From Rhododendron vialii (lineage: Eukaryota > Streptophyta > Magnoliopsida > Ericales > Ericaceae), in assembly GCF_030253575.1 (NCBI RefSeq), contig NC_080569.1, positions 22,070,001-22,134,000 on the forward strand: a stretch of 64,000 nt of DNA. Reading direction: 5' to 3'. This document shows positions 1-64,000 of this stretch, piece after piece (position 1 is the first letter of the stretch; each line of letters starts with the position of its first letter). Made by a program: the position numbers and the translations under genes. The notes under the pieces were generated by a model that made no database searches, had not been told where the DNA came from, and saw only the letters and a program-made list of their open reading frames with translations.

Positions 1-974
1 TAAGTACACTATGTTATGCACATTCAGAGAAATGATGACATCTTGGACCTGTCTATTTGGCAATGCTTGAGGAACATGAAGGGGAAATACTTGGCTTTGG
101 TGTTTGTTTTGTTTTTGGCTTGAAAGGTTGCATGCTTTTCCCCTGCATGAAATTTAGCTTGGATTTTTTTTTAAGCCCCTGGGCGTGTTCACATAGTTAA
201 TTGCAGTATGCAGTGATGTTGCTTTCGACAATGGAAATTGCAAATTTTAAGGTGGGGCCATACTTGAAATAAATTGTTCTTAGCTTTGACGATTCCTATT
301 TCCCACAGAAGTCAATTCAATTTTACTAATATTGTGGAGCAAATGAGCAGATGCTCTTCCCATAGCCCTCTCATGCCTTCCTTTTCTTTCTTTGACAACC
401 AGTAGCAATTTAGCATGATAGAATCTGTTTTTTATTCATCATTATGGTGTAATACTGGCATGCTTCTTGTGCTTGTAACCTAAACTAGGAGATTGTGGAA
501 TGACCATGAAGGAGAAATAGGTGAGAGTCACATGACTCGGAGAATCCTAGACGAATATAAAAATGAGTGATGTTGGTTGTTTGGTACTAGAAACGAGAGT
601 TTGAATGCGGTACGACGCTCTGAAATGTGGTAAATTAGGGGAGCTTCTTGTAAAAATTACAGTTTTGGGAAATGGAATTTAAGATACTAGGTAAATATTA
701 TGACAATCTTATGGTAATCATTAGATATCTGGTGAGATGGTCTATTGTTTTCCCATACTAATCATGTAATAGCATAAAATTTAGTTGCCTCACGACCCAT
801 TTGCTTACGTTTTGTTTGCTCCAGTGCTACATTTCTTGTTTCCTTATTTTAAACTGGACCTTTTGGCCTCTTCGGTAAAATGCCAGGGAAATATATCTCT
901 TCAACATCAGTGTTCTCCAGGAACACAGGATTTCTTATGCTTTGGTCCTAAACTAGTTTTGTGGAATTTTACAG
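1..974 (+). other. last intron of the glycosyltransferase gene
   Basis: AT-rich sequence without a convincing coding exon. It ends in a T-rich stretch and acag (971-974) directly before the terminal exon at 975, so it is read as the final intron of that gene, at least 974 bases long and open at the left edge of the window. A short ATG-started frame across 785-1015 crosses the splice site and is a shadow. Confidence 0.5.
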
Positions 975-1115
975 GATATAAACCATGTATACTATGGGAC
1001 GGAGTACCGGACTAATTGGTGCAGTTGTAATTCTACACTTGTTCCCTGTTTCTTATTTGCGAGGAAGTTCTCTCAAGGAGCTGCCATGCGTCTTCTGAGC
1101 CATCTGCATTATTAG
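975..1115 (+). CDS. C-terminal exon of a core-2/I-branching (GT14-like) glycosyltransferase, partial
   Basis: The exon follows an acag acceptor and encodes 46 residues before TAG (1113-1115). It reads DINHVYYGTEYRTNWC, then a Cys-rich stretch with PCFLFARKFS and the end AAMRLLSHLHY. The C-[FY]-LFARKF block near the C terminus is typical of plant core-2/I-branching beta-1,6-N-acetylglucosaminyltransferase-like proteins (the former DUF266 group), which are Golgi type II membrane proteins thought to act on cell-wall or proteoglycan glycans. The catalytic part lies to the left of the window, so only the tail is seen. The reading phase was chosen because it is the only frame open from the acceptor to a stop and because of the family block. 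Assignment rests on remembered family sequences; another DUF266-like subgroup is possible. Confidence 0.6.
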   Translation, partial: DINHVYYGTEYRTNWCSCNSTLVPCFLFARKFSQGAAMRLLSHLHY

Positions 1116-1502
1116 AGACGCCACCGTGATTTTCCTTGCACACTTTTGAGGTTCCATATTTTAACAGTTTATCTAACCAATGAATTACCTTCCTAGTATA
1201 GAATTTGGCAGGCGTGAAGCCGCTGACACACATACACACACAGGGATAGATAGTCATCTAGAGAATCTAGAGAAAAAGAATTGGCCAGGAGAGGGCCCTT
1301 GACAATTTACATGTTTGTTATATACACTGTAGAAAATTTCGGGATAGTTTATTTGAACTGAAAAACTTCTTGTTCAAACATGAACTCTGGAAATTTTTTG
1401 GGAGATTCTTTTGATTTGCGGTTTACATATATATTGTTGCATTTTCTTTTTCGCCATTTCAATTTTCTCTTGCTTTTTTTTTAAGGGTAATAGCATTAGC
1501 AT

Positions 1503-1503
<1 letters not shown>

Positions 1504-1564
<61 letters not shown>
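1504..1564. repeat. (CT)n microsatellite
   Basis: About 30 uninterrupted CT units. The open frames over it (poly Leu-Ser, or Glu-Arg on the other strand) are repeat artefacts. Confidence 0.95.
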
Positions 1565-1568
<4 letters not shown>

Positions 1569-1849
1569 CTCATGTGTAAGAGTGAATTTAATAATCTCTC
1601 TTTTGTTTTTTCGCGATGCCCAATCATACGTATATCAAAAATGATAGTATTCTGTGTGTAGGCTCCACATGTATGTGAGGTTGTGTTTGATGTTGTGTTT
1701 GGATTATTGTATGAGTAGCATTGTTGTATATATATAAGTATGTAAGTTAAAAAAAATGTCGAACAAACGTTTATATCAACACTTTTGTGAGAGATGATGT
1801 AAGAATAAGTGAAATGAAATATCTTGTAAAAAAAAAAAAACCGAAATAT

Positions 1850-2504
1850 GGTGAAATTCCATTGAGACCCCCTCATCTATGCTTGTTTTTCATGATTACC
1901 TTCTAACATTTAAAATTGTCAATATAGATCCCCTCATTTATAGCCGCTAGCCAAAAAGCACTCTTATGTCAAAAAAATGTTAAGTATCAACGAAAAATGT
2001 TATGAATTGGATGAAAATACCCTTGTTCAATACATACATACGTACTCCATTACCCATCCCCCCCTCCCCCAGCGTGCGTGCCGTGCACATACACACACAA
2101 ACACATTCTCTCTTCATCCTCCTTTTTCAACCCAAATTAAGTTAAATTATAGTTGTTTTGAAACATCCATTTAGGTTAAGCCAAATCAAGCTAAGTTCTT
2201 TGTTTCTCCAATCCCCCAACAAATTAAAACAATCTTTCAAATACTTTATGAGCAACCAAATACAGTATTGACATCAAATTGCCAATAAATCAAAGCAAAA
2301 TTTTTAATTGAGTTTCACCTCAAAATCAAAACGAGCTTGATTGGAATGAGACCAAGTGGTGTTGGTGTTGCTTTGGGATCGGCTGTGAAGAAGTTTTAGG
2401 GCAAGGGACAGAGAGGGAAGCTATCGCTCAAATCTATTTCCCAATTCAGAGTCGACCCTACAATGTAATTGAGATTTGAGAAAAGGTCATACCCACAGAG
2501 AGAT

Positions 2505-2540
<36 letters not shown>

Positions 2541-2961
2541 AGGGAAGGAATAGGCCGTGGTGAGATCGGAGAGATGGAGAAAGAGAAATAGGGAGAATGA
2601 TGGTGTGTACTACAACGGTGATACAAATGATGGAGGAGAGAAAGGGGTTCAATTTGTTAATTCTCTCTATGACCCAAATGTAGAGGTGGTGGGTAGATGA
2701 TAGAAGAGAAAGAGAGGAGGAGAAAGTGGAACGAGTGTATTCAGTTAGTGATTGATTTTACAGATGAAGGGGTTAGCGTGGGCAATTTTCATTGATGAGG
2801 AGCTCGATGTGGGTGATTTTTAAGGGGTATAATCATTATTTCTCTTATTTTGTAGATAGAGTTAGCCAGTTTTTCATTTTCAAGGGGGTCTGGATGGTCA
2901 GTTTTAAACATGTCTCCGAGAGAAACATGCATATATGAGGGGGTCCCTGTGGAATTTCACC
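1850..2961. mobile_element. Mutator-like (MULE) non-autonomous element, about 1.1 kb
   Basis: The two ends are inverted copies: the left starts GGTGAAATTCCATTGAGACC and the right, read backwards, starts GGTGAAATTCCACAGGGACC. Similarity continues for roughly 100 bases (CCCCCTCAT, TTTAAAA, AGACCCC/AGATCCC blocks). The nine bases outside each end (ccgaaatat / acaaaatat) are nearly alike, as expected for the 9-bp target duplication of MULEs. The interior has a GA tract (2508-2534) and no transposase; a GC-richer stretch at 2400-2760 could be captured host sequence but is not recognised. Confidence 0.6.
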
Positions 2962-3424
2962 ACAAAATATATACATTTTTTTTTTGTCAATATTGTATAC
3001 ATCAGTATGAGTTAGTGAAGAAATTAATGAGTTAGATCACAAAGGGTTCAGAGGCTATTCATAACTCTGAATTCACAAATTGCCCATAACGGGGCTCAAA
3101 TCCTAGTCTCCCACAAGGGAGAGCCAGGAGTTACAACTAGTCTACAAGCCCATTGGTATACATTTACTTATATAGAGAAGTTTATTGCATGCCATTATAT
3201 TATTATAGTCCCCATAACTTTTTAATGGAAAATCATGGATAATGTATTATTAGATGTCTCATCCATTACTTCAGATCAATGAGTAAAAAAGAAAATAAAA
3301 AATAAAAATCCCACGAGAATGGAGGCGTGGGCATCAGCTCCACCCTTACGTGTCGTAGCACAATACAATTTGATTTACAATTTCAAATTAGCAGCGGTGG
3401 TTTTCCAAATTATTTTTAAAATCT
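2962..3424. other. intergenic, no gene seen
   Basis: No coding pattern. A segment near 3045-3160 (ggttcagaggctattcataa) resembles one near 61945-62010, so it is part of a dispersed repeat of unknown type. Confidence 0.5.
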
Positions 3425-4161
3425 AAGGCCGGTATAATAAAAAATGGATAACCAAAAGTTGACATAATAGCTTTTGATAATTCATTTAAGAGGTTGTTAA
3501 GCTTAATAATGTTGAGGTCTACAATGGTCACTTTTAGTCCATAACTAAAATAAGCGGTCTACTACAATTTGACACACACACACACACTCGCTCTCTCTCT
3601 CTCTCTGGGTTTTCCGCCATTCACTTCCCTCCATTATGTTTTTTTTTTGGCAAAACTATATCAATTCCCTCCCTTAATTTTGGAGAAAAAATCGGTGACT
3701 TTCTGGAAATCTATCGATTCCCTCTTTTTTTTTTTAGGAAAAAATCAGAGGATTCAGAGCTTTCCCTCCCATTCTCTTTCCCTCTTAATGAAATTTTTGA
3801 GCACCTCTCATTCCCAAATGATGGAATCACAGTCACAATTCCAAAGCCAAATGGAAGAAAATCAAAAGAAAACAAGGAAAACAACAATATGAAGATGAAG
3901 CACGCGAAGAATAGAAGAAGAAAATACCAATTGAAATATGCGTGTATACAAATTTGAGAACCAGTTAACTTATGTGGTGTGTGGTTCACAAATTTTGATT
4001 ATTGAAAAATGTTGCTAGTTTTGGTTATCCAAAGCCTAAAATTTGATTATTTCTAAGAATGTTGCTAAGTTTGATTATACCATTATGAGTCATCTTTTGA
4101 AGCAACATTGTTAACTTTAAAAATAATTGGCTTTTGACTATACCGTTGTGGATGGCCTAAC
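3425..4161. mobile_element. possible MITE
   Basis: The left edge (ggccggtata, then ccaaaag) and the reversed right edge (ggccatccacaacggtata, then caaaagcc) share short blocks in inverted order. The interior has a CT tract (3591-3606) and repeated ttgattat/gttgcta words. Ends are imprecise and the call is tentative. Confidence 0.3.
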
Positions 4162-4659
4162 CATATGAAAGTTCTATGACAAATAAGTAAATTGCTACTC
4201 AACATGGGGCATCGTCACAATTTATGTGGACTCTATATACTTAATTTTGGACTCACATAACTATCCGACTGTGAATGAGTAAATATCACATGATGATGAG
4301 CATTGAGGGGTTGCTCTTCTAAAAAAGCCAATGACTTTCTCATAAAAAATGAGCCAAATAAAGCCACATAAAGACGAAAATAAGCCAATAAGCCAATTTT
4401 TTTGTCTTTATTCAAAAAAAATTGGATTTCGATCAAAATTTTTTAGTTTTTAGATTTCTCTTGTCATGAGGATGCAATAATCTCCAAAAAATTGATGATA
4501 AGCCAAGTGATATGAAAAAAATTTGAATAAAAACAAAAAATAAGTCACTTTGAATATCTTATTTGAGAACCATCTAATTGAATATCTTCTGAGTTGAGAA
4601 AATGTAAATTCCTCAAAAACAAAAGCAGAAGAACCGTTGTGTATGACTATATGTATATA

Positions 4660-4927
4660 CTCCCTCCGTCCCTTATTTATAGTCCGGTATTTCATTTTGA
4701 GCTGCCCTTTAAGTGTTCATTTTGTAAAGTTAGTGGGTAAAAGTTGGTGAATTGTCTATTTTGTTCATAAAAGTAGATTTCATTTTAAAAAGTAAGTGAG
4801 TAAAAGTGTAATGATGATGGGTAAGTAGGGAAAGTGGAGGAAAAAATTGATGTGAAAGGTATAATGATGATGTCTTTTCAATAAGTTGAAATTACGAAGC
4901 AGGACACTTAAAAATGGACAGAGTGAG
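4660..4927. mobile_element. Stowaway-type MITE (Tc1/mariner)
   Basis: Starts CTCCCTCCGTCCC after a TA and ends with the inverted ggacagagtgag before a TA. Inner arms also pair (aagtgttcatttt with aaaaatggaca). It ends about 100 bases before the start codon of the PPR gene, so it lies in that gene's promoter or leader. Confidence 0.8.
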
Positions 4928-5029
4928 TAATTTTTATTTTGGGATCTAAGAAGAAGTAGAGACTCTCCTATTTCGTTAGAGAGTACTACTGCAGTATGAG
5001 GCAAACAACTAGGAACAAAAATATGAGCT

Positions 5030-7297
5030 ATGAACAAGTTGAAACTTCAATTGTTCCACCCTCCTAAACCACCCCCATCGCATTCCTCTTTCACCGCCAC
5101 CGCCACCGCCACCAAGTCTTTCAATGCTACAATCAACCGTCTGTCATCCCAAGGCGCACACGAGGACGTCCTTCTCACCTACGCAACCATGCTCAAAACC
5201 AACACACCACCAGACCCCTACACCTTCCCTAGTCTTCTCAAAGCCTGCACCTCGCTCAACCTCCTCTCCCACGGCCTTTCTTTCCACCAACACGTTCTAG
5301 TTAATGGGTACTCTCCTGATCCTTACATTGGGTCTTCTTTGATCCACTTTTATGCCAAACTTGGCCGCACCCGCGTTGCCCGCCAAGTGTTTGACAGAAT
5401 GCCGGAACGAAACGTGGTTCCGTGGACTGCTATTATTGGCTGTTATTCTCGAACAGGTGATTTCGAATCAGCTGTTTGTATGTATGAGGAGATGCGGTAC
5501 GAGGGAATTCGACCCAGTTCGGTTACCATGCTTGGATTACTTTGTGGAGTTTTGGAAGTTAAACAGGTGCAATGTGTGCATGCTTGTGTTATATGTTACG
5601 GGTTTGGGTCTGATATGGCTGTGTTGAATTCTCTGTTGGATGTGTATGGTAAATGTGGAGGAGTTAAAGATGCTTGGGACTTGTTTGAAATTATGGAAAG
5701 AAGAGAAATAGTTTCATGGAATTCTTTGGTTTCTGGTTATGCCGTTGTTGGGAATGTTGGAGAAATTTTGGATCTAATGAGAAGGATGAGGATTGAAGGT
5801 GTGGATCCTGACCAACAGACAATTGGGTCATTGGTATCTGCTATTGCAAGGCAGGGTGATCTTGAAATGGGACAATTGGTACATGCTTTGATGTTAACCG
5901 CAGGATTTGAATTGGATGCACATGTGGAAACATCTCTTATAGCTTTGTACTCAAAATTTGGAAAAGTTGATAATGCTTTTCGGATGTTTGAACGAACACC
6001 AAATAAGGATGTGATCCAATGGACGGCAATGATATCAGGGCTTGTACAGAATAAATGTGCAGACAAGGCACTTACATTGTTCCAAAAGATGTTGCTTTCA
6101 GATATTATGCCATCTACTGCCACCATAGCTAGTGCACTTGCAGCTTGTGGCCAACTGGGCTCCTTATCTCTTGGAACTTCAATCCACGCCTACATGTTAC
6201 GGCAAAGAATGCCGTTCGATATTGCTGCCCAAAACTCTCTTGTGACTATGTATGTAAAGTGCAATCACTTGGTGCATAGCCATATTGTTTTCGATACAAT
6301 GGAGGAAAGAGACGTGGTTTCTTGGAACGCAATTGTAGCTGGGTATGCACAAAATGGCAACTTATACCAGTCGTTATCTTTATTCAATGAAATGAGGAGA
6401 ACCCTTCAACAACCCGATTCATTAACTGCAGTCTCCCTCCTCCAAGCTTGTGCCTCGATTGGGGCTCTCCATCAGGGGAAATGGGTCCACAATTTTGTCA
6501 TTAGGAGCTTCCTTGGATCATGCAACATGATTGACTCAGCTTTGGTTGATATGTACTGTAAATGCGGTGAATTAGACACAGCTAGAAAGTGTTTTGACCG
6601 GATGTCATATCATGATCTGGTCCCATGGAGCACAATGATTGCTGGATACGGAAGTCATGGTAAAGGGGTTATGGCTTTGGAAATATACAATCAATTTTTG
6701 CTTACTGGCCTCGAGCCTAACCATGTCATTTTCCTATCTGTTCTAAGTGCCTGTAATCATAACGGGCTAGTCAACCAGGGTTTAAATCTCTTCTACACTA
6801 TGAGAGAGGACTTTCGGGTCGAACCAAAACTTGAGCACCTTTCTTGTATTGTTGACCTCCTGAGTCGAGCAGGAAGAGTTGAACAAGCATACGATTTTTA
6901 CAAGGAGATGTTCCCAGAGCCCGAAATAGGTGTTTTGGGCATACTGCTTGATGCTTGTCGAATGAGTGGTAGTTTAGAACTTGGGAACATTATTGCTAGA
7001 GATATTTGCACGGCGAAACCAACGGATGCTAGGAACTACTTGCAAGTAGCACAAAGCTATGCTTCAGTGGAAAGATGGGATGGTGTGAGTGAGGCCTGGG
7101 TCCGGATGAGATCTCTTGGCCTTAGAAAACTTCCTGGCTGGAGTTTTATTGAGCTGAATGGAACTATTACGACATTCTTAACACATCACACTTCACATCC
7201 CCAACACGAAGACATCGTTCGAGTATTGAAATTCTTGAGCAAAGAAATGAGGGATTTGGGATCTAATTTTAGAACCGACATTCTAAATATACTTTAA
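5030..7297 (+). CDS. PLS-class pentatricopeptide repeat protein, E subgroup
   Basis: A single uninterrupted frame of 755 residues, as usual for plant PPR genes. The N terminus is Ser/Thr/Pro-rich and almost free of acidic residues (residues 1-30), consistent with an organelle transit peptide. From about residue 30 to 680 run some 16 PPR motifs in the P-L-S pattern, with hallmarks such as PDPYTFPSLLKAC, LIHFYAKLGR, ARQVFDRMPERNVVPWTAII, VVSWNAIVAGYAQNG and LVDMYCKCGELDTARKCFD. The end (PGWSFIEL to the C terminus) is an E domain; there is no DYW deaminase domain. Such proteins bind RNA in mitochondria or plastids and usually guide C-to-U editing with a partner supplying the DYW activity. It resembles Arabidopsis At4g04370 (PCMP-E99) as I remember it; orthology is not tested. 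Gene model: ATG at 5030, stop at 7295-7297. Confidence 0.93.
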   Translation: MNKLKLQLFHPPKPPPSHSSFTATATATKSFNATINRLSSQGAHEDVLLTYATMLKTNTPPDPYTFPSLLKACTSLNLLSHGLSFHQHVLVNGYSPDPYIGSSLIHFYAKLGRTRVARQVFDRMPERNVVPWTAIIGCYSRTGDFESAVCMYEEMRYEGIRPSSVTMLGLLCGVLEVKQVQCVHACVICYGFGSDMAVLNSLLDVYGKCGGVKDAWDLFEIMERREIVSWNSLVSGYAVVGNVGEILDLMRRMRIEGVDPDQQTIGSLVSAIARQGDLEMGQLVHALMLTAGFELDAHVETSLIALYSKFGKVDNAFRMFERTPNKDVIQWTAMISGLVQNKCADKALTLFQKMLLSDIMPSTATIASALAACGQLGSLSLGTSIHAYMLRQRMPFDIAAQNSLVTMYVKCNHLVHSHIVFDTMEERDVVSWNAIVAGYAQNGNLYQSLSLFNEMRRTLQQPDSLTAVSLLQACASIGALHQGKWVHNFVIRSFLGSCNMIDSALVDMYCKCGELDTARKCFDRMSYHDLVPWSTMIAGYGSHGKGVMALEIYNQFLLTGLEPNHVIFLSVLSACNHNGLVNQGLNLFYTMREDFRVEPKLEHLSCIVDLLSRAGRVEQAYDFYKEMFPEPEIGVLGILLDACRMSGSLELGNIIARDICTAKPTDARNYLQVAQSYASVERWDGVSEAWVRMRSLGLRKLPGWSFIELNGTITTFLTHHTSHPQHEDIVRVLKFLSKEMRDLGSNFRTDILNIL

Positions 7298-7727
7298 CAT
7301 GCAAATACAGTTTTTCGAGGGAGATGCATGGCTCAATGTGATTATGCTCCTCAAGATGAGATTGAATGGGTGGATCGGCATAGCTTAAGAGAGGACGCGT
7401 TGAAATATTCAGTGAAGTAGTGAACCAAATGGGTGATAGGGTCCATGGGAAGCATTGTAATACTATGCAGATTTGAGTGTCTTCCTCAAACTTGAAGAGA
7501 CTCTGACCTAGTTGAAAAAACTTGAGGGCTTAGCCTCAAGCCCGAATTAACAAAATTGTGTCTACAAGGATGTAAATATGACATACAGATTGAGTATGTA
7601 CCATTGGAAAATTGAACATATTTTTTCTAAACAGAGTTGGATTTCTTTGGACTACCCAAGAAACAGAGATCTATATAGTGTGGCATACATCCTGATGCTT
7701 GCGAGGCTGAACTTCCAGAATTGGGGG
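7298..7727. other. 3' flank of PPR gene, no gene seen
   Basis: AT-rich trailer. No recognisable coding region. Confidence 0.5.
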
Positions 7728-7926
7728 ATGGTGTCGTGCAGTGGTGCGCGCAGCACCGTGCTGTGCACCTCCGAGCTGTCGGATCACGATCCGACGGCTC
7801 GAATCTCATCTCAATAAGAACGGCTCTAGATTGTTGGTTGTTAAGATGAGTTCCGAGCTGTTGGATGCACGATCCGACGGTTAGAAGGTTCGCAACACAG
7901 TGCTGTATACTTCACCGCACAACACC
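7728..7926. mobile_element. GC-rich foldback MITE
   Basis: The left end (ggtgtcgtgcagtggtgcg, then gcaccgtgctgtgcacc) matches the reversed right end (ggtgttgtgcggtgaagta, then cagcactgtgttgcg). Inside, two copies of a ccgagctgt-cggat-cacgatccgacgg block lie about 75 bases apart. No coding capacity. Confidence 0.55.
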
Positions 7927-8240
7927 AACCTGAAGTCCGAATTTCCAACTGTGTTCACTTTTTTTTCTTTTGGATAGGCGATTAGGGATCAAAGTAGATC
8001 TCTTTGATTATGGATCAGTGTAGATTTCTTTGGTTCGCGTAATTAATTCGAGGCTATGGAACAATGCCCAAACACATCTATCCACCACACATTTGTGTTG
8101 ACCTCACTAAAAGTGTATGTAGTACTAGAATCCACATTCGATACGGACTCTCGCTAGTCTTCATACATAAAAATATGTAGGTATTATACAAGCACTACTA
8201 CAGATTTTGAATTACAAAATCCATTTGGAAAAAGGAAATT

Positions 8241-8352
8241 GATTTTAACACTCTAAAAATTGATGGAGGGGCTCCAAAATGACATCGTTTTGTGTATTAA
8301 CATAGTTCAGTTTTGGAGCTCCTCCATCAATTTTTGGAGTGCCAAAATCACA
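8241..8352. mobile_element. short hairpin MITE
   Basis: An almost complete palindrome: ttgattttaacactctaaaa, then ttgatggaggggctccaaaa, is followed by its inverse (ttttggagctcctccatcaa, then tttttggagtgccaaaatca). Arms are about 45 bases with a loop of about 25. Confidence 0.65.
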
Positions 8353-8908
8353 ATCCTTGGAATAAATTACAGCATTGTTCGAATTAGAATATCTTAGCAT
8401 ACAGAACAAAACTAAATATTTTAAAGCTCACATTCACTTTAGGCATACAACATAGTATAATTTGTTATTATTATTTTTTGTTTTAGATTTCATGTTCTAT
8501 TATCATTAAGAGAGTTTAATTTCCTTTTTCTTTTCCCAGGTTGGAAAGATTATTGGTCTAACTTCCTTTTCGGGTTATAATTTTATTTTGTTTCTTTCTT
8601 TTCCCTAGTTGGTTTCTATTTTTTCCTTCTTTCTTTTATCATTTTAAGGTTCTTTTTCCTTTGGCTTTGAGAACGGAAGGGGAGTTTTTTTTTTCCTTTT
8701 ATCCCGCAACGGAAGGGGAGTTGATTTTTGTATGTCTTGTACCCTTGGGGACCATGGGAGGTTTGCGATGGTTTTTTTTTTTTATATTTTATTTCCTTCT
8801 CTTTTAGCTAGATTTTACTGTAGATTGTAAATTCTGCTTCAGATTATAGATTTTAGATTTGAGAGAAGCTGTGAACAATTTCGCAATAGCTTTGGATTTT
8901 ATACTAAG

Positions 8909-9756
8909 TGGGTATTTGTGTAAAATTATTTTGACAGACTTTTTACTTTTAAATTCTATCTTCTAAAAATCAACATGTTTATCAAAAATTCTAAGAACTT
9001 ATTTTTAGAATCTACAAATTCTGGGAACCTAAAAACGGAGAGGAATTCTCAAAATTCCAAAGCTAGGTTTGGGTAGCCTTTGGAATTCTTCAACACAAAA
9101 TTCTCAAAAAATGAATGAAATTCTCATAATCTCACAGTTACAACAAACAAGTTTATCAAAAACTATTAAAATCCAGAACAGAAAATCTGCAGCAAAATTC
9201 GAACCTAAAAAGGCCCTAAATATTGCAGAAGGTGAAGAGTAGTATTGTTTGTAGTAAAAACTGCAAAATGATTTTTTTTTCACCTTTGAATTAGTTTATT
9301 GTTAAAATGACAAGAAATATTTTTGTCTTTATGCTACTCATCTTCTCAGAATCTAGCTAGAATCTGTAAAAGCATCTAAATTGTAGTTTAAAAAAAAAAA
9401 ATCAACTTTTGTTCCTTAAAAGACCTTAAAAAATCTGATGATTTTTAAAATCTGCAGCAAATACTCTATTGCAGATTTTTAGAAGCTAGAATCTCATAAT
9501 GTGCTCTCAGAATTTTTTTCACAAACATGCTCTATATGGGTATTTGCGAAAGATCATTTTGACAGATTTTTAGATTTTAGCTTCTAATTAATTTAGAATG
9601 TTTGTCAAAAGTTTTACGAAATTGATTTTTAGAATCTACAGATTCTGATAACCTGAAAAAAAGGAAAGAAATTCTCAAAATTTCGAAATTGGGTCTGAGT
9701 AGCTTTTAGGATTCTGCAACACAAATTCTAAAAAAATGAATGAAATCTAAAATCTA
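8909..9756. repeat. direct repeat pair of about 215 bp
   Basis: The block at 8909-9122 (gtgggtatttgtg, attttgacaga, agaatctaca-attctg, caaaattc, atgaatgaaat) recurs at 9535-9756 in the same order and orientation with moderate divergence. The 410 bases between hold shorter copies of the words aaaatctgcagcaaa and cagattttt. Probably two copies, or the subterminal parts, of one AT-rich transposon family; element ends were not resolved. Confidence 0.55.
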
Positions 9757-9914
9757 CGGCCGAATCTCAAGTTAAAGTTGTATCCCCATTATTGCAAACA
9801 CGCCCTGCCTGGGACGGTGAACCTACAGTTGTTGGCTTGGTGAATGAGTCTTCCACTTCCAACCTGATCTATTATTCAAACAAAGATCTAAATTTTGGTA
9901 ACTTTCCCTGTTCC

Positions 9915-10075
9915 AAGGATTCTGTTATATAATAGTAGTAACCTAGGAGTCCTCACGCCCACGTCAGCATTTCTAAGTCCTAAAGTATGGTACGACGACG
10001 TAGTAGGACCTCACAGTTTTTGTCTTCCATTGTCCCTGATAATTGCATTAATCTTCTCCTTAGCAGTCACCAGCA
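9915..10075 (+). promoter_or_regulatory. candidate promoter and leader of the RTL2-like gene
   Basis: A TATA-like word (gttatataatag, about 9921-9932) lies roughly 150 bases before the ATG at 10076. No MITE interrupts the interval. Placement is by pattern only. Confidence 0.4.
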
Positions 10076-12960
10076 ATGGAAGATTCAGGCTCTGAAGAAG
10101 ACCAAATCGCCAATCAAACCACAGAAGATATCGAAACCGCGGCGAAAAGATTGAAGACGTCTAACGGCACTCACATACCATATGTATCCGCATCAACCAC
10201 TTGCGGCTGCGATGCGGCAGCTGCGGCGGAGAACTCATTGTCTGCAATGGAAAGGATTTTAGGATATAACTTCCGGAACAAGGATCTATTGCAAGAGGCC
10301 TTGACCCATTCTTCGTGGCCTTACTCGCGTTCCTACGAACGCCTCGAGTTTGTTGGTGATGCCATAATCTGCGTTACGTTTTCGATGTTTGTTTACCATA
10401 CTTATCCTGATCTCGAGCCTGGCCAACTGTCGCGGATACGTGCAGCCAATATCAGTACTGAGAAACTTGCAAGATTGGCTGTAAGACACGGGTTTCATCA
10501 ATATATTCGGATTAATGCACCTGCTGTTGAGGCTAAGGTATTCAATGTATCATTGTCGAATTTAATTTCATGCATACTATAAAACTATTGCATGGATCTG
10601 TACTATTTTTTTCCCCCTGTAATGAAACTTTCTCTTAGAAGTTTAGAACACTAAAGAAGTTAGAGGTTTCCTTTATCTATCTCAAAAACTACGTTTTGTT
10701 TCTGTTTTTATGGAGCAATTTTGAGGTTCATCTTTCGAAGGGGAAGTGCCGTAAACTCAAGAAAACTGGATCAGAACAGAAAAATGTTACATCGAAGGCC
10801 AAAAGAATTGATTCTTCAGTATTTTTTGTGGCCTTTAATGACAGTTTTCAGATACGCGGAGCTAGCATTGTTACTTCTTAGGTTCTTCTGGTCTAGCTGA
10901 ACTAGGAAAATGAAGAATTTTGATGAAAAGAAGAAAAAGATGACGTAGATGCAATCAGCTTCTCCACAGTTTGAATGTGAGATCGATGATTCAGTCACAT
11001 AGTTATTTTTATATGAGCAATGTTTACTCTCTCACGGCCCCTCGCTGAGAAGTTTCTGCTCTTCCCTCAGCCAAAACACACAAGATACAAGATATACGTA
11101 CCCATATTTCTTTGGGTACTGACTGGAGTGCCCCGATGGTGCACAGATCGGCGTGTGCGGCCTGCTTCGGGGTGTCACTTAAATGATCCAAACTATCCAA
11201 TAATTTTAGAATAATTTTTTGAGTGGTCCTACAAAAGATATATTGATCAGATAGCTGTACGTACTTTTTTTTGGTAAAGATAACTGTAAGTACTTGATCC
11301 AATGTTCCATTCATAATATGTGAACGTGATTTTTTGTAGGACAATCTGAAAAATTATTTTAAAATTATTACAGGATTTGGATCACTAAGTGGGCTCCACA
11401 AGCCGGTTTGTGAACCATCGGTGCACTTCAGTACCCATAGTCAAATTGCAAGTTATAGAGTACTATTCCAATCCCATGGTAGGAGAATTTTCTCCTTATC
11501 ATTAATCTCAAGGATGCTTGGAATAAAATCCAATTAAGGCTACGCTCCAACTCACATATGGAGCGTGATATATACAAGTCAGAAAGCCTTTATTCTTGCT
11601 TGAAATCTGTTTGATGGATGCATAAATAAAAGCAAATTTCGTCCATTATACATATGTACTGACACTTGTTTTCAAGTCTTACGATTATACAGATTGAGGA
11701 GTTTGCTTCGAAAGTCCGGCATGATGATGCAGTCACGTACGGTGATCGTTTGAAGGCACCAAAGCTGTTGGCAGACCTTGTTGAGTCCATTGCTGCAGCT
11801 ATTTTTGTTGATTGTAGTTGTGATTTGAAAGAATTCTGGTTGGTGAGCAATACAACGTTGTACATGTCATTTTCATGGTTGTAGTTTTTATGATGTGATG
11901 GCTGTGGATGTTTATATTCTTACGTAGATTTTCAGGAGTATTCTTGAACCTATCGCTATGCTTGAAGACTTAAAGCAACAACCACAGCCGGTTAGCGTGC
12001 TGTACGAGTTATGCCAAAAACAGAGAAAACAAGTGGAAATCAAGTACAGGAAAAACGATTCAGAAAACACCGCCTGTGTTTTTGTAGACGGGGAGTTTGT
12101 TGCTTGCGGATATTCATGTCAAAAGGATTCAGCAAAGATTGATGCTGCAAAACAGGCCGTGTCGAAGTTGACAGAAACCGCCAATGGTAAAGAGATGATG
12201 AAGGGAATTATTGCCTCAACGTATTCAAGTCAAAAGGATTTACCAAGGAATGGTGTAAAAGAGGCTATGAATAAAATGACAGAAACCGTGGATGACAAAA
12301 GTTTGTTGAACGGAATTCCACTTGTACTCAACCAAGTTGGGGAGATTGAAGTTGCAAAGCAGAAGCTGAATCAGTTTTGTGAGAAGAAGCAGTTAGCCAA
12401 GCCAACTTATAGGTGTGGATTTGCTTATTACCCTTAAGAAACACGGATACGGACACAATGTGTTACTTTTTCAAGAACTAGGACGCCTACGCATTAAGTA
12501 CAACTGTACAAGTCAAATACAGTATTCGCATATTTAGGTTTATGTATTCATTTATATGTTATAAGTTACATACGAAAACTTTATGAAGTATTTCTGTCAA
12601 ATTAGGATTAAAAAACAAAAACATAATTAACATTATGAAAATAGAAATCAAAAGACACTTAATAAGTATTCATAGACTAAGCATTCATTACATTTTGAAC
12701 TCTGGCCTAGCTTCAACAAGTGTTGTATATCTGAATAAAATTTCGTTCCTTTCTTTTTCTCATACTTTTTGGTCTTCTGGAACCATAGGGTTGAAAAGGA
12801 ATCCGGGCCTGCTCATGAAAGGAGATTCATATGTTCTGTTCAAATTGATATTGGTAGTGAGCCATACGCGGTATCAGGAAAGGATAAGCCAAGAGTAAAG
12901 GAGGCAGAGAACTCTGCTGCTTCTACAATGCTCCAGATTTTACGAAGACATCTAATTTAG
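10076..12960 (+). CDS. RTL2: RNase III-like protein with two dsRNA-binding domains (RTL2 type)
   Basis: Four exons by hand: 10076-10537, 11693-11842, 11928-12412 and 12789-12960, all with GT-AG introns and a continuous phase, giving 422 residues. The RNase III domain (about 60-200) has the ERLEFVGDA signature and the second acidic motif LLADLVESIAAAIFVD, so the metal-binding acidic residues are kept. A first dsRBD follows in exon 3 (VEIKYRKND ... AAKQAVSKL) and a second spans the exon 3/4 junction (KQKLNQFCEKKQ ... RRFICSVQI ... AENSAASTMLQIL). The order and the blocks AANISTEKLAR, PQPVS and KAPKLLADL match Arabidopsis RTL2 (391 aa), a nucleolar/cytoplasmic RNase III involved in pre-rRNA 3' ETS and small-RNA precursor cleavage. 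The extra length comes from an internal duplication in exon 3. Intron 1 (1155 bp) holds a MITE. Confidence 0.88.
11113..11437. mobile_element. foldback MITE inside intron 1 of the RTL2-like gene
   Basis: Left end tgggtactgactggagtgcc and reversed right end tgggtactgaagtgcaccga match, as do inner arms (gatccaaa, taattttagaataatttttt, gtcctacaaaa). About 325 bp and non-coding. It lies within the intron and does not touch the splice sites. Confidence 0.7.
12111..12332 (+). repeat. tandem duplication within the first dsRBD of the RTL2-like gene
   Basis: Copy 1 (from 12111, tattcatgtcaaaaggatt) and copy 2 (from 12222, tattcaagtcaaaaggatt) run in parallel to acagaaacc (12171 and 12279) and onward to a ggaatt word. 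The offset is 111 bases at the start and 108 later, so one codon was lost. Both copies stay in frame. It duplicates the C-terminal helix of dsRBD1 plus its linker. Confidence 0.75.
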
Positions 12961-13349
12961 AGTGAAAAGGTATGAGTGCAGCACTGCATATAACTGTCAA
13001 TTTCCCGCGATAACTGTCAAGTATAGTATACTACCCCCGTCCCATTTTATTAGTCCCCTGTTCCATGTTGAGATCTACAAAAATGTTAGTCCTATCTGAA
13101 AAATCAAAGAAAAAAAAGATGTTTAGATTTGGAAAAACTAACCGTCATAAATGGTTAAAAATAATTTTGAAAGTGAGAATTAAAGGAGAATAATGGAAAT
13201 TGAAATCAACTTTTTGAGGGGACATGCATTATTCATGTCCCCTTGAAGTTGAAAATTCCAAAACGGACTAACAAAATGGGACGGAGTATTATGCATTATA
13301 CTATACCACAGTGCAGCAGCAGCCTAGCCATCGGAAGGGGAAGTGGTTA
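12961..13349. other. 3' flank of RTL2-like gene with a Stowaway MITE
   Basis: Apart from the MITE at 13031-13286 no structure is seen and no gene. Confidence 0.5.
13031..13286. mobile_element. Stowaway-type MITE
   Basis: CTACCCCCGTCCCATTTT at the left is mirrored by aaaatgggacggag at the right, with TA on both outer sides. It lies about 70 bases after the stop of the RTL2-like gene and may be in its 3' UTR. Confidence 0.85.
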
Positions 13350-15770
13350 CTACGTGGTGGTGCAGCCCTTAATTGGTTGGAGCTGAATAAATCTTTTTTT
13401 GTTCAATAATTGTGCTTGGTAGTTTATTTATTTGTTTTCATATTAAGATAGGATTGGTTTACATGAAGATATAGGTATAGAGATAGGATTTGATCAGTTT
13501 CTTAAGGTCTTTTTAGCCTATAAATAAGATGGTTTGGGTTGTAATCATCAGACTTTGATTAATAAAGATTGAGAGTTGTTTAAAAGCAGGCCTTCAGCTC
13601 TTTTGTGTGTGTCTCTCTCATTTCTTACATGGGTGGAAATGAAGTTACAAGCACAGTGCTCGTTTACAGTTTACTCAGATGACACAACGAAGGAAGTTTG
13701 TGAGGAGTACACTAGATTGTTCTATAGTTCGGCGACTAGATTGAAGTTTATATGGAATGAAGAGGTTATGATCTCCATGTATCGTTAGGGTTTAAATCCA
13801 CAAATCTCCTGTAGATTGGTTGCCAATGAACTTCACCATATGGCAGACGCTGTCCAAGTCGCCCTTCAAATAAAGGAAGAGGTTCGAAAGAGTGCTCCTG
13901 TACATTCGTCAATTGATGCTGTTAAGAGAAACAAGAAAACTGTGGATCCCATTTCTAGCAAAGCTCCTAAACTGGCCTTCTCATGCTATTCCATCATCTT
14001 TTCCGGCATCATTTGGAGGTAATTTTAAGTGAAAATGCTTTAATTGTCTAGGTTTTGGACTTCAAGCTCGAGATTGTCCTTCTCCCAAGCTTAATGGACC
14101 AATTAATTAAGCCATTTGCTTGTTGCGCACCGATTTTTACCTGCCATTGCTTCTCCGCTTGTTATGGCAAAAAGATGTCGCTTTTGAAAGGTTGAATTTT
14201 AATTGCAACAGAGTGTGGAAATTGACTTTTGACAGCTTTGACTCGGGTTTTATTTGAAGAACAGTAAATCCAGGAGTCCATGCGATGCATGAATTGTTGT
14301 TCTACTATTTGATTTGCAAGTGGTGGCGTGAAATTGGACGTCAACATTTCTGTACTGCAGAATGAAGCTAATCTACATGCCCAAGAATGCGAGAAGTCAA
14401 AGCTTGATGAAGTAGTTCATAACCCGCTTGTTTTCAAACCCGAGGAAGAGTTGCAAGATAATGTGGTTGACATTATTCGTCTTCTATTCGCTGCAAGAAA
14501 AAGAAGACATGAATGATGCCAAAGAGTTGCAACGCGGTCATATTTTTAGTGATTTGACACCGGAAGTTGCAGAAAAATGTTGCATCTGAAGAAGCTGTGA
14601 ACACATTTGGGTTTTGAAAGTAGAGTACATCCCAAGCCGTATCATAGGCCTGGTTCCCCAATTACCAAGCTGAAGGTCGACAAACAACTCTGTCACATCC
14701 GCTATCGGTAGACATTGAGGTGTAACATTATGCCTCTTAAATTGTCGTATTCTCTTGGGCTGCACATGGTTATGGGATCGTGATGTTGAGCATTGTGGTC
14801 ATGCGAGCACTTTCTCTTATGTAATGGCGGAGGGAGCATATGCCCACGGAGGCACATGCTTCCACTGCAATGTTCAATTTTTTTCATCTCAAATATTTGA
14901 ACTAATTTGCGTCTTTGATTAAATACTTCGCACTTAAAACTTTACGTTTCCTTCTTCAGAACATAACAGATAGGTAATTCAAGAGAATCATTTTTTTAGA
15001 CGTAGCACAAAAATGAGGGATTGTTTGCTTAGTATTTGTTCATTGGTCCTTTTTGGAATGAGGCAATTTTGTTGACTTTACGATTTCTTCTCATCTAAAC
15101 TTCAAAAAAATAATTCTTTAAGCTAAATATGCAAAGAGTTCACTAAAGACGATTGTTTCCTTCGAAAGGAAAATAAATAAACAAGAAAAACTAGATGGAC
15201 ATATTTGATTCGGTCTTATCTTGAGTGCAATTTTTTTTCCCTATCTCAGTCATTGGCTGTGGAGTAAAATTTTTGTTACTTGAAATTGTGTTTAGTAGGT
15301 GCTCCCACTAATGCCACTTCTTGGCTATGCCACTGCTCTTTTGTGGATGGCGAGACAAAGTACATTCTCACTTATGCCACGGATTTTTGTCATGTCAAAG
15401 TGGAAAAGAACTTCATGTTGAAACTACGTATTTCTCGTTTAGACAGTGTTCTTGGTTCTGGTTCTAACTCGTCGGAGTCGAGTTGGTTCAGTCCTTAATT
15501 GGTTAGAGTGGAATAATCCTCTGTGGAAGCCCCATGTCAAGCAACACGGGAATAAATCTTTTTGGTCCGATGATTGTGCTTGGAAGTTAAGTTATTTCTT
15601 TCCGTATTATGATAGTAGGATTTATTTAATTATTCGAAGATAGAGAGATGATTTGATCAATTTGTTGATATTTTGTGATTATCTTTTATTAAGGTTGTTA
15701 ATAAGATGATTAATAATGCAATCATCAGACTTCGATCTATAAGATTGAGAGTTGTTCGAAACACTATGCC
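13350..15770 (+). mobile_element. decayed LTR-type retroelement (fossil), possibly copia-like and non-autonomous
   Basis: Two diverged direct repeats about 2.2 kb apart bound the region: about 13368-13580 and 15498-15755. Shared words in the same order are ccttaattggtt, aataaatctttttt, attgtgcttgg, gatttgatca, aataagatg, aatcatcagactt and aagattgagagttgtt. The last block resembles the transcribed end of plant copia LTRs. The interior has short gag-like fragments only. It is old and broken; exact ends and superfamily are unsure. Confidence 0.4.
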
Positions 15771-16289
15771 TGGTTTACCAAGTGGTTTAAGACTGGGTTT
15801 TATTTAATTTTCTGGTTTGAACCTGTCGGATAAAATGGAGCTTTAGGCTCAACCTTTCCCTCTGCAAATTGTATTCTTATTATTCAGAAGAATGCATATG
15901 AGTTTATATTCTCCCCCGCGCAATACGAGATCCAGCTTTCAATATCAACGTAATCCTTCCACACCGCAATACAACACAGGAGATTTCCTAATCAAATCTT
16001 TCCCCACTGATTTCAGATCAAATCCAACTTTATAAAAATTACTAGGCGTAGCTGGCCGGGCACCCTGTTATTCCAAAAAAAAAAAAAAAACCCGCTAGTA
16101 TAATGCTCAGTTCGGACGCCTAGCTCTGCAGAGTACAACAGAACAATTTCCTACGCTATCAAATATAGCTGTTAAGCTGTGAAATAGATCAACCGAAATC
16201 CCAACAATAAACAGCTTCACCATGACAACTGCACCAAACAAGGTAACACAAAGATGGTGTTCGCTCTTCTAGCGAGAAGATTCAGATTG
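15771..16289. other. 3' flank of the PLPBP gene, no gene seen
   Basis: Contains an A16 run near 16075-16090 and otherwise unremarkable sequence; the minus-strand 3' UTR of the neighbouring gene probably lies in its right part. Confidence 0.45.
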
Positions 16290-19200
16290 CTAGTTTGATT
16301 GTTTTTTCGGATACTCCCTTGCTCCAAATATGGTTGATCCAATTCTCACATTGGTACTTCCTAGTTCAACCTGCACCAATCATCAAGTCTATCCATTAGG
16401 TTACCACTCTCTGCTGCAACTCTACTTCAATGAATTGCAATTGAAGTATATTATAACAAGCATGATCAGGCTGATGAAGCAAAAAGTTTTCAACATATGC
16501 CACTTTGAAAAATTAAGTTTCGTGGTACAATAGGAAAAAATTTATCATCATCCTCCTGTCTTTTTTTTCCTCCAACAAAGAAATTTACCAACATCATGGG
16601 AATTTTCTCAATAAAGTTCCAGTTCCAAGTAAGCACCAGAAATTCACTTACAGCTAGCTCAAAGTCTCCAGACATCCCCATTGATAGCTCACACTGCTCT
16701 TCAGCAATTCCAAGTGCCTCGCAAACTTCACTTCTACAGCTTGCTAACGTCTGATACCAACACACTGATGGTGTCAGGAAACTTTAAAAGCATGAGAAAC
16801 CAGAGAAAAATATTCACAACAAGGGAACAACTGAGAACCACAGAACCAAAAGATATGTATATCAGCAGAAACAGCACCTTGAAGTTCTCTGGTGTTGAAG
16901 TATAATCTGGCATCCCTATTGTCATTAGGCCACAAAATTCAAGGTTTGGACAGGCCATACTAACATGTTTCACAAGTTCCAAGCACCCAGACGGATGGAC
17001 ACCAAATTTTGCTGCAAACAAGGCGAAAAATAAAAATCCTCATACGTTCTTCTCCACTGGCATTTTTACTTGATTAAGGGGTTAGTGGTCAGAAAAAGCT
17101 AAAATGTTTGGAACCATCAAACACAACAGTAACTTACATTCTTCTCCACTGGTATTTACTTGGACCAAGACTCTCAATGGTTTCCTTTCAATGTTTTCCA
17201 CCACACGGTTAAGGTTATTTGCTATCTGAGAAACACAAAAAGCAAAAATCTGCATGTTCACTAGTAAATCAAAAGCTGGAAGAGACACAAGTAATCCAAT
17301 TAAACACCTATTTCATTAATGATTAGTTCTCCCTTTGTCCCACTCTGTTTGTCCATCTTTCCATTTTAAAATGCCCCAAATGTTTTCGACTTGAAAAGTC
17401 AAAGCATAAAACATATATTTTTCCAAAACTCTCTCTTAATAATGGTATAGAGAATCTTAAAAGTGGGGAGAAAAAGGGACATTGTTAAAGTTGAATTTGA
17501 GTTCACTAAATGCATGCCCTTTTAAAAAGTTGGAATTCCCTATATAGACAAACAAAACTGGACGGGCAGAGAATTACATCTCGGAAAATTCATCTTCCAT
17601 TCTTAAAATAAGAATGTAATTGAGAATATGAGAATATCACACCTAATCCAAACACTTGCTCTTTCCTTCTTCTTTTTTTGGTGCTTAGGAAGGATAACTT
17701 TTGCTCTTACATGAGAACTTAAAATACAACTTGTAATATATCATATTGGAGTCAGTGTTCACCTTCTGATCATCTACAGTCTCCACCATGGCCAGGTTTG
17801 GCACACCAGCTGTGCAATGGAATAAGAAATAAAAAGACTTGAACATCCAGAATTAGAACAAGGCAGTTCACACTTGACAGATAACAAACATGCACAATTG
17901 AGAAGAATTGAGCAACAAAAACAATAAGTAACCGAGAAACTTCAAATGCCTGGCCTGTACGAGTCATACTAGACAAATGCTCCACCTCTTGTTTGACACA
18001 AACAAAGTCACAAAAAGAAGTATCAAAAAGGAAACTATACCAGGAGAAGGAAAAGACAAACAAAGTAAGAGCATCTCCAGCCCTGACCCATTTTTTAACC
18101 CAAATTTGAGAGAAAATTTGGGTCAAAAGCTCTATTTGGGTATGTCAAAATTGATTTCCGATTTCAGTGAAACTTTTGCTATCACAGCTACATTCACTCA
18201 TTAATGATCTGCTGCTCAGGGAACACTCGTTACGAAGAAAAGGAGAGGTTACTCTCATCCTACACTAGGTCACCCTTGGGGGGAGGTAACATTTACCTGT
18301 TTGACGGAGGAGAATTGGCAGGATCTGCAGTAATTTGAGCATTAGGGAATTCGTTCGGATCCCCAAGGTATCACACAAGGAGCACATCCTCAGGAATAGG
18401 GAGAGTTTCCAGCGAAGACCCTTTAACATATCAAATTTTTACCAAGACAATTGGTAGTTCCAACCAATAAGAATCCTAATGAATTTTCTGCAATGCTACA
18501 CCCATTTTTTAACCCCAATTTAGTGTTTTCCAGCTTTTTCCTCCAAAATTTAAGTCAAAATGGCACATTTGTAAATATTAAGAAGTGAAAAGAGGTGTCG
18601 AGAAAAAAGGGTATGGATTTGGGTCCCCCCAAATTTGAGTAAGGGAAAGGGTAAACTCAAAATGGATAGGTTAATGGGTATGTCATTGGAGATGAACCTT
18701 AGTGTTTTTACTCAAATTTTAGGTTTGGGTAGAAAAAAGGAAGACTTAGCCAAAAATCCCTCATATTTACATTTTTTGAGCTCAAGGACAAGCACATTTT
18801 GCAATCAAACATAAGAACCAACACATTTTGCAACTAAACACAAGGACAAGTGTGTTGCATGATTACTAAAATACACTTTCTGCAAAACTAGTAAAAGTTC
18901 ACTAATAACTGAAAGTGCCTAAAACCTTAGGGTACCCTATGAAATTGCCTAAAACCCTAGGGTACCATATGAAAGTGCCTAAAATCCTAAATCCTATGAA
19001 AGTGCCTAAATCACTAAAACCCTATAATAGGAAAGTACACCCTAAAATCTTATAAAAGTGCCTAAACCTTAGGGTACCCTACCCTACCCTAGGATACCCT
19101 ACCCTAGGGTAGTTTTTTTGTGAAAATATATTTTGTCCTTGTGGCTCAACAACCCAAAAAGTTGAAGGACTTCTACTGAAAACTATTTTGATGCTGTCTT

Positions 19201-21401
19201 TCACCTAAATGAAAACTATTTTATTGTCCTTATGCCTAATTTTCCCTGGAAAAAAGGGTAGGGATCGGAGATGCTCTAAAGGATACTCCCTCTGTCCAGT
19301 ATTGGTAGCACCTCTTGGGAGTTCAAACTTTTTAAGAAGACTTGTAATAGCTGAATCCCAATATCAAATTGCAAAGCATAATTTCAAACACTGCCCCTTA
19401 AAATAGTTTTCGTATGGGATAGTTTTTAAAAACTCAAACATCTCATGCCTTGACTTTTAAAAAAGAACCGAATCTAAATTGAGAGTCCATTATTTCATTT
19501 TGGGTTCCAAAATGATGGCCCTTTTCCAAAAATAGAAAGAAAAATTTGGTGATTTTCCAAAAGAATACCTCAAAGGTGAATATAAGTGTTATAAAGTCGG
19601 TAGAATATAGGGGTAATGGTGGAAATAATAGGCATTGTAGGTGTAATCATTGCATGTCTCCTTAAATAGTTGGAATCCTCAAAAGGGACTCTCAATTTGG
19701 AACCAAGGGAGTATAACTTTTCCAATTGTTGGCTTCAATCTTTCCACCACTAAATTCTAACATCAATATACACATTTTCCCTTATTTAACTAGTAGCCCG
19801 GTGGCTTATGGCTCACTCCCATAGGGTTTGGATGGCTAGGAGGTCACAGGTTCAAGTCGTGCTAACGATGCCCTCTCGAACTTGGTCCTCCTGAAAAGCC
19901 CAATTGTGGTCCACTAGCCCTTGGTGTGGCGGTAATTGCTATGGCTTTTTGGCCCCTTCCGGGGCCCACCGCGGGCCTGGAGTCCCTATGTTCATGCCCA
20001 GGGGAGGGTTACTATGCCCGGTTGCCTCCTCCTCCATCCTTTAACTTAGCAAAAAAACCTACTCAAAGTACAACCCAAGAGACCCCAAGCCTGCAAGAGG
20101 GGTCAATTCCTTGAATGAATCCTTCCACTTGGCTTAAAATACTGATATCTCTTTCCGAAAGTAAAATATTAAACATAATAACCCATCACAGCATAATTTT
20201 GAGAGAAGAAAACAAAAGGAAATCTACCACAAAAGAAGTCTCATCTGAAACCTATAGGTTAAAGTTATTTTCATAGCAATGCTCATAATTTAAGATTCCT
20301 TGGCAAGTCAAAATCACTTTATATAGTCCATAATGCTTCATTACTTGAGGTACTGTTCCTGCTGCTTATTTATTTTCTCATAACTTAATTATACCCAATT
20401 CAGAGGCCCATTCGTTTTACAGTTAGACAAATGAAATCAATCCATAACAACATGTCTATGTATCAAGCATATGCGCAATAGAGAAAGAGAGCATACTTAG
20501 GAGAGGCTTCACTTTGTTGCTTTGCAAATTGCCAATAAAATGCCACTCAATATCTTCCGGAAGCTGCATTTGTTGCCACTCACGACAAGTTAAAACACTT
20601 CCTTTAAATTCAACCAACATTTAAATTTCCACTGCATTTGTTGCCAATAAATTTACTGCCCAGTAACCTCAAATAAAAACCCCACAAATGGAGTTCTTTC
20701 ATTCCCTAACTAGATTGTGCTTGGAATCTCTACAAAAACCAAGAGATTAAAATTTTTCCCTAAAAGAAACCAACCAAAAAAAATTCGCTCCTAACCAGAC
20801 AATTAGAGCTATGCAACCCCCCCCCCCCCCCCCCCCCCGCGTAGAGAGTAGGTTTCTAGAGAAAGCATACGAGTTTAAAAAAATAACTTTCAAGTAAAGG
20901 GTGGCACTAAAATGAAGAAACGAGATCCTTTTGGTGCTAAAAATGCTGTCTTTCTTGGCCATGCTAAACATAGACTTTGATTGTCGGAGCTATAGATAAG
21001 AATTATATTTAGGGTCTACCATTAAAGATAAAGCAGAAAACCCACATAGAATTCAGTTAAAAAAAAAATTTTAATTTCCTCATAACCTGAGGCGCTTTCT
21101 CGAGGATCTCCTGGACGTAGTTTTCGCCGAAGCAGCGGTGGCCGGCGTCGTATACTTGGCGGACGAGAGAGACGGGCTTGGTTTTGCTGACGGCGACGAC
21201 TCTGATCCGGTCGGAGGATCTGCCGGACCTCTCGGCGGCTTGGTGGACGCGGTGGAGGACCGACCGGAGAGCCGTGGCTGCTACGCCGTCCATGGCGGAA
21301 GCGGCCATCGGTGGAGATCCCGGCTGCTGCTGGTGCCCTTGATTTGATGGGTCTTCTTCGATTTGCCTGTCCCTATTATTGGCTTCGTGATTGTTCATCA
21401 C
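16290..21401 (-). CDS. PLPBP: pyridoxal phosphate homeostasis protein (YggS/PLPBP family)
   Basis: Seven exons on the minus strand: 21087-21401, 20497-20563, 17763-17809, 17138-17225, 16878-17011, 16652-16750 and 16290-16370. Every junction has GT-AG and the phase is continuous, giving 276 residues. Family blocks appear in order: VVAVSKTKP (its Lys forms the Schiff base with PLP), [75 protein letters not shown] and [13 protein letters not shown]. The family binds PLP without known catalysis and buffers free PLP. The match to Arabidopsis At4g26860-type proteins (about 244 aa) is strong. The excess is an N-terminal, Gln/Asn-rich extension; translation could instead start at the Met codon at 21306-21308 (MAASAMDG), which fits the usual start. 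Intron 2 (2687 bp) is swollen by several transposons. Confidence 0.92.
17326..17574. mobile_element. Stowaway-type MITE in intron 3 of the PLPBP gene
   Basis: Left tctccctttgtcccactctg, then tttgtcc; right gacaaacaaaactggacggg, then cagaga, in inverted order. Arms are degenerate, suggesting an older insertion than the other copies. Confidence 0.65.
18068..19279. mobile_element. nested MITE complex in intron 2 of the PLPBP gene
   Basis: Outer ends taagagcatctccagccc (18065 on) and ggatcggagatgctctaa (to 19279) are inverted. A second copy of the acccattttttaacccaaat start occurs at 18499 with an inverted ggtatgtcattggagatg end near 18679-18696, so one element of this family sits within or beside another. 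A unit-repeat block at 18910-19110 lies inside. Confidence 0.55.
18910..19110. repeat. degenerate minisatellite, about 30-bp unit
   Basis: Repeated gaaagtgcctaaaaccctag, then ggtaccctat, in five to six imperfect copies, followed by a ccctaccctagga run. The aaccctag word looks like plant telomere sequence but the array is not a telomeric (TTTAGGG)n tract. Confidence 0.7.
19286..19711. mobile_element. Stowaway-type MITE, 426 bp
   Basis: TA-CTCCCTCTGTCCAGTATTGG at the left; aaccaagggag-TA at the right. It abuts the preceding MITE complex within seven bases. Confidence 0.65.
19793..20050 (+). mobile_element. tRNA-derived SINE in intron 2 of the PLPBP gene
   Basis: Starts agcccggtggcttatggctc with a box A-like tggcttatggctc and, about 40 bases on, a box B-like ggttcaagtcg (19851-19861), the internal RNA polymerase III promoter of tRNA-derived SINEs. 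A GC-richer body follows (ggccccttccggggccca) and it ends near ctccatcctttaacttagc before an A run. Inserted antisense to the gene. Confidence 0.65.
20817..20838. repeat. C22 homopolymer
   Basis: Uninterrupted run of 22 C in intron 1 of the PLPBP gene, which is a G-run on the transcribed minus strand. Its length may be partly an assembly estimate. Confidence 0.9.
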
Positions 21402-21653
21402 AGTTTCACCGTCTGGCTTTGCTATCCGAAAAACGTTAACATGTGAATTCAGAAAAATCTAATTTGGTTATTACACTCTGACAAAATTTTCTCAGTAATG
21501 TGGAGTACTTTCCATTATAAAAAATAAATCGGCATCTTGTTTAGGGACCCTACTTAGGTTTATTTTTAAGGGGAGAATTTTGCATAACTTCACTGTCGCA
21601 GTTTTCAAACCCATCTAATTCATTTCTAAGTTTCATAACCCACTACGTTCATT

Positions 21654-21729
21654 AATAATTTTAATGACAAAAATACTCCATCTAAGAAACAAATAATTTT
21701 AATGACAAAAATACTCCATCTAAGAAACA
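21654..21729. repeat. two tandem copies of a 38-bp unit
   Basis: The unit aataattttaatgacaaaaa, then tactccatctaagaaac, occurs twice in a row without differences by eye, at the inner edge of the left TIR of the Mutator-like element. Confidence 0.85.
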
Positions 21730-21814
21730 AGGGCCTTGTTTGACTAACACGAAAATATATTTTTTTCATTTTTTCCATTTTTGTTGCAATCAAGCCGCCG
21801 CCGCCGTCACGCCA

Positions 21815-22690
21815 CATATAACGTTATATCTGTTACAAAAAAAGTATTTTTTCATTTTTCTCGATTTTTTATTGAACCCGCTACACTTAACATTTAACGT
21901 TATATATGTGACAAATTTCTCTTTTTATTTTTTTTTCTTGTATTGATTTTTTAACGTTATATGAATGATAAAAATTTCCTAACATACAACATTATATGTA
22001 TGGCAAAAATTTTCTAACATGCAACATTTCTTTTTGGTTTTTATTGTTTTTAGTCTTTAACGTTATATGTTGGTCCATACAAAATATATAACATTATATG
22101 TGAGTTTTTGAATATCTAAATATTGCAACAAAAAAAAAAAACATGTAACATTATATTTAAGCTTCTGCAGCTCTGAATCTCACAAAAAATAGAACAGAAC
22201 ATATAACATTATATGTGAACTTCTGTAGTTCTAAATCTCACAAAAAAATAAAATATACTATAATATTATGTCTGAGCTTCTGTAGCTCTAAGTCTCACAA
22301 AATATGACATAAAATTATATGTTCTCAAAATAACATCATATCTTTCCAACAATATTATATATCTCAAAAAAATAACATTATATATTCACATATCATGCCG
22401 CCATTATCCTTGTTTTTAGTCTCGCCTTGAATCCTAAGTTGAATGTTGATGAGGTCACAGGAGGTCGAGCTTCATTTTTTCACCAGTTTCTTCATCAAAA
22501 CCTTCATCGGATCCTTCAAAATTTTGATTATCTACCTCTGAATAGCATTCTCATAACCACCTACATATATACATATTCAAAACAACATAAACAACATTAA
22601 TATATCTCAAAAACGAGATATAATATTATATGTCTAACCCTAGGAAAATCGCATATTACACATGACAAAAGTTCACATATAACGTTATAT
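21815..22690. repeat. field of ATAACGTTATAT / ATAACATTATATG palindromic words
   Basis: The near-palindrome (at)aac[ga]ttatatgt recurs about 15 times at irregular spacing. In 22141-22312 it forms three tandem units of about 57 bases, each with agcttctg-agctct-aatctcacaaaa. It lies inside the Mutator-like element and looks like a protein-binding or subterminal array; function unknown. Confidence 0.7.
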
Positions 22691-22706
22691 ACTCTATTGT
22701 CCATCA

Positions 22707-22810
22707 CTTATTGAATTAGTCGCGCAGTGGCCTCTCGACTTGTTTTTGATAATATATGGATACATCCATATGTGCTTTTGAGAGGCCGTAGCGCGGACCT
22801 ATTCAATAAG
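22707..22810. mobile_element. hairpin MITE with two half-copies nearby
   Basis: cttattgaattagtcgcgca, then gtggcctctc, pairs with gagaggccgtagcgcgg, then acctattcaataag, round the centre tatggatacatccata. Matching half-copies occur at about 22990-23060 and 23135-23165, so the family has several pieces within this Mutator-like element. Confidence 0.65.
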
Positions 22811-23299
22811 AGAACATAAAACGCTATTAATTCCTCTTTTCTTTTTCTTTTTAATTTTACAGGACAAAATCTCATATACAACGTTATATGTTCTCTATGC
22901 AAATTGAAATATTTTTTTTATGTCAATACAAGCTCATATATATATATATATATAATGTTATAACCATATAGATGTATATATGGTCACAAATATTCTCATA
23001 TATGGATATATCCATATGTATTTTGAGAGGCCGCTGCGTGAACTAATTCAATAAGAGAACATATAATGTTATTAGTTCCTTTGACAAATAAAACTAATAA
23101 ATTTATACATGAAAACTAATAAAACTAATAAATTTACGTTATTGAATTGGTCCGCGCAGTGGTCTAATAGACCTGAATATATAACCATATATATTCACCG
23201 AACAAAATGACATAATACCATACATATTCACATGACAAAATAACAACCAGAACAAAATGACATATAACCATATATTCACAGACTGATAGCAACTTTAAA

Positions 23300-23970
23300 T
23301 CAGTAATAAGAGTGCACATGTGAGGTCGAGGGCGACGTGGGTGGGGAGGAGGTGGTGGGGGAGTTAAAAGACATGGATTGGTGGAGGATGTGGAGGAGGG
23401 TGGTCCTGAGGGTCTTCATCTACTTGGCGTAGAAGTTCTTGAACGGGTGGATGGTCTTCTTGCAGCCGAAGAGAGTTGTGAAACAAAAGATGAAAGCAAT
23501 TAGGTTGAATTATACCGCTACCCTGTTAAAACACAAACAAATTAAATTACTTGTGTTTATGATTTACTTACACACTACTTTCAACATCTTGGGAAGCTTT
23601 CAGAAAGATCTATTTTTGGGTTTTCCTTTTTTCCTCAATATCGCGATGGTGGAAGTACGAACGTGGGTATAGCCGTGGGCGGCAGCTGCGCGAACAATGA
23701 GGCCTGGAACTTTTGGATAGTGGAGAGAACGTGGGCCCCAAGATTTTCTGCCATGGACAACGGCGTCTGTGTGAGGAGGAGGATCAGAAGTGCGGCGGCG
23801 GTGAGGAAGGGCGGCGACAACGAGTAATCAGAGAGAGAGAGGGCCCGATCCAGTTCGTGGTGAGTGAGGGAGAACTTGTCGGCGTAGATAAAAGAGGCGG
23901 AAGGTTCACCAGGGGAGGGAAGGAGAGAGAGAGAGGGGGAGAGGGGAGGCTCAGATCTGTTTTGTAATCT
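23300..23970 (-). other. GC-rich gene-like segment inside the Mutator-like element, unrecognised
   Basis: On the minus strand a frame begins MSPPFLTAAALLILLLTQTP with signal-peptide character (23635-23820) and is preceded by a CT-rich leader; further along, disconnected frames such as CKKTIHPFKNFYAK occur. Composition contrasts with the AT-rich rest of the element. This pattern fits a captured host gene fragment (Pack-MULE), but I recognise no family. Confidence 0.35.
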
Positions 23971-24179
23971 AGGGTTTCTCTCTCTCTATATGTTATATAG
24001 GAGGGTTTTTTGGTCTTGAAAAATATCACTTTTTAAGAAAATTGGAGTTATTAGGTTATATAACTATATTGGTGGACTAGAGGGGTTATGAAATTTAGAA
24101 ATGGACTTAGTGGGTTACAAACATGCTATAGTGGACCTCCCACCAATTTTTTATATTTTTAATGGGTTTGAAACTTGAA

Positions 24180-24612
24180 TAAGAACATCCATAATGGGTT
24201 TACTAACTAGTGTTTTAATTGTATATGTTAAGACTTAGTAAATAAAAATATATTTTTTGTGCCATAATGTTTGTATTATTTTGTGTGCTAGAGTGTGTTA
24301 AATCTTGTAGTATGCTATCATGTGTGTCAAGTTTAACAACTATACTAGCAAACAATAAGTGGGTCCACTTCTATGATTCAAACTCTAACTATAAAATATA
24401 AATGTCCACCACTCCTAATACACATTTGTGGGACCCATTTTTTATCCTAACAAATATATTAACACTCAAATTTACCAAACTCATTGTAGATGTTTTAATA
24501 CACTCCTATGTTAGTAATGTCTAACACACATTTGTGTGATCCATTTTTATTTTAATACATATTTTAACAAATATTTTAACACAAATATACTAAACCCATT
24601 GCGGATGCCTTT
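24180..24612. mobile_element. MITE with CATCCRYAATGGGTTT ends
   Basis: Left aagaacatccataatgggtt; right actaaacccattgcggatgc in inverted order. An internal ccaaactcattgtagatg at 24474 is a second right-end-like copy, so the element is either duplicated internally or two copies overlap. Confidence 0.6.
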
Positions 24613-24613
24613 T

Positions 24614-25110
24614 GTTCTCAATCTTAAATTGTACTAGCAGTGGAGGCACATCCCCCGTGTGTTCATGTGAAAGTGCAAGTGAAAATATTTGGAGAGTGGG
24701 GTGGGTAGTTTTTTTGGGGGTTGGGTTAGTGGTTGAGTTTTAGTAATTTTACTATTTCGCCCTAAGGTTAATCATGTTATAAAATCGGATATAAAACTTG
24801 GGTTTTGATTAGGACAATAGTAGAAATTGCTATGTTTGGGGACCTTACTTCAGTTTCTTCTTAATGGGTTTGAAATTCAAATACTTATGTTCTCAATCTT
24901 AAATTGTACTAACAGTTGGGGGCACACCCTCCGTGTGTTCATGTGAAAGTACAAGTGAAAATATTTGAAGAGTGAAAGTGTGGATGGGTAGTTTTTTTTG
25001 GGAGTGGGGTGAGTGGTTGAGTTTTAGTAATTTACTATTCCGCGCTAAAGTTAATCATGTTATATTAAAATGAGATATAAAACTTGGATTTTGATTAAGA
25101 CAAAAGTGAA
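24614..25110. repeat. two direct copies of a 215-bp segment, 276-bp period
   Basis: Copy 1 from 24614 and copy 2 from 24890 share tgttctcaatcttaaattgt, cgtgtgttcatgtgaaagt, caagtgaaaatattt, ggttgagttttagtaattt and aaaacttgg-ttttgatta in order. Moderately diverged; no coding potential. Confidence 0.75.
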
Positions 25111-25878
25111 AATCGCTTTTGTGACATGACTTCAATAACAGGTTACACCAAAAGTTTCTCTTCTTTTATATAATAAAAATAGATAAATGTCCCATTGAAT
25201 AGTTATGTAATACAGAGTAATTCTTAAATTGAATACTTATGTTTTCTTACATATTTTGAAAAATACTAATGTTAAAGTCATAATATTTTATTTTTTTATG
25301 AAAAAAATACATGGTATATTGATTATGTGGTTGTGCTTGATTGAAGATTTGTAAAAATATGTCACGAAAATTGACGTTATGTTTGAAAGCAACGTGTGCG
25401 TTTATGGTAAATTTGATATATTTATTGTTGTGGTAAATTTATTGGATACGATGAATTTTTCATAAATGCAAAATAAAAATTTAACAATTTTGTCATAATC
25501 GATAAATTCATCGAAATGTTCTTATATAAGAAATTTATCATGCTCATTAACGTTGTCTTTAATATATTTTTGTAAACTTATCATGTGCGGATTCCAAATT
25601 CATCTTTTTTTGTTAAAATTTATCACATCAAGGAATGGTTTGGTAAGGTAATAAATGTGGAGTAACAAATGGAATCTTAGTTTATGAATTATATAGAAGG
25701 AGGTCAAACATTAATGAAGAGTGCTTTTGGGGATTTTTTTGAGGTCAAGATGACATGCAATTTAATGATTCAAACCAATTAAAATTCTACTAGGTAAGTG
25801 CCACATGGCAAACAGAAGAGGCTTTTCACAGCAAGTGTCTTTGCAATTATGTATTAGATTGATTTCGTACGATACACA
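25111..25878. other. AT-rich intergenic sequence, no gene seen
   Basis: Very AT-rich with several tgataaattcat/atttatcatg words. Nothing coding recognised. Confidence 0.5.
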
Positions 25879-25899
25879 TGCGCGCGCGCGCACTCGCAC

Positions 25900-25930
<31 letters not shown>
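25879..25930. repeat. (CG)n plus (CT)n microsatellite
   Basis: A short gcgcgcgcgcg run (25880-25891) is followed by a CT tract (25903-25930). Confidence 0.9.
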
Positions 25931-26034
25931 GGATGGGGAGAAGCCATGCCAGAACAACAATGGCAGCGATGTGCAGCCCACCTCGAAACGGCGTTGTTGT
26001 CTTCCTTGAAACACTACAAGAAATTACACCATTC

Positions 26035-26680
26035 CCGACTAACAGTTTAGCCGGCAAAAGGGGGGAATTTAGTCGGCAAAAGTCTTTCCCGACTAAAAAA
26101 TTTGGTCAGCAATTTAGTCGGGGAATTGCGGTCGGCAAAGGTAATTACCTACTAAAAACCATTTAGTCGGCATAAAAAGATTTTTCCCGACTAATTATTT
26201 AGTCGGCTAATTTTAATTATTGTCGACAAAATATTTAGTCGGTAAATGTTTAACAAATTACCGACTAGTTATTTAGTCGGAAAATATTTAATTAATTACC
26301 GACTAATTATTTAGTTGGCAAATATTTAATTAATTACTGAAAATATTTTGATAAATTCTCGACTAATTATTTAGTAGGAAAATATTTAATTAATTACCGA
26401 CTAATTATTTAGTAGGCAAATATTTAATTAATTACTGAAAATATTTTGATAAATTCTCGACTAATTATTTAGTCGAAAAATTTTCAATTAATTACCGACT
26501 AATTATTTAGTTGGCAAATATTTAATAAATTACCGAAAATATTTGATATATTACCGACTAATTATTTAGTCGGAAAATATTTAATAAATTACCAACTAAT
26601 TATTTAGTCAGCAAATGTAAGATTTTTTATTGGCGCATTACAGCTTTTACCAACTAAGTATTTAGTCGGAAAATATAATA
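26035..26680. repeat. left subterminal repeat array of the CACTA element
   Basis: About 20 copies of TTTAGTCGG or CCGACTAA, often paired as ccgactaattatttagtcgg, a 20-base palindrome, at spacings of about 40-60 bases. Such arrays bind the TNPA-type protein in En/Spm elements. Confidence 0.85.
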
Positions 26681-26699
26681 TTACATATTTTAAAACTAA

Positions 26700-28117
26700 T
26701 TCTAAAATCTGCTTAAATTTTTTTTTTGGTGATTCACAATAAATTAAAGTAAGCAACATCTATTCACTAATCTACTGTAATCAAGTAAGGAAATTCAAGT
26801 ACAATTCATTCATAACTTCCATAAATAAATGGTGTTCACCAAAATACTTAATAAACGGTATCCGAATTCGCATAGTACAAAATAACAAAAAATCATATCA
26901 CGAAAAGTGTACGTAGCATCAAACATATCATATCCAAGCCCTAGAGTGCAAAATAATAGGAAAGTTCAACAGCGAGAAAACTAAATTATGGTAGAATCCA
27001 CAGCAAAAATTCAATTTCTTCATATATAGTCCTTAACGAGATGCCAGACACTCCAATATCTGTGAAAAAAACAAAACACAATAATAAGACCAATGATATC
27101 GGTACAAACTTAACAATGGTACATCAAGGAAAGAAAAGAAACCTAACACCATGATATTGATACATGCGCACATACAACAACATTTCTCGAGTATAGGTAT
27201 AAGAATGAAGAGAGCCATCTAATTTGTAAGTTCAACAACTAAATACGTTAATCTTGCTATTTTATTCTTCCACCAGAAGTAACCAAATGTTTGTTTTATT
27301 ATATCTCAAAATATTGTCATGCTACCACTTTTTTTAAATGTACGAAAATGTTTTCTACTCTTATGTTCCAAAAATAAAACCTTGAACTTGCCCACCCCAT
27401 GCCCCTTCCCAATCGACACAAAGTAACACTCAAACATAAACGATACAAACCCCACGCCCATTCCTAACCGACACAATGCAACACTCCAACGTAAACACTA
27501 CAAAACAACGCCTCCCCTAGCCTCCGGAAAAAAAGCATTACAGCCTCCCTCCGTCAGCCCGTTCTCCTCAATTGCCTAACTCCGCCAGCCGACAACCAAG
27601 GCTCCAACTACGAAAACATAATGGAGACAACTCAAGTGTATTTCAATAGAGCCCAAGACAGGTAAGGCATGTATTCAACTTTCCTCCTTCTTTCCTCCTT
27701 CCTTTGATTGCAAACACCTTCCCCCTTCCAAAGACACCGACCACCAATTTCGACAACTTTGTAGACCATAATTTCATACACAAACTGTTTGACAAAATGA
27801 GCCTTCGAGTTCTTCAGACTTATAGATGGTTTGGTGACAATCAGTTGAAGATGTCGAGCATGATAGGAGCAATTTAACAATAACAGGGAAAGTTGGGATG
27901 CTATAATAAAAGTAAGGTGAATTTTGACCTACCTTCGGTTGGCATTCAAGAGTAATGCTTCTAGGGTGTTCAACAAAATTCCTTTTCCATATTGAATGTA
28001 GTGGCTTTGTACGAAAATATGGACACATCGTCGGAGCTCACGTACCGGTGTTGAACACCAACACTCCCGGACACTCTCCAGACACATGTCCGAAGCTTAT
28101 TTGAATATATATATATA
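26700..28117. other. CACTA interior, no gene seen
   Basis: AT-rich sequence without recognisable transposase. Short frames at 27033-27218 and 27632-28028 (minus) have no family features. A stretch at 28028-28085 (ccggtgttgaacaccaacac, ggacactctccagacacatg) belongs to the same GC-rich repeat family as the 120-bp units further on. Confidence 0.5.
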
Positions 28118-28495
28118 CGGGGCGGTTCCGGGGACACCCAAAAAAACACCTAAAAAAATACCTCATAGTTTCCGATCAAATTTTAATGATCCGAGCTGCT
28201 CAATGTGATTAGAATGTGATTTTAAGGGTACTCACGAGAAATTAACAAAAAAAATGACCAGGAAAGGCTTGATCCGAACAGTTTCAAACAGTTTTTTATT
28301 GAACGGTTTAAATAAAACTGCTCAAATCAAGCATTTTCCGGTCTTTTTTTTTTGCTAATTTCTCGCGAGCCCCCTTAAAATCACATTTTGCACACATTGA
28401 ACAGTTCGGATCATAAAAATTTAATCGGAAATTATGAGATTGAGATTTGGGGTGTTTTTTTAGGTATTTTTTTGGGTGTCTTTTGAACCGCTCCG
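28118..28495. mobile_element. foldback MITE nested in the CACTA element
   Basis: Nearly the whole 378 bases fold back. Left cggggcggttccggggacac with ccaaaaaaacacctaaaaaa pairs with the right ttttttaggtatttttttgg and gtgtcttttgaaccgctccg; inner arms (gatccga, aaaatcacatt, gagaaatta) also pair. It lies in an atata-rich site with atata on both outer sides. Confidence 0.8.
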
Positions 28496-28499
28496 ATAT

Positions 28500-29040
28500 A
28501 CATGACAGACAGTAACCAACAGTAGCAGTGTGCATTCCAAATAGATCCATTGCCCAAGTAATTATAAACTAGGATCATCTCTCCTTGGTCACAATAGTAT
28601 CAACTATTCTTCATTTCTTCTCAATAAAGAGAACCTATGTAGCACGGATGCGGACACGGGACACGGACACGGCACGACACCAACACCCCGATTGTCATCT
28701 CTCCTTGGTCACAATAGTATCAACTATTCTTCATTTCTTCTCAATAAAGAGAACCTATGTTGCACGGATGCGGACACGGGACACGGACACGGCACGACAC
28801 CAACACCCCGACTGTCATCTCTCCTTGGTCACAATAGTATCAACTATTCTTCATTTCTTCTCAATAAAGAGAACCTATGTTGCACGGATGCGGACACGGG
28901 ACACGGACACGGCACGACACCAACACCCCGTTTGATACTATTGTGACCAAGGAGAGATGATCCTAGTTTATAATTACTTGGGCAACGGATCTATTTGGAA
29001 TGCACACTGCTACTGTTGGTTACTGTTTGTCATGTACTGA
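28500..29040. repeat. long palindrome enclosing three 120-bp tandem repeats
   Basis: Arm 28500-28604 (atgacagacagtaaccaaca through gtcacaatagtatcaa) is repeated in inverted form at 28932-29036 with only a few changes. Between the arms are units starting at 28575, 28695 and 28815, each exactly 120 bases, with only a few differences by eye. Each unit joins a tcatctctccttggtcacaa block (itself the inner end of the arm) to a GC-rich acggatgcggacacgggaca segment. As 120 is divisible by three, frames stay open across all units; this is an artefact, not a gene. Confidence 0.9.
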
Positions 29041-29042
29041 TA

Positions 29043-30266
29043 TTTTTTAGGTTATTGTATGTCTCTTAGGCGGAAAGAAGACTGGTGGTTATGATTTCAT
29101 CTCGTGTACCCGCGGACAACCTCTCCAAATTCTATTGCGGAGTGGGAGAGAAGTAATCATAACCTTCATATTAAACACTAATCAAAGCCACGGATGCATA
29201 GAGCAATTGATGAGCTAGAAGTAAGCAATGTAGATATCAAATTATCAATACTGTTTCTACGATTTAGAGGAGTTAACAATAGAGAAGAAAAAGCGAGAAG
29301 ATTCTATATGAAAACAGAATGTGAAACCAAATGTTTGTTGATTCCCCCCTCCCCCCCCCCCCCTACGTATGCTTCTGTTCTTGTAAAGTTATGATCATTT
29401 ATGGCTTCTTAGAATAAATGACGGTGTCTAATCATGCTTATTTAACATTGCATGAACTGTTTTCATATGATCATTTATAGCACTAACCTCCGTATTGTGC
29501 AAGGAGTGTGTACGGGGCCAATTCAGGAGAAGAGGTTGCACAATGTCAAGAAAGAGCTTAGTCAACCTATGCCTTCGATATTAACCACAGACTTTGTACC
29601 TAGAGGGGAAAAACATCACACTGCAGCTTTATCGGCTCTTGGAAAAAAAAAAACTGTCTTGTGATTTTAGGATATTCAATTATTGTAAAATGTTTAAATT
29701 ACTCTTTGGATATGTGGATGCATTTTGTTCAAGTATATTTGCATTCCATTACAAATATATTTGGGGGTTCAATGTGGTACATTTTTCACCATATAACAGT
29801 CACATGCAAAACCCAGATTATGAGAGAAATCAACCAAATTAGTAGATAATCAGTATATTCAACACATGCAAAAACAAAGACTGATCTTGGATTGTACCTG
29901 TTGAGGAGAAGCAGAGCGACCTCAGCCTTGAATAATGAAGAATGGGCTCCGATTTCTGTTGTAGTTCGAGGAGAGAACACGGCTACAACGAGGACGGCGT
30001 TGGGGAGATAGAGACAGAGACAGAGACAGAGACAGAGATAGAGACATAGAGCTGTGTTTGGCGTTGGAGAGAGAGAGAGAGAGAACTCCAGATTATGCGC
30101 CCATTCTCCTGCAATATTCATTCACGCCAACAACTATATGAAAGCTACGGTTGAGTCCCAGCCGCCCAATTGGAAAATTAAGTAAACCCAAATTGATTTT
30201 TTCATTTGGAGCACTAAAAACCCAAATCGATTTGTTCATTTGGAGCACTGAAAACCCAGATTGTAG

Positions 30267-30268
<2 letters not shown>
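29043..30268. other. CACTA interior, no gene recognised
   Basis: Contains a C-rich run (29345-29362) and a cagaga/gagaga purine tract (30010-30082). The segment 29880-30620 is richer in G and C than the rest; a minus-strand frame over 30093-30626 begins MKRRRYTLSKPIQLYH but is mostly microsatellite-derived. Possibly captured leader sequence of a host gene, unrecognised. Confidence 0.4.

Positions 30269-30346
<78 letters not shown>
30269..30346. repeat. (GA)39 microsatellite
   Basis: Pure GA repeat of about 78 bases inside the CACTA element. Confidence 0.95.
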
Positions 30347-30348
<2 letters not shown>

Positions 30349-30849
30349 AATCGGCTCCACCACGGCTGGAGATGCAAAGTCGGAGGAGAGGGGTTTGATT
30401 GAAAGGAGCAGGAGGATTTGAGACCACAGTCGGAGGAGTGAGGGACTTTCGTCGAGGGTGTGGCAGCGGTGGCGATGCCGGTTGGAGAGAGGGGTTGAGC
30501 GACTACGGCTGGAGCAAGGGTCAGAGGGTCGATTGAGAGGGGATGGACTGATTGGGGATGCGTGAGGGAGATGGGGGAATGGTATAACTGGATGGGTTTC
30601 GATAAGGTGTAACGGCGCCGTTTCATATTATAAAATAATTGCCGACTAAATATTTAGTTGGAAATTACCTAAATCCCGCCATTTTTTTCCATGAAGATTT
30701 CAGATTGGCGCAAAAAATTGTATCATTCCCGACCAAAAATTAATTGGTCCGTGATTTTTTTTTTATCTTGGCAGACTAAATATTTAGTAGGGAATAATTC
30801 TTTGAGTCGGAATGACTTTTACTTCGTCCAAAAACATTAAAAGTCTTAT

Positions 30850-31420
30850 AACACACCACCCGAGCCCCACTTGAGATTTTTTTTTTGCTCGATCAGAACC
30901 ATTTATCTTCTCTAATATTATCAGTTAGATCATTCTTACTAATATTAAAGTTGATCTTTTTAAGTTAGACAATTGATTGAATAAAAAATACTATTTTTCT
31001 AATGAATTCACGTCTTGATGAAGGGATATTCTAAACCTGATTGAGCCACAAATTTACTGGAATGAATAATTCAACAAATACAAGAAAATCAACGATCTTG
31101 ATCGTCAAGATTGTCTCGCAATCTTGTGGCTACTATAATAACAAGTACAACATAAGAATTAGTTAATTGTCAAATACATCAAACATATATATAGTTAAGG
31201 TAACTGTTGAGTCATTTTTTATAATGATCAATCTGAACCGTTAGGATTTCACATCTTACTTATTATAGCATTGTCACTAAAATCGGAGATCATTTGGTAT
31301 TGGCAACCACATTATCGAAAGATATATAATGCGTTTGGAGAAGTTTAAATGTTATAGTGAACTAACCGAGCTCCGCTTGAGGTATTTTTCCATGATCGAA
31401 ATCATCTATCTTTGACGTAA
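30850..31420. repeat. diverged direct repeat in the CACTA interior
   Basis: acccgagccccacttgaga with the following tgctcgatcagaaccattta (about 30858-30906) recurs as accgagctccgcttgaggta with catgatcgaaatcatctat (about 31365-31411). Spacing is about 507 bases. Confidence 0.45.
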
Positions 31421-31849
31421 TACAAATTTGAACATTTGTACCAAAAATGAAGTTAACTGCATATGGGTAGGCACTTAATCGGACAACAAAATTCTTTACA
31501 TTTAAGAATTTATGTGCTGATAAAGGGGCTTCCTTGGCCCGATCGAGCCAAAATTTTACGAAAATCTTATGATTAAGAAGGGAAAAAAAATTAGCAGTAG
31601 TGATCGGAAAAGTTGCATTGTGATCAATGTAGTTGAAACAAATATTTCCTTTCTTTGAAATTTTTAAAAAAGGGGAAAAGTTGATATTCCATGACTAAGT
31701 CTATTAGTTCATATTAACCATAAAAAATTAAGATAAAAAACAAAATAAAAAATTACAAAAAATACAATTACCGAAAGATGTTTTAGAATTTTTTTTTTTA
31801 CAAGAATGCAACATGACCTCAATCGTACCCCACAATCTCGGCTATTTAA

Positions 31850-31990
31850 GGGTATATAAGCCTCAAGCTACCATCAAAAACCCTAATAAGCTAAGCTAAT
31901 AAACTCTCTCTCCCCGCCGTCTTGATGTTATCGAACTTCTGTCTGAAAGATGGAGATTATTTAGTCATCAGAATTGCCTGGAAAAGGTAC
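31850..31990 (+). promoter_or_regulatory. promoter-like segment with TATA and telo-box inside the CACTA element
   Basis: ggtatataagcc (31852-31863) is followed about 25 bases on by aaaaaccctaat (telo-box core AAACCCTA) and a CT-rich leader-like ctctctctccccgcc, then a short atg frame and a gaaaaggtacc splice-donor-like word (31985). This is the layout of a plant housekeeping promoter and could drive the element's own lost gene or be captured; the transcript's coding part is not seen. Confidence 0.35.
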
Positions 31991-32104
31991 CATTCTTTTT
32001 CTCTCTCTTAGTACTAAATCCATCTTTAATCAAGACTCCAGAAAACCCATTTAATCCTTTTGATTTGGCCACAAGATGTAGTACTGATATATAGAATCCG
32101 GTGT

Positions 32105-32985
32105 CAGAAGATTACAGATGGATCGTAGAAAAATCAATTTTACCGTCTAAAATTATTATTCGTAGTCTAATATCATTACGTACCGACTAAAATAATTAGT
32201 AGGGAAATTGAATTTTATTTATTGATTTTTTAAGTTGGTTAAAATTAATTTTACCGACTAAAATTATTATTAGTCGTCTAATATATTTAAATACCAACTA
32301 AAATAATTGGTTGGGGAATTGTATTTTATTTATTTTTTTTAAAATTTGTTAAAAATGAATATAGTCGACTAAAATTATTTTTAGTCGTGTAATATCATTC
32401 AACAGCGACTAAAAATTTAGTCGGGAAATTGTATTTTAGTTATTGATTTTTTTAAATTGGTTAAAAAATAATTTTACCTACTAAAATTATTTTTAGTCGT
32501 CTAATATCATTAAATACCGACTAACAATTTAGTCGGTAAATTGTATATTAGTTATTGATTTTTTGAAATTGGTTAAAAATTAATTTTACCGACTAAAATT
32601 ATTTTTAGTCGTCTAATATCATTAAATACCGACTAACAATTTGTCGGGAAATTGTATTTTAGTTATTGACTTTTTTAAATTGGTTAAAAATTAATTTTAC
32701 CGACTAAAATTATTTTTAGTCTTCTAATATCATTAAATGCCGACTAAAAAATTAGTCGTGAAATTGTATTTTAATCATTGATATTTTTAAATTGGATAAA
32801 AATTAATTTTTGCCGACTAAACTTATTTTTAGTCGGCAAAAAACTACTCTTAACGATTAAAATATGTTTAGTCGGGAATTATTAAAACTTCTACTGACTA
32901 ATTTATATTTAGTCAGTAATTTCTTAATATTTGGCGACCAAATTATATTTAGTCGGCAACGTTAGTCGGGAATTATGTAATTTGT
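32105..32985. repeat. right subterminal repeat array of the CACTA element
   Basis: Higher-order tandem structure: a unit of about 120 bases containing ttaccgactaaaattatttt, tagtcgtctaatatcatta, aataccgactaa and gtcgggaaattgtattttag is repeated about six times (from 32135, 32255, 32355, 32470, 32585, 32700). The outermost bases return to shorter-spaced TTTAGTCGG words. Confidence 0.8.
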
Positions 32986-33173
32986 TGTAGTGAAACAACG
33001 TTTCAATCTCCAAACCAGATTGATGTGCTGCATCTCGAATGATGTTTCTATTGCTTGGCATCAATCTTCCTTGGAACGACATCATCGACCTCGAATGGTG
33101 GCAGTGGTAAAATTATTGCATGCGTGTGTGTCGGTGAGACATCTTCCTTTGATTCATAGATGCATGTATATTA

Positions 33174-33359
33174 CTCCCCATGTCTCTTTTAAGTGTCTAG
33201 TATGGTAATTTCAATTTATTAATTAATATCATCATTACACCTCTCATATGCATCAACTTTTAAAAGGTGTCTCATCGACAAAATTGAAAGATGTAATGAT
33301 GATATTCCCTTAATAAGTTAGAGTTATGAAATTGGACGCTTAAAAAGGAATAGAGGGAG
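33174..33359. mobile_element. Stowaway-type MITE
   Basis: ctccccatgtctcttttaag with tgtc at the left and inverted ggacgcttaaaaaggaatag, agggag at the right; TA before the left end. Confidence 0.65.
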
Positions 33360-33886
33360 CATTTAATAAGGGCAAAATGGGCCAATCAAACTAATTAAAG
33401 GATGAAAAAATAAGTATTCAAATCCATTAGGATAAGAATTTAAGTAGAATTCCAAAACATGTTGGCTATTTAATTTCTTCTACATATATATGTACTGTGT
33501 TTTCATTTTTTATTGTCTAACTAACACCCTAAAAATACCAAATGTGTCACTTTAGCCTTCTTTATCTAACAACTCCCAAACACAATTTTTGGGTCTCATT
33601 TTGTTACTCTTTTTTCATATAATACATAAAATGTTAAAGTCTCAAATTCGAATGATCTAAAGCTCCATTTCCACAAAAAACTTTGGCACTACAACTTATT
33701 GGTTTTTGTGAAGTTGCATACTAAACTAATTTTTTTTTTTTTTTTTTGTGGTCAAAATTGAAGTTTTTTGCACTAAACTAAAACATTCAACACATTTTCT
33801 TCCAAACACTCAACACATTTTCTATAATATTTAGTTTAGTAGAAACAATTTGATTAAAAATAACAACTAGTGGTTGTCCACAACTT

Positions 33887-34110
33887 ATAAGAGCATCCAC
33901 ATCTCCCTCTCTACTCCCTCTTCTAAACTAAAGTAGCGAGCCATCTCCAAGAAAATCACCAAAAACCTTGCGTTATCAGGCTCGTGGAGGTTGCCTAAGA
34001 AGTGGCAAGAGCTACAATTCCTCGTTGAAACACGCGAGGAATTGTTCACTCGTTTGCCAATAAAATATTGTAATATATGCAAACTCTCAACCGTTCGACT
34101 CTGAGAGAGC

Positions 34111-34149
<39 letters not shown>

Positions 34150-34590
34150 TTGAAGTGATTTATGACGGATCGGTTTGACCTTCTTCTCAGATCTGGTACT
34201 GGGGGTCAACGATCAAGGGCTATTTGATCCTTCTGGGCTCGATGGGTCTGATTTCTTCGATGATAAGAACCTGCCTTCAATGAGAAGAACCAGGGCTGCG
34301 TTTTGGGGGGGGGGGGGGGGGGAGGGGAGGGGATCATTGTTTGTTGGTTTGGTTGGTGAAAATGGTTTTGCCCCACTTTCCTTTCTGTTTAACCAAAAAA
34401 AGAAAATGGTTTTCACTTTTTTTTGCTGTCTTCTTTTTTTAGAATAAAGAAACAATATTTTTAATGGGATGGTTTTAATACAGAGATCTGATGCAGTAGA
34501 CATTTTAAAACTGAATAGCTAAAATAATAATGTGACTTTTTAAGATGAAAATTGATCTAAAATATAAAGAGTCTTATACGGATGCTCTAA
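33887..34590. mobile_element. MITE with AGAGCATCC ends containing a GA tract and a G-run
   Basis: Ends taagagcatccacatctccc and cttatacggatgctctaac are inverted. Inside are (GA)18 (34112-34147) and a G-run broken once (34305-34329). Frames crossing it start from repeat sequence and are not supported. It ends just before the conserved STIG1 promoter. Confidence 0.5.
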
Positions 34591-34599
34591 CTTAGCAGA

Positions 34600-35008
34600 A
34601 ATGCTCTCCTAAGTAAAAAATAATCTGCTGACGTTGTCTGTCCATAGTCATAACGTGGCAAATTGTGATGCAACCCAATTGCCGTCTGAGCCCTCTTTGC
34701 AAGTTGAATTCCTTGAATTTTGTGTTGGAGTACAAAATCATTTACATGGTGCCTTTACTTTTCCTTATTCCAAATCAACCTATTCTTCTTGGAGAAGGAT
34801 TCAGCAAAAAGTAGTGAAATTCGAATTCAGCCCAATAGCTAAATAAAGCAAGACTTGTGAATTCAATTTCCCCAAATGTCAACTCCCCTCTTTCAAAAAA
34901 AAAATGTCAACTGCCCTTAATTCCCAAATGCATGCGCCCTATAAAATCCCATTTTCCTATCACACCACCCCCACCAGTTCCTCCACTCCCTAATAAGGTC
35001 ATACCCCA
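34600..35008 (+). promoter_or_regulatory. promoter of the 8-module STIG1-like gene
   Basis: Shares blocks in order with the promoters at 39130, 47010 and 52000: an ACGT word in tcataacgtggcaaattgtg (34649 on), ggtgcctttacttttcctta, cttgtgaattcaatttcccc, aatgtcaactccc (about 34875) and the TATA box cctataaaatcc (34938-34949). ATG follows 60 bases after the TATA. It is the most diverged of the four. Confidence 0.6.
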
Positions 35009-35857
35009 ATGGAGTCCCCAAAACTATTTTTAGTAATCTTACTAACTTTTGCTAGTTCTTTTGATGCAGCATTGGACCCGAAAAATCCACCGGTCACTTA
35101 CACTTGTGACAACTATCCAGAAATTTGTCAGGTGAAGGGAAGCGTTAAGAATCACTGTTGCGAGAAGGCATGTGTGGACGTCAAGACGGACCTGCTCAAC
35201 TGCGGAGCGTGCGGGCATAAGTGCGGGTACGGTGAGCTCTGTTGCGATGGGGATTGCATTAGTGTCATGACGAATCGAAAAAATTGCGGGATGTGCGGCA
35301 ACAAGTGCAAGGACAAGGAGAGGTGTTGTAATGGGAAATGCGTTAATAAGAGGACGGACCCGTTGAACTGTGGGAAGTGCGGGCATAAGTGCGGGTACGG
35401 CGAGATCTGTTGTGAAGGGCATTGCATTAATGTCATGACGGATAAGAAAAACTGTGGGATGTGTGACAATAAGTGCAAGGACAAGGAGATGTGTTGTAAC
35501 GGGAAATGCGTTAATAAGAAGACGGACCCGTTGAACTGTGGGAAGTGCGGGCATAAGTGCGGGTACGGCGAGATCTGTTGTGAAGGGCATTGCATTAATG
35601 TCATGACGGATAAGGAAAACTGCGGGATGTGCGACAATGAGTGCAAGGACAAGGAGATGTGTTGTAACGGAAAATGCCTTAATAAGAGGACGGACCCGTT
35701 GAACTGCGGGACATGCGGGCATAAGTGCGAGCAAAATGAGAGCTGTTGTAAAAGCAAGTGTGTGAATTTGAATACTAATAAGAAGCACTGTGGTGGGTGC
35801 GATAAGAAGTGCAAAAAAGACGACGTTTGCGAGTTTGGGATGTGCAATTATGCATGA
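35009..35857 (+). CDS. STIG1-like secreted cysteine-rich protein with eight modules
   Basis: 282 residues, one exon. A signal peptide (about 1-20, LFLVILLTFASSFDAAL) precedes the mature protein. After an N-terminal YTCDNYPEIC segment come eight consecutive modules of 28 residues with the pattern CC-x3-C-x9-C-x2-C-x3-C, then a closing C-x5-C and a YA end. Canonical STIG1 proteins (about 140-150 aa, 16 Cys) have two modules; this one has 52 Cys. Modules 1/3/5/7 are alike (TDPLNCGKCGHKCGYGE) and 2/4/6 are alike (INVMTDKKNCGMCDNKC), while module 8 resembles the last module of the neighbours, so the gene grew by duplicating module pairs. STIG1 proteins are apoplastic, bind receptor kinases or lipids and promote pollen-tube growth in tomato; the role of an 8-module form is unknown. 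All cysteines of the pattern are present and the frame is intact, so it is probably functional. Confidence 0.9.
   Translation: MESPKLFLVILLTFASSFDAALDPKNPPVTYTCDNYPEICQVKGSVKNHCCEKACVDVKTDLLNCGACGHKCGYGELCCDGDCISVMTNRKNCGMCGNKCKDKERCCNGKCVNKRTDPLNCGKCGHKCGYGEICCEGHCINVMTDKKNCGMCDNKCKDKEMCCNGKCVNKKTDPLNCGKCGHKCGYGEICCEGHCINVMTDKENCGMCDNECKDKEMCCNGKCLNKRTDPLNCGTCGHKCEQNESCCKSKCVNLNTNKKHCGGCDKKCKKDDVCEFGMCNYA
35185..35760 (+). repeat. coding tandem repeat, exact 168-bp period
   Basis: The word gacggacc recurs at 35185, 35353, 35521 and 35689, always 168 bases (56 codons, two modules) apart. The units at 35353 and 35521 differ at only about seven positions by eye, the first and last units more. 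The unit structure matches module pairs exactly. Confidence 0.92.
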
Positions 35858-36829
35858 TCAATGTTTAATCCAAAGTTGGGGGATGTTACAATAAAAAAAT
35901 TATACATAATAAATGTACTGTTGCATGTTTTGCTTTGTAATTGGAGCCATAGTGTATTTTTTTTTTTTTTGAAGATGGAGCCATAGTGTATTTTTAACTG
36001 AGTAATTATCCCGTTGTCTTGGGGTACTGTCACATGGTGCGCGACACATTTATCCACAGAAATATCACTAAAGAATTTTTCATCATTAACCACGGATGAC
36101 ACCAAAAATTAGAATTCGGGGAGACAAATTAAATTAGTGTAGTAGAACAAAATAGGTCAATTACCTTAGGATCTATCGAATAGGAGAAACGACTCGGGTC
36201 AATTATTTATTTGCATTAGATAGATAATCTTAAATGTAAAAAATTATGACAAAAAGCTTGAAAAAATTCATGGATGACAAAAATAATCCAAAACAGGCAT
36301 AATTGTTGAATTTTTTATTTTATTTTTTATCTTTCATTGACTTTTTCAAGTGTAGTTTTTTTTATATTACTTTTTTGATTTCTTTCGCTAAGTCAGTTTA
36401 TGTAATTAGACAAAAGTTTTATTAAATAGATGTCAACAACAAAATTAGGCCAAAACTTCATTCAACACAAGGATAAAAAAATGAAACCAGTATAAAGAGA
36501 ATAAAAGCATTGAGAGAGCGTCGGAGAGTGCACTATACTATCCTGCTTAGGGGACGAAGCCAGGAATCGAACTCCGAGATGGCCAAGATTAATAATATTG
36601 TAAAGAAATAGAGATCAACTTACAAAGGAAAATAACTTTTATACAGAAAATACTGTGATAATTATCTTATAACTGCAATTGAAACAATTATAAAACATGT
36701 GAATAATTGGAGTGGTGCCGTATTTTTGGAGGAAATACTCATAGGAGAGAGAATTAAAGGTAAAAACTTAGGAGGCAATTTCATTTACTTATATGAAAAG
36801 TTCCCAAATATCTTAGGGGGATTGTAGTA
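35858..36829. other. 3' flank of the 8-module gene, no gene seen
   Basis: Poly(A)-signal words aataaa occur soon after the stop (35890 and 35909). A short direct repeat (ggagccatagtgtatttttt) lies at 35943 and 35976. The rest is AT-rich and unassigned. Confidence 0.5.
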
Positions 36830-37103
36830 TTCCCTCCATCTATTTTTTAGAGTTCAATATTTTATTTTGGCCTGTGACCATTTTGTGTAAAGTTAGTGGA
36901 AAAAAATAGGTATTTTTTTTATTTTGCCTTTAAAAGTAGATTCATTTTTGAAAAGTTAATGGATAAAAATGTAATAATAATGTTTCCATAGAGTGTAGCT
37001 ATGAAAAGTATAGATAAAAGTTGATGTGAAAATTGTAATGATAATGTATTTTTAATAAATTAGAGTTACGAATCTGAACACTTAAAAATAGACAAAAGAA
37101 ATA
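36830..37103. mobile_element. Stowaway-type MITE, degenerate
   Basis: ttccctccatctattttttag at the left; cttaaaaatagacaaaagaa at the right in inverted order, with inner similarity to the copy at 4660 (aagttagtgg, ttgatgtgaaa, ataatgat). Confidence 0.6.
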
Positions 37104-37392
37104 GTTACTACGAAGTTGGAGGTTGTCGAGGCCACCCAACCACCCCCCTGCCTTCCTTCCTTCCTCCCTACTCCTACTGCTAGCTACGTACTCTCTCAAT
37201 CTCACTCACTTGAGAGGCCAAAACCAACCTAAGTTATCAAAAACAACTAAGACAAAAGTACGCATGGCTCGAACGCCCTATTCGGGTCTGGTTAGAATTC
37301 ATGCCTAACTTATCAAACTAGGAAAATCTCTACGGTGTTGCTAATGCTACAGTTTTGACATAAGCAAAAATAGTTTTCTGTCATTATCGTTT

Positions 37393-38115
37393 GCTTGGCG
37401 GAATTCTAGTCCTAAAATAATGGGTTGCCCCAAGCGTAGGGCTGAGACCGATGTAGCACAATACCCGGTAAGACCGGAGTCGAATCCACAGAGACGGTGA
37501 AGTGTGTGCTGTGGAACCTCGGGTTGTAGAATTAAAATTAGCTCTTAGGTAGCCACCCCTTGTCGATTGGTTGATTAACAAACTAACACTAACAGATAAA
37601 TTGCTCGAAAGATTAAAAAGAGAGGCACGGTCATAGAGAATTCGGCGCTTGCTACCCAATCAGAATCCGCTCGCTTTTCAAAGTTCTATAAACGGTTAAA
37701 TTTAGGGAGAATTGGAAATTTCGAAGGATGCGAATCCTAAAGTTGTCGGTCCCGTAATGCTTGACCGAATCCTAGTCCTAAATTAATGGGTTGCCCCAAG
37801 CGTAGGGCTGAGACCGATGTAGCACAATATCCGATAAGACCGGAGTCGAATCCACAGAGACGGTGAAGTGTGTGTTGTGGAACCTCGGGTTATAGTATTA
37901 AAATAGCTCTTAGGTAGCCACCCCTTATCTTTTGGTTGATTGATTAACAAATGCTACTGATAGATTGCTTGAAAGAATAAAAAGAGAGGCGCGGTCGTAG
38001 GGAATCCAGCGCTTACTACCCAATTAGAATCCGCTCGCTTTTCATAGTTCTAAAAAAAATGAATAAATTTAGGGAGAATTGGAAATCCCGAAGAATGCGA
38101 ATCCTAAGGTTGCCG
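37393..38115. repeat. tandem duplication of about 365 bp
   Basis: Copies at 37393-37753 and 37767-38115 align throughout (aatgggttgccccaagcgta, aagaccggagtcgaatccac, cttaggtagccacccctt, cccgtaatg/cccgtacac ends) with roughly ten percent divergence by eye. Confidence 0.85.
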
Positions 38116-39040
38116 GTCCCGTACACAGCGGCGAACAGGTTTTGGTCCTCCGTTCCAGCTCACATGAGCCCGGCAATGCCTCGGATCGTCCAACAGACGT
38201 AGTTTTCACCAACTAAATTTATTTAATTGAATTAATTTGCAGAAAATTGCGAGACGAATCCTAATTGGGTCGCAACGCACCTTTACCCAGCGATTAAACC
38301 TCAGAAAAACTACTCACTCATTATTAAAAAAAAAAAAAAAAAAAAACCTTAACTTGCATCATGTTTGAAATCTAATTAAAACAAGATATTAAAACGAAGT
38401 TAAGATCCACGAGAAACTTTAATTAAGAATGAAACATAAAATAAGTTACCGGAAAATGTGTTCTTGAACAAAACTTGAAAACTTCAAAATTAAAGAGCTC
38501 TGGAAAGAAAGAACGTGAAAAGAAAGTTGCTAATCAAAAGTACGAACCCTAAAAACAAAGTCTGGGGAGGTATTTATATTAATCCCCAAAGTCTAGAATT
38601 AAAAATAATTGAAATACAATTTTTTCCGTAAAACCTTCAGTAGCCCTACAAGGAATAGCTGTAGGGCTACGGGTTTCTCTGTTCCCCAGCTAATGCACTC
38701 TGTAGGGCTACACTTCTGAGTTGTAGCCCTACTGCCTACTTTAGTGAGAATTTTGTGCTTGCATGCACTTTTTGGCACCCGACGCGTCCATCACGTCACC
38801 CGACGCCTCACGCCTCCGTCACGACTTCCCATGGCGATGTCCGACACGGCCTCGCAATCCAAACTTGGCGCAAGAACCGCCTTATTTTCTGCGAAACTAA
38901 CAAAGACACAAAAACAAGACAAAACACGGCATCAAATAGAAAATTGAATAAACCGTGTCTCTAACGCGCTAATATGCCCTACTTAAGCGCTTATATCTAC
39001 GATATCACGCGCCTATCATCGTTTCCTAATCTCTTTTCTT
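37393..39040 (-). mobile_element. partial LTR-retroelement fossil, probably Ty3/gypsy-like
   Basis: The minus strand from about 39022 starts tgataggcgcgtgatatcg and reads into a gcgcgttagagacac and gccaagtttggattgc sequence of the type seen in plant LTRs of the Ty3/gypsy group. At the other end a block of about 365 bases (gggttgccccaagcgtaggg, gaccggagtcgaatccacag) occurs twice in tandem, at 37393-37753 and 37767-38115. Hairpin-like gtagggctac words lie at 38645-38740. It is incomplete and old; no coding part is recognised. Confidence 0.45.
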
Positions 39041-39129
39041 CATTTGTTTAGACGTTATTAATACGAGGCCATCAAACTTTTATTCCGAATCTTGAGCACC
39101 TTTGAGTATAAAGGTCCAGAAAACGTATT

Positions 39130-39455
39130 TTAGTAGTAGAGCAACTTTGAGAAATGAACAAATACAGATGGCCCCTCAATAGTCATGAAGTGGCAAAATG
39201 TGATTGGAGCCCAAACATTACCGCATCAGTCATTGCAGGTTTCCTGGGATTTTGATGTCCGAAAACCATGCACCTAGTGCCTTTACTTTTTCCTTATTCC
39301 AAGAATGATTTGAGTGAACCCCCCAGGTTACAGGAAGACGTGTGTATTCAATTTCCGGAATGTCAACTCCCTCCCGCAAAAGCCCATATAAAACCCAGTT
39401 CTAACTCCTATCAAACCACCCCCACTGCTCCCTAGCTAATTAATTCATTCACCAA
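39130..39455 (+). promoter_or_regulatory. promoter of the first 4-module STIG1-like gene
   Basis: Carries the shared blocks: agcaactttgagaaatgaac, agtcatgaagtggcaaaatg with tgattggagccc, catcagtcattgcaggtttcc, accatgcacctagtg, tttccggaatgtcaactccc and the TATA box catataaaac (39385-39394), 62 bases before the ATG. Nearly identical to the promoter at 51950-52336 for most of its length. Confidence 0.65.
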
Positions 39456-39992
39456 ATGGAGTCCCTAAAAATATTTTCAGTGCTCTTACTAACAATAACT
39501 AGCTCTTTTGTTGCATTGTCGGCCGCAACTGGTTGGTCGCCACCTCCACCTCCTGTGGCGTTGGCTGGTTACACTTGTGACAAGTACCCGGCAATTTGTA
39601 CGGTGGTGGGGAGCGTTAATCCAAACTGCTGCAAGAAGACGTGCGTGAACTTGAACACGGACAACTTGAACTGTGGAATGTGTGGGAAGCAGTGTGCGTC
39701 CGGGAAGCAGTGTTGCAAAGGGAAATGTGTTAACATCCAAAAGAATCGATCCAACTGCGGGGCGTGTGGGTACACTTGCTTAAACACTGATCATTGTTGC
39801 AGCGGGATATGCGTTAATCTGAAGACGAACATTTTGAATTGCGGTGTGTGTGGGAATAAGTGCGGGCTCAATTTGAACTGTTGTGATGGAGAAATTGTGA
39901 ATTTGCTGACCAATAAGAAGCACTGCGGTGGGTGCCAAAACAAGTGCGAAAAAGGCAACGTCTGCTCGAATGGGATGTGCGATTATGCATGA
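39456..39992 (+). CDS. STIG1-like secreted cysteine-rich protein with four modules
   Basis: 178 residues, one exon. Signal peptide about 1-24 (IFSVLLLTITSSFVALSAA), then a short proline-rich linker (WSPPPPPV), YTCDKYPAIC, and four 28-residue modules with the CC-x3-C-x9-C-x2-C-x3-C pattern. It ends CSNGMCDYA. The fourth module reads CCDGEIVN, so its third cysteine is replaced by Ile, leaving 27 Cys, an odd number. The protein is closest to the one at 52337 (most of modules 1-4 identical), so the two are recent duplicates. Expected to be secreted to the apoplast. It lacks the RFLAQ-type N-terminal stretch of canonical STIG1 proteins. Frame intact; probably functional. Confidence 0.9.
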   Translation: MESLKIFSVLLLTITSSFVALSAATGWSPPPPPVALAGYTCDKYPAICTVVGSVNPNCCKKTCVNLNTDNLNCGMCGKQCASGKQCCKGKCVNIQKNRSNCGACGYTCLNTDHCCSGICVNLKTNILNCGVCGNKCGLNLNCCDGEIVNLLTNKKHCGGCQNKCEKGNVCSNGMCDYA

Positions 39993-40334
39993 TCAGTGGT
40001 TGATACGGTGATGGAGAATGTTTAATTTGTATTTGAAAGTTTTTATATAATTTTTGTACTTACTGTTGTCTTGCTATATTGTTGGCGCAGCTATCCATGT
40101 ATATTTGAAAACATGACTTTGTGAAATTACAAAATTGTTAGAATACTTTTAAAAGATTATTATTATATTTACTGGCGATTTCACTTTTTGAAGCCAACAA
40201 CATAGTTTATATAATATCAAAAAGAGTACAAGAGTGATAATTCTTTACAAAACGGGAAACTAATATTCCTCTCTTATCATTACACAAAGCCATGCAAAAA
40301 GTCGGGAGCAGCACGATGTATAAAAAAACGCCTG
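39993..40334. other. 3' flank, no gene seen
   Basis: Resembles the 3' flank of the gene at 52337 (tacggtgatggagaatgt, tatttgaaagtttttatat, cttgctatat), so the duplicated unit includes about 150 bases of trailer. Confidence 0.6.
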
Positions 40335-40570
40335 TAAAGGTTTTTGGTAATTTAACTTTAACTCGGCCTGATTTGATAAGGTTTTTGGTGATTTCACTTT
40401 AACTCGCCCTTACTTGCAAGGGTGATTTCACTTTGACTCGGGCTTACTTCATCATGACTTTTGACAATATCACTTTAACTCGCCTTTATTCGATAAAGGG
40501 ATTTGTGGCGATTTCGCTTTAACTCGGTCTCGCTATGTAAGGGTTGTTGGCCGTTTAACTTTGACTCACG
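40335..40570. repeat. minisatellite, about 40-46 bp unit, six copies
   Basis: The core gatttcactttaactcg with variants recurs near 40352, 40391, 40422, 40467, 40513 and 40553, each followed by a gcc-ttactt-gataagg-like spacer. Degenerate; no coding role seen. Confidence 0.75.
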
Positions 40571-41291
40571 CGACTTTATTACATAGGACTGTAAATGAAC
40601 TGAGCTCTTCGTGAAATATTCGATACTCGAATCGATAAAGGCTCGTTCAATTTTGATTCGTCTACTAAATGAACCGAATCTGAGCCTCAATTAGAGGCTC
40701 GTTACATAAATAAGTCAAACATGAACCTAATAGTATTCGGCTCGATTAGGCTTGTGAATTTAAAGTACATGTGTATCATGAAAATTATATATATAAACTG
40801 GGCCAATCTAGTTTTGACCAGTTCTAGTTTAAAGATCTCCAAACCCAATTAGTTGGTTCGGTCCCAAAAATCACTCCAAATTGGAGCAAACGGGACTGAT
40901 AAAACCCCTAGACAGAGTCAGTCTATTGATCTTTTTGACTGCCACTGCGGCCTAGAGTTTGTGAAGCGTTATGAGGGGCTTATTATAATATAATTATGCT
41001 TTACTTGTCAGACTAGGAAGATCACTTTTCTTCATTTTTTTCAAAATAGTATTCGGATTTTTTGTTTGATACAGCGATTCAACACTTAAAATTGAATGTA
41101 TTAAGTAAGAATTTAAGTTGGCTAAATAATCATATTTCATTGTACTTAATATTTTAAGTGCAGCTTACAAAATAGGCTGGTATTTACTTAATTCTGATTA
41201 AATTTGTTAGTACTTGTGTCTCTCATTTCTAATTTGAGAATAAATTCCCTCCGCTAGAGGAGGAAATGTGGCCTTTTCCTCCAAACTTATA
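40571..41291. other. intergenic, diverged repeat matter, no gene seen
   Basis: The words ggctcgttcaattttgattc, gaggctcgtta and ggctcgattaggcttgtgaa are typical of dispersed plant transposon remnants, but no ends were found. Confidence 0.4.
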
Positions 41292-41529
41292 CTCCCTCCG
41301 TCCCACTTTGTTCCGTCTATTTTCTTTTTTGAACGTCCTTAAAAATTGTCTATATCTCACAATTTATAATATTTTATATATTAAATATGAATCTTGTTTG
41401 ATAGATCTCAATTTATTTTATTAAACAAAGTTTTCGAAATCATAAAAAACATTATAGATTGTGAGATATAGACAATTTTTTGGAATGTTCCAAAAAGGAA
41501 ACAGACGGAACAAAGTGGGACGGAGGGAG
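41292..41529. mobile_element. Stowaway-type MITE, well preserved hairpin
   Basis: Between TA dinucleotides: CTCCCTCCGTCCCACTTTG and ttccgtctat are mirrored by acagacggaacaaagtggga and cggagggag. Inner arms (aaaattgtctatatctcaca) pair too, so nearly all 238 bases form one hairpin. The youngest-looking Stowaway copy here. Confidence 0.92.
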
Positions 41530-41729
41530 TAACTTCCTGCCACGTCATCGACAGTACAAACCCAATGGATTACGTGCTGTGCTTAACTTGGGTTACTTCT
41601 CCAAGCCAAAACTTAATCCCTAAAGGTTTCAAGAATTACCCACATGCCACAACACCCTATTATTGGAAAATTGCTGCTCTGTGAGTTTCGGAGGAAATTT
41701 GTTTCTCGCACGCAAAATTCAGTGTTTCA

Positions 41730-42268
41730 AATTTCAATCTATTTAAATCGAATTTTTTTTTAATTTTTTGTTCATTTTATCCTAAATAATCATAATTAAA
41801 TTTTGACTATAGGGCGCTTGTTGATTTAGCCCTAAGAAAGTCGTAGAACCAAATATTTCTTAGGGCTAACTAATGAAAGCCCTAAAACCAAAAATTAATT
41901 ATGACCATTTAGGTTAAAATGATTAGAGAAATAGGATTTTTATACCGGTTCAAGCGGATTGAAAATTATAGCACATAATTTTTTAACCATATTTTTTAAT
42001 ATATAACTGTAGGTTAAAAAATTAATTGTTCCAAATTTCAATCTGTTTGAATGGGTGGGAAGATTTTATTTTTCTGATCATTTAATTCTTAATAGTCATA
42101 ATTAAATTTTGACTCTAAAACTCTCGTTGATTAGCCCTAAAAAAGTCGTTGAACCAAATATCTCTTAGGGCTATCCAACGATAGCCCTAAAGCCAAAAAC
42201 TAATTCTGACCCTTTAGGATAAAATGATCAGAGAAATAAAATCTTTCCACCCATCCAAACGGATTGAT
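41730..42268. mobile_element. two tandem copies of a foldback MITE
   Basis: Copies at about 41730-41975 and 42034-42268 align (cataattaaattttgactat/c, gttgaaccaaatat, cttagggcta, agccctaaa-ccaaaaa). Each also folds back on itself; in the second, gggtgggaagattttatttt pairs with aaataaaatctttccaccc. Confidence 0.65.
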
Positions 42269-42494
42269 TATTTTTAGTAAATTAGTTATAAAGATTTTAT
42301 TATAATATAAATTCCATGTGTGTATTGTGTGCCACATGCACCATAACTTTTTTCCAAAACAATTTTTTGTTTTTGTACACACACACAACCCCCCCCCCCC
42401 AATTTCTTTTTTTTTTTTTGGCTAACCTTTTTATTTTTTCCAACCATTCAGTTGTCACTCTTATCCTCTCTCATTCCTTGCACCCCATTCCACT

Positions 42495-42660
42495 CCATCT
42501 CTATAAATACCTCTCTCCCTCTCCAAAATTCACAACACACAAAACCACCACAACTGGAAAAAAAATAGTGGGAGTTCGAGCTCCACCCATGGAGGTCGAG
42601 AAAGAAAAAAAAAAGTGAGGTGAATTTCCGGTTCGCATTCACCGAAACCGTTCGTCGTAT
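42495..42660 (+). promoter_or_regulatory. orphan promoter-like segment with start codon
   Basis: A strong plant-type TATA box (ctctataaatacc, 42499-42511) is followed by a leader-like cacaacacacaaaaccaccac and an ATG at 42590 (MEVEKEKK) that runs into aaaagtgagg, a possible splice donor. No downstream exon with a recognisable product was found, so this may be a gene remnant or a small unknown gene. Confidence 0.3.
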
Positions 42661-44105
42661 TTTTCGATCGAATTCGAGACATTATAATCCCTCTCCTACC
42701 TCTCCGTAAGTATATAAATGTCCTAATTGTTATTTGTAACGAAACCGGCAGCCAACAAACCGAAAACCCGTTTCTTCTTGTTTTTTTTTTTCCGATTGCC
42801 ACTGTTCTTGGGCGTGTGTTTTGAAAAATTTACATAGAAATTACTGTTAACCTCCTGGAGATATTTAATGTATTGTTTCAGCCCTAAACAAAATCCATAA
42901 GTTGTTATTCGATTACAGTTAAACACCTGGATTTATCAAGTATACAAATTGACACCAAATCACATGTGTTTCTTTTGATAATATAATTTATGTGTTCCAT
43001 AACTGTACTTAGAAATGATAAATGTGTTCATAACTATTTTGCTCTCATCTAGTAATAGTATTAATGCAATATTAGTATTAAAAGTTCATTAGATTGTTTA
43101 AGTTAAAATAATATTAGATTGTTTAAATTAAAATAACAACTTTGGTAGTAAATAAATAAAATAAACTAATACAAGTCTAGACTTATTTTTTTAAATAAAT
43201 TTGTTTAGATAAGATTTCTTGTATCAATTTAACTTATTGGCCATACAAGATTAAAGACAACAGTTCATTCATAAAAAGTTACGTGATTTGTATGCTTATT
43301 AATTATTTCAATTATCATTTTGATTATTTATATATTGCTCTGATTCTTGATTTATATGTTAGATTGGACCCTAGAGACATGGAGTGGTATGCGAATAGAA
43401 TTCACCTAGACGGTGCTAGGTAATGGATAAATTGAAAAGGTTTACAATGTTAGAGATTGTTTGCAGGCGGATTGTGAAATGTGAATTGATAAACTAGCGG
43501 GTAATCCAGTGATGATTTGAAACTGACAGGAGTCCAGTGATGATTGTGAAGTGATGATTAAGATAGGCGAACCATAGTTATGTCATGACATGATAAACTT
43601 TCCCTTTGTTTGTAGTTATTGGGATGAACACTCGGTATATAACTTCGGTGTATTTGCGACAACAAAAAGAAGTGATCTCATGGGTCAGGACATGACTAGC
43701 GGTTGGGGAGGAAGGATCTCGCGGGTGAGATCTTAGATCATACATCAGGCTAATGGATAGTAATAAATCAGTTTATGTGTGAAATCTCTGCTTTCCTCTT
43801 TCGCATCGATATTATATTGTCTGTTTGCTGGCTGTAAAGTAAGAGGGGTAGTTGGGTTGGATTATTCTACTGGGTGATTTATTACTCACGGATACGTCTG
43901 TATCTTAGTAAATCAGTTGCTTCGACAATCAATTTGTCAGAGGGTGCAGGATTCAATGGAGGAGTAGTCGGACACAAAAGGATTAGCAGGGGCGATCAAG
44001 TATGCATAGAATCTGTATCAAGACTAGAGTCGTTCTGGAGTTATTTCAATAAAATTTTATTATTAAATGCCTCCAAATTTTTTTTGAAAAATTGGGGCGT
44101 TACAA
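42661..44105. other. no gene recognised
   Basis: AT-rich to 43360. From 43370 to 44103 GC content rises and the segment ends in attggggcgttaca, a typical plant LTR-type 3' end, but no matching start was found; possibly another LTR piece. Confidence 0.35.
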
Positions 44106-44370
44106 CCACCACCATTACCAACCTATCGCCACCACTGTCACTATCACTATCATTGCCGCCAACACCACCGCCATGCCATCTCCGTCACCACCACCACCAC
44201 TCCACAATCTTTATAATCACTTCCAATACAACTTCCATCTCTCCAGCACCATCACCATCGTTCCAACCAACACTATCTCTCCATCATGTTCCATCGCCTC
44301 ATTCACCTCCACGCTTCTTCATCATGACTACACCACCGCTCACTATTGTTGTCACCTCAACCACTCTCCA
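44106..44370. repeat. (CCA/CAT)n-rich low-complexity stretch
   Basis: Dominated by accaccacc/catcaccacc words; overlapping open frames (44092-44388, 43874-44467) are rich in Thr, His, Ser and Pro for that reason. A similar stretch occurs at 46575-46690. Confidence 0.7.
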
Positions 44371-44557
44371 CCATCGTCATGTATTTGATCTGGAGATCTC
44401 CGCGGAGACGGATACGAGATCATCTTTTCCTAATGTGGGTGGGGTCAAATCTGCAGTGGTATCGTAGCTTAGCAGATCCTAGTTGAGAAGCCAAGGGGGT
44501 TTGGGTAGCAGCTTCAATGCTTTTTCGGTTAGAGAGCAAGAGGAAAGCGTCTCTCCA

Positions 44558-46574
44558 TGTCACGCCCCAAAAAGAGAAGTGACCGGCCATGAACCACAAG
44601 ACTAAAACTCGTAGAACATGCAGCCTAAAAAGAAATTTTATAAAAACTCTCAAGCCTCCAAACAGACAATCATTTTTTTTTTATTTAGAACATTCCCAAC
44701 CAATAACTTAAACCAACTGGATCCAGTCAAAAGCATGGGGAATAAACATCCCATGAACCAATCAGTATCCATGAAACAACAATAATAAAAAGAATCCATT
44801 TTTTTGACAAATGTTTCGAATGCGGAAGCGATTATTAAAACAAAAATAAATAAAAAGATCAGACACCCTAAGGAGGTCAACAAATGAAATCCCCGAGATG
44901 CCGCCAGAGTCCTTGCATATCTGCCCAACTTGCCTGAAAATGAAGTTGGAATAAATCCGTCCGCTGACGAGCTCAGTGAGTAGTAAAAGCATGTATAATA
45001 ATACAGTTCTAAAACTTGGCTAAAAAATAGATTATCACGTTAACATATTTTGGCATACAAAGGTGTGCATCAAACGAACAAATTTGGCCATAAATCATGT
45101 ACCAATAAATCTCAATGGTGATCACAAATCAATCTCCAACAACAATGGGGAACCACAACCAATATCGATAGAACCAAATGCCAGTGAATAAATGTCTCAT
45201 AATTGGATCCAATATCGTATCTTTGAGTCACCACGAGTAGGCAGCCCGTGGAACTTTTCCCAAAGAACGACCCGGCAAAAGAAAGCCGTTGAGCATTAGA
45301 GTCACCAGCCTAACCCGGTCTCTTCTCTAATGGCCAGAGTCACCCGCACACAGAGGATTAATTTTCCTGGACTTTCCAAAATGTGTTCCCAACAATATCC
45401 ACAAAGTTCTCACCAAAAGATTTATTCAGACAGTAAAAGATTTCACCAAATGTTTTCCCGCATGCCGATTCAAGTAACCAAATAAACAGTTATGGGTTTT
45501 CAATTCCAATCATAAAATCTTCTAAACAATAATTTAAGGGACACGGGGAAGTTCGAAAATACATAACATACTTAACCACTCACCTGAGCCAAAAAGTATG
45601 AAACTCGAACCACGCAAAACGAGCCTAACCTGAACAAAGAATCATGTAGTACTATTATAACTTACTGTATTAAGACTAATGTAAAATTAAAATTAACTAA
45701 TCCTAGAACTAACTCACTCAATCCACGAGAACCGTACAAAACCCAAACTCTAACTTCCAATTCCAACATGTCTCCAATGTAGCCACCTGTTTCTCCATTC
45801 CCAAATTCCAACCCAAGTAAAAGCAATTCTTTCATTTTCCCACTCGCACCACGTCAAACTTTCTGTTCTAAACTCTAGTTTTTGCACTTTCTTTAGTCTT
45901 TAACGATTACCTAATCCTCCAATATCCACTACAACAGCCCACTACGAAACACAAAACACAGTTTGAATAATACAAGAGAAAGGGAATTAGTTGCTAATAT
46001 ATCAAAAGGACATCTGACAATCTTTGTCAATCCTCCACGCACAAACCGACGTAGCACCCGTCCCTTCCCTCTCGCCTTGCCACAAACCCACACACCTAAT
46101 AATTTTACGAGGAGGAGAACTCGGTGCAGACTAAAACATATCCGTAGATTAGAAAGCAACTGAACCAATTAAAGAGCAAGGTACCTATTTTAGAGAAACC
46201 AAGACCACCAGTTGAAACAATACTCGAACTCGAAGAACCCTCGAACCTGCGCACCTTTTCTTTCCTCAGAAAGATACGTCCAACTTAATAGAAACCCTAC
46301 GTACTCAGCTTATAACTATAGCCTTTGGTAGTTCCCACTAATAACAAACACCCACAATTATAGCAATCTAATTTAACAAAATATCTAATATTCTAACTGG
46401 GGTAAAAACTAAATTACTATGGTTAATTAAGCTTATACCCATGTAATAATAATTACGACAATTGAACCTAAGGTGCACACAAAAAAAATAATTAATTGGG
46501 ACCCAACCATAACACTTCCAATTAATAATGGCCAAAATAACTAATAAGATAAATAAAAATTCTAGGCCGTAACA
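44558..46574. mobile_element. solo LTR, 2017 bp, Ty3/gypsy-type (fossil)
   Basis: Begins TGTCACGCCCCAAAAAG and ends CTAGGCCGTAACA, with the TG...CA termini of LTRs. The 5-bp direct repeat ctcca flanks it exactly (44553-44557 and 46575-46579), the target duplication made by integrase. No internal region or second LTR is attached, so it is a solo LTR left by recombination between the two LTRs. The TGTCACGCCCC start is common in plant Ty3/gypsy elements. The perfect target duplication argues for moderate age. Confidence 0.82.
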
Positions 46575-46699
46575 CTCCACCACCACTACCCTTGCCATCC
46601 TTCCACCACAATACCTCCGTTACAACCACCACCACACCACCTTTGCCACAACCCATCTCCGCCATACTACTGACCGCCACCCAACCACCACCATCATGA

Positions 46700-47009
46700 C
46701 TATAATACATGACATCCATTAATAAAACTAAAAGAGAACAATCACTAATAACTTAACCTAAATTCATTTATCTATTTTAATTCAGTTATTGATATGTTTA
46801 TCAAACAGCTTTTCAGCTTAAAAAATTCAACATTCAATTTTTAGTACTTAGTTTGTGAATTTTCAGGTTTAGATTTCAGTTTTATCAAACAACACCTACG
46901 AGTGGAAGCCAATTAGATTTTATTCCATGTCGCGAGCTTTTCCCTCTTTTCGTCACGATGTCATCTACTCCATTATTCTCATGCACTTTGAGTATAAATC
47001 CAGAAAACA
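46700..47009. other. upstream flank, no gene seen
   Basis: AT-rich with no assigned structure before the conserved promoter of the next STIG1-like gene. Confidence 0.5.
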
Positions 47010-47322
47010 GAGATTAGTTGTAGCGCAACCTTGAAAAATGACCAAATACAAATACCCCTCCGTAGTCATGACATGGCAATATGTGATTGGAACCCAACTC
47101 CCTCTTTCCAGTTTTCCTTTGGTGGCCGAAACCATGCACCTAGTGACTTTACTTTTACTTGTTCCAAATCAACTGAATTAAGCTCCCCGGCCCCGTTAAA
47201 GCATACCTTGTGACTTCAATTTCCCTAATTTCAACTCCCCTCCCCAAACCCCACCCCTATAAAGCTCCATCTCGTACGAAACCATTCCCCGGCCACCACT
47301 TCCCAAATTATTCACACACCCA
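47010..47322 (+). promoter_or_regulatory. promoter of the frameshifted STIG1-like gene
   Basis: Retains the shared blocks: gaccaaatacaaatacccct, gtcatgacatggcaatatgt with gattgg, accatgcacctagtgacttt, ttcaatttccctaatttcaa with ctcccc, and the TATA box cctataaag (47257-47265), 58 bases before the ATG. Confidence 0.6.
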
Positions 47323-47839
47323 ATGGAGTCCCTAAAACTATTGTCGATAGTCTTACTAACAATAACTAGCTCTTGTGTGGCATCATCGGCTGCGAACGGT
47401 GGGTCGGCAGGTTACACTTGTGACAAGTACCCGGGAGTTTGTACAGTGGCGGGGAGCGTTAAACAGAACTGCTGCAAGAAGATCGATGTGCGTGAACTTG
47501 AACACGGACAACTTGAACTGCGGAGAGTGTGGACATCAATGCAAGCTCGGGAAGCAGTGTTGCAAAGGGCATTGTTTTAACATCCAAAAGAATCGATCCA
47601 ACTGCGGGATGTGTGGGTACAAGTGCTTGAACAATGAGCATTGCTGCAACGGGAAATGCGTCAGTTTGAAGACTGATATTTTGAACTGCGGGTCGTGTGG
47701 GAATAACTGCGGGCTCAATGAGACCTGTTGCAATGGGAAGATTGTGAATTTGCTGACCAATAAGAAGCACTGCGGTGGGTGCCACAACAAGTGCAGAGGA
47801 AACGACGTGTGCGTGCTTGGGATGTGCGATTATGCATGA
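47323..47839 (+). pseudogene. STIG1-like four-module gene with a frameshift
   Basis: The first 53 codons (MESLKLLSIVLLTITSSC ... VKQNCCKK) match the paralogues. At about 47482-47487 the sequence has ATCGAT where the paralogues have AC, a net gain of four bases, after which the frame runs off to a stop at 47578-47580. The +1-shifted frame then continues with perfect family sequence from CVNLNTDNLNC through four modules to CVLGMCDYA and a stop at 47837-47839. The fourth module again lacks its third cysteine (CCNGKIVN). Promoter, leader and the rest of the coding region look preserved, so the lesion is recent, or it is a sequencing or assembly error. Without correction the product would be a truncated secreted peptide of about 85 residues. 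Confidence 0.85.
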
Positions 47840-49121
47840 TCAGTCCTTTATACGGACGAGATTCATGGCGAATGTTACTACGTTTGGAAATGTTATACAG
47901 AGTTGATGTAGTACTAGATATGAACATATATACAGTAATACCCGCAATGTATCATAAATATTCTGTATAGATGGAAATCAAATACAGAAAACAACGTCAC
48001 ATATATTATAATGTGTATATAATGTATATGCTGCTGGCTCCTTTTTATGTTCTCTCCTTCATTTGTGTACTTTGGACAGAGAAGATGAAAGAGAGAGGCC
48101 GCTGTAATATGGTGGACCATTTAGTACTTCTGCCATTGTTTTTTGCTAAGCAAAAGAATTGATTAATCTTTATGAAGGATTATAAAGATTAAAAGGATTA
48201 AGGGCAAACGAGCAAAAAGCCACCCAAAATCTAAAAAAAGGCAAGACTCCAATGGAAAAAATAAAAAAAAACCGACCTGAAAACAGCCAAGAATCTCGTG
48301 AGCCTCAAACCCAAACAAGCAAAAACCAAACCAAATACACCAACCCAAAAAGATATCCGCACACAAAACCCGAACAAAGAAACAGCCAAAGATATCAGTA
48401 CTTATGCCACTGTTTGCCTCGCAAATTCATTGTCTATAACCGTAACTCGCTGCCTTAATCATCGTGGTTCAAGATGTTAATCGTGAGATTATCACTGTTT
48501 TTAGTTCTTCTTTATGATCCGAGACATTCTCGACAGATTTGGGATCTTCACCGCTCATACAACCACCTGCTGTCATCTCAATTCTCTAAATCTGACTACT
48601 TTTTCACGAGGGATATAGTGATCACAACTTCCCAGCCATAGTTAATAGTTATTGTTGAAGAAGACTAATGATTAATTATGTTATGCATTTTCAGTCTCTA
48701 TGATCGGGGGAAGACGCAGGGATCAAGATTTGATGGGCGAATATTTTGACAAGTTTTATAACCTATTGAAGGCAATATTAATTTGCGAATACAAATCGTT
48801 AAAATACTTTTAAAAAGGATTGTTGTATTTATTTTTGATGAGCCTATTCAATAATTCATAAATAAAATCATATAAATGCATATGATCTTGTGCATTCCAA
48901 TTCATTTTAAAAAGAAAAATAATACTACAAAAATATATAAGTGTTGCTAAAAATAACATTATTTTTTCTAAAAAATCTTGGTTGGACGACGTGTGTTGAA
49001 TTATTCAATACGATGTTTGGAGGGCAAACCCTACACAATCTTAAAGATTTTGAGGAAAAAACAAAAACTACTAGTATAAGGTTATATTTAAAACTATAAA
49101 ACATGAGTAGGGTGGTCGCCC
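47840..49121. other. intergenic, no gene seen
   Basis: Short frames on both strands lack codon structure. A stretch rich in caaacccaaacaagcaaaaa words (48300-48340) is low complexity. Confidence 0.5.
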
Positions 49122-49475
49122 ATGCTCATTCGCCCCTCTACTGATCCTTCATGCAACCGCGAACTCGAGTTTGAGGCCGCAGGTCAACAAAAAATCAAAG
49201 TTGTAGTTTTTGACCGGGAGGTCAAAGTTTGCATCCGCAAGGCCGCAGTGTTTGATATTGCAGCCGCGAGGTTGACTTTGGTTTTGATAGTTTTGTTACA
49301 GTTTCATCATTTGGGTTCAATTCGAGCTCCAATTTTCATATATTATACTACAACATACTTAGGGATGAAGGAATGGGGGTTGTATATCTACCTTTATACA
49401 GAGTTTGGAGTGGAAATTAAAATGGCGGTGGAACAAAGCTTTGAGGAAGAAGATGAAGATGGTGACCTCGACTGA
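49122..49475 (+). other. open frame of 117 codons, unrecognised
   Basis: Begins MLIRPSTDPSCNRELEFEAA and ends EEEDEDGDLD. There is a hydrophobic centre (LTLVLIVLLQFHHLG). I know no family with this sequence, there is no clear TATA box, and a retroelement-derived frame is as likely as a gene. Confidence 0.2.
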
Positions 49476-50500
49476 CTCTTATTAACAACTCTTTTTTGGT
49501 AGCTTTGGAAAATTAGTTATTCTTTTGCCAAACAAATGTTTAAAATAAAAAATTCATGACTGTATCCTTCAAAACACAGTTTATATATGTTTTTCACAAA
49601 TCATGAATCTGACAAAATGCGATAAAAATCTGACATTAATGTTTCCATGAAAAGTAGGCACATGAACAAAAAAACCTTTAATGAATTGAAAATTAACATG
49701 CTTTTTCTTTGGAGAAATTAAATTACACGATGAAAACATGCTTTTCTTAATTTGGAGAAAATTGTTGTTTAAGCATGCAATTTCATCCAAGCTCTAGCAA
49801 TTAATTTAGCCTAACTTAATAATATTTAAGCGAAAGACAATAAATAAAACAAACCTACTTGAAGGCATCGAAAAATAAAATTTCTTCTTCTTAAATTTGA
49901 GTATTCAACAAATTAATAAGGAAATCAAGTAGAATTAAAAGAAAGAAATGAGAATTAACTAAGGGCTATTTTTGCTACGTTTCTCTCTAGTGATCTCCCT
50001 CCTCCCTTCTGATTTTCTAGACATGGTTTTGTACACCTTCCATAATGGTAGAAGACAAAATAAAAAAGATATAGAAGTGGAAATATTAGACCAAATCCCG
50101 TAATCATATCCAAGCCCTTGGCCGGCACTTGCGCAACACATTCGGGTCAGTTCTGATGGCGGAAATTTTGAGAAGGAATGGATAAATTGTTTGCTTCGAT
50201 GATAAACTACGAACAAGTAGAAGGGAATGGAACTTATCAAAAAAAAAAAGTAGAAGGGAATGGAAGGGCGAGACTTGTATTAAAAAGCTAATTGAAGTAC
50301 ATTACTGGAATGTAAAAACTAGAAATAAAACTACTGAAAAACTAAGGATAGAAGCGCTGAGCTTTTTGATGTTTTGTGCGGGCATTTTTTCATCTTCCAA
50401 CATGCGCTGAGATGAGAGAGGAGTCACACTACGATCATTTAATTTTATGGTACAAACAATAGGCGATGAGATTCGAATACAGGATATATTGCTTGCTTTG
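49476..50500. other. intergenic, no gene seen
   Basis: AT-rich; a duplicated agtagaagggaatgga word at 50215 and 50249 around an A-run suggests a small insertion, otherwise nothing. Confidence 0.45.
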
Positions 50501-50800
50501 ATACCATATAGAAATTTTACATCCATCTCAAAACCAATTGGCAATGAATGGAGATGTCCCAAATGTTATTAAGTGATCATCCCTTCCATTCTCAAATAAT
50601 GTGAAATTCTATTTTCTTAACATCCCCCATCACATGTAGCCGCGTTTGAGATTTATCACGTGTGACCATTATATGGTCCAATCATCGCGCAACCTTTTTG
50701 CTAGTCTATCTTCGTGGGGTGTGGATTGCGAATTTTTAAAATGTGGGGTGGAATGTCACGTGTGGGATTCTATTTCCACATGGTATCAGAGTAGGGCCCA
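50500..50800 (+). mobile_element. LTR end with primer-binding site (fossil)
   Basis: tggtatcagag (50781-50791), complementary to the 3' end of initiator Met-tRNA as used for retroelement priming, follows a ccaca end. The 280 bases before it (gaaattttacatccatctca, aaaccaattggcaatga) recur in diverged form at 57399 and 57666, as a dispersed LTR would. No coding region follows. Old remnant. Confidence 0.5.
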
Positions 50801-50854
50801 TTTCACCTCATATTTTACAAAGAAGTCCTTCTTTTCTGTAATGCCCACCAGAGT

Positions 50855-51022
50855 CGACCTCGACTTTTCAGAGGCCTAAAGCGAAATTTAAAAATGAGAC
50901 ATTTTTGTTGGGCTATTATAATGTTGTAAAAAAAGTAGGATGGGCGGTAGTTGAAATTCAAAAAAAAATTAAAAGCCTAAAGCGGCCGCAACATAAACTT
51001 TAACTTAGGGCTGGCTCAGATA
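50855..51022. mobile_element. MITE-like repeat related to 58390-58557
   Basis: Shares gaggcctaaagcgaaattta, tttttgttgggctattataa, aaagtagga and ccgcaacat with the copy at 58390. The ends ggctggctca/agccggctcag suggest short inverted termini. Confidence 0.55.
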
Positions 51023-51334
51023 CCCACCAAGGCTTTTTTTAATTACATCAAGCCTAGCTCGTACATAATCGTGTGGGCTGAAAATCTAAAAGCATAAGGT
51101 CACTGCCAGGAAAATCACAAGGTGATTTGGTGCTGGACCCCTTGCGATAGCGCTAGACCATAAAAGTGGGCATATATCGTAATACCCCGTCCCACACTTA
51201 ACGTATATATGGTAAAATATTGGTAACATAAGAAACTATGCATGTAAAACATTGGTAGTAGCTTAATATTTGTCATATAATTAGGCTCCTATAGGTTTCT
51301 GGGAAAGTAGCTAGCTTACATGCGTAAAGTTTTG

Positions 51335-51615
51335 CGTGGCTAACTTATCCGGAGTTTTGTTCTGACTTTAATTATTTATAACAAAGAAATTGATATTCGC
51401 GCTCCCTTTTTTGATACAGATGCTCCACTTTCAATGTGAACTAGTTTTGCGTGGCTAACTTATCTGGAGTTTTGTTCTGACTTTAATTATTTATAACAAG
51501 GAAATTGATATTCGCGCTCTCTTTTTTGATGCAGACGCTCCACTTTCAATGTGAAGTTCATATTAAAAGTGGAGCGTCATCAAAAAAGGGAGCGCGAATA
51601 TCAATTTCCTTATAA
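51335..51615. mobile_element. hairpin MITE plus a partial tandem copy
   Basis: At about 51495-51615 ttataacaaggaaattgata, ttcgcgctctcttttttgat and gctccactttcaatgtga pair with the inverted tcacattgaaagtgg-type right arm up to ttataa. The left half and about 50 flanking bases (tttgcgtggctaacttatc) occur once more immediately upstream (51335-51447), a duplication of about 113 bases. Confidence 0.8.
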
Positions 51616-51739
51616 CAATAGCAAACACTTAAATTTATCAAACAAAAAACAAAATCCCTCATAACATCATACTTGAAAATGCAGTTAGTTTCTCTACTTC
51701 CTTGTGGAAAGAAATGAGCGAAGCCTTGTAATTAATCAT

Positions 51740-51860
51740 GCACGCTAAAATTACGGCTCAAGGTTTGTCAAGCAAGGAAGACACTTTCAATTCCTCTGTT
51801 GTTTTACTTATCAAATTAACTAGGAAGACAAACCTTGAGCCGTAATTTTTCTCATAAAGA
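51740..51860. repeat. inverted repeat, arms of about 25 bp
   Basis: aaattacggctcaaggtttg and tcaagcaaggaag near 51749-51782 are mirrored by gacaaaccttgagccgtaat with ttt at 51828-51850. A small foldback element, or the ends of one. Confidence 0.6.
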
Positions 51861-51909
51861 CACTAGCTTTTCTTTATTGTTTCCCACTGTTGATGATGTC
51901 ATCTGCTCC

Positions 51910-52336
51910 ATCATCTAACTTTGAGTAAAAAGATCCAGAAAACATAGATTATTAGCAGAGCAACTTCCAGAAATGACCAAATACAAATGGGTCCTCTAAG
52001 TCATGACGTGGCGAAACGTGATTGGAGCCCATGTAATTACCGCATCAGTCATTGCAAGTTTCCTGGAATTTTGATGTCCCGAAACCATGCACCTAGTGCC
52101 TTGGTACTTTTTCCCTTATTCCAAATCTCAACCGGTTCTTCTTGGAAATAATTTAGTAATAAGTAGGAGTACTTTGTAAGTAGTCATTTGAATTAAGCCC
52201 GCAGGGTTAAAGGAAGACTTGTGAATTCAATTTCCGGAATGTCAACTCCCTCCCCCAAAACCCCATATAAATCCCAGTTCTAGCTCCTATCAAACCACTC
52301 CCACTGCTCCCTAGCTAATTACTATTCATTCGCCAA
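51910..52336 (+). promoter_or_regulatory. promoter of the second intact 4-module STIG1-like gene
   Basis: Has all shared blocks: agcaacttccagaaatgacc, gtcatgacgtggcgaaacgt with gattggagccc (a perfect TGACGTGGC bZIP-type site), catcagtcattgcaagtttcc, accatgcacctagtgcc, tttccggaatgtcaactccc and the TATA box catataaat (52264-52272), 65 bases before the ATG. Relative to 39130-39455 it has an extra 50-odd bases near 52145-52195. Confidence 0.65.
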
Positions 52337-52870
52337 ATGGAGTCCCTAAAAATATTTTCATTGCTCTTACTAACAATAACTAGCTCGTTTGTTGCATTGT
52401 CGGCCGCAAGCGGTTGGTCGCCACCTCCACCTTCGGTGCCCTCGGCTGGTTACACTTGTGACAAGCACCCGGGAGTTTGTACTGTGGCGACACCAAGCTG
52501 CTGCAAGAAGACGAAGACGTGCGTGAACTTGAACACGGACAACTTGAACTGCGGAAAGTGTGGGAAGCAGTGCGCGTCCGGGAAGCAGTGTTGCAAAGGC
52601 AAATGTGTTAACATCCAAAAGAATCGATCCAACTGCGGGGCGTGTGGGTACACGTGCTTAAACACTGATCATTGTTGCAGCGGGATATGCGTTAATCTGA
52701 AGACGAACATTTTGAATTGCGGGGTGTGTGGGAATAAGTGCGGGCTCAATTTGAACTGTTGTAATGGGAAGATTGTGAATTTGCTGACCAATGAGAAGCA
52801 CTGCGGTGGGTGTCAAAACAAGTGCACTAAAGGCGATCCCTGCTCGAATGGGATGTGCGGGTATGCATGA
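52337..52870 (+). CDS. STIG1-like secreted cysteine-rich protein with four modules
   Basis: 177 residues, one exon. Signal peptide about 1-24, proline-rich linker (WSPPPPSVPS), YTCDKHPGVC, then four modules. Relative to the protein at 39456 it lacks some residues before the first CC (VATPSCCKK against VVGSVNPNCCKK) and has two extra residues in module 1 (KKTKTC), so the first module is 30 rather than 28 residues long. Modules 2 and 3 are identical to the neighbour's. Module 4 again has CCNGKIVN in place of the third Cys, giving 27 Cys. It ends CSNGMCGYA. Expected in the apoplast; probably functional and co-regulated with its twin at 39456. Confidence 0.9.
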   Translation: MESLKIFSLLLLTITSSFVALSAASGWSPPPPSVPSAGYTCDKHPGVCTVATPSCCKKTKTCVNLNTDNLNCGKCGKQCASGKQCCKGKCVNIQKNRSNCGACGYTCLNTDHCCSGICVNLKTNILNCGVCGNKCGLNLNCCNGKIVNLLTNEKHCGGCQNKCTKGDPCSNGMCGYA

Positions 52871-53039
52871 TCAGTCGTTGATACGGTGATGGAGAATGTT
52901 GTAATATTTGTATTTGAAAGTTTTTATATGATTTTTGTACTTACCGTTGTCTTGCTATATATAGTTGGCACAGCCATATATGTATATTTGAAAGCATGAC
53001 TTTGTGAAATTACATTTGAATTACTAATATATATGCGAG

Positions 53040-53500
53040 AATAAAAATTGGCACTCATTGTGTAACCTCATGCAATGTGATGTTAATTATGTTACATGTG
53101 AGTAGCACATCATATGTGAACCTTATGGTGTGCCTAACCATATGCATGTAATGTTATGTCTTTTTTTTTCTTTTTTTTATGGTGGATTTGATGTCTTTTG
53201 TGGTGGATATTATACTACTATTTTATGGTGGAGTATTAGTTTTTCTTATTCAATTTGTGAATTTTGTTTTGTCTTCTTGTGGTTAATATTGTGAATTTTA
53301 ATTGTGAAAATCAACTGAGAATACCGTATCTCCAGATTGCGTGGACGGCACCGTAGAGGTTCTCCACTCTCCAGTGAAAACATTGTTTTACCAAATTGTT
53401 AGCATGCTAGAAAAAGGCATTCAAACTTGCCAATAAAATACACACACAAAAAAAAAAAAAAAAAAAAACTACGTTAATTGGGATAATTAACTTTCTGAAC
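53040..53500. other. intergenic, no gene seen
   Basis: AT-rich with an A-run (53449-53468). Nothing else recognised. Confidence 0.5.
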
Positions 53501-53536
53501 ATAGCATCAACATCTTTATACTTTATTGTGACAATT

Positions 53537-53750
53537 TCAATTAGAAATTGATTTTCGTGCACCATTTTTGTACGCATGCGTTCCGCTTTGTACATGAAGC
53601 TACTAGCATAATTTCACCTTAAAAGAGGAGCGCCTGTGTATAAAAGTGGAGTGTCAAAATCAACATACGCATGCGCTCCACTTTGTAAATGAAATTACTA
53701 GCGTAATTTCACCTTAAAAGAGGAGCACCTAAGAGTGGAGCGTCAAAATC
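53537..53750. mobile_element. MITE related to the 51335 element, duplicated
   Basis: gcatgcgttccgctttgtac, gaagctactagcataatttc and accttaaaagaggagcgcct recur after about 105 bases as gcatgcgctccactttgtaa, gaaattactagcgtaatttc and accttaaaagaggagcacct. The outer attgattttcg and caaaatcaatat are inverted. Same gctccactt words as the 51335 family. Confidence 0.6.
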
Positions 53751-54216
53751 AATATCTATTCAATTTGGTACAATATTTTAGATAACTTCCGTCAGTGTGT
53801 TTTTATTGTAAAACTAGCGCATGCCCGTGCCTGAAGGCACGGATTGAACATTCAGCGCACGCAATTAAATATTGAACCAACTAAAACGCATATAACAAAC
53901 TTGAATGCTTAATTAAAACTTGATCAAATCAAAAAATACTATCCAAAACACCGATGAAACTAAAAAATGATACACATTAACGAAAATCTCTGCCTCGATG
54001 AGACTTCTAAAATGAAAACATTAAAACATGTGAAGACTAAAAATCTTGAAGACTATTGATCCTTTTGTGCTTCAAGGCTTCTCGATCCCAAACCTAGAAA
54101 AAAAATGATATGTCAACAGAAGCCTAGTTAGTATGCCAAGTCATTTGTTTAAGAGAGGATATGTCAACTCAAGTATAATACTCTGCAACTTGTTATACCT
54201 GGTATGATAAAGCAAA

Positions 54217-55440
54217 CTACAGCAGAATTTCAGGGTAAACAATATTGGTAGTGGAATTTGTTTCCTCTTCTGGAAGAAGGACAGTTATACGGTCAAAAGA
54301 CGTGCACCTTGATAATGCCACATATAGTTGCCCATGACTAAACATAGGTGTGCGCAAATCAACCCCAACGAATTTCACTGATTGTCCTTGTGATTTGTTA
54401 ATAGTCATAGCATATGCCAAGCGAACTGGAAATTGACGGCTGGTCATATGAAAAGGAAAATCTGAAAATGATGGTGATAAAGATACTCTTGGTATGAAGG
54501 CCAATTTGCCAAATTTTTCGCCTGTTAAAATCTTAACTTCAATAATACAGGAGCCGCATTTGACAACCATCATCCTTGTGCCATTACAAAGTCCATCCTT
54601 TAGGGCAATATTTCTTAACAATATTATAGGACAACCCACTTTCAACTCTAGCTTAAAAGGCGGTAGCCCAGTAGGATCTAATGAGTTAAGATACTCGTTG
54701 GGATATTTGTTACTGATGCTTCTATCCATTTCGTCATCCTCAGACATTTTATCTGCAGCTAGATAAGTGTATTTATTTTCTGGGAAAATATTTAGTGCAG
54801 TTCCATTTATTGCATTCACGTCATCATTCCGAGCAGAGAGAATCATGCGTTCAGTTAAAAATGTTGGGGTTGATGTATTTGTCACATCCAATTAGTGATA
54901 AACTCTCGACAAGAATTCATTTAGATTTTGACATCTACCTATTGTCGATGGAAGTTGCACCACTTCTCAAGGGTTTGTTCCAACCTAAAAAAATATTGAA
55001 GTATAAACCAATAATCAAACAAAAATGCTAAGAATAACTGATTCATTAAAAAAATAACTGATTCAATAGTAATTAAAATTATTATGCAATATTACCTCCA
55101 TAAAAAAATCTGCAAAAACAGCATTTGCAGGATCTGTTGTATTCAATCGCATGTTCAAATTTAATGTCAAGACACATCATCCCACAGATCAGAACGCCTA
55201 AGTGATGCATTAACAATTTCCTCACGAACTCCTTTGGGTACAACTGACAAAATTTGACGAAAATCCCCACCAAGCACTACGGTGATACCCCCAAATGGTT
55301 TAGGATTGTCACGGATATCACGTAATGTGCGATTGTCGAGCAATACTTTGCTTTAAATTTCATTCTCACTCTCGTCGTGCACGTTGCGCAAGTGTTCCTT
55401 TTGATAGCTCTTTTCCAATTTGTGCCTAAAGTATGTACAA
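54217..55440 (-). pseudogene. Helitron RepHel helicase, C-terminal part
   Basis: The minus-strand frame 54217-54891 encodes the end of a PIF1-like helicase: [57 protein letters not shown] and [10 protein letters not shown] (motifs V and VI) are all present. Further upstream in the minus strand [20 protein letters not shown] (motif II/III region) lies at about 55200-55300, preceded by [15 protein letters not shown]. The two parts are separated by a stretch with stops near 54895 and 54950-54990 and a likely intron (acceptor near 54988). The N-terminal helicase motifs and the Rep domain are absent. Confidence 0.85.
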
Positions 55441-55726
55441 AGAAGAAAACCTTATGAATTAAATCACTACCAAACTCCTAACAAAATTAAATCCCTATCA
55501 AACTCTAGTTGAGTTAGTTGACTACAAATGAATTTTTCAAAAGAAAGACAGTAGATATGCCAAAGAGTGATACCTGTGAATCTTCTTCTCCATTGCCAAT
55601 ATGTGTTGTCTTCCTTTTCTTAGTCATTGCCTTTAAGTTTTTCTAATGCAAGGGTAAGGACCAAACCACAAAAAAATCACAACCGAAGGATCCATACATG
55701 GTTACGGAGATAATACCCAAAAATCT
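55441..55726. other. Helitron interior, unassigned
   Basis: Contains cttcttctccattgccaatatg and tgcctttaagtttttc; no product recognised. Confidence 0.4.
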
Positions 55727-56032
55727 CATTCAAATATTTCAATATTTCAATATTTCAATTGGACAGAAACCTTACTAAATTTCAATTTCAAAAACTTTCT
55801 AGCCGAAGGGTACTCGAATACTTCTTTTTTTTTTGAAGGATTTTCAAGGATATAATTTTGTTTCAATAAAAGAAAGTATGAAACCTCATTCAAACATTTC
55901 AATATTTCAATTGGACAGAAACCTTACTAAATTTCAATTTCAGAAACTTTCTAGCCGAAGGGTACTCGAATACAATTTTTTTTTTTGAAGAATTTTCAAG
56001 GATATAATTTTGTTTTATTAAAAGAAAGTATG
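55727..56032. repeat. tandem duplication, 152-bp period
   Basis: cattcaaatatttcaat, ggacagaaaccttactaaat, ctagccgaagggtactcgaa, ttttcaaggatataattttg and aaagaaagtatgaa occur twice in order (ggacag at 55761 and 55913) with few differences by eye. It lies inside the Helitron. Confidence 0.88.
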
Positions 56033-56048
56033 AATGGCACGTAGGAAG

Positions 56049-56050
<2 letters not shown>

Positions 56051-56132
<82 letters not shown>
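56051..56132. repeat. (GA)41 microsatellite
   Basis: Pure GA run of 82 bases between the 152-bp repeats and the captured gene fragment. Confidence 0.95.
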
Positions 56133-56135
<3 letters not shown>

Positions 56136-56320
56136 AGGAATCTGAGGATAATGTTCCCTTAGGGAGTTTCCAATGCCTACAGCGTCCAATACCCTCCAAG
56201 CGTTGGTCCACAGAGTAAGAGCAAAACCCGTAATTCTTAAGCTCTCTGATGATTCAAGCACTAATTGGGACAAACTGTTTTCTGCAGAACCCGTAATTCT
56301 TAAGCTCTTTGATGAAAAAT
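56133..56320 (-). pseudogene. captured fragment of an FAD-dependent monooxygenase gene (MO/CTF2-like)
   Basis: On the minus strand the codons read LVLESSESLRITGFALTL followed by WTNAWRVLDAVGIGNSLRE, ending QIPR where the GA tract begins. This is the segment after the N-terminal Rossmann motif in plant zeaxanthin-epoxidase-like monooxygenases (MO1/MO2/CTF2). It starts just after a ttctgcag acceptor-like word (near 56281), so the captured piece seems to be one exon edge. Part of it (agcttaagaattacgggtt) is repeated at 56288-56310. It carries no other part of the enzyme and cannot be functional; transcript fusion within the Helitron is possible. Confidence 0.72.
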
Positions 56321-56723
56321 GATCTTATTGTGGTTATAAACTTTGAAGAAGGATAATCTAATTAAGGATCTGTTTTCTCTTTAAGGGGAATCTATCAATA
56401 ATTATCTCGTGAGAACTAATGAATCAATAATTCCTTTAATAAATCTGTAATTGATTTCCTTAAGTAAGATTACTACTTTATAGTTTGACCGGATCATTCC
56501 TTCTGATTGATTAGGATATTAATGGGAATCTATCAATATATAAATGTGTAGCTATTTAAATAAACTGGGAGATTATGATATTTAAACTGATTGAAATTAG
56601 TGACTAATAAAAGAAAGGCATTTAAATTAGTGACTAATTTTCAAGGATTTCTCATCCAACGGTTGAAATTTATGTACCAATCCAACGGTGAAAAATATGT
56701 ACCGCTCTCCCATATTATATAGA

Positions 56724-57398
56724 TATTATATAGATATATATATAGATAGTCACATTCATGATATGTGAGTCGTGACAGATTAGTTTCTTACATGCAACAT
56801 ATGCCACACACTCAAACCGTTAATTTGAAAAACAAGATGCAGAAAAAGGTAATAATTTTTTTGTTTTTCAATTAATGTTTTTAGAGAGAGGATAGCATGA
56901 AGCTTGAGCTATTTGAATACGTGTGGTTTTCCGATAATATTTCTCAAATTTTTAAGTATGGGAAAAATTTATTTCGTTACACGTCCTCTCCTTTGGATTC
57001 AGAAATAGCAAAGTGCACTATGTTTTGTTCAATGGAATCAACGTTAAAATAGAATGGTCATTCTATGTCATACTTATTCCTATGTTTGGTTTACCATAAA
57101 AAAAATGATGGAATGACCATTCTAAATGGAATAACTATTAACCTTAGTAAAAGAATTATCATTCCACTAAAAAAATAAAGAAATTATAAAATTTGTGTTG
57201 CCTATCAATAAAAAAAACAAAGAAATTGCCATTCCATTTCTTTTGTGATGCGAATAACTTTGATTCATCAAAGCCATAGTTTTTGACAATATTTTGGGGG
57301 CTGAATTGCCTCGGGGACGACCCTAAACAAGAAAGATGTAGCTAGATGAATCTCATAAGAAAATGCGGTTGGGTCACTACTTGTGTTTGTACTTGTTG
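56724..57398. other. intergenic, no gene seen
   Basis: Around 57030-57250 the words aatggtcattctatg and ggaatgaccattctaaatgg, and attgccattccatttc, form an imperfect inverted pattern that may be an old hAT-like MITE. No coding region. Confidence 0.4.
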
Positions 57399-57780
57399 TA
57401 GAAATTTTATGTTAAATTCAAAGCCAATTGATAATGAGTGGAAAGATCCCAATATTATATTAAGTGATCACTCATACCATTCTCAAGTAATGTGTGGCTA
57501 TATTTCTTTAACATCTCTCTCATGTGCAGCAACGATTGAAATCTATCACGTTCAGCCCATTTTTGGGTCTTTCCTCGTGCAACAATTTTGCTGATCTGTC
57601 ATTGTGTGGTGTGGATCGTGAAATTTTCAAATATGGGATGGAATGGACCCCACGATGATATCATATGAAAACTTTGTATCCAATTCAAAACCAATTGATA
57701 ATAAATAAAGATGTCTCAATATTATATTAAATGATTACTCATTTTACTCTCAAGTCATGTGTGATTTTATTTACTTAACA
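57399..57780. repeat. two diverged direct copies of an LTR-like segment
   Basis: tttatgttaaattcaaagcc, aattgataatgagtggaaag and ctcaagtaatgtgtgg (57399-57513) recur at 57666-57780. Both resemble the LTR-like segment at 50510-50640. Probably dispersed LTR remnants. Confidence 0.5.
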
Positions 57781-58389
57781 CGTGTATGTCGTATAAGTGG
57801 TTCTGTATAGAATGCTTTATGGTAGGTAGAATCCTGTGAATCCAAGTAATAATACTACTTAAAGAAGGGCCAAACATTCGGAAGAGGGAATGGTTCATTT
57901 CTTCTGCCACAATTTAGCAACTGTTGATACTTAAGAGTGATTTGCTTACTTAATTCTTAAACTTTAGTTTGTCAAATGACTAATACGTGGTGGAAAAAGG
58001 TGCATCAATCAAGCGGTGAATTAGGAAAAATATGCGGGATCCATGTGTTCGAATACATATTCAGACACATTTATGTCTAGAGCTATTTGACATGATTGAT
58101 GCATCGAGTGGGGTGCATGCTCTAAACGGATCGGGGAATTCAGACATGAATTGGACTACCTATCCCGCAGCCATTAGTCCCCGTTTAGCAGAACCAGAGA
58201 ACTGGGCGCATGCGAAACCCACATACATCGGCCGTCTTTGGGCAAAGAGAAACAACTATAGATGAAAAGTCCTCTCCCCTCCTTAATAAGACGTCATCGG
58301 ACCTAGGGTTTCTTCCTATCTTTCATTGATGGGGTTTTGGGTCTAGTCCCCCTATGTGGGGTAGCTGTTAACCATTGGTTTTGTTTTTG
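57781..58389. other. intergenic, no gene seen
   Basis: A frame at 58032-58265 (MRDPCVRIHIQTHLCLELFD) has no family features I recognise. Confidence 0.4.
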
Positions 58390-58557
58390 AGCCAAAGCCG
58401 GCTCAGACTTTTGGGAGCTTAAAACGAAAATTAAAAATATGGCCTCTTTTGTTGGACTATAATAAGGGATAACAAAGTAGGAGGGGCCCTTACAATTCAT
58501 AATTTTTTGGAGGCCCAAAGCAACCGCAACACTTGCTTTAGCTCAAAGCCGGTTCTG
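58390..58557. mobile_element. small MITE with AGCCGG-type ends
   Basis: agccaaagccggctcagact at the left and gctcaaagccggttctg at the right; body shared with 50855-51022. Confidence 0.55.
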
Positions 58558-58676
58558 TTTTGAGCAGCATGTTATCATTTTCTATTAGCAACGGAGCTAC
58601 TATTTGAAATTTGGGAAATTAAATTGGAGTCACTGATAGCTTGAAAGTGACTGAAATGTTTCAAGATTCATTTTTG

Positions 58677-59213
58677 TAGGGGTGAAATACAAATCGACAA
58701 AATTCAACCAATCGAAAAAATTGGTTTGGTTTTGTTTTTCCAAGCTATTGGTCTAGCTTGGTTTTGGTTTTGGTATAAGTAAATTAGAAAACCCGAAATC
58801 AAACCAAAATATTAAGACTAATTGATAACCCTAGTAATTCACAACCCAGTAAACTTATACTCCACCCACTTTCCATAAGCCTGTTTTATATTCTTCAAAT
58901 TAGGTTTAATATGTTCTCGGGATATCTAGATATTAGTCTCATGAGTTTTTTCATGTAATTTTATGTTTTCTAATTTTGTTGGGCCTCTTTTAATTTTTAT
59001 TTTGGTTTAGTTAAGTATGTGGGCTGAATCGTTTCTCAATTGAGTTATTTTATCTGGTCATGTTCGTTATTGAACGCGCGAGCCGAAAACACCAAACCGG
59101 ATCAAAATCGAAGTTGTTTGGGCCAGTTTCAGTTTAGAAATCTCAAAACCGAATGATTTGGTTTAGTGATAAAATTAGTAAAAATCCCGACTAAATTGAA
59201 CCGATTACACCCT
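58677..59213. mobile_element. possible hAT-type MITE
   Basis: Starts taggggtgaaatacaaatcg and ends ccgattacacccttaa, giving short inverted ends (GGGTG/CACCC), with an interior rich in ggtttggttttg words. Such ends are common in plant hAT remnants. Target duplication not resolved. Confidence 0.4.
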
Positions 59214-60450
59214 TAAGTTTTTTTATTAATCGGATTGAAATTTTGTTTTGAATTGTCAAAGTCACAAGTAGATGGTTGTAGGGGTGAATATTGTGAAAAC
59301 AATCAGACAGAGTACTTGGTTTTTCAGGCATCGAATGTGCATGTACTGGAAATTAGGCAAACAAACCTAACCATTTACGGTGCCAACCACGTGCGTATTG
59401 ACCTAAGAAAAAGGTTGTCATATGGCCACAGATCACTGCATCACAGTGCTTTTGTAACCGATTATTCCAAGTTGGAAAACCCGTTGCCCTTTCAAGATTG
59501 ACTTCCAAGGCTTTTGATCTTGTCAAGCAGAGAAGAGTCCAGCGAATTAACCACAAGGGGTAGCCAAAGTGATAAAAGGGAGAATCGTAAATTCAGATAT
59601 TCCGAGTTCAAAAATTGACCATTGCTTGGGATTAGGGTGCAAGAGAAAAATCTTTTGTGAATCTCCTAGTCCCTGCATTAATGATTTTGCTTTTGTCCAA
59701 ACCACGGCAAGAAATAGTTGAGGTATACGTAAGCTGACCTGAACACCCTTAATTGTCGGGAAAAAAAAAATGGTCCAGCATGCCCATTTTGACACAACAA
59801 ATTTTCAATATCGCCTCAAGTTGTGTGTCACATTTTACCGACATCTATAAGGTACTCTGTGACTAATTTAATTGTTCGTTCCTCTAAAAAATTCAAGTTC
59901 GATTCTCCTTTAAAGCAAATATTGGACCACCCTCACCCCAATTAGCCCGAGCACGGGTGCACGTCTCATGTTTTATTGGTCAAAATGTTATAACGTAAAC
60001 ATTTGCAAATCTAAATTTAGCAACACAACAGCAAACAAAAAAATAATTAGGAAAACCGTTTTTTTTTTTAAATGTTAAAACAATTCCAGGAGCCTTGAAC
60101 TATCCACGCTTCATGGGGTTTGTACAGTACAAAACCCTAAAGGCCACTGGCCAAAGCAGTGGACGATCGGGGTGAGAACCGGTCGTCCTGTGGTAGTGGG
60201 CTGTTGTCCAACAGGCTAGTGATCTACCGGATAACTATCGGTTCGGTTCCAACTTTCAACGGGTGTGGGCTTCGTCGCAATGGGTTTTTTGTGTATGGTT
60301 TCTTGTCAAATTTGGGGTTTAAGTCTCGGATGGGCATATGATTACTTTTAGCGTTGTAGATCATTTGGGTCTCGGGTTAGGGGTTTGATATCATTCCTTG
60401 TTCCTATTAATTTTTGTATCATTTTCAGAGATTAAAGATGCCTTTCAAAA
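59214..60450. other. intergenic, no gene seen
   Basis: Frames at 59235-59501 and 60159-60341 lack recognisable domains. A box B-like aagttcgattctcc at 59895 could belong to an old SINE, without a matching box A. Confidence 0.4.
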
Positions 60451-60596
60451 AAGGGAAAATGACAGTCAATGACGTGTTTTGATAATGAATACCCGCCAAG
60501 GATATGCTGAGAATATTTGTTAATATTAAAAATGTCATAGACGGATATTAATTATCAAAACACGTTCTGAGTTGTCATTTTCCCTTAAAAAAAATT
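60451..60596. mobile_element. hairpin MITE
   Basis: aagggaaaatgacagtcaat with gacgtgttttgataatgaat pairs with attatcaaaacacgttctga and gttgtcattttccctt. Arms about 50 bases, whole element about 146 bases. Confidence 0.85.
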
Positions 60597-60719
60597 CGGC
60601 TCGATTCGGGTGAGATTGCCGACCCTACTTATTGACACACAGACAATAGTACGTTCCTTAATACGTAGTACATAAAAAGGAGAACTAATATAAATGGGCC
60701 ATAAGTCATGCTTTCATTG

Positions 60720-60993
60720 TAATTTGTGGTTCTTTTTTTCTCTCCTCTCTAGCTCCTTCCCCTATTTCCATACTCAGTTGGGATATTAATTTGGAGCCTA
60801 ACTTCTGCTTACTTGAATTGCAAGCCGCCCTTGACAAGGACCACCATTAAGCAACTTAATTCCTCTATAAATAACCTTCCATAGTCCCTTGATCATAGGC
60901 ATCAATAACAATTCTCAAATCTCTCTTCCTCTCCCCTCTCCCCTCTCCCTCTCCCTCGCCCTCTCCCTCTCAACAAATACATTACCATATATA
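60720..60993 (+). promoter_or_regulatory. promoter and leader of the canonical STIG1 gene
   Basis: TATA box ctataaataa (60864-60873), then a CT-rich leader (ctctcccctctcccctctcc) up to the ATG at 60994. An upstream in-frame ATG at 60889 would add a Ser/Leu-rich stretch made by the CT tract and is not preferred. None of the blocks shared by the other four promoters is seen. Confidence 0.6.
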
Positions 60994-61434
60994 ATGGTGT
61001 CCTCACTAAAAGTTTGTTTCATCTTTCTAGCAGTGATAATGGCCACAGCCATTACTACCACCGCACTCACATCCGAAGAAGAAAATGTTTCTAATCCTTA
61101 CACCGTACAAAACAAAGAATCATCGTTTCTCCAGAGGACTAATCGTTTCCTTGCCCAAAGTCGACCCCCTGCTGATAAAATGACGTGCGACAGGTACCCT
61201 AGGGTTTGTAAGACCAAGGGGAGTCCTGGCCCGGACTGCTGCAAGAAGCAATGCGTGAATGTGATGACAGATTCACTTAACTGCGGAATGTGCGGGAAGA
61301 AGTGCGACTACTCCAAGATGTGCTGCCAAGGAGAGTGTGTGAACCCATCTGCCGACGAGAAGAATTGTGGCCGTTGTAACAATAAGTGCGGGAATGGAAG
61401 CTCGTGTGTTTATGGGTTGTGCAGCTACGCTTAG
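60994..61434 (+). CDS. STIG1: STIG1 (stigma-specific protein) family member, canonical two-module form
   Basis: 146 residues, one exon. The start at 60994 gives a signal peptide (MVSSLKVCFIFLAVIMATAI). A variable propeptide-like region follows and contains RTNRFLAQ, the stretch found before the cysteine domain in STIG1/GRI-type proteins. The cysteine domain has TCDRYPRVC, two modules (CCKKQCVNVMTDSLNCG and CCQGECVNPSADEKNCG) and CVYGLCSYA, in all 16 Cys, as in tobacco and tomato STIG1. The length agrees with the family (about 140-150). Secreted; family members act in stigma exudate secretion, pollen-tube growth or, for GRIM REAPER, ROS-induced cell death. It is about 8 kb from the nearest paralogue and has a different promoter, so it probably represents the ancestral form. 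Confidence 0.93.
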   Translation: MVSSLKVCFIFLAVIMATAITTTALTSEEENVSNPYTVQNKESSFLQRTNRFLAQSRPPADKMTCDRYPRVCKTKGSPGPDCCKKQCVNVMTDSLNCGMCGKKCDYSKMCCQGECVNPSADEKNCGRCNNKCGNGSSCVYGLCSYA

Positions 61435-62165
61435 ATGTGTGTTTGATGCTTGCTATCCGGTTCGTTAGGGGTCGTGAACAAGAGTATTAAAAAAAAAGTT
61501 ATACGAGTTCATATATATATGTGCTTGATGCTACTTCTAGGTCTAGGATAATAATTAAAACTTTTACTTACTTGGTAAGCAGGAATCATATATGATGTTA
61601 TTTTGACAATAAAGGCAAATAAGTTCTGGTTAGCTCTATCCGAGCTTGGCTAGATATTGTAACTTCTGTAATAAGTACTACTTCAGCTGCCAAATAAAGA
61701 TATATTGATCATTTATCAAATTAATTTACTCATAATCTGATAGCAGATTGATTACCTTTGCATGTGCTTGAAGCTTTGGCTGACTTCGATCGGGTCCTTC
61801 ATTACAGTTAATACTTATTGATGAAAATTTTGCATGACATATTCTTGATGTTAATTGACTTAATGGTACTCGATATATATATATTTTTTTGCCATACAAT
61901 ATACATCAACGAGGGGTTAGCAGAGTATTAGTATGTTTAGTCAACTGGGGGTTCAAAGGCTATCCATAGCCCTGAACCCCAAATATGCTCCTCGTGAAAT
62001 TCGAACTCAAGTTGCCACTGTAGAGAGAAATGAGATAATCAACTTGATAAGCTTGGTTTCTCAATCAACCAAGCTTCACTGGCAATATTGCATTTCTCAT
62101 ATTACGTACCTTGAGTTATTGAGTTATGCTATGAGCACCAACCGGGGGGAGGGGATTCGTACCAA
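61435..62165. other. 3' flank, no gene seen
   Basis: Contains poly(A)-signal-like aataaa near 61611 and 61692, and a segment (61945-62010) similar to 3045-3130. No coding region. Confidence 0.5.
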
Positions 62166-62353
62166 CCGGCTACTGGACGGCCGATCTGAACCGTCCAAAA
62201 ATTCAATAAAAAAAAAACCGATGGGACCTGCGCGGGAATCAACAGCATCCGATATGTGTAAAGTGTTTGATGTGAACACCATTTTTTTCGTGTATATATA
62301 TAGTTTTTTTTTTAGAATTTTTGGACGGCTCGGATCGGCCATCCGGTAGCCGG
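62166..62353. mobile_element. hairpin MITE
   Basis: ccggctactggacggccgat with ctgaaccgtccaaaaattc pairs with gaatttttggacggctcgga and tcggccatccggtagccgg. Arms about 40 bases. Confidence 0.85.
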
Positions 62354-62558
62354 AGACGGCCCAACGCGGCCGGTCAATACCTATATCATTTTCTTGAGTT
62401 ATTTTACTGAGCATTAAATTGGGATGATAAATTATACAGTATATTGTGAATAATTATTCAGTGCTCCTGTGATATACCCCCATAATTCTGTGTATGTCTC
62501 ATGCATATGATTTTGTAGTAGGAGTACTAGTTGTTGACATTCCGTAGGAGCACTACTT

Positions 62559-63204
62559 AAGAGCATCTTAAATGCACTCCCAATAAATTGCTCATAAATT
62601 CAAATCCCGAGGTGGACATAAAAGGATAAATGGGACCCAATTTTGTGTGATAATAGTAATTTCCTGATTTAGGAGTAGAATGGTACCCCAATGGATTCCC
62701 TAAATTTGAATCGTAAAGTGTCCTACACTCTATTTCGGCTTAACAAATGTAAGTGGATCACCAAGCTTCCCTCCCTCCCTCTCTTCTCTTCACTCTCGAT
62801 CAGCTCCCTCCCTAAACTTAGCACCAATTAGGAGTCAACCTTAGGAGCCACTTTATGGAGTCCATTGAAGCATTAAAATGAAGAAATCTTAGCTATCTTT
62901 GTCCTGACACCTAGCTAGGTGCCTAATTAGGAGCCATTTAAGGAGCCCACTAGGTCCCGTTCCAGAACACCTTCTTAAAAAATAAGTACTTATTTTATAT
63001 TTTCAAACTCAAAAATAATGTAAATGAAAAATAATTTTTCAATTTTTTTTGCACCATATTAAAGATCTCAATGAGATCTATCAAACAAGATCCATAGTGA
63101 TCGAAAAATTATTTGCGTAAGCACATGATTTTTGAGCTTGAAATTACCTTCTTAAAAAATAAGTACTTATTTATCGTTCCGGAACGGGGCCTAAGGATGC
63201 TCTA
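62559..63204. mobile_element. MITE with AGAGCATC ends, host of a second MITE
   Basis: Ends taagagcatcttaaatgc and gcctaaggatgctctaa are inverted; the interior has taggagccactttatggagt-like words. A different hairpin MITE lies inside its right part. Confidence 0.6.
62963..63191. mobile_element. hairpin MITE nested in the 62559 element
   Basis: ggtcccgttccagaacacct with tcttaaaaaataagtactta is mirrored by ttcttaaaaaataagtactt, then atttatcgttccggaacggg and gcc. Flanked by ta/taa as in PIF/Harbinger MITEs. Confidence 0.75.
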
Positions 63205-64000
63205 ATCTCTCCCTTCAGATACATTAGCACGAATGACACTTTGTGTGAAGTAACCACGACGTTTGCCAAGTTCTATTTCATACATTTTTTGGTTGTTTTG
63301 TTTTAGTTGTACGTAGTGTGTCCCATTAAGTAACGTGATCACCAATTTACCATTATGTAATCGCGATGTTGTAGTACTGCAATTGCCCTTGACTATTGTG
63401 ATCACCTTTATTTTGTTGCCAAAAATGGGAAAAGATTATATAATAACAACCCAACGGCACTTTCATATGGAGTTTATTACAAATATCTTAAACAAAATCA
63501 AACTAATTATCTGACTAATGTAAAACGAGAAAAACACAAGGTGCACAATCGTGCCTTTTACTCCAACTCAAACGTTTGACACAAGGCGCGCAGGCACGAT
63601 GTCGACATTGAGTCTGACGCAAACAGCGACACGCACAATCTGTCAAGAATTCATATCTGGAGTTAGCAGTGTCAAAAGAAATAAAGTGCTAGCCAAAGAC
63701 AAAAGACAACAAATACCAAGACGAATTACTCCAACCAAGTATGAACGTATCAATAAACATCCAAAGCTACAAATCTGAAATGCCACCACGAGTTGCGCGC
63801 CCAGCCAAAAATATCATGTAGGGTAAGAGCACTGTTGTCACGAATATCATTGTGAATTAAGCAACATCCTCTCTGAAAGAACCTGATCTGCAGACGAAAT
63901 ATACGTCTAAAGACAAAACTAACTATTCTTGAGAAAAAAAAGAGACAAAACTCTTACAAATCAAAGAATTAGTTGGTGACCTGCAGAGGCAGGAAAAACA
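63205..64000. other. right edge, no gene assigned
   Basis: No convincing coding region. A possible minus-strand exon beginning after ttcgtctgcag (acceptor reversed at about 63888-63898) is short and has no recognised product. Confidence 0.35.

Follow-up and report, generated by a model that had tools for sequence, protein, structure and literature searches.

The 64,000-nt window analysed here (Rhododendron vialii, NC_080569.1) contains a tandem array of STIG1 genes whose products are rather probably apoplastic, secreted, disulfide-rich chains of hairpins with a part in surface signalling, and in which a gene with four modules would have grown to six and then to eight by unequal crossing-over. 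Five genes matching PF04885 (Stig1) lie on one strand within 26.4 kb at 35009-61434, with Pfam scores of 103.7-225.6 bits against a cut-off of 24.1. The sequence-only reading had described a same-strand array of five STIG1 genes in about 27 kb, with members of 2, 4, 4, 4 and 8 modules. Both the array and the counts were borne out, the order along the window being 8, 4, 4, 4, 2 (g8, g4a, g4b, g4c, g2). Judged by its sequence, the array is a real variant of the known STIG1 family, and the gain of modules by some members through internal duplication is supported. The features are as follows.

21060..21458, minus strand: nearby exon, assigned by a PDB sequence match (E 1e-11) to a pyridoxal phosphate homeostasis protein (YggS type); without a Pfam match at 0.001
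34650..35008, plus strand: g8 upstream region, with TATAAA after CCC or CCCA, partly common to the corresponding regions of g4a, g4b and g4c
35009..35857, plus strand: g8, STIG1-family gene, 282 aa, 8 modules, 52 Cys, signal-peptide-like hydrophobic N-terminus (by eye)
35156..35827, plus strand: the eight g8 modules, 84 bp each
35207..35710, plus strand: three copies of the 168-bp unit of g8, ends approximate (mosaic analysis, dS, Tandem Repeats Finder)
39456..39992, plus strand: g4a, intact 4-module STIG1-family gene, 178 aa, 27 Cys, Pro-rich linker
47323..47839, plus strand: g4b, 4-module STIG1-family gene, module 1 frameshifted (about 47479-47488)
52337..52870, plus strand: g4c, intact 4-module gene, 177 aa, 27 Cys, module 1 with a 2-residue insertion
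60994..61434, plus strand: g2, canonical STIG1 gene, 146 aa, 2 modules, domain with 16 Cys

Proteins of the STIG1 family are secreted and carry an N-terminal signal peptide, and hydrophobic N-termini are visible by eye in the array proteins. The upstream blocks (TATAAA after CCC or CCCA, with flanks) are common to all four multi-module genes; the g2 upstream region aligns poorly to them.

In six-frame translation, the window has 17 matches to the strict pattern CC-x3-C-x9-C-x2-C-x3-C, against none in 200 mononucleotide shuffles of it. It had been claimed that every module fits this pattern, but 17 of the 22 modules in the five genes fit it exactly. The exceptions are the three terminal g4 modules, the first module of g4c with the already noted 2-residue insertion (52499-52588), and the broken first module of g4b, which is counted as a module by register. 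In g4a, g4b and g4c the last module reads CC-x3-Ile, so that the third Cys is gone, and the same Ile is found in a 4-module relict 0.8 Mb away.

The C-terminal domain of STIG1 has 16 conserved cysteines. The proposed breakdown of this number into two modules and two flanking pairs agrees with the g2 domain and its 16 Cys. The multi-module genes are built from this Cys pattern with the same flanking pairs, and the totals of the intact ones (27 in g4a, 27 in g4c, 52 in g8) exceed the canonical 16. All 48 module cysteines of g8 are retained. The Cys number of g4a and g4c is odd. An improbable reading is that the multi-module genes make up a class of rod-like secreted plant proteins, tuned in length by two-module steps, in which one unpaired Cys would link two 4-module chains into a covalent dimer, an eight-module assembly reached by pairing and not, as in g8, by duplication.

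For the path to eight modules, the repeat structure of g8 is most informative. Tandem Repeats Finder detects a period of 168 bp (3.1 copies, 92% match, 35209-35729). This unit comprises the end of an odd module, an even module and the start of the next odd module, and its joints fall inside odd modules. Modules 3 and 5 resemble module 7 early and module 1 late; among the informative sites, 26 of 29 agree with this in module 3 (permutation p 0.0003) and 26 of 30 in module 5 (p 0.00075). As both are near-copies (98% identity; modules 4 and 6, 95%), the mosaic signal counts as one event and not two. The dS values among the units are 0.38 (U1-U2), 0.38 (U1-U3) and 0.17 (U2-U3), which gives the order 4, 6, 8 by unequal crossing-over. 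We propose that a short-linker gene of four modules originated within the STIG1 array, and that one 4-module copy would then have reached six and eight modules in two rounds of unequal crossing-over. The piece exchanged in each round would be the 168-bp unit of two modules, joined within odd modules.

The sequence-only reading had instead suggested that the modules doubled twice as whole sets, from two to four and from four to eight. The even series 2, 4, 8 fits this suggestion, and Tandem Repeats Finder also reports a 336-bp period in g8 (1.9 copies), although with a lower match (80%) than the 168-bp period with its mosaic joints. Doubling of a 4-module set predicts the pairs 1-5, 2-6, 3-7 and 4-8, whereas the near-identical pairs are 3-5 and 4-6, and module 8 is closest to the fourth module of the g4 genes (74-77%) rather than to module 4 of g8 (64%). 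The proposed tree of single modules has mostly weak branches. In AU tests on it, grouping of modules 8 and 4 was rejected (p 0.01), pairing of 5 and 1 was not (p 0.14), and the set 2,4,6 is absent from the tree, yet not rejected (p 0.39). For the 4-module form, derivation as (1,2)(1,2) is neither established nor rejected (p 0.50). The second doubling is contradicted by the three copies of a 168-bp unit and the rejected grouping of 8 with 4. Taken as a whole, twofold set doubling is very improbable.

The 4-module form itself does not seem to be young, as suggested by the dS of 0.73-0.94 between the 8-module and the 4-module genes, and may therefore occur in related plants. Eight STIG1 loci were found outside the window in the same genome, and no intact multi-module gene is among them. 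Five have undamaged open frames with 2 modules each, one is the 4-module relict mentioned above, a 2-module copy on C3 is decayed, and another locus, on C2, contains stops.

One of the four multi-module genes, g4b, is broken. Its frame from the ATG at 47323 departs, between CCKK and CVNL, from that of the modules, through an indel of +4 relative to g4a or -2 relative to g4c, and runs into a stop after 85 residues. As assembled, g4b looks like a pseudogene, or else the assembly is at fault here. An assembly artefact would be conceivable for this small indel, and for g8 too, because short reads collapse sequence such as 168-bp units of which two copies are 95-98% identical. The units, however, carry distinct substitutions, their dS of up to 0.38 is too divergent for a simple copy error, and the joints form an orderly pattern. 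We therefore give an artefact in g8 or g4b scarcely any credence.

Coding constraint is seen with NG86. The dN/dS of g4a-g4c is 0.34 (bootstrap 0.20-0.61), and comparison of g8 modules 5-8 with g4a, g4c and g4b gave 0.50, 0.48 and 0.30 with upper limits of 0.87, 0.85 and 0.54; the intervals for U2-U3, g4a-g4b and g4c-g4b include 1. Over whole genes, NG86 gave no sign of positive selection. Biopython YN00 returned ratios above 1 for g4c-g4b (1.83) and g8-g4a (1.54) and below 1 in three other pairs (0.65, 0.65, 0.82), with no usable estimate in 7 of 13 comparisons, and the constraint reading relies on NG86.

Module number could alternatively be a neutral by-product of in-frame repeat slippage in copies that are born and die with unchanged function. 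The frameshift in g4b, the relict and the damaged copies on C3 and C2 are in line with such turnover, and every slip comprises whole in-frame modules, which tandem repeats make easy. The complete set of module cysteines in g8 argues against it, as do NG86 ratios below 1 between g8 and all three g4 genes and between g4a and g4c. Since constraint on the modules does not imply constraint on their number, neutrality persists as a rival, possible if on balance unlikely.

AlphaFold predicts n+1 hairpins for n modules, at moderate to low confidence. The g8 model shows nine hairpins about 28 residues apart, with mean pLDDT of 74-91 in 10-residue blocks from residue 61 on and a pTM of 0.47; its other four models have mean pLDDT of 50-66. 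For g2 the mean pLDDT is 59.5, and the g8 and g2 models each rest on four-sequence alignments. The products would thus be beta-hairpin chains with one hairpin per module and a C-terminal cap.

In GRI-type proteins the active peptide comes from the N-terminal variable region. Signal-like part included, 31 and 39 residues precede the domain in g8 and the intact g4 genes, compared with 63 in g2; these long members lack the long variable stretch that separates the signal from the Cys-rich domain in the GRI type. Activity would be carried by the modules themselves rather than by an N-terminal peptide, and module number would set protein length and the number of contact sites. The sequence-only reading had suggested that such multivalent proteins could bridge several receptor or lipid partners. 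Judged by the family, the most likely role of the array is pistil or apoplastic cell-surface signalling. Passages of PMC7059789 describe STIG1 as a ligand of the pollen receptor kinase LePRK2 and of PI(3)P that affects pollen tube growth. The same passages present Arabidopsis GRI, a STIG1 relative, as promoting superoxide and cell death, and PMC7297788 places STIG1 tandem duplicates in a Populus Melampsora leaf-rust QTL, three table rows giving Ka/Ks of 1.31, 1.00 and 1.00. The long members might accordingly be apoplast defence proteins and not pollination factors, which is rather unlikely given the whole-gene NG86 result, the two YN00 ratios above 1 notwithstanding.

Within a single locus, one plant ligand family comes in natural lengths of 2, 4 and 8 modules, and the DNA records how 4 became 8. 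Should the long members prove to be expressed, STIG1 activity becomes directly testable against module number and, owing to their much shorter N-terminal segment, so does the active part of STIG1. If 4-module genes occur across related plants, the class has merely been overlooked.

Bacterial multi-copy Stig1-module proteins belong to the same Pfam family (above cut-off in 5 of 5 tested) and share with the array an NCG-x-C core in tandem copies. Their carriers are mostly Myxococcales-type or Deltaproteobacteria by record title; examples are L018 with 44 pattern matches, L024 with 29, L020 with an AhpC/TSA domain, and a Sandaracinus plasmid protein with RCC1 repeats. Of 42 bacterial loci, 6 contain the strict plant pattern, with 11 occurrences in total, and best-segment identity is 26-45%. 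Several-copy bacterial frames are mostly spaced by 41-47 residues with a linker, whereas the array is gapless at 28. A bacterial-type repeat with a period of about 43 residues and linkers does not describe g8, whose period is exactly 28 residues. One bacterial frame, L047, has two strict modules 28 residues apart, like canonical plant STIG1. Canonical STIG1 and STIG1-like proteins (PF04885; tomato LeSTIG1, petunia and tobacco STIG1, Arabidopsis GRI) share the Pfam domain, the 28-residue modules and the hydrophobic N-terminus with the array, whose genes have the flanking Cys pairs CD-x-x-P-x-x-C and C-x4-C and single open frames. The undamaged canonical genes of this genome have 2 modules, the long array genes 4 or 8, and in these long genes the domain is preceded by 31-39 residues altogether, compared with 63 in canonical g2. 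In their tandem arrangement the genes resemble the STIG1 genes of Populus chromosome 4, which form local arrays according to PMC7297788.

The genome that was searched comprises 532.6 Mb in 13 sequences, and the window covers 64 kb of one of them (C13). Five STIG1-family genes had been proposed on one strand. All five were found on the forward strand and score far over the cut-off of the PF04885 profile, g4b being tested from 47375 in the second frame. The number in each gene name is the count of modules.

STIG1-family (PF04885) genes of the array
35009-35857, forward strand: g8
39456-39992, forward strand: g4a
47323-47839, forward strand: g4b
52337-52870, forward strand: g4c
60994-61434, forward strand: g2

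A module is a six-cysteine unit of 28 residues. The window contains 17 matches to the strict pattern CC-x3-C-x9-C-x2-C-x3-C, whereas each of 200 shuffles contains none. By register 22 modules are present (eight in g8, four each in g4a, g4b and g4c, two in g2), so that the claim of the sequence-only reading that every module fits the pattern stands for 17 and fails for five. Three of these are the last modules of the 4-module genes, where Ile replaces the third Cys. In g4c, module 1 carries a 2-residue insertion; in g4b, an indel disrupts module 1. Since this indel breaks the frame, g4b is an apparent pseudogene in this assembly. The Cys totals are 52 in g8 and 27 each in g4a and g4c; g2 has 16 in the domain and one in the N-terminus. 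The upstream regions of g8, g4a, g4b and g4c have in common TATAAA after CCC or CCCA together with flanking blocks, and that of g2 aligns poorly with them.

Other features of the window
5.0-7.3 kb: PPR protein of 754 residues (PPR_2, 254.9 bits), with an E-motif match under the cut-off
21060-21458: exon of a YggS-type gene
28575-28934: a 120-bp sequence in three tandem, near-identical copies (98% matches)
32129-32835: AT-rich tandem repeats, 6.3 copies with a period of 111 bp
54217-54891, reverse strand: open frame encoding a Pif1 helicase 2B domain, inside the array

The PPR protein and the plant-type STIG1 genes mark the genome as that of a plant. YggS and STIG1 genes presumably adjoin in Arabidopsis also, which would mean a conserved neighbourhood. 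The Pif1 frame we take to be probably a piece of a Helitron-type transposon.

Genome-wide, at least 21 PF04885 matches were found, comprising the five array genes and eight other loci, five of which are open 2-module genes.

STIG1 loci outside the array
C6:9.52 Mb (L009:1140-1958): open 2-module gene, PF04885
C3:0.664 Mb: open 2-module gene, PF04885
C6:38.30 Mb: open 2-module gene, PF04885
C4:41.75 Mb: open 2-module gene, PF04885
C4:1.90 Mb: open 2-module gene, PF04885
C3:0.670 Mb: decayed 2-module copy
C2:21.46 Mb: locus with two stops
C13:22.94 Mb (L014:2815-3087): relict of the 4-module type, 90 residues, 0.8 Mb from the array

Over ~370 bp the relict matches the regions of g4a and g4c at 86-87% identity, and two of its CC pairs are now YC and WC. 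Searching the genome with the g8 protein revealed no additional STIG1 locus. Since the outside loci are 2-module, damaged or relict, the multi-module genes are confined to the array within these searches. In the gene at C6:9.52 Mb the canonical 2-module domain is followed by a tail of ~110 residues with PPKPP/PFPP repeats, an extensin-like Pro-rich arm.

The first modules of the long genes resemble canonical first modules and the last modules of the 4-module genes resemble canonical last modules; the inner two modules and module 8 of g8 are intermediate between both. For the step from two to four modules, the module tree rejects neither a (1,2)(1,2) origin (p 0.50) nor a single source for the inner modules (p 0.39).

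A second doubling, from four to eight modules, had also been proposed, but the module pairs observed in g8 differ from those it predicts. Modules 3 and 5 are 98% identical and modules 4 and 6 95%, followed by module 7 versus 3 and 5 (85%) and module 2 versus 4 and 6 (83%). Module 8 has its closest counterparts in module 4 of the 4-module genes (74-77%). A tree with modules 8 and 4 together is rejected (AU p 0.01), whereas one with 5 and 1 together is not (p 0.14). Modules 3 and 5 are mosaics, resembling module 7 as far as roughly base 53 of 84, then module 1 from about base 70. This holds at 26 of 29 sites in module 3 and at 26 of 30 in module 5 (3 and 4 exceptions; p 0.0003 and 0.00075), with the parents (modules 1 and 7) picked after the identities were seen. 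Since both modules are near-copies, the mosaic represents one event. The simplest account would be that unequal crossing-over in a 4-module gene joined a point within module 1 to a point within module 3. Its product would be a 168-bp unit made up of the end of module 1, module 2 and the start of module 3, which would subsequently have been repeated. Tandem Repeats Finder, run after the mosaic test, reports 35209-35729 with period 168, 3.1 copies and 92% matches, and further periods of 84 (67%) and 336 (80%). The dS values among the three units (U1, U2 and U3) are 0.38, 0.38 and 0.17, which gives the order 4 to 6, then 6 to 8; the dates are rough because each comparison has just 27-29 synonymous sites.

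Between genes, dS is 0.17 for g4a-g4c, 0.31 and 0.27 for g4b versus g4a and g4c, and 0.73-0.94 for g8 versus the 4-module genes. PMC7572368 assigns the Rhododendron Ks peak of ~0.65 to a duplication ~78 million years ago. If this peak can be applied as a yardstick to the plant at hand, the age of the 4-module form would roughly match that duplication, with the proviso that estimators differ, and kiwifruit and blueberry relatives should then carry it as well. NG86 puts dN/dS at 0.34 (0.20-0.61) between g4a and g4c, and at 0.30-0.50 (upper limits 0.54-0.87) when g8 modules 5-8 are compared with the three 4-module genes; the intervals for g4a-g4b, g4c-g4b and U2-U3 extend over 1. Biopython YN00 yields 1.83 for g4c-g4b, 1.54 for g8-g4a and 0.65, 0.65 and 0.82 for three other pairs, with no estimate for 7 of the 13 comparisons, among them all six within g8. 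A neutral length change of the long genes is one possible reading.

Roles in pollination or in defence are possible as well. According to PMC7059789, the pistil protein STIG1 promotes pollen tube growth via LePRK2 and PI(3)P, and its Arabidopsis relative GRI promotes superoxide and cell death. With just 31-39 residues ahead of the domain in the long genes versus 63 in g2, the modules should be the acting part of the long proteins, if these act. No description of 4- or 8-module STIG1 proteins was found among the literature matches listed, with subscription papers and plant protein databases outside the scope, which is weak evidence of novelty.

The best g8 model (mean pLDDT 76.2, pTM 0.47, four-sequence alignment; other four models 50-66) has nine hairpins: each of the eight modules contributes one, located at its CC, and the ninth lies at the C-terminal C-x4-C cap. 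The g2 model has three, though it is poor (59.5). From the strand limits we infer that, within a module, Cys1 and Cys3 are opposed across the hairpin, as the two cap cysteines would be. The last module of the C13:22.94 Mb relict, lacking both Cys1 and Cys3, agrees with such pairing, whereas its module 3, lacking Cys1 alone, disagrees. In the 4-module genes, whose last module lacks Cys3 only, Cys1 would stay free. A search of solved structures gave no match.

Of 119 pattern stretches in the bacterial and archaeal collection, 41 encode relatives, mostly from records titled as Myxococcales-type or Deltaproteobacteria; Eremiobacterota, Magasanikbacteria and Woesearchaeota appear in one record title each. 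Counted with a loose pattern, the copies in the best frames of these 41 loci and of one plasmid locus range from 0 to 44, spaced mostly 41-47 residues apart where there are several. All four long frames tested exceed the PF04885 cut-off, as does a Sandaracinus plasmid protein with RCC1 repeats. In a bacterial frame from a record titled Candidatus Eremiobacterota (L020:2290-3786) an AhpC/TSA-type redox domain is joined to six Stig1-like copies, as counted with the loose pattern. Strict modules number 11, spread over 6 of 42 loci, and a frame of a Myxococcales MAG (L047:3127-3294) has two of them at a distance of exactly 28 residues, as in the canonical pair of plants. Thus module repetition is not new and the gapless pair is not peculiar to plants. 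What differs is the gapless 4- and 8-module series.
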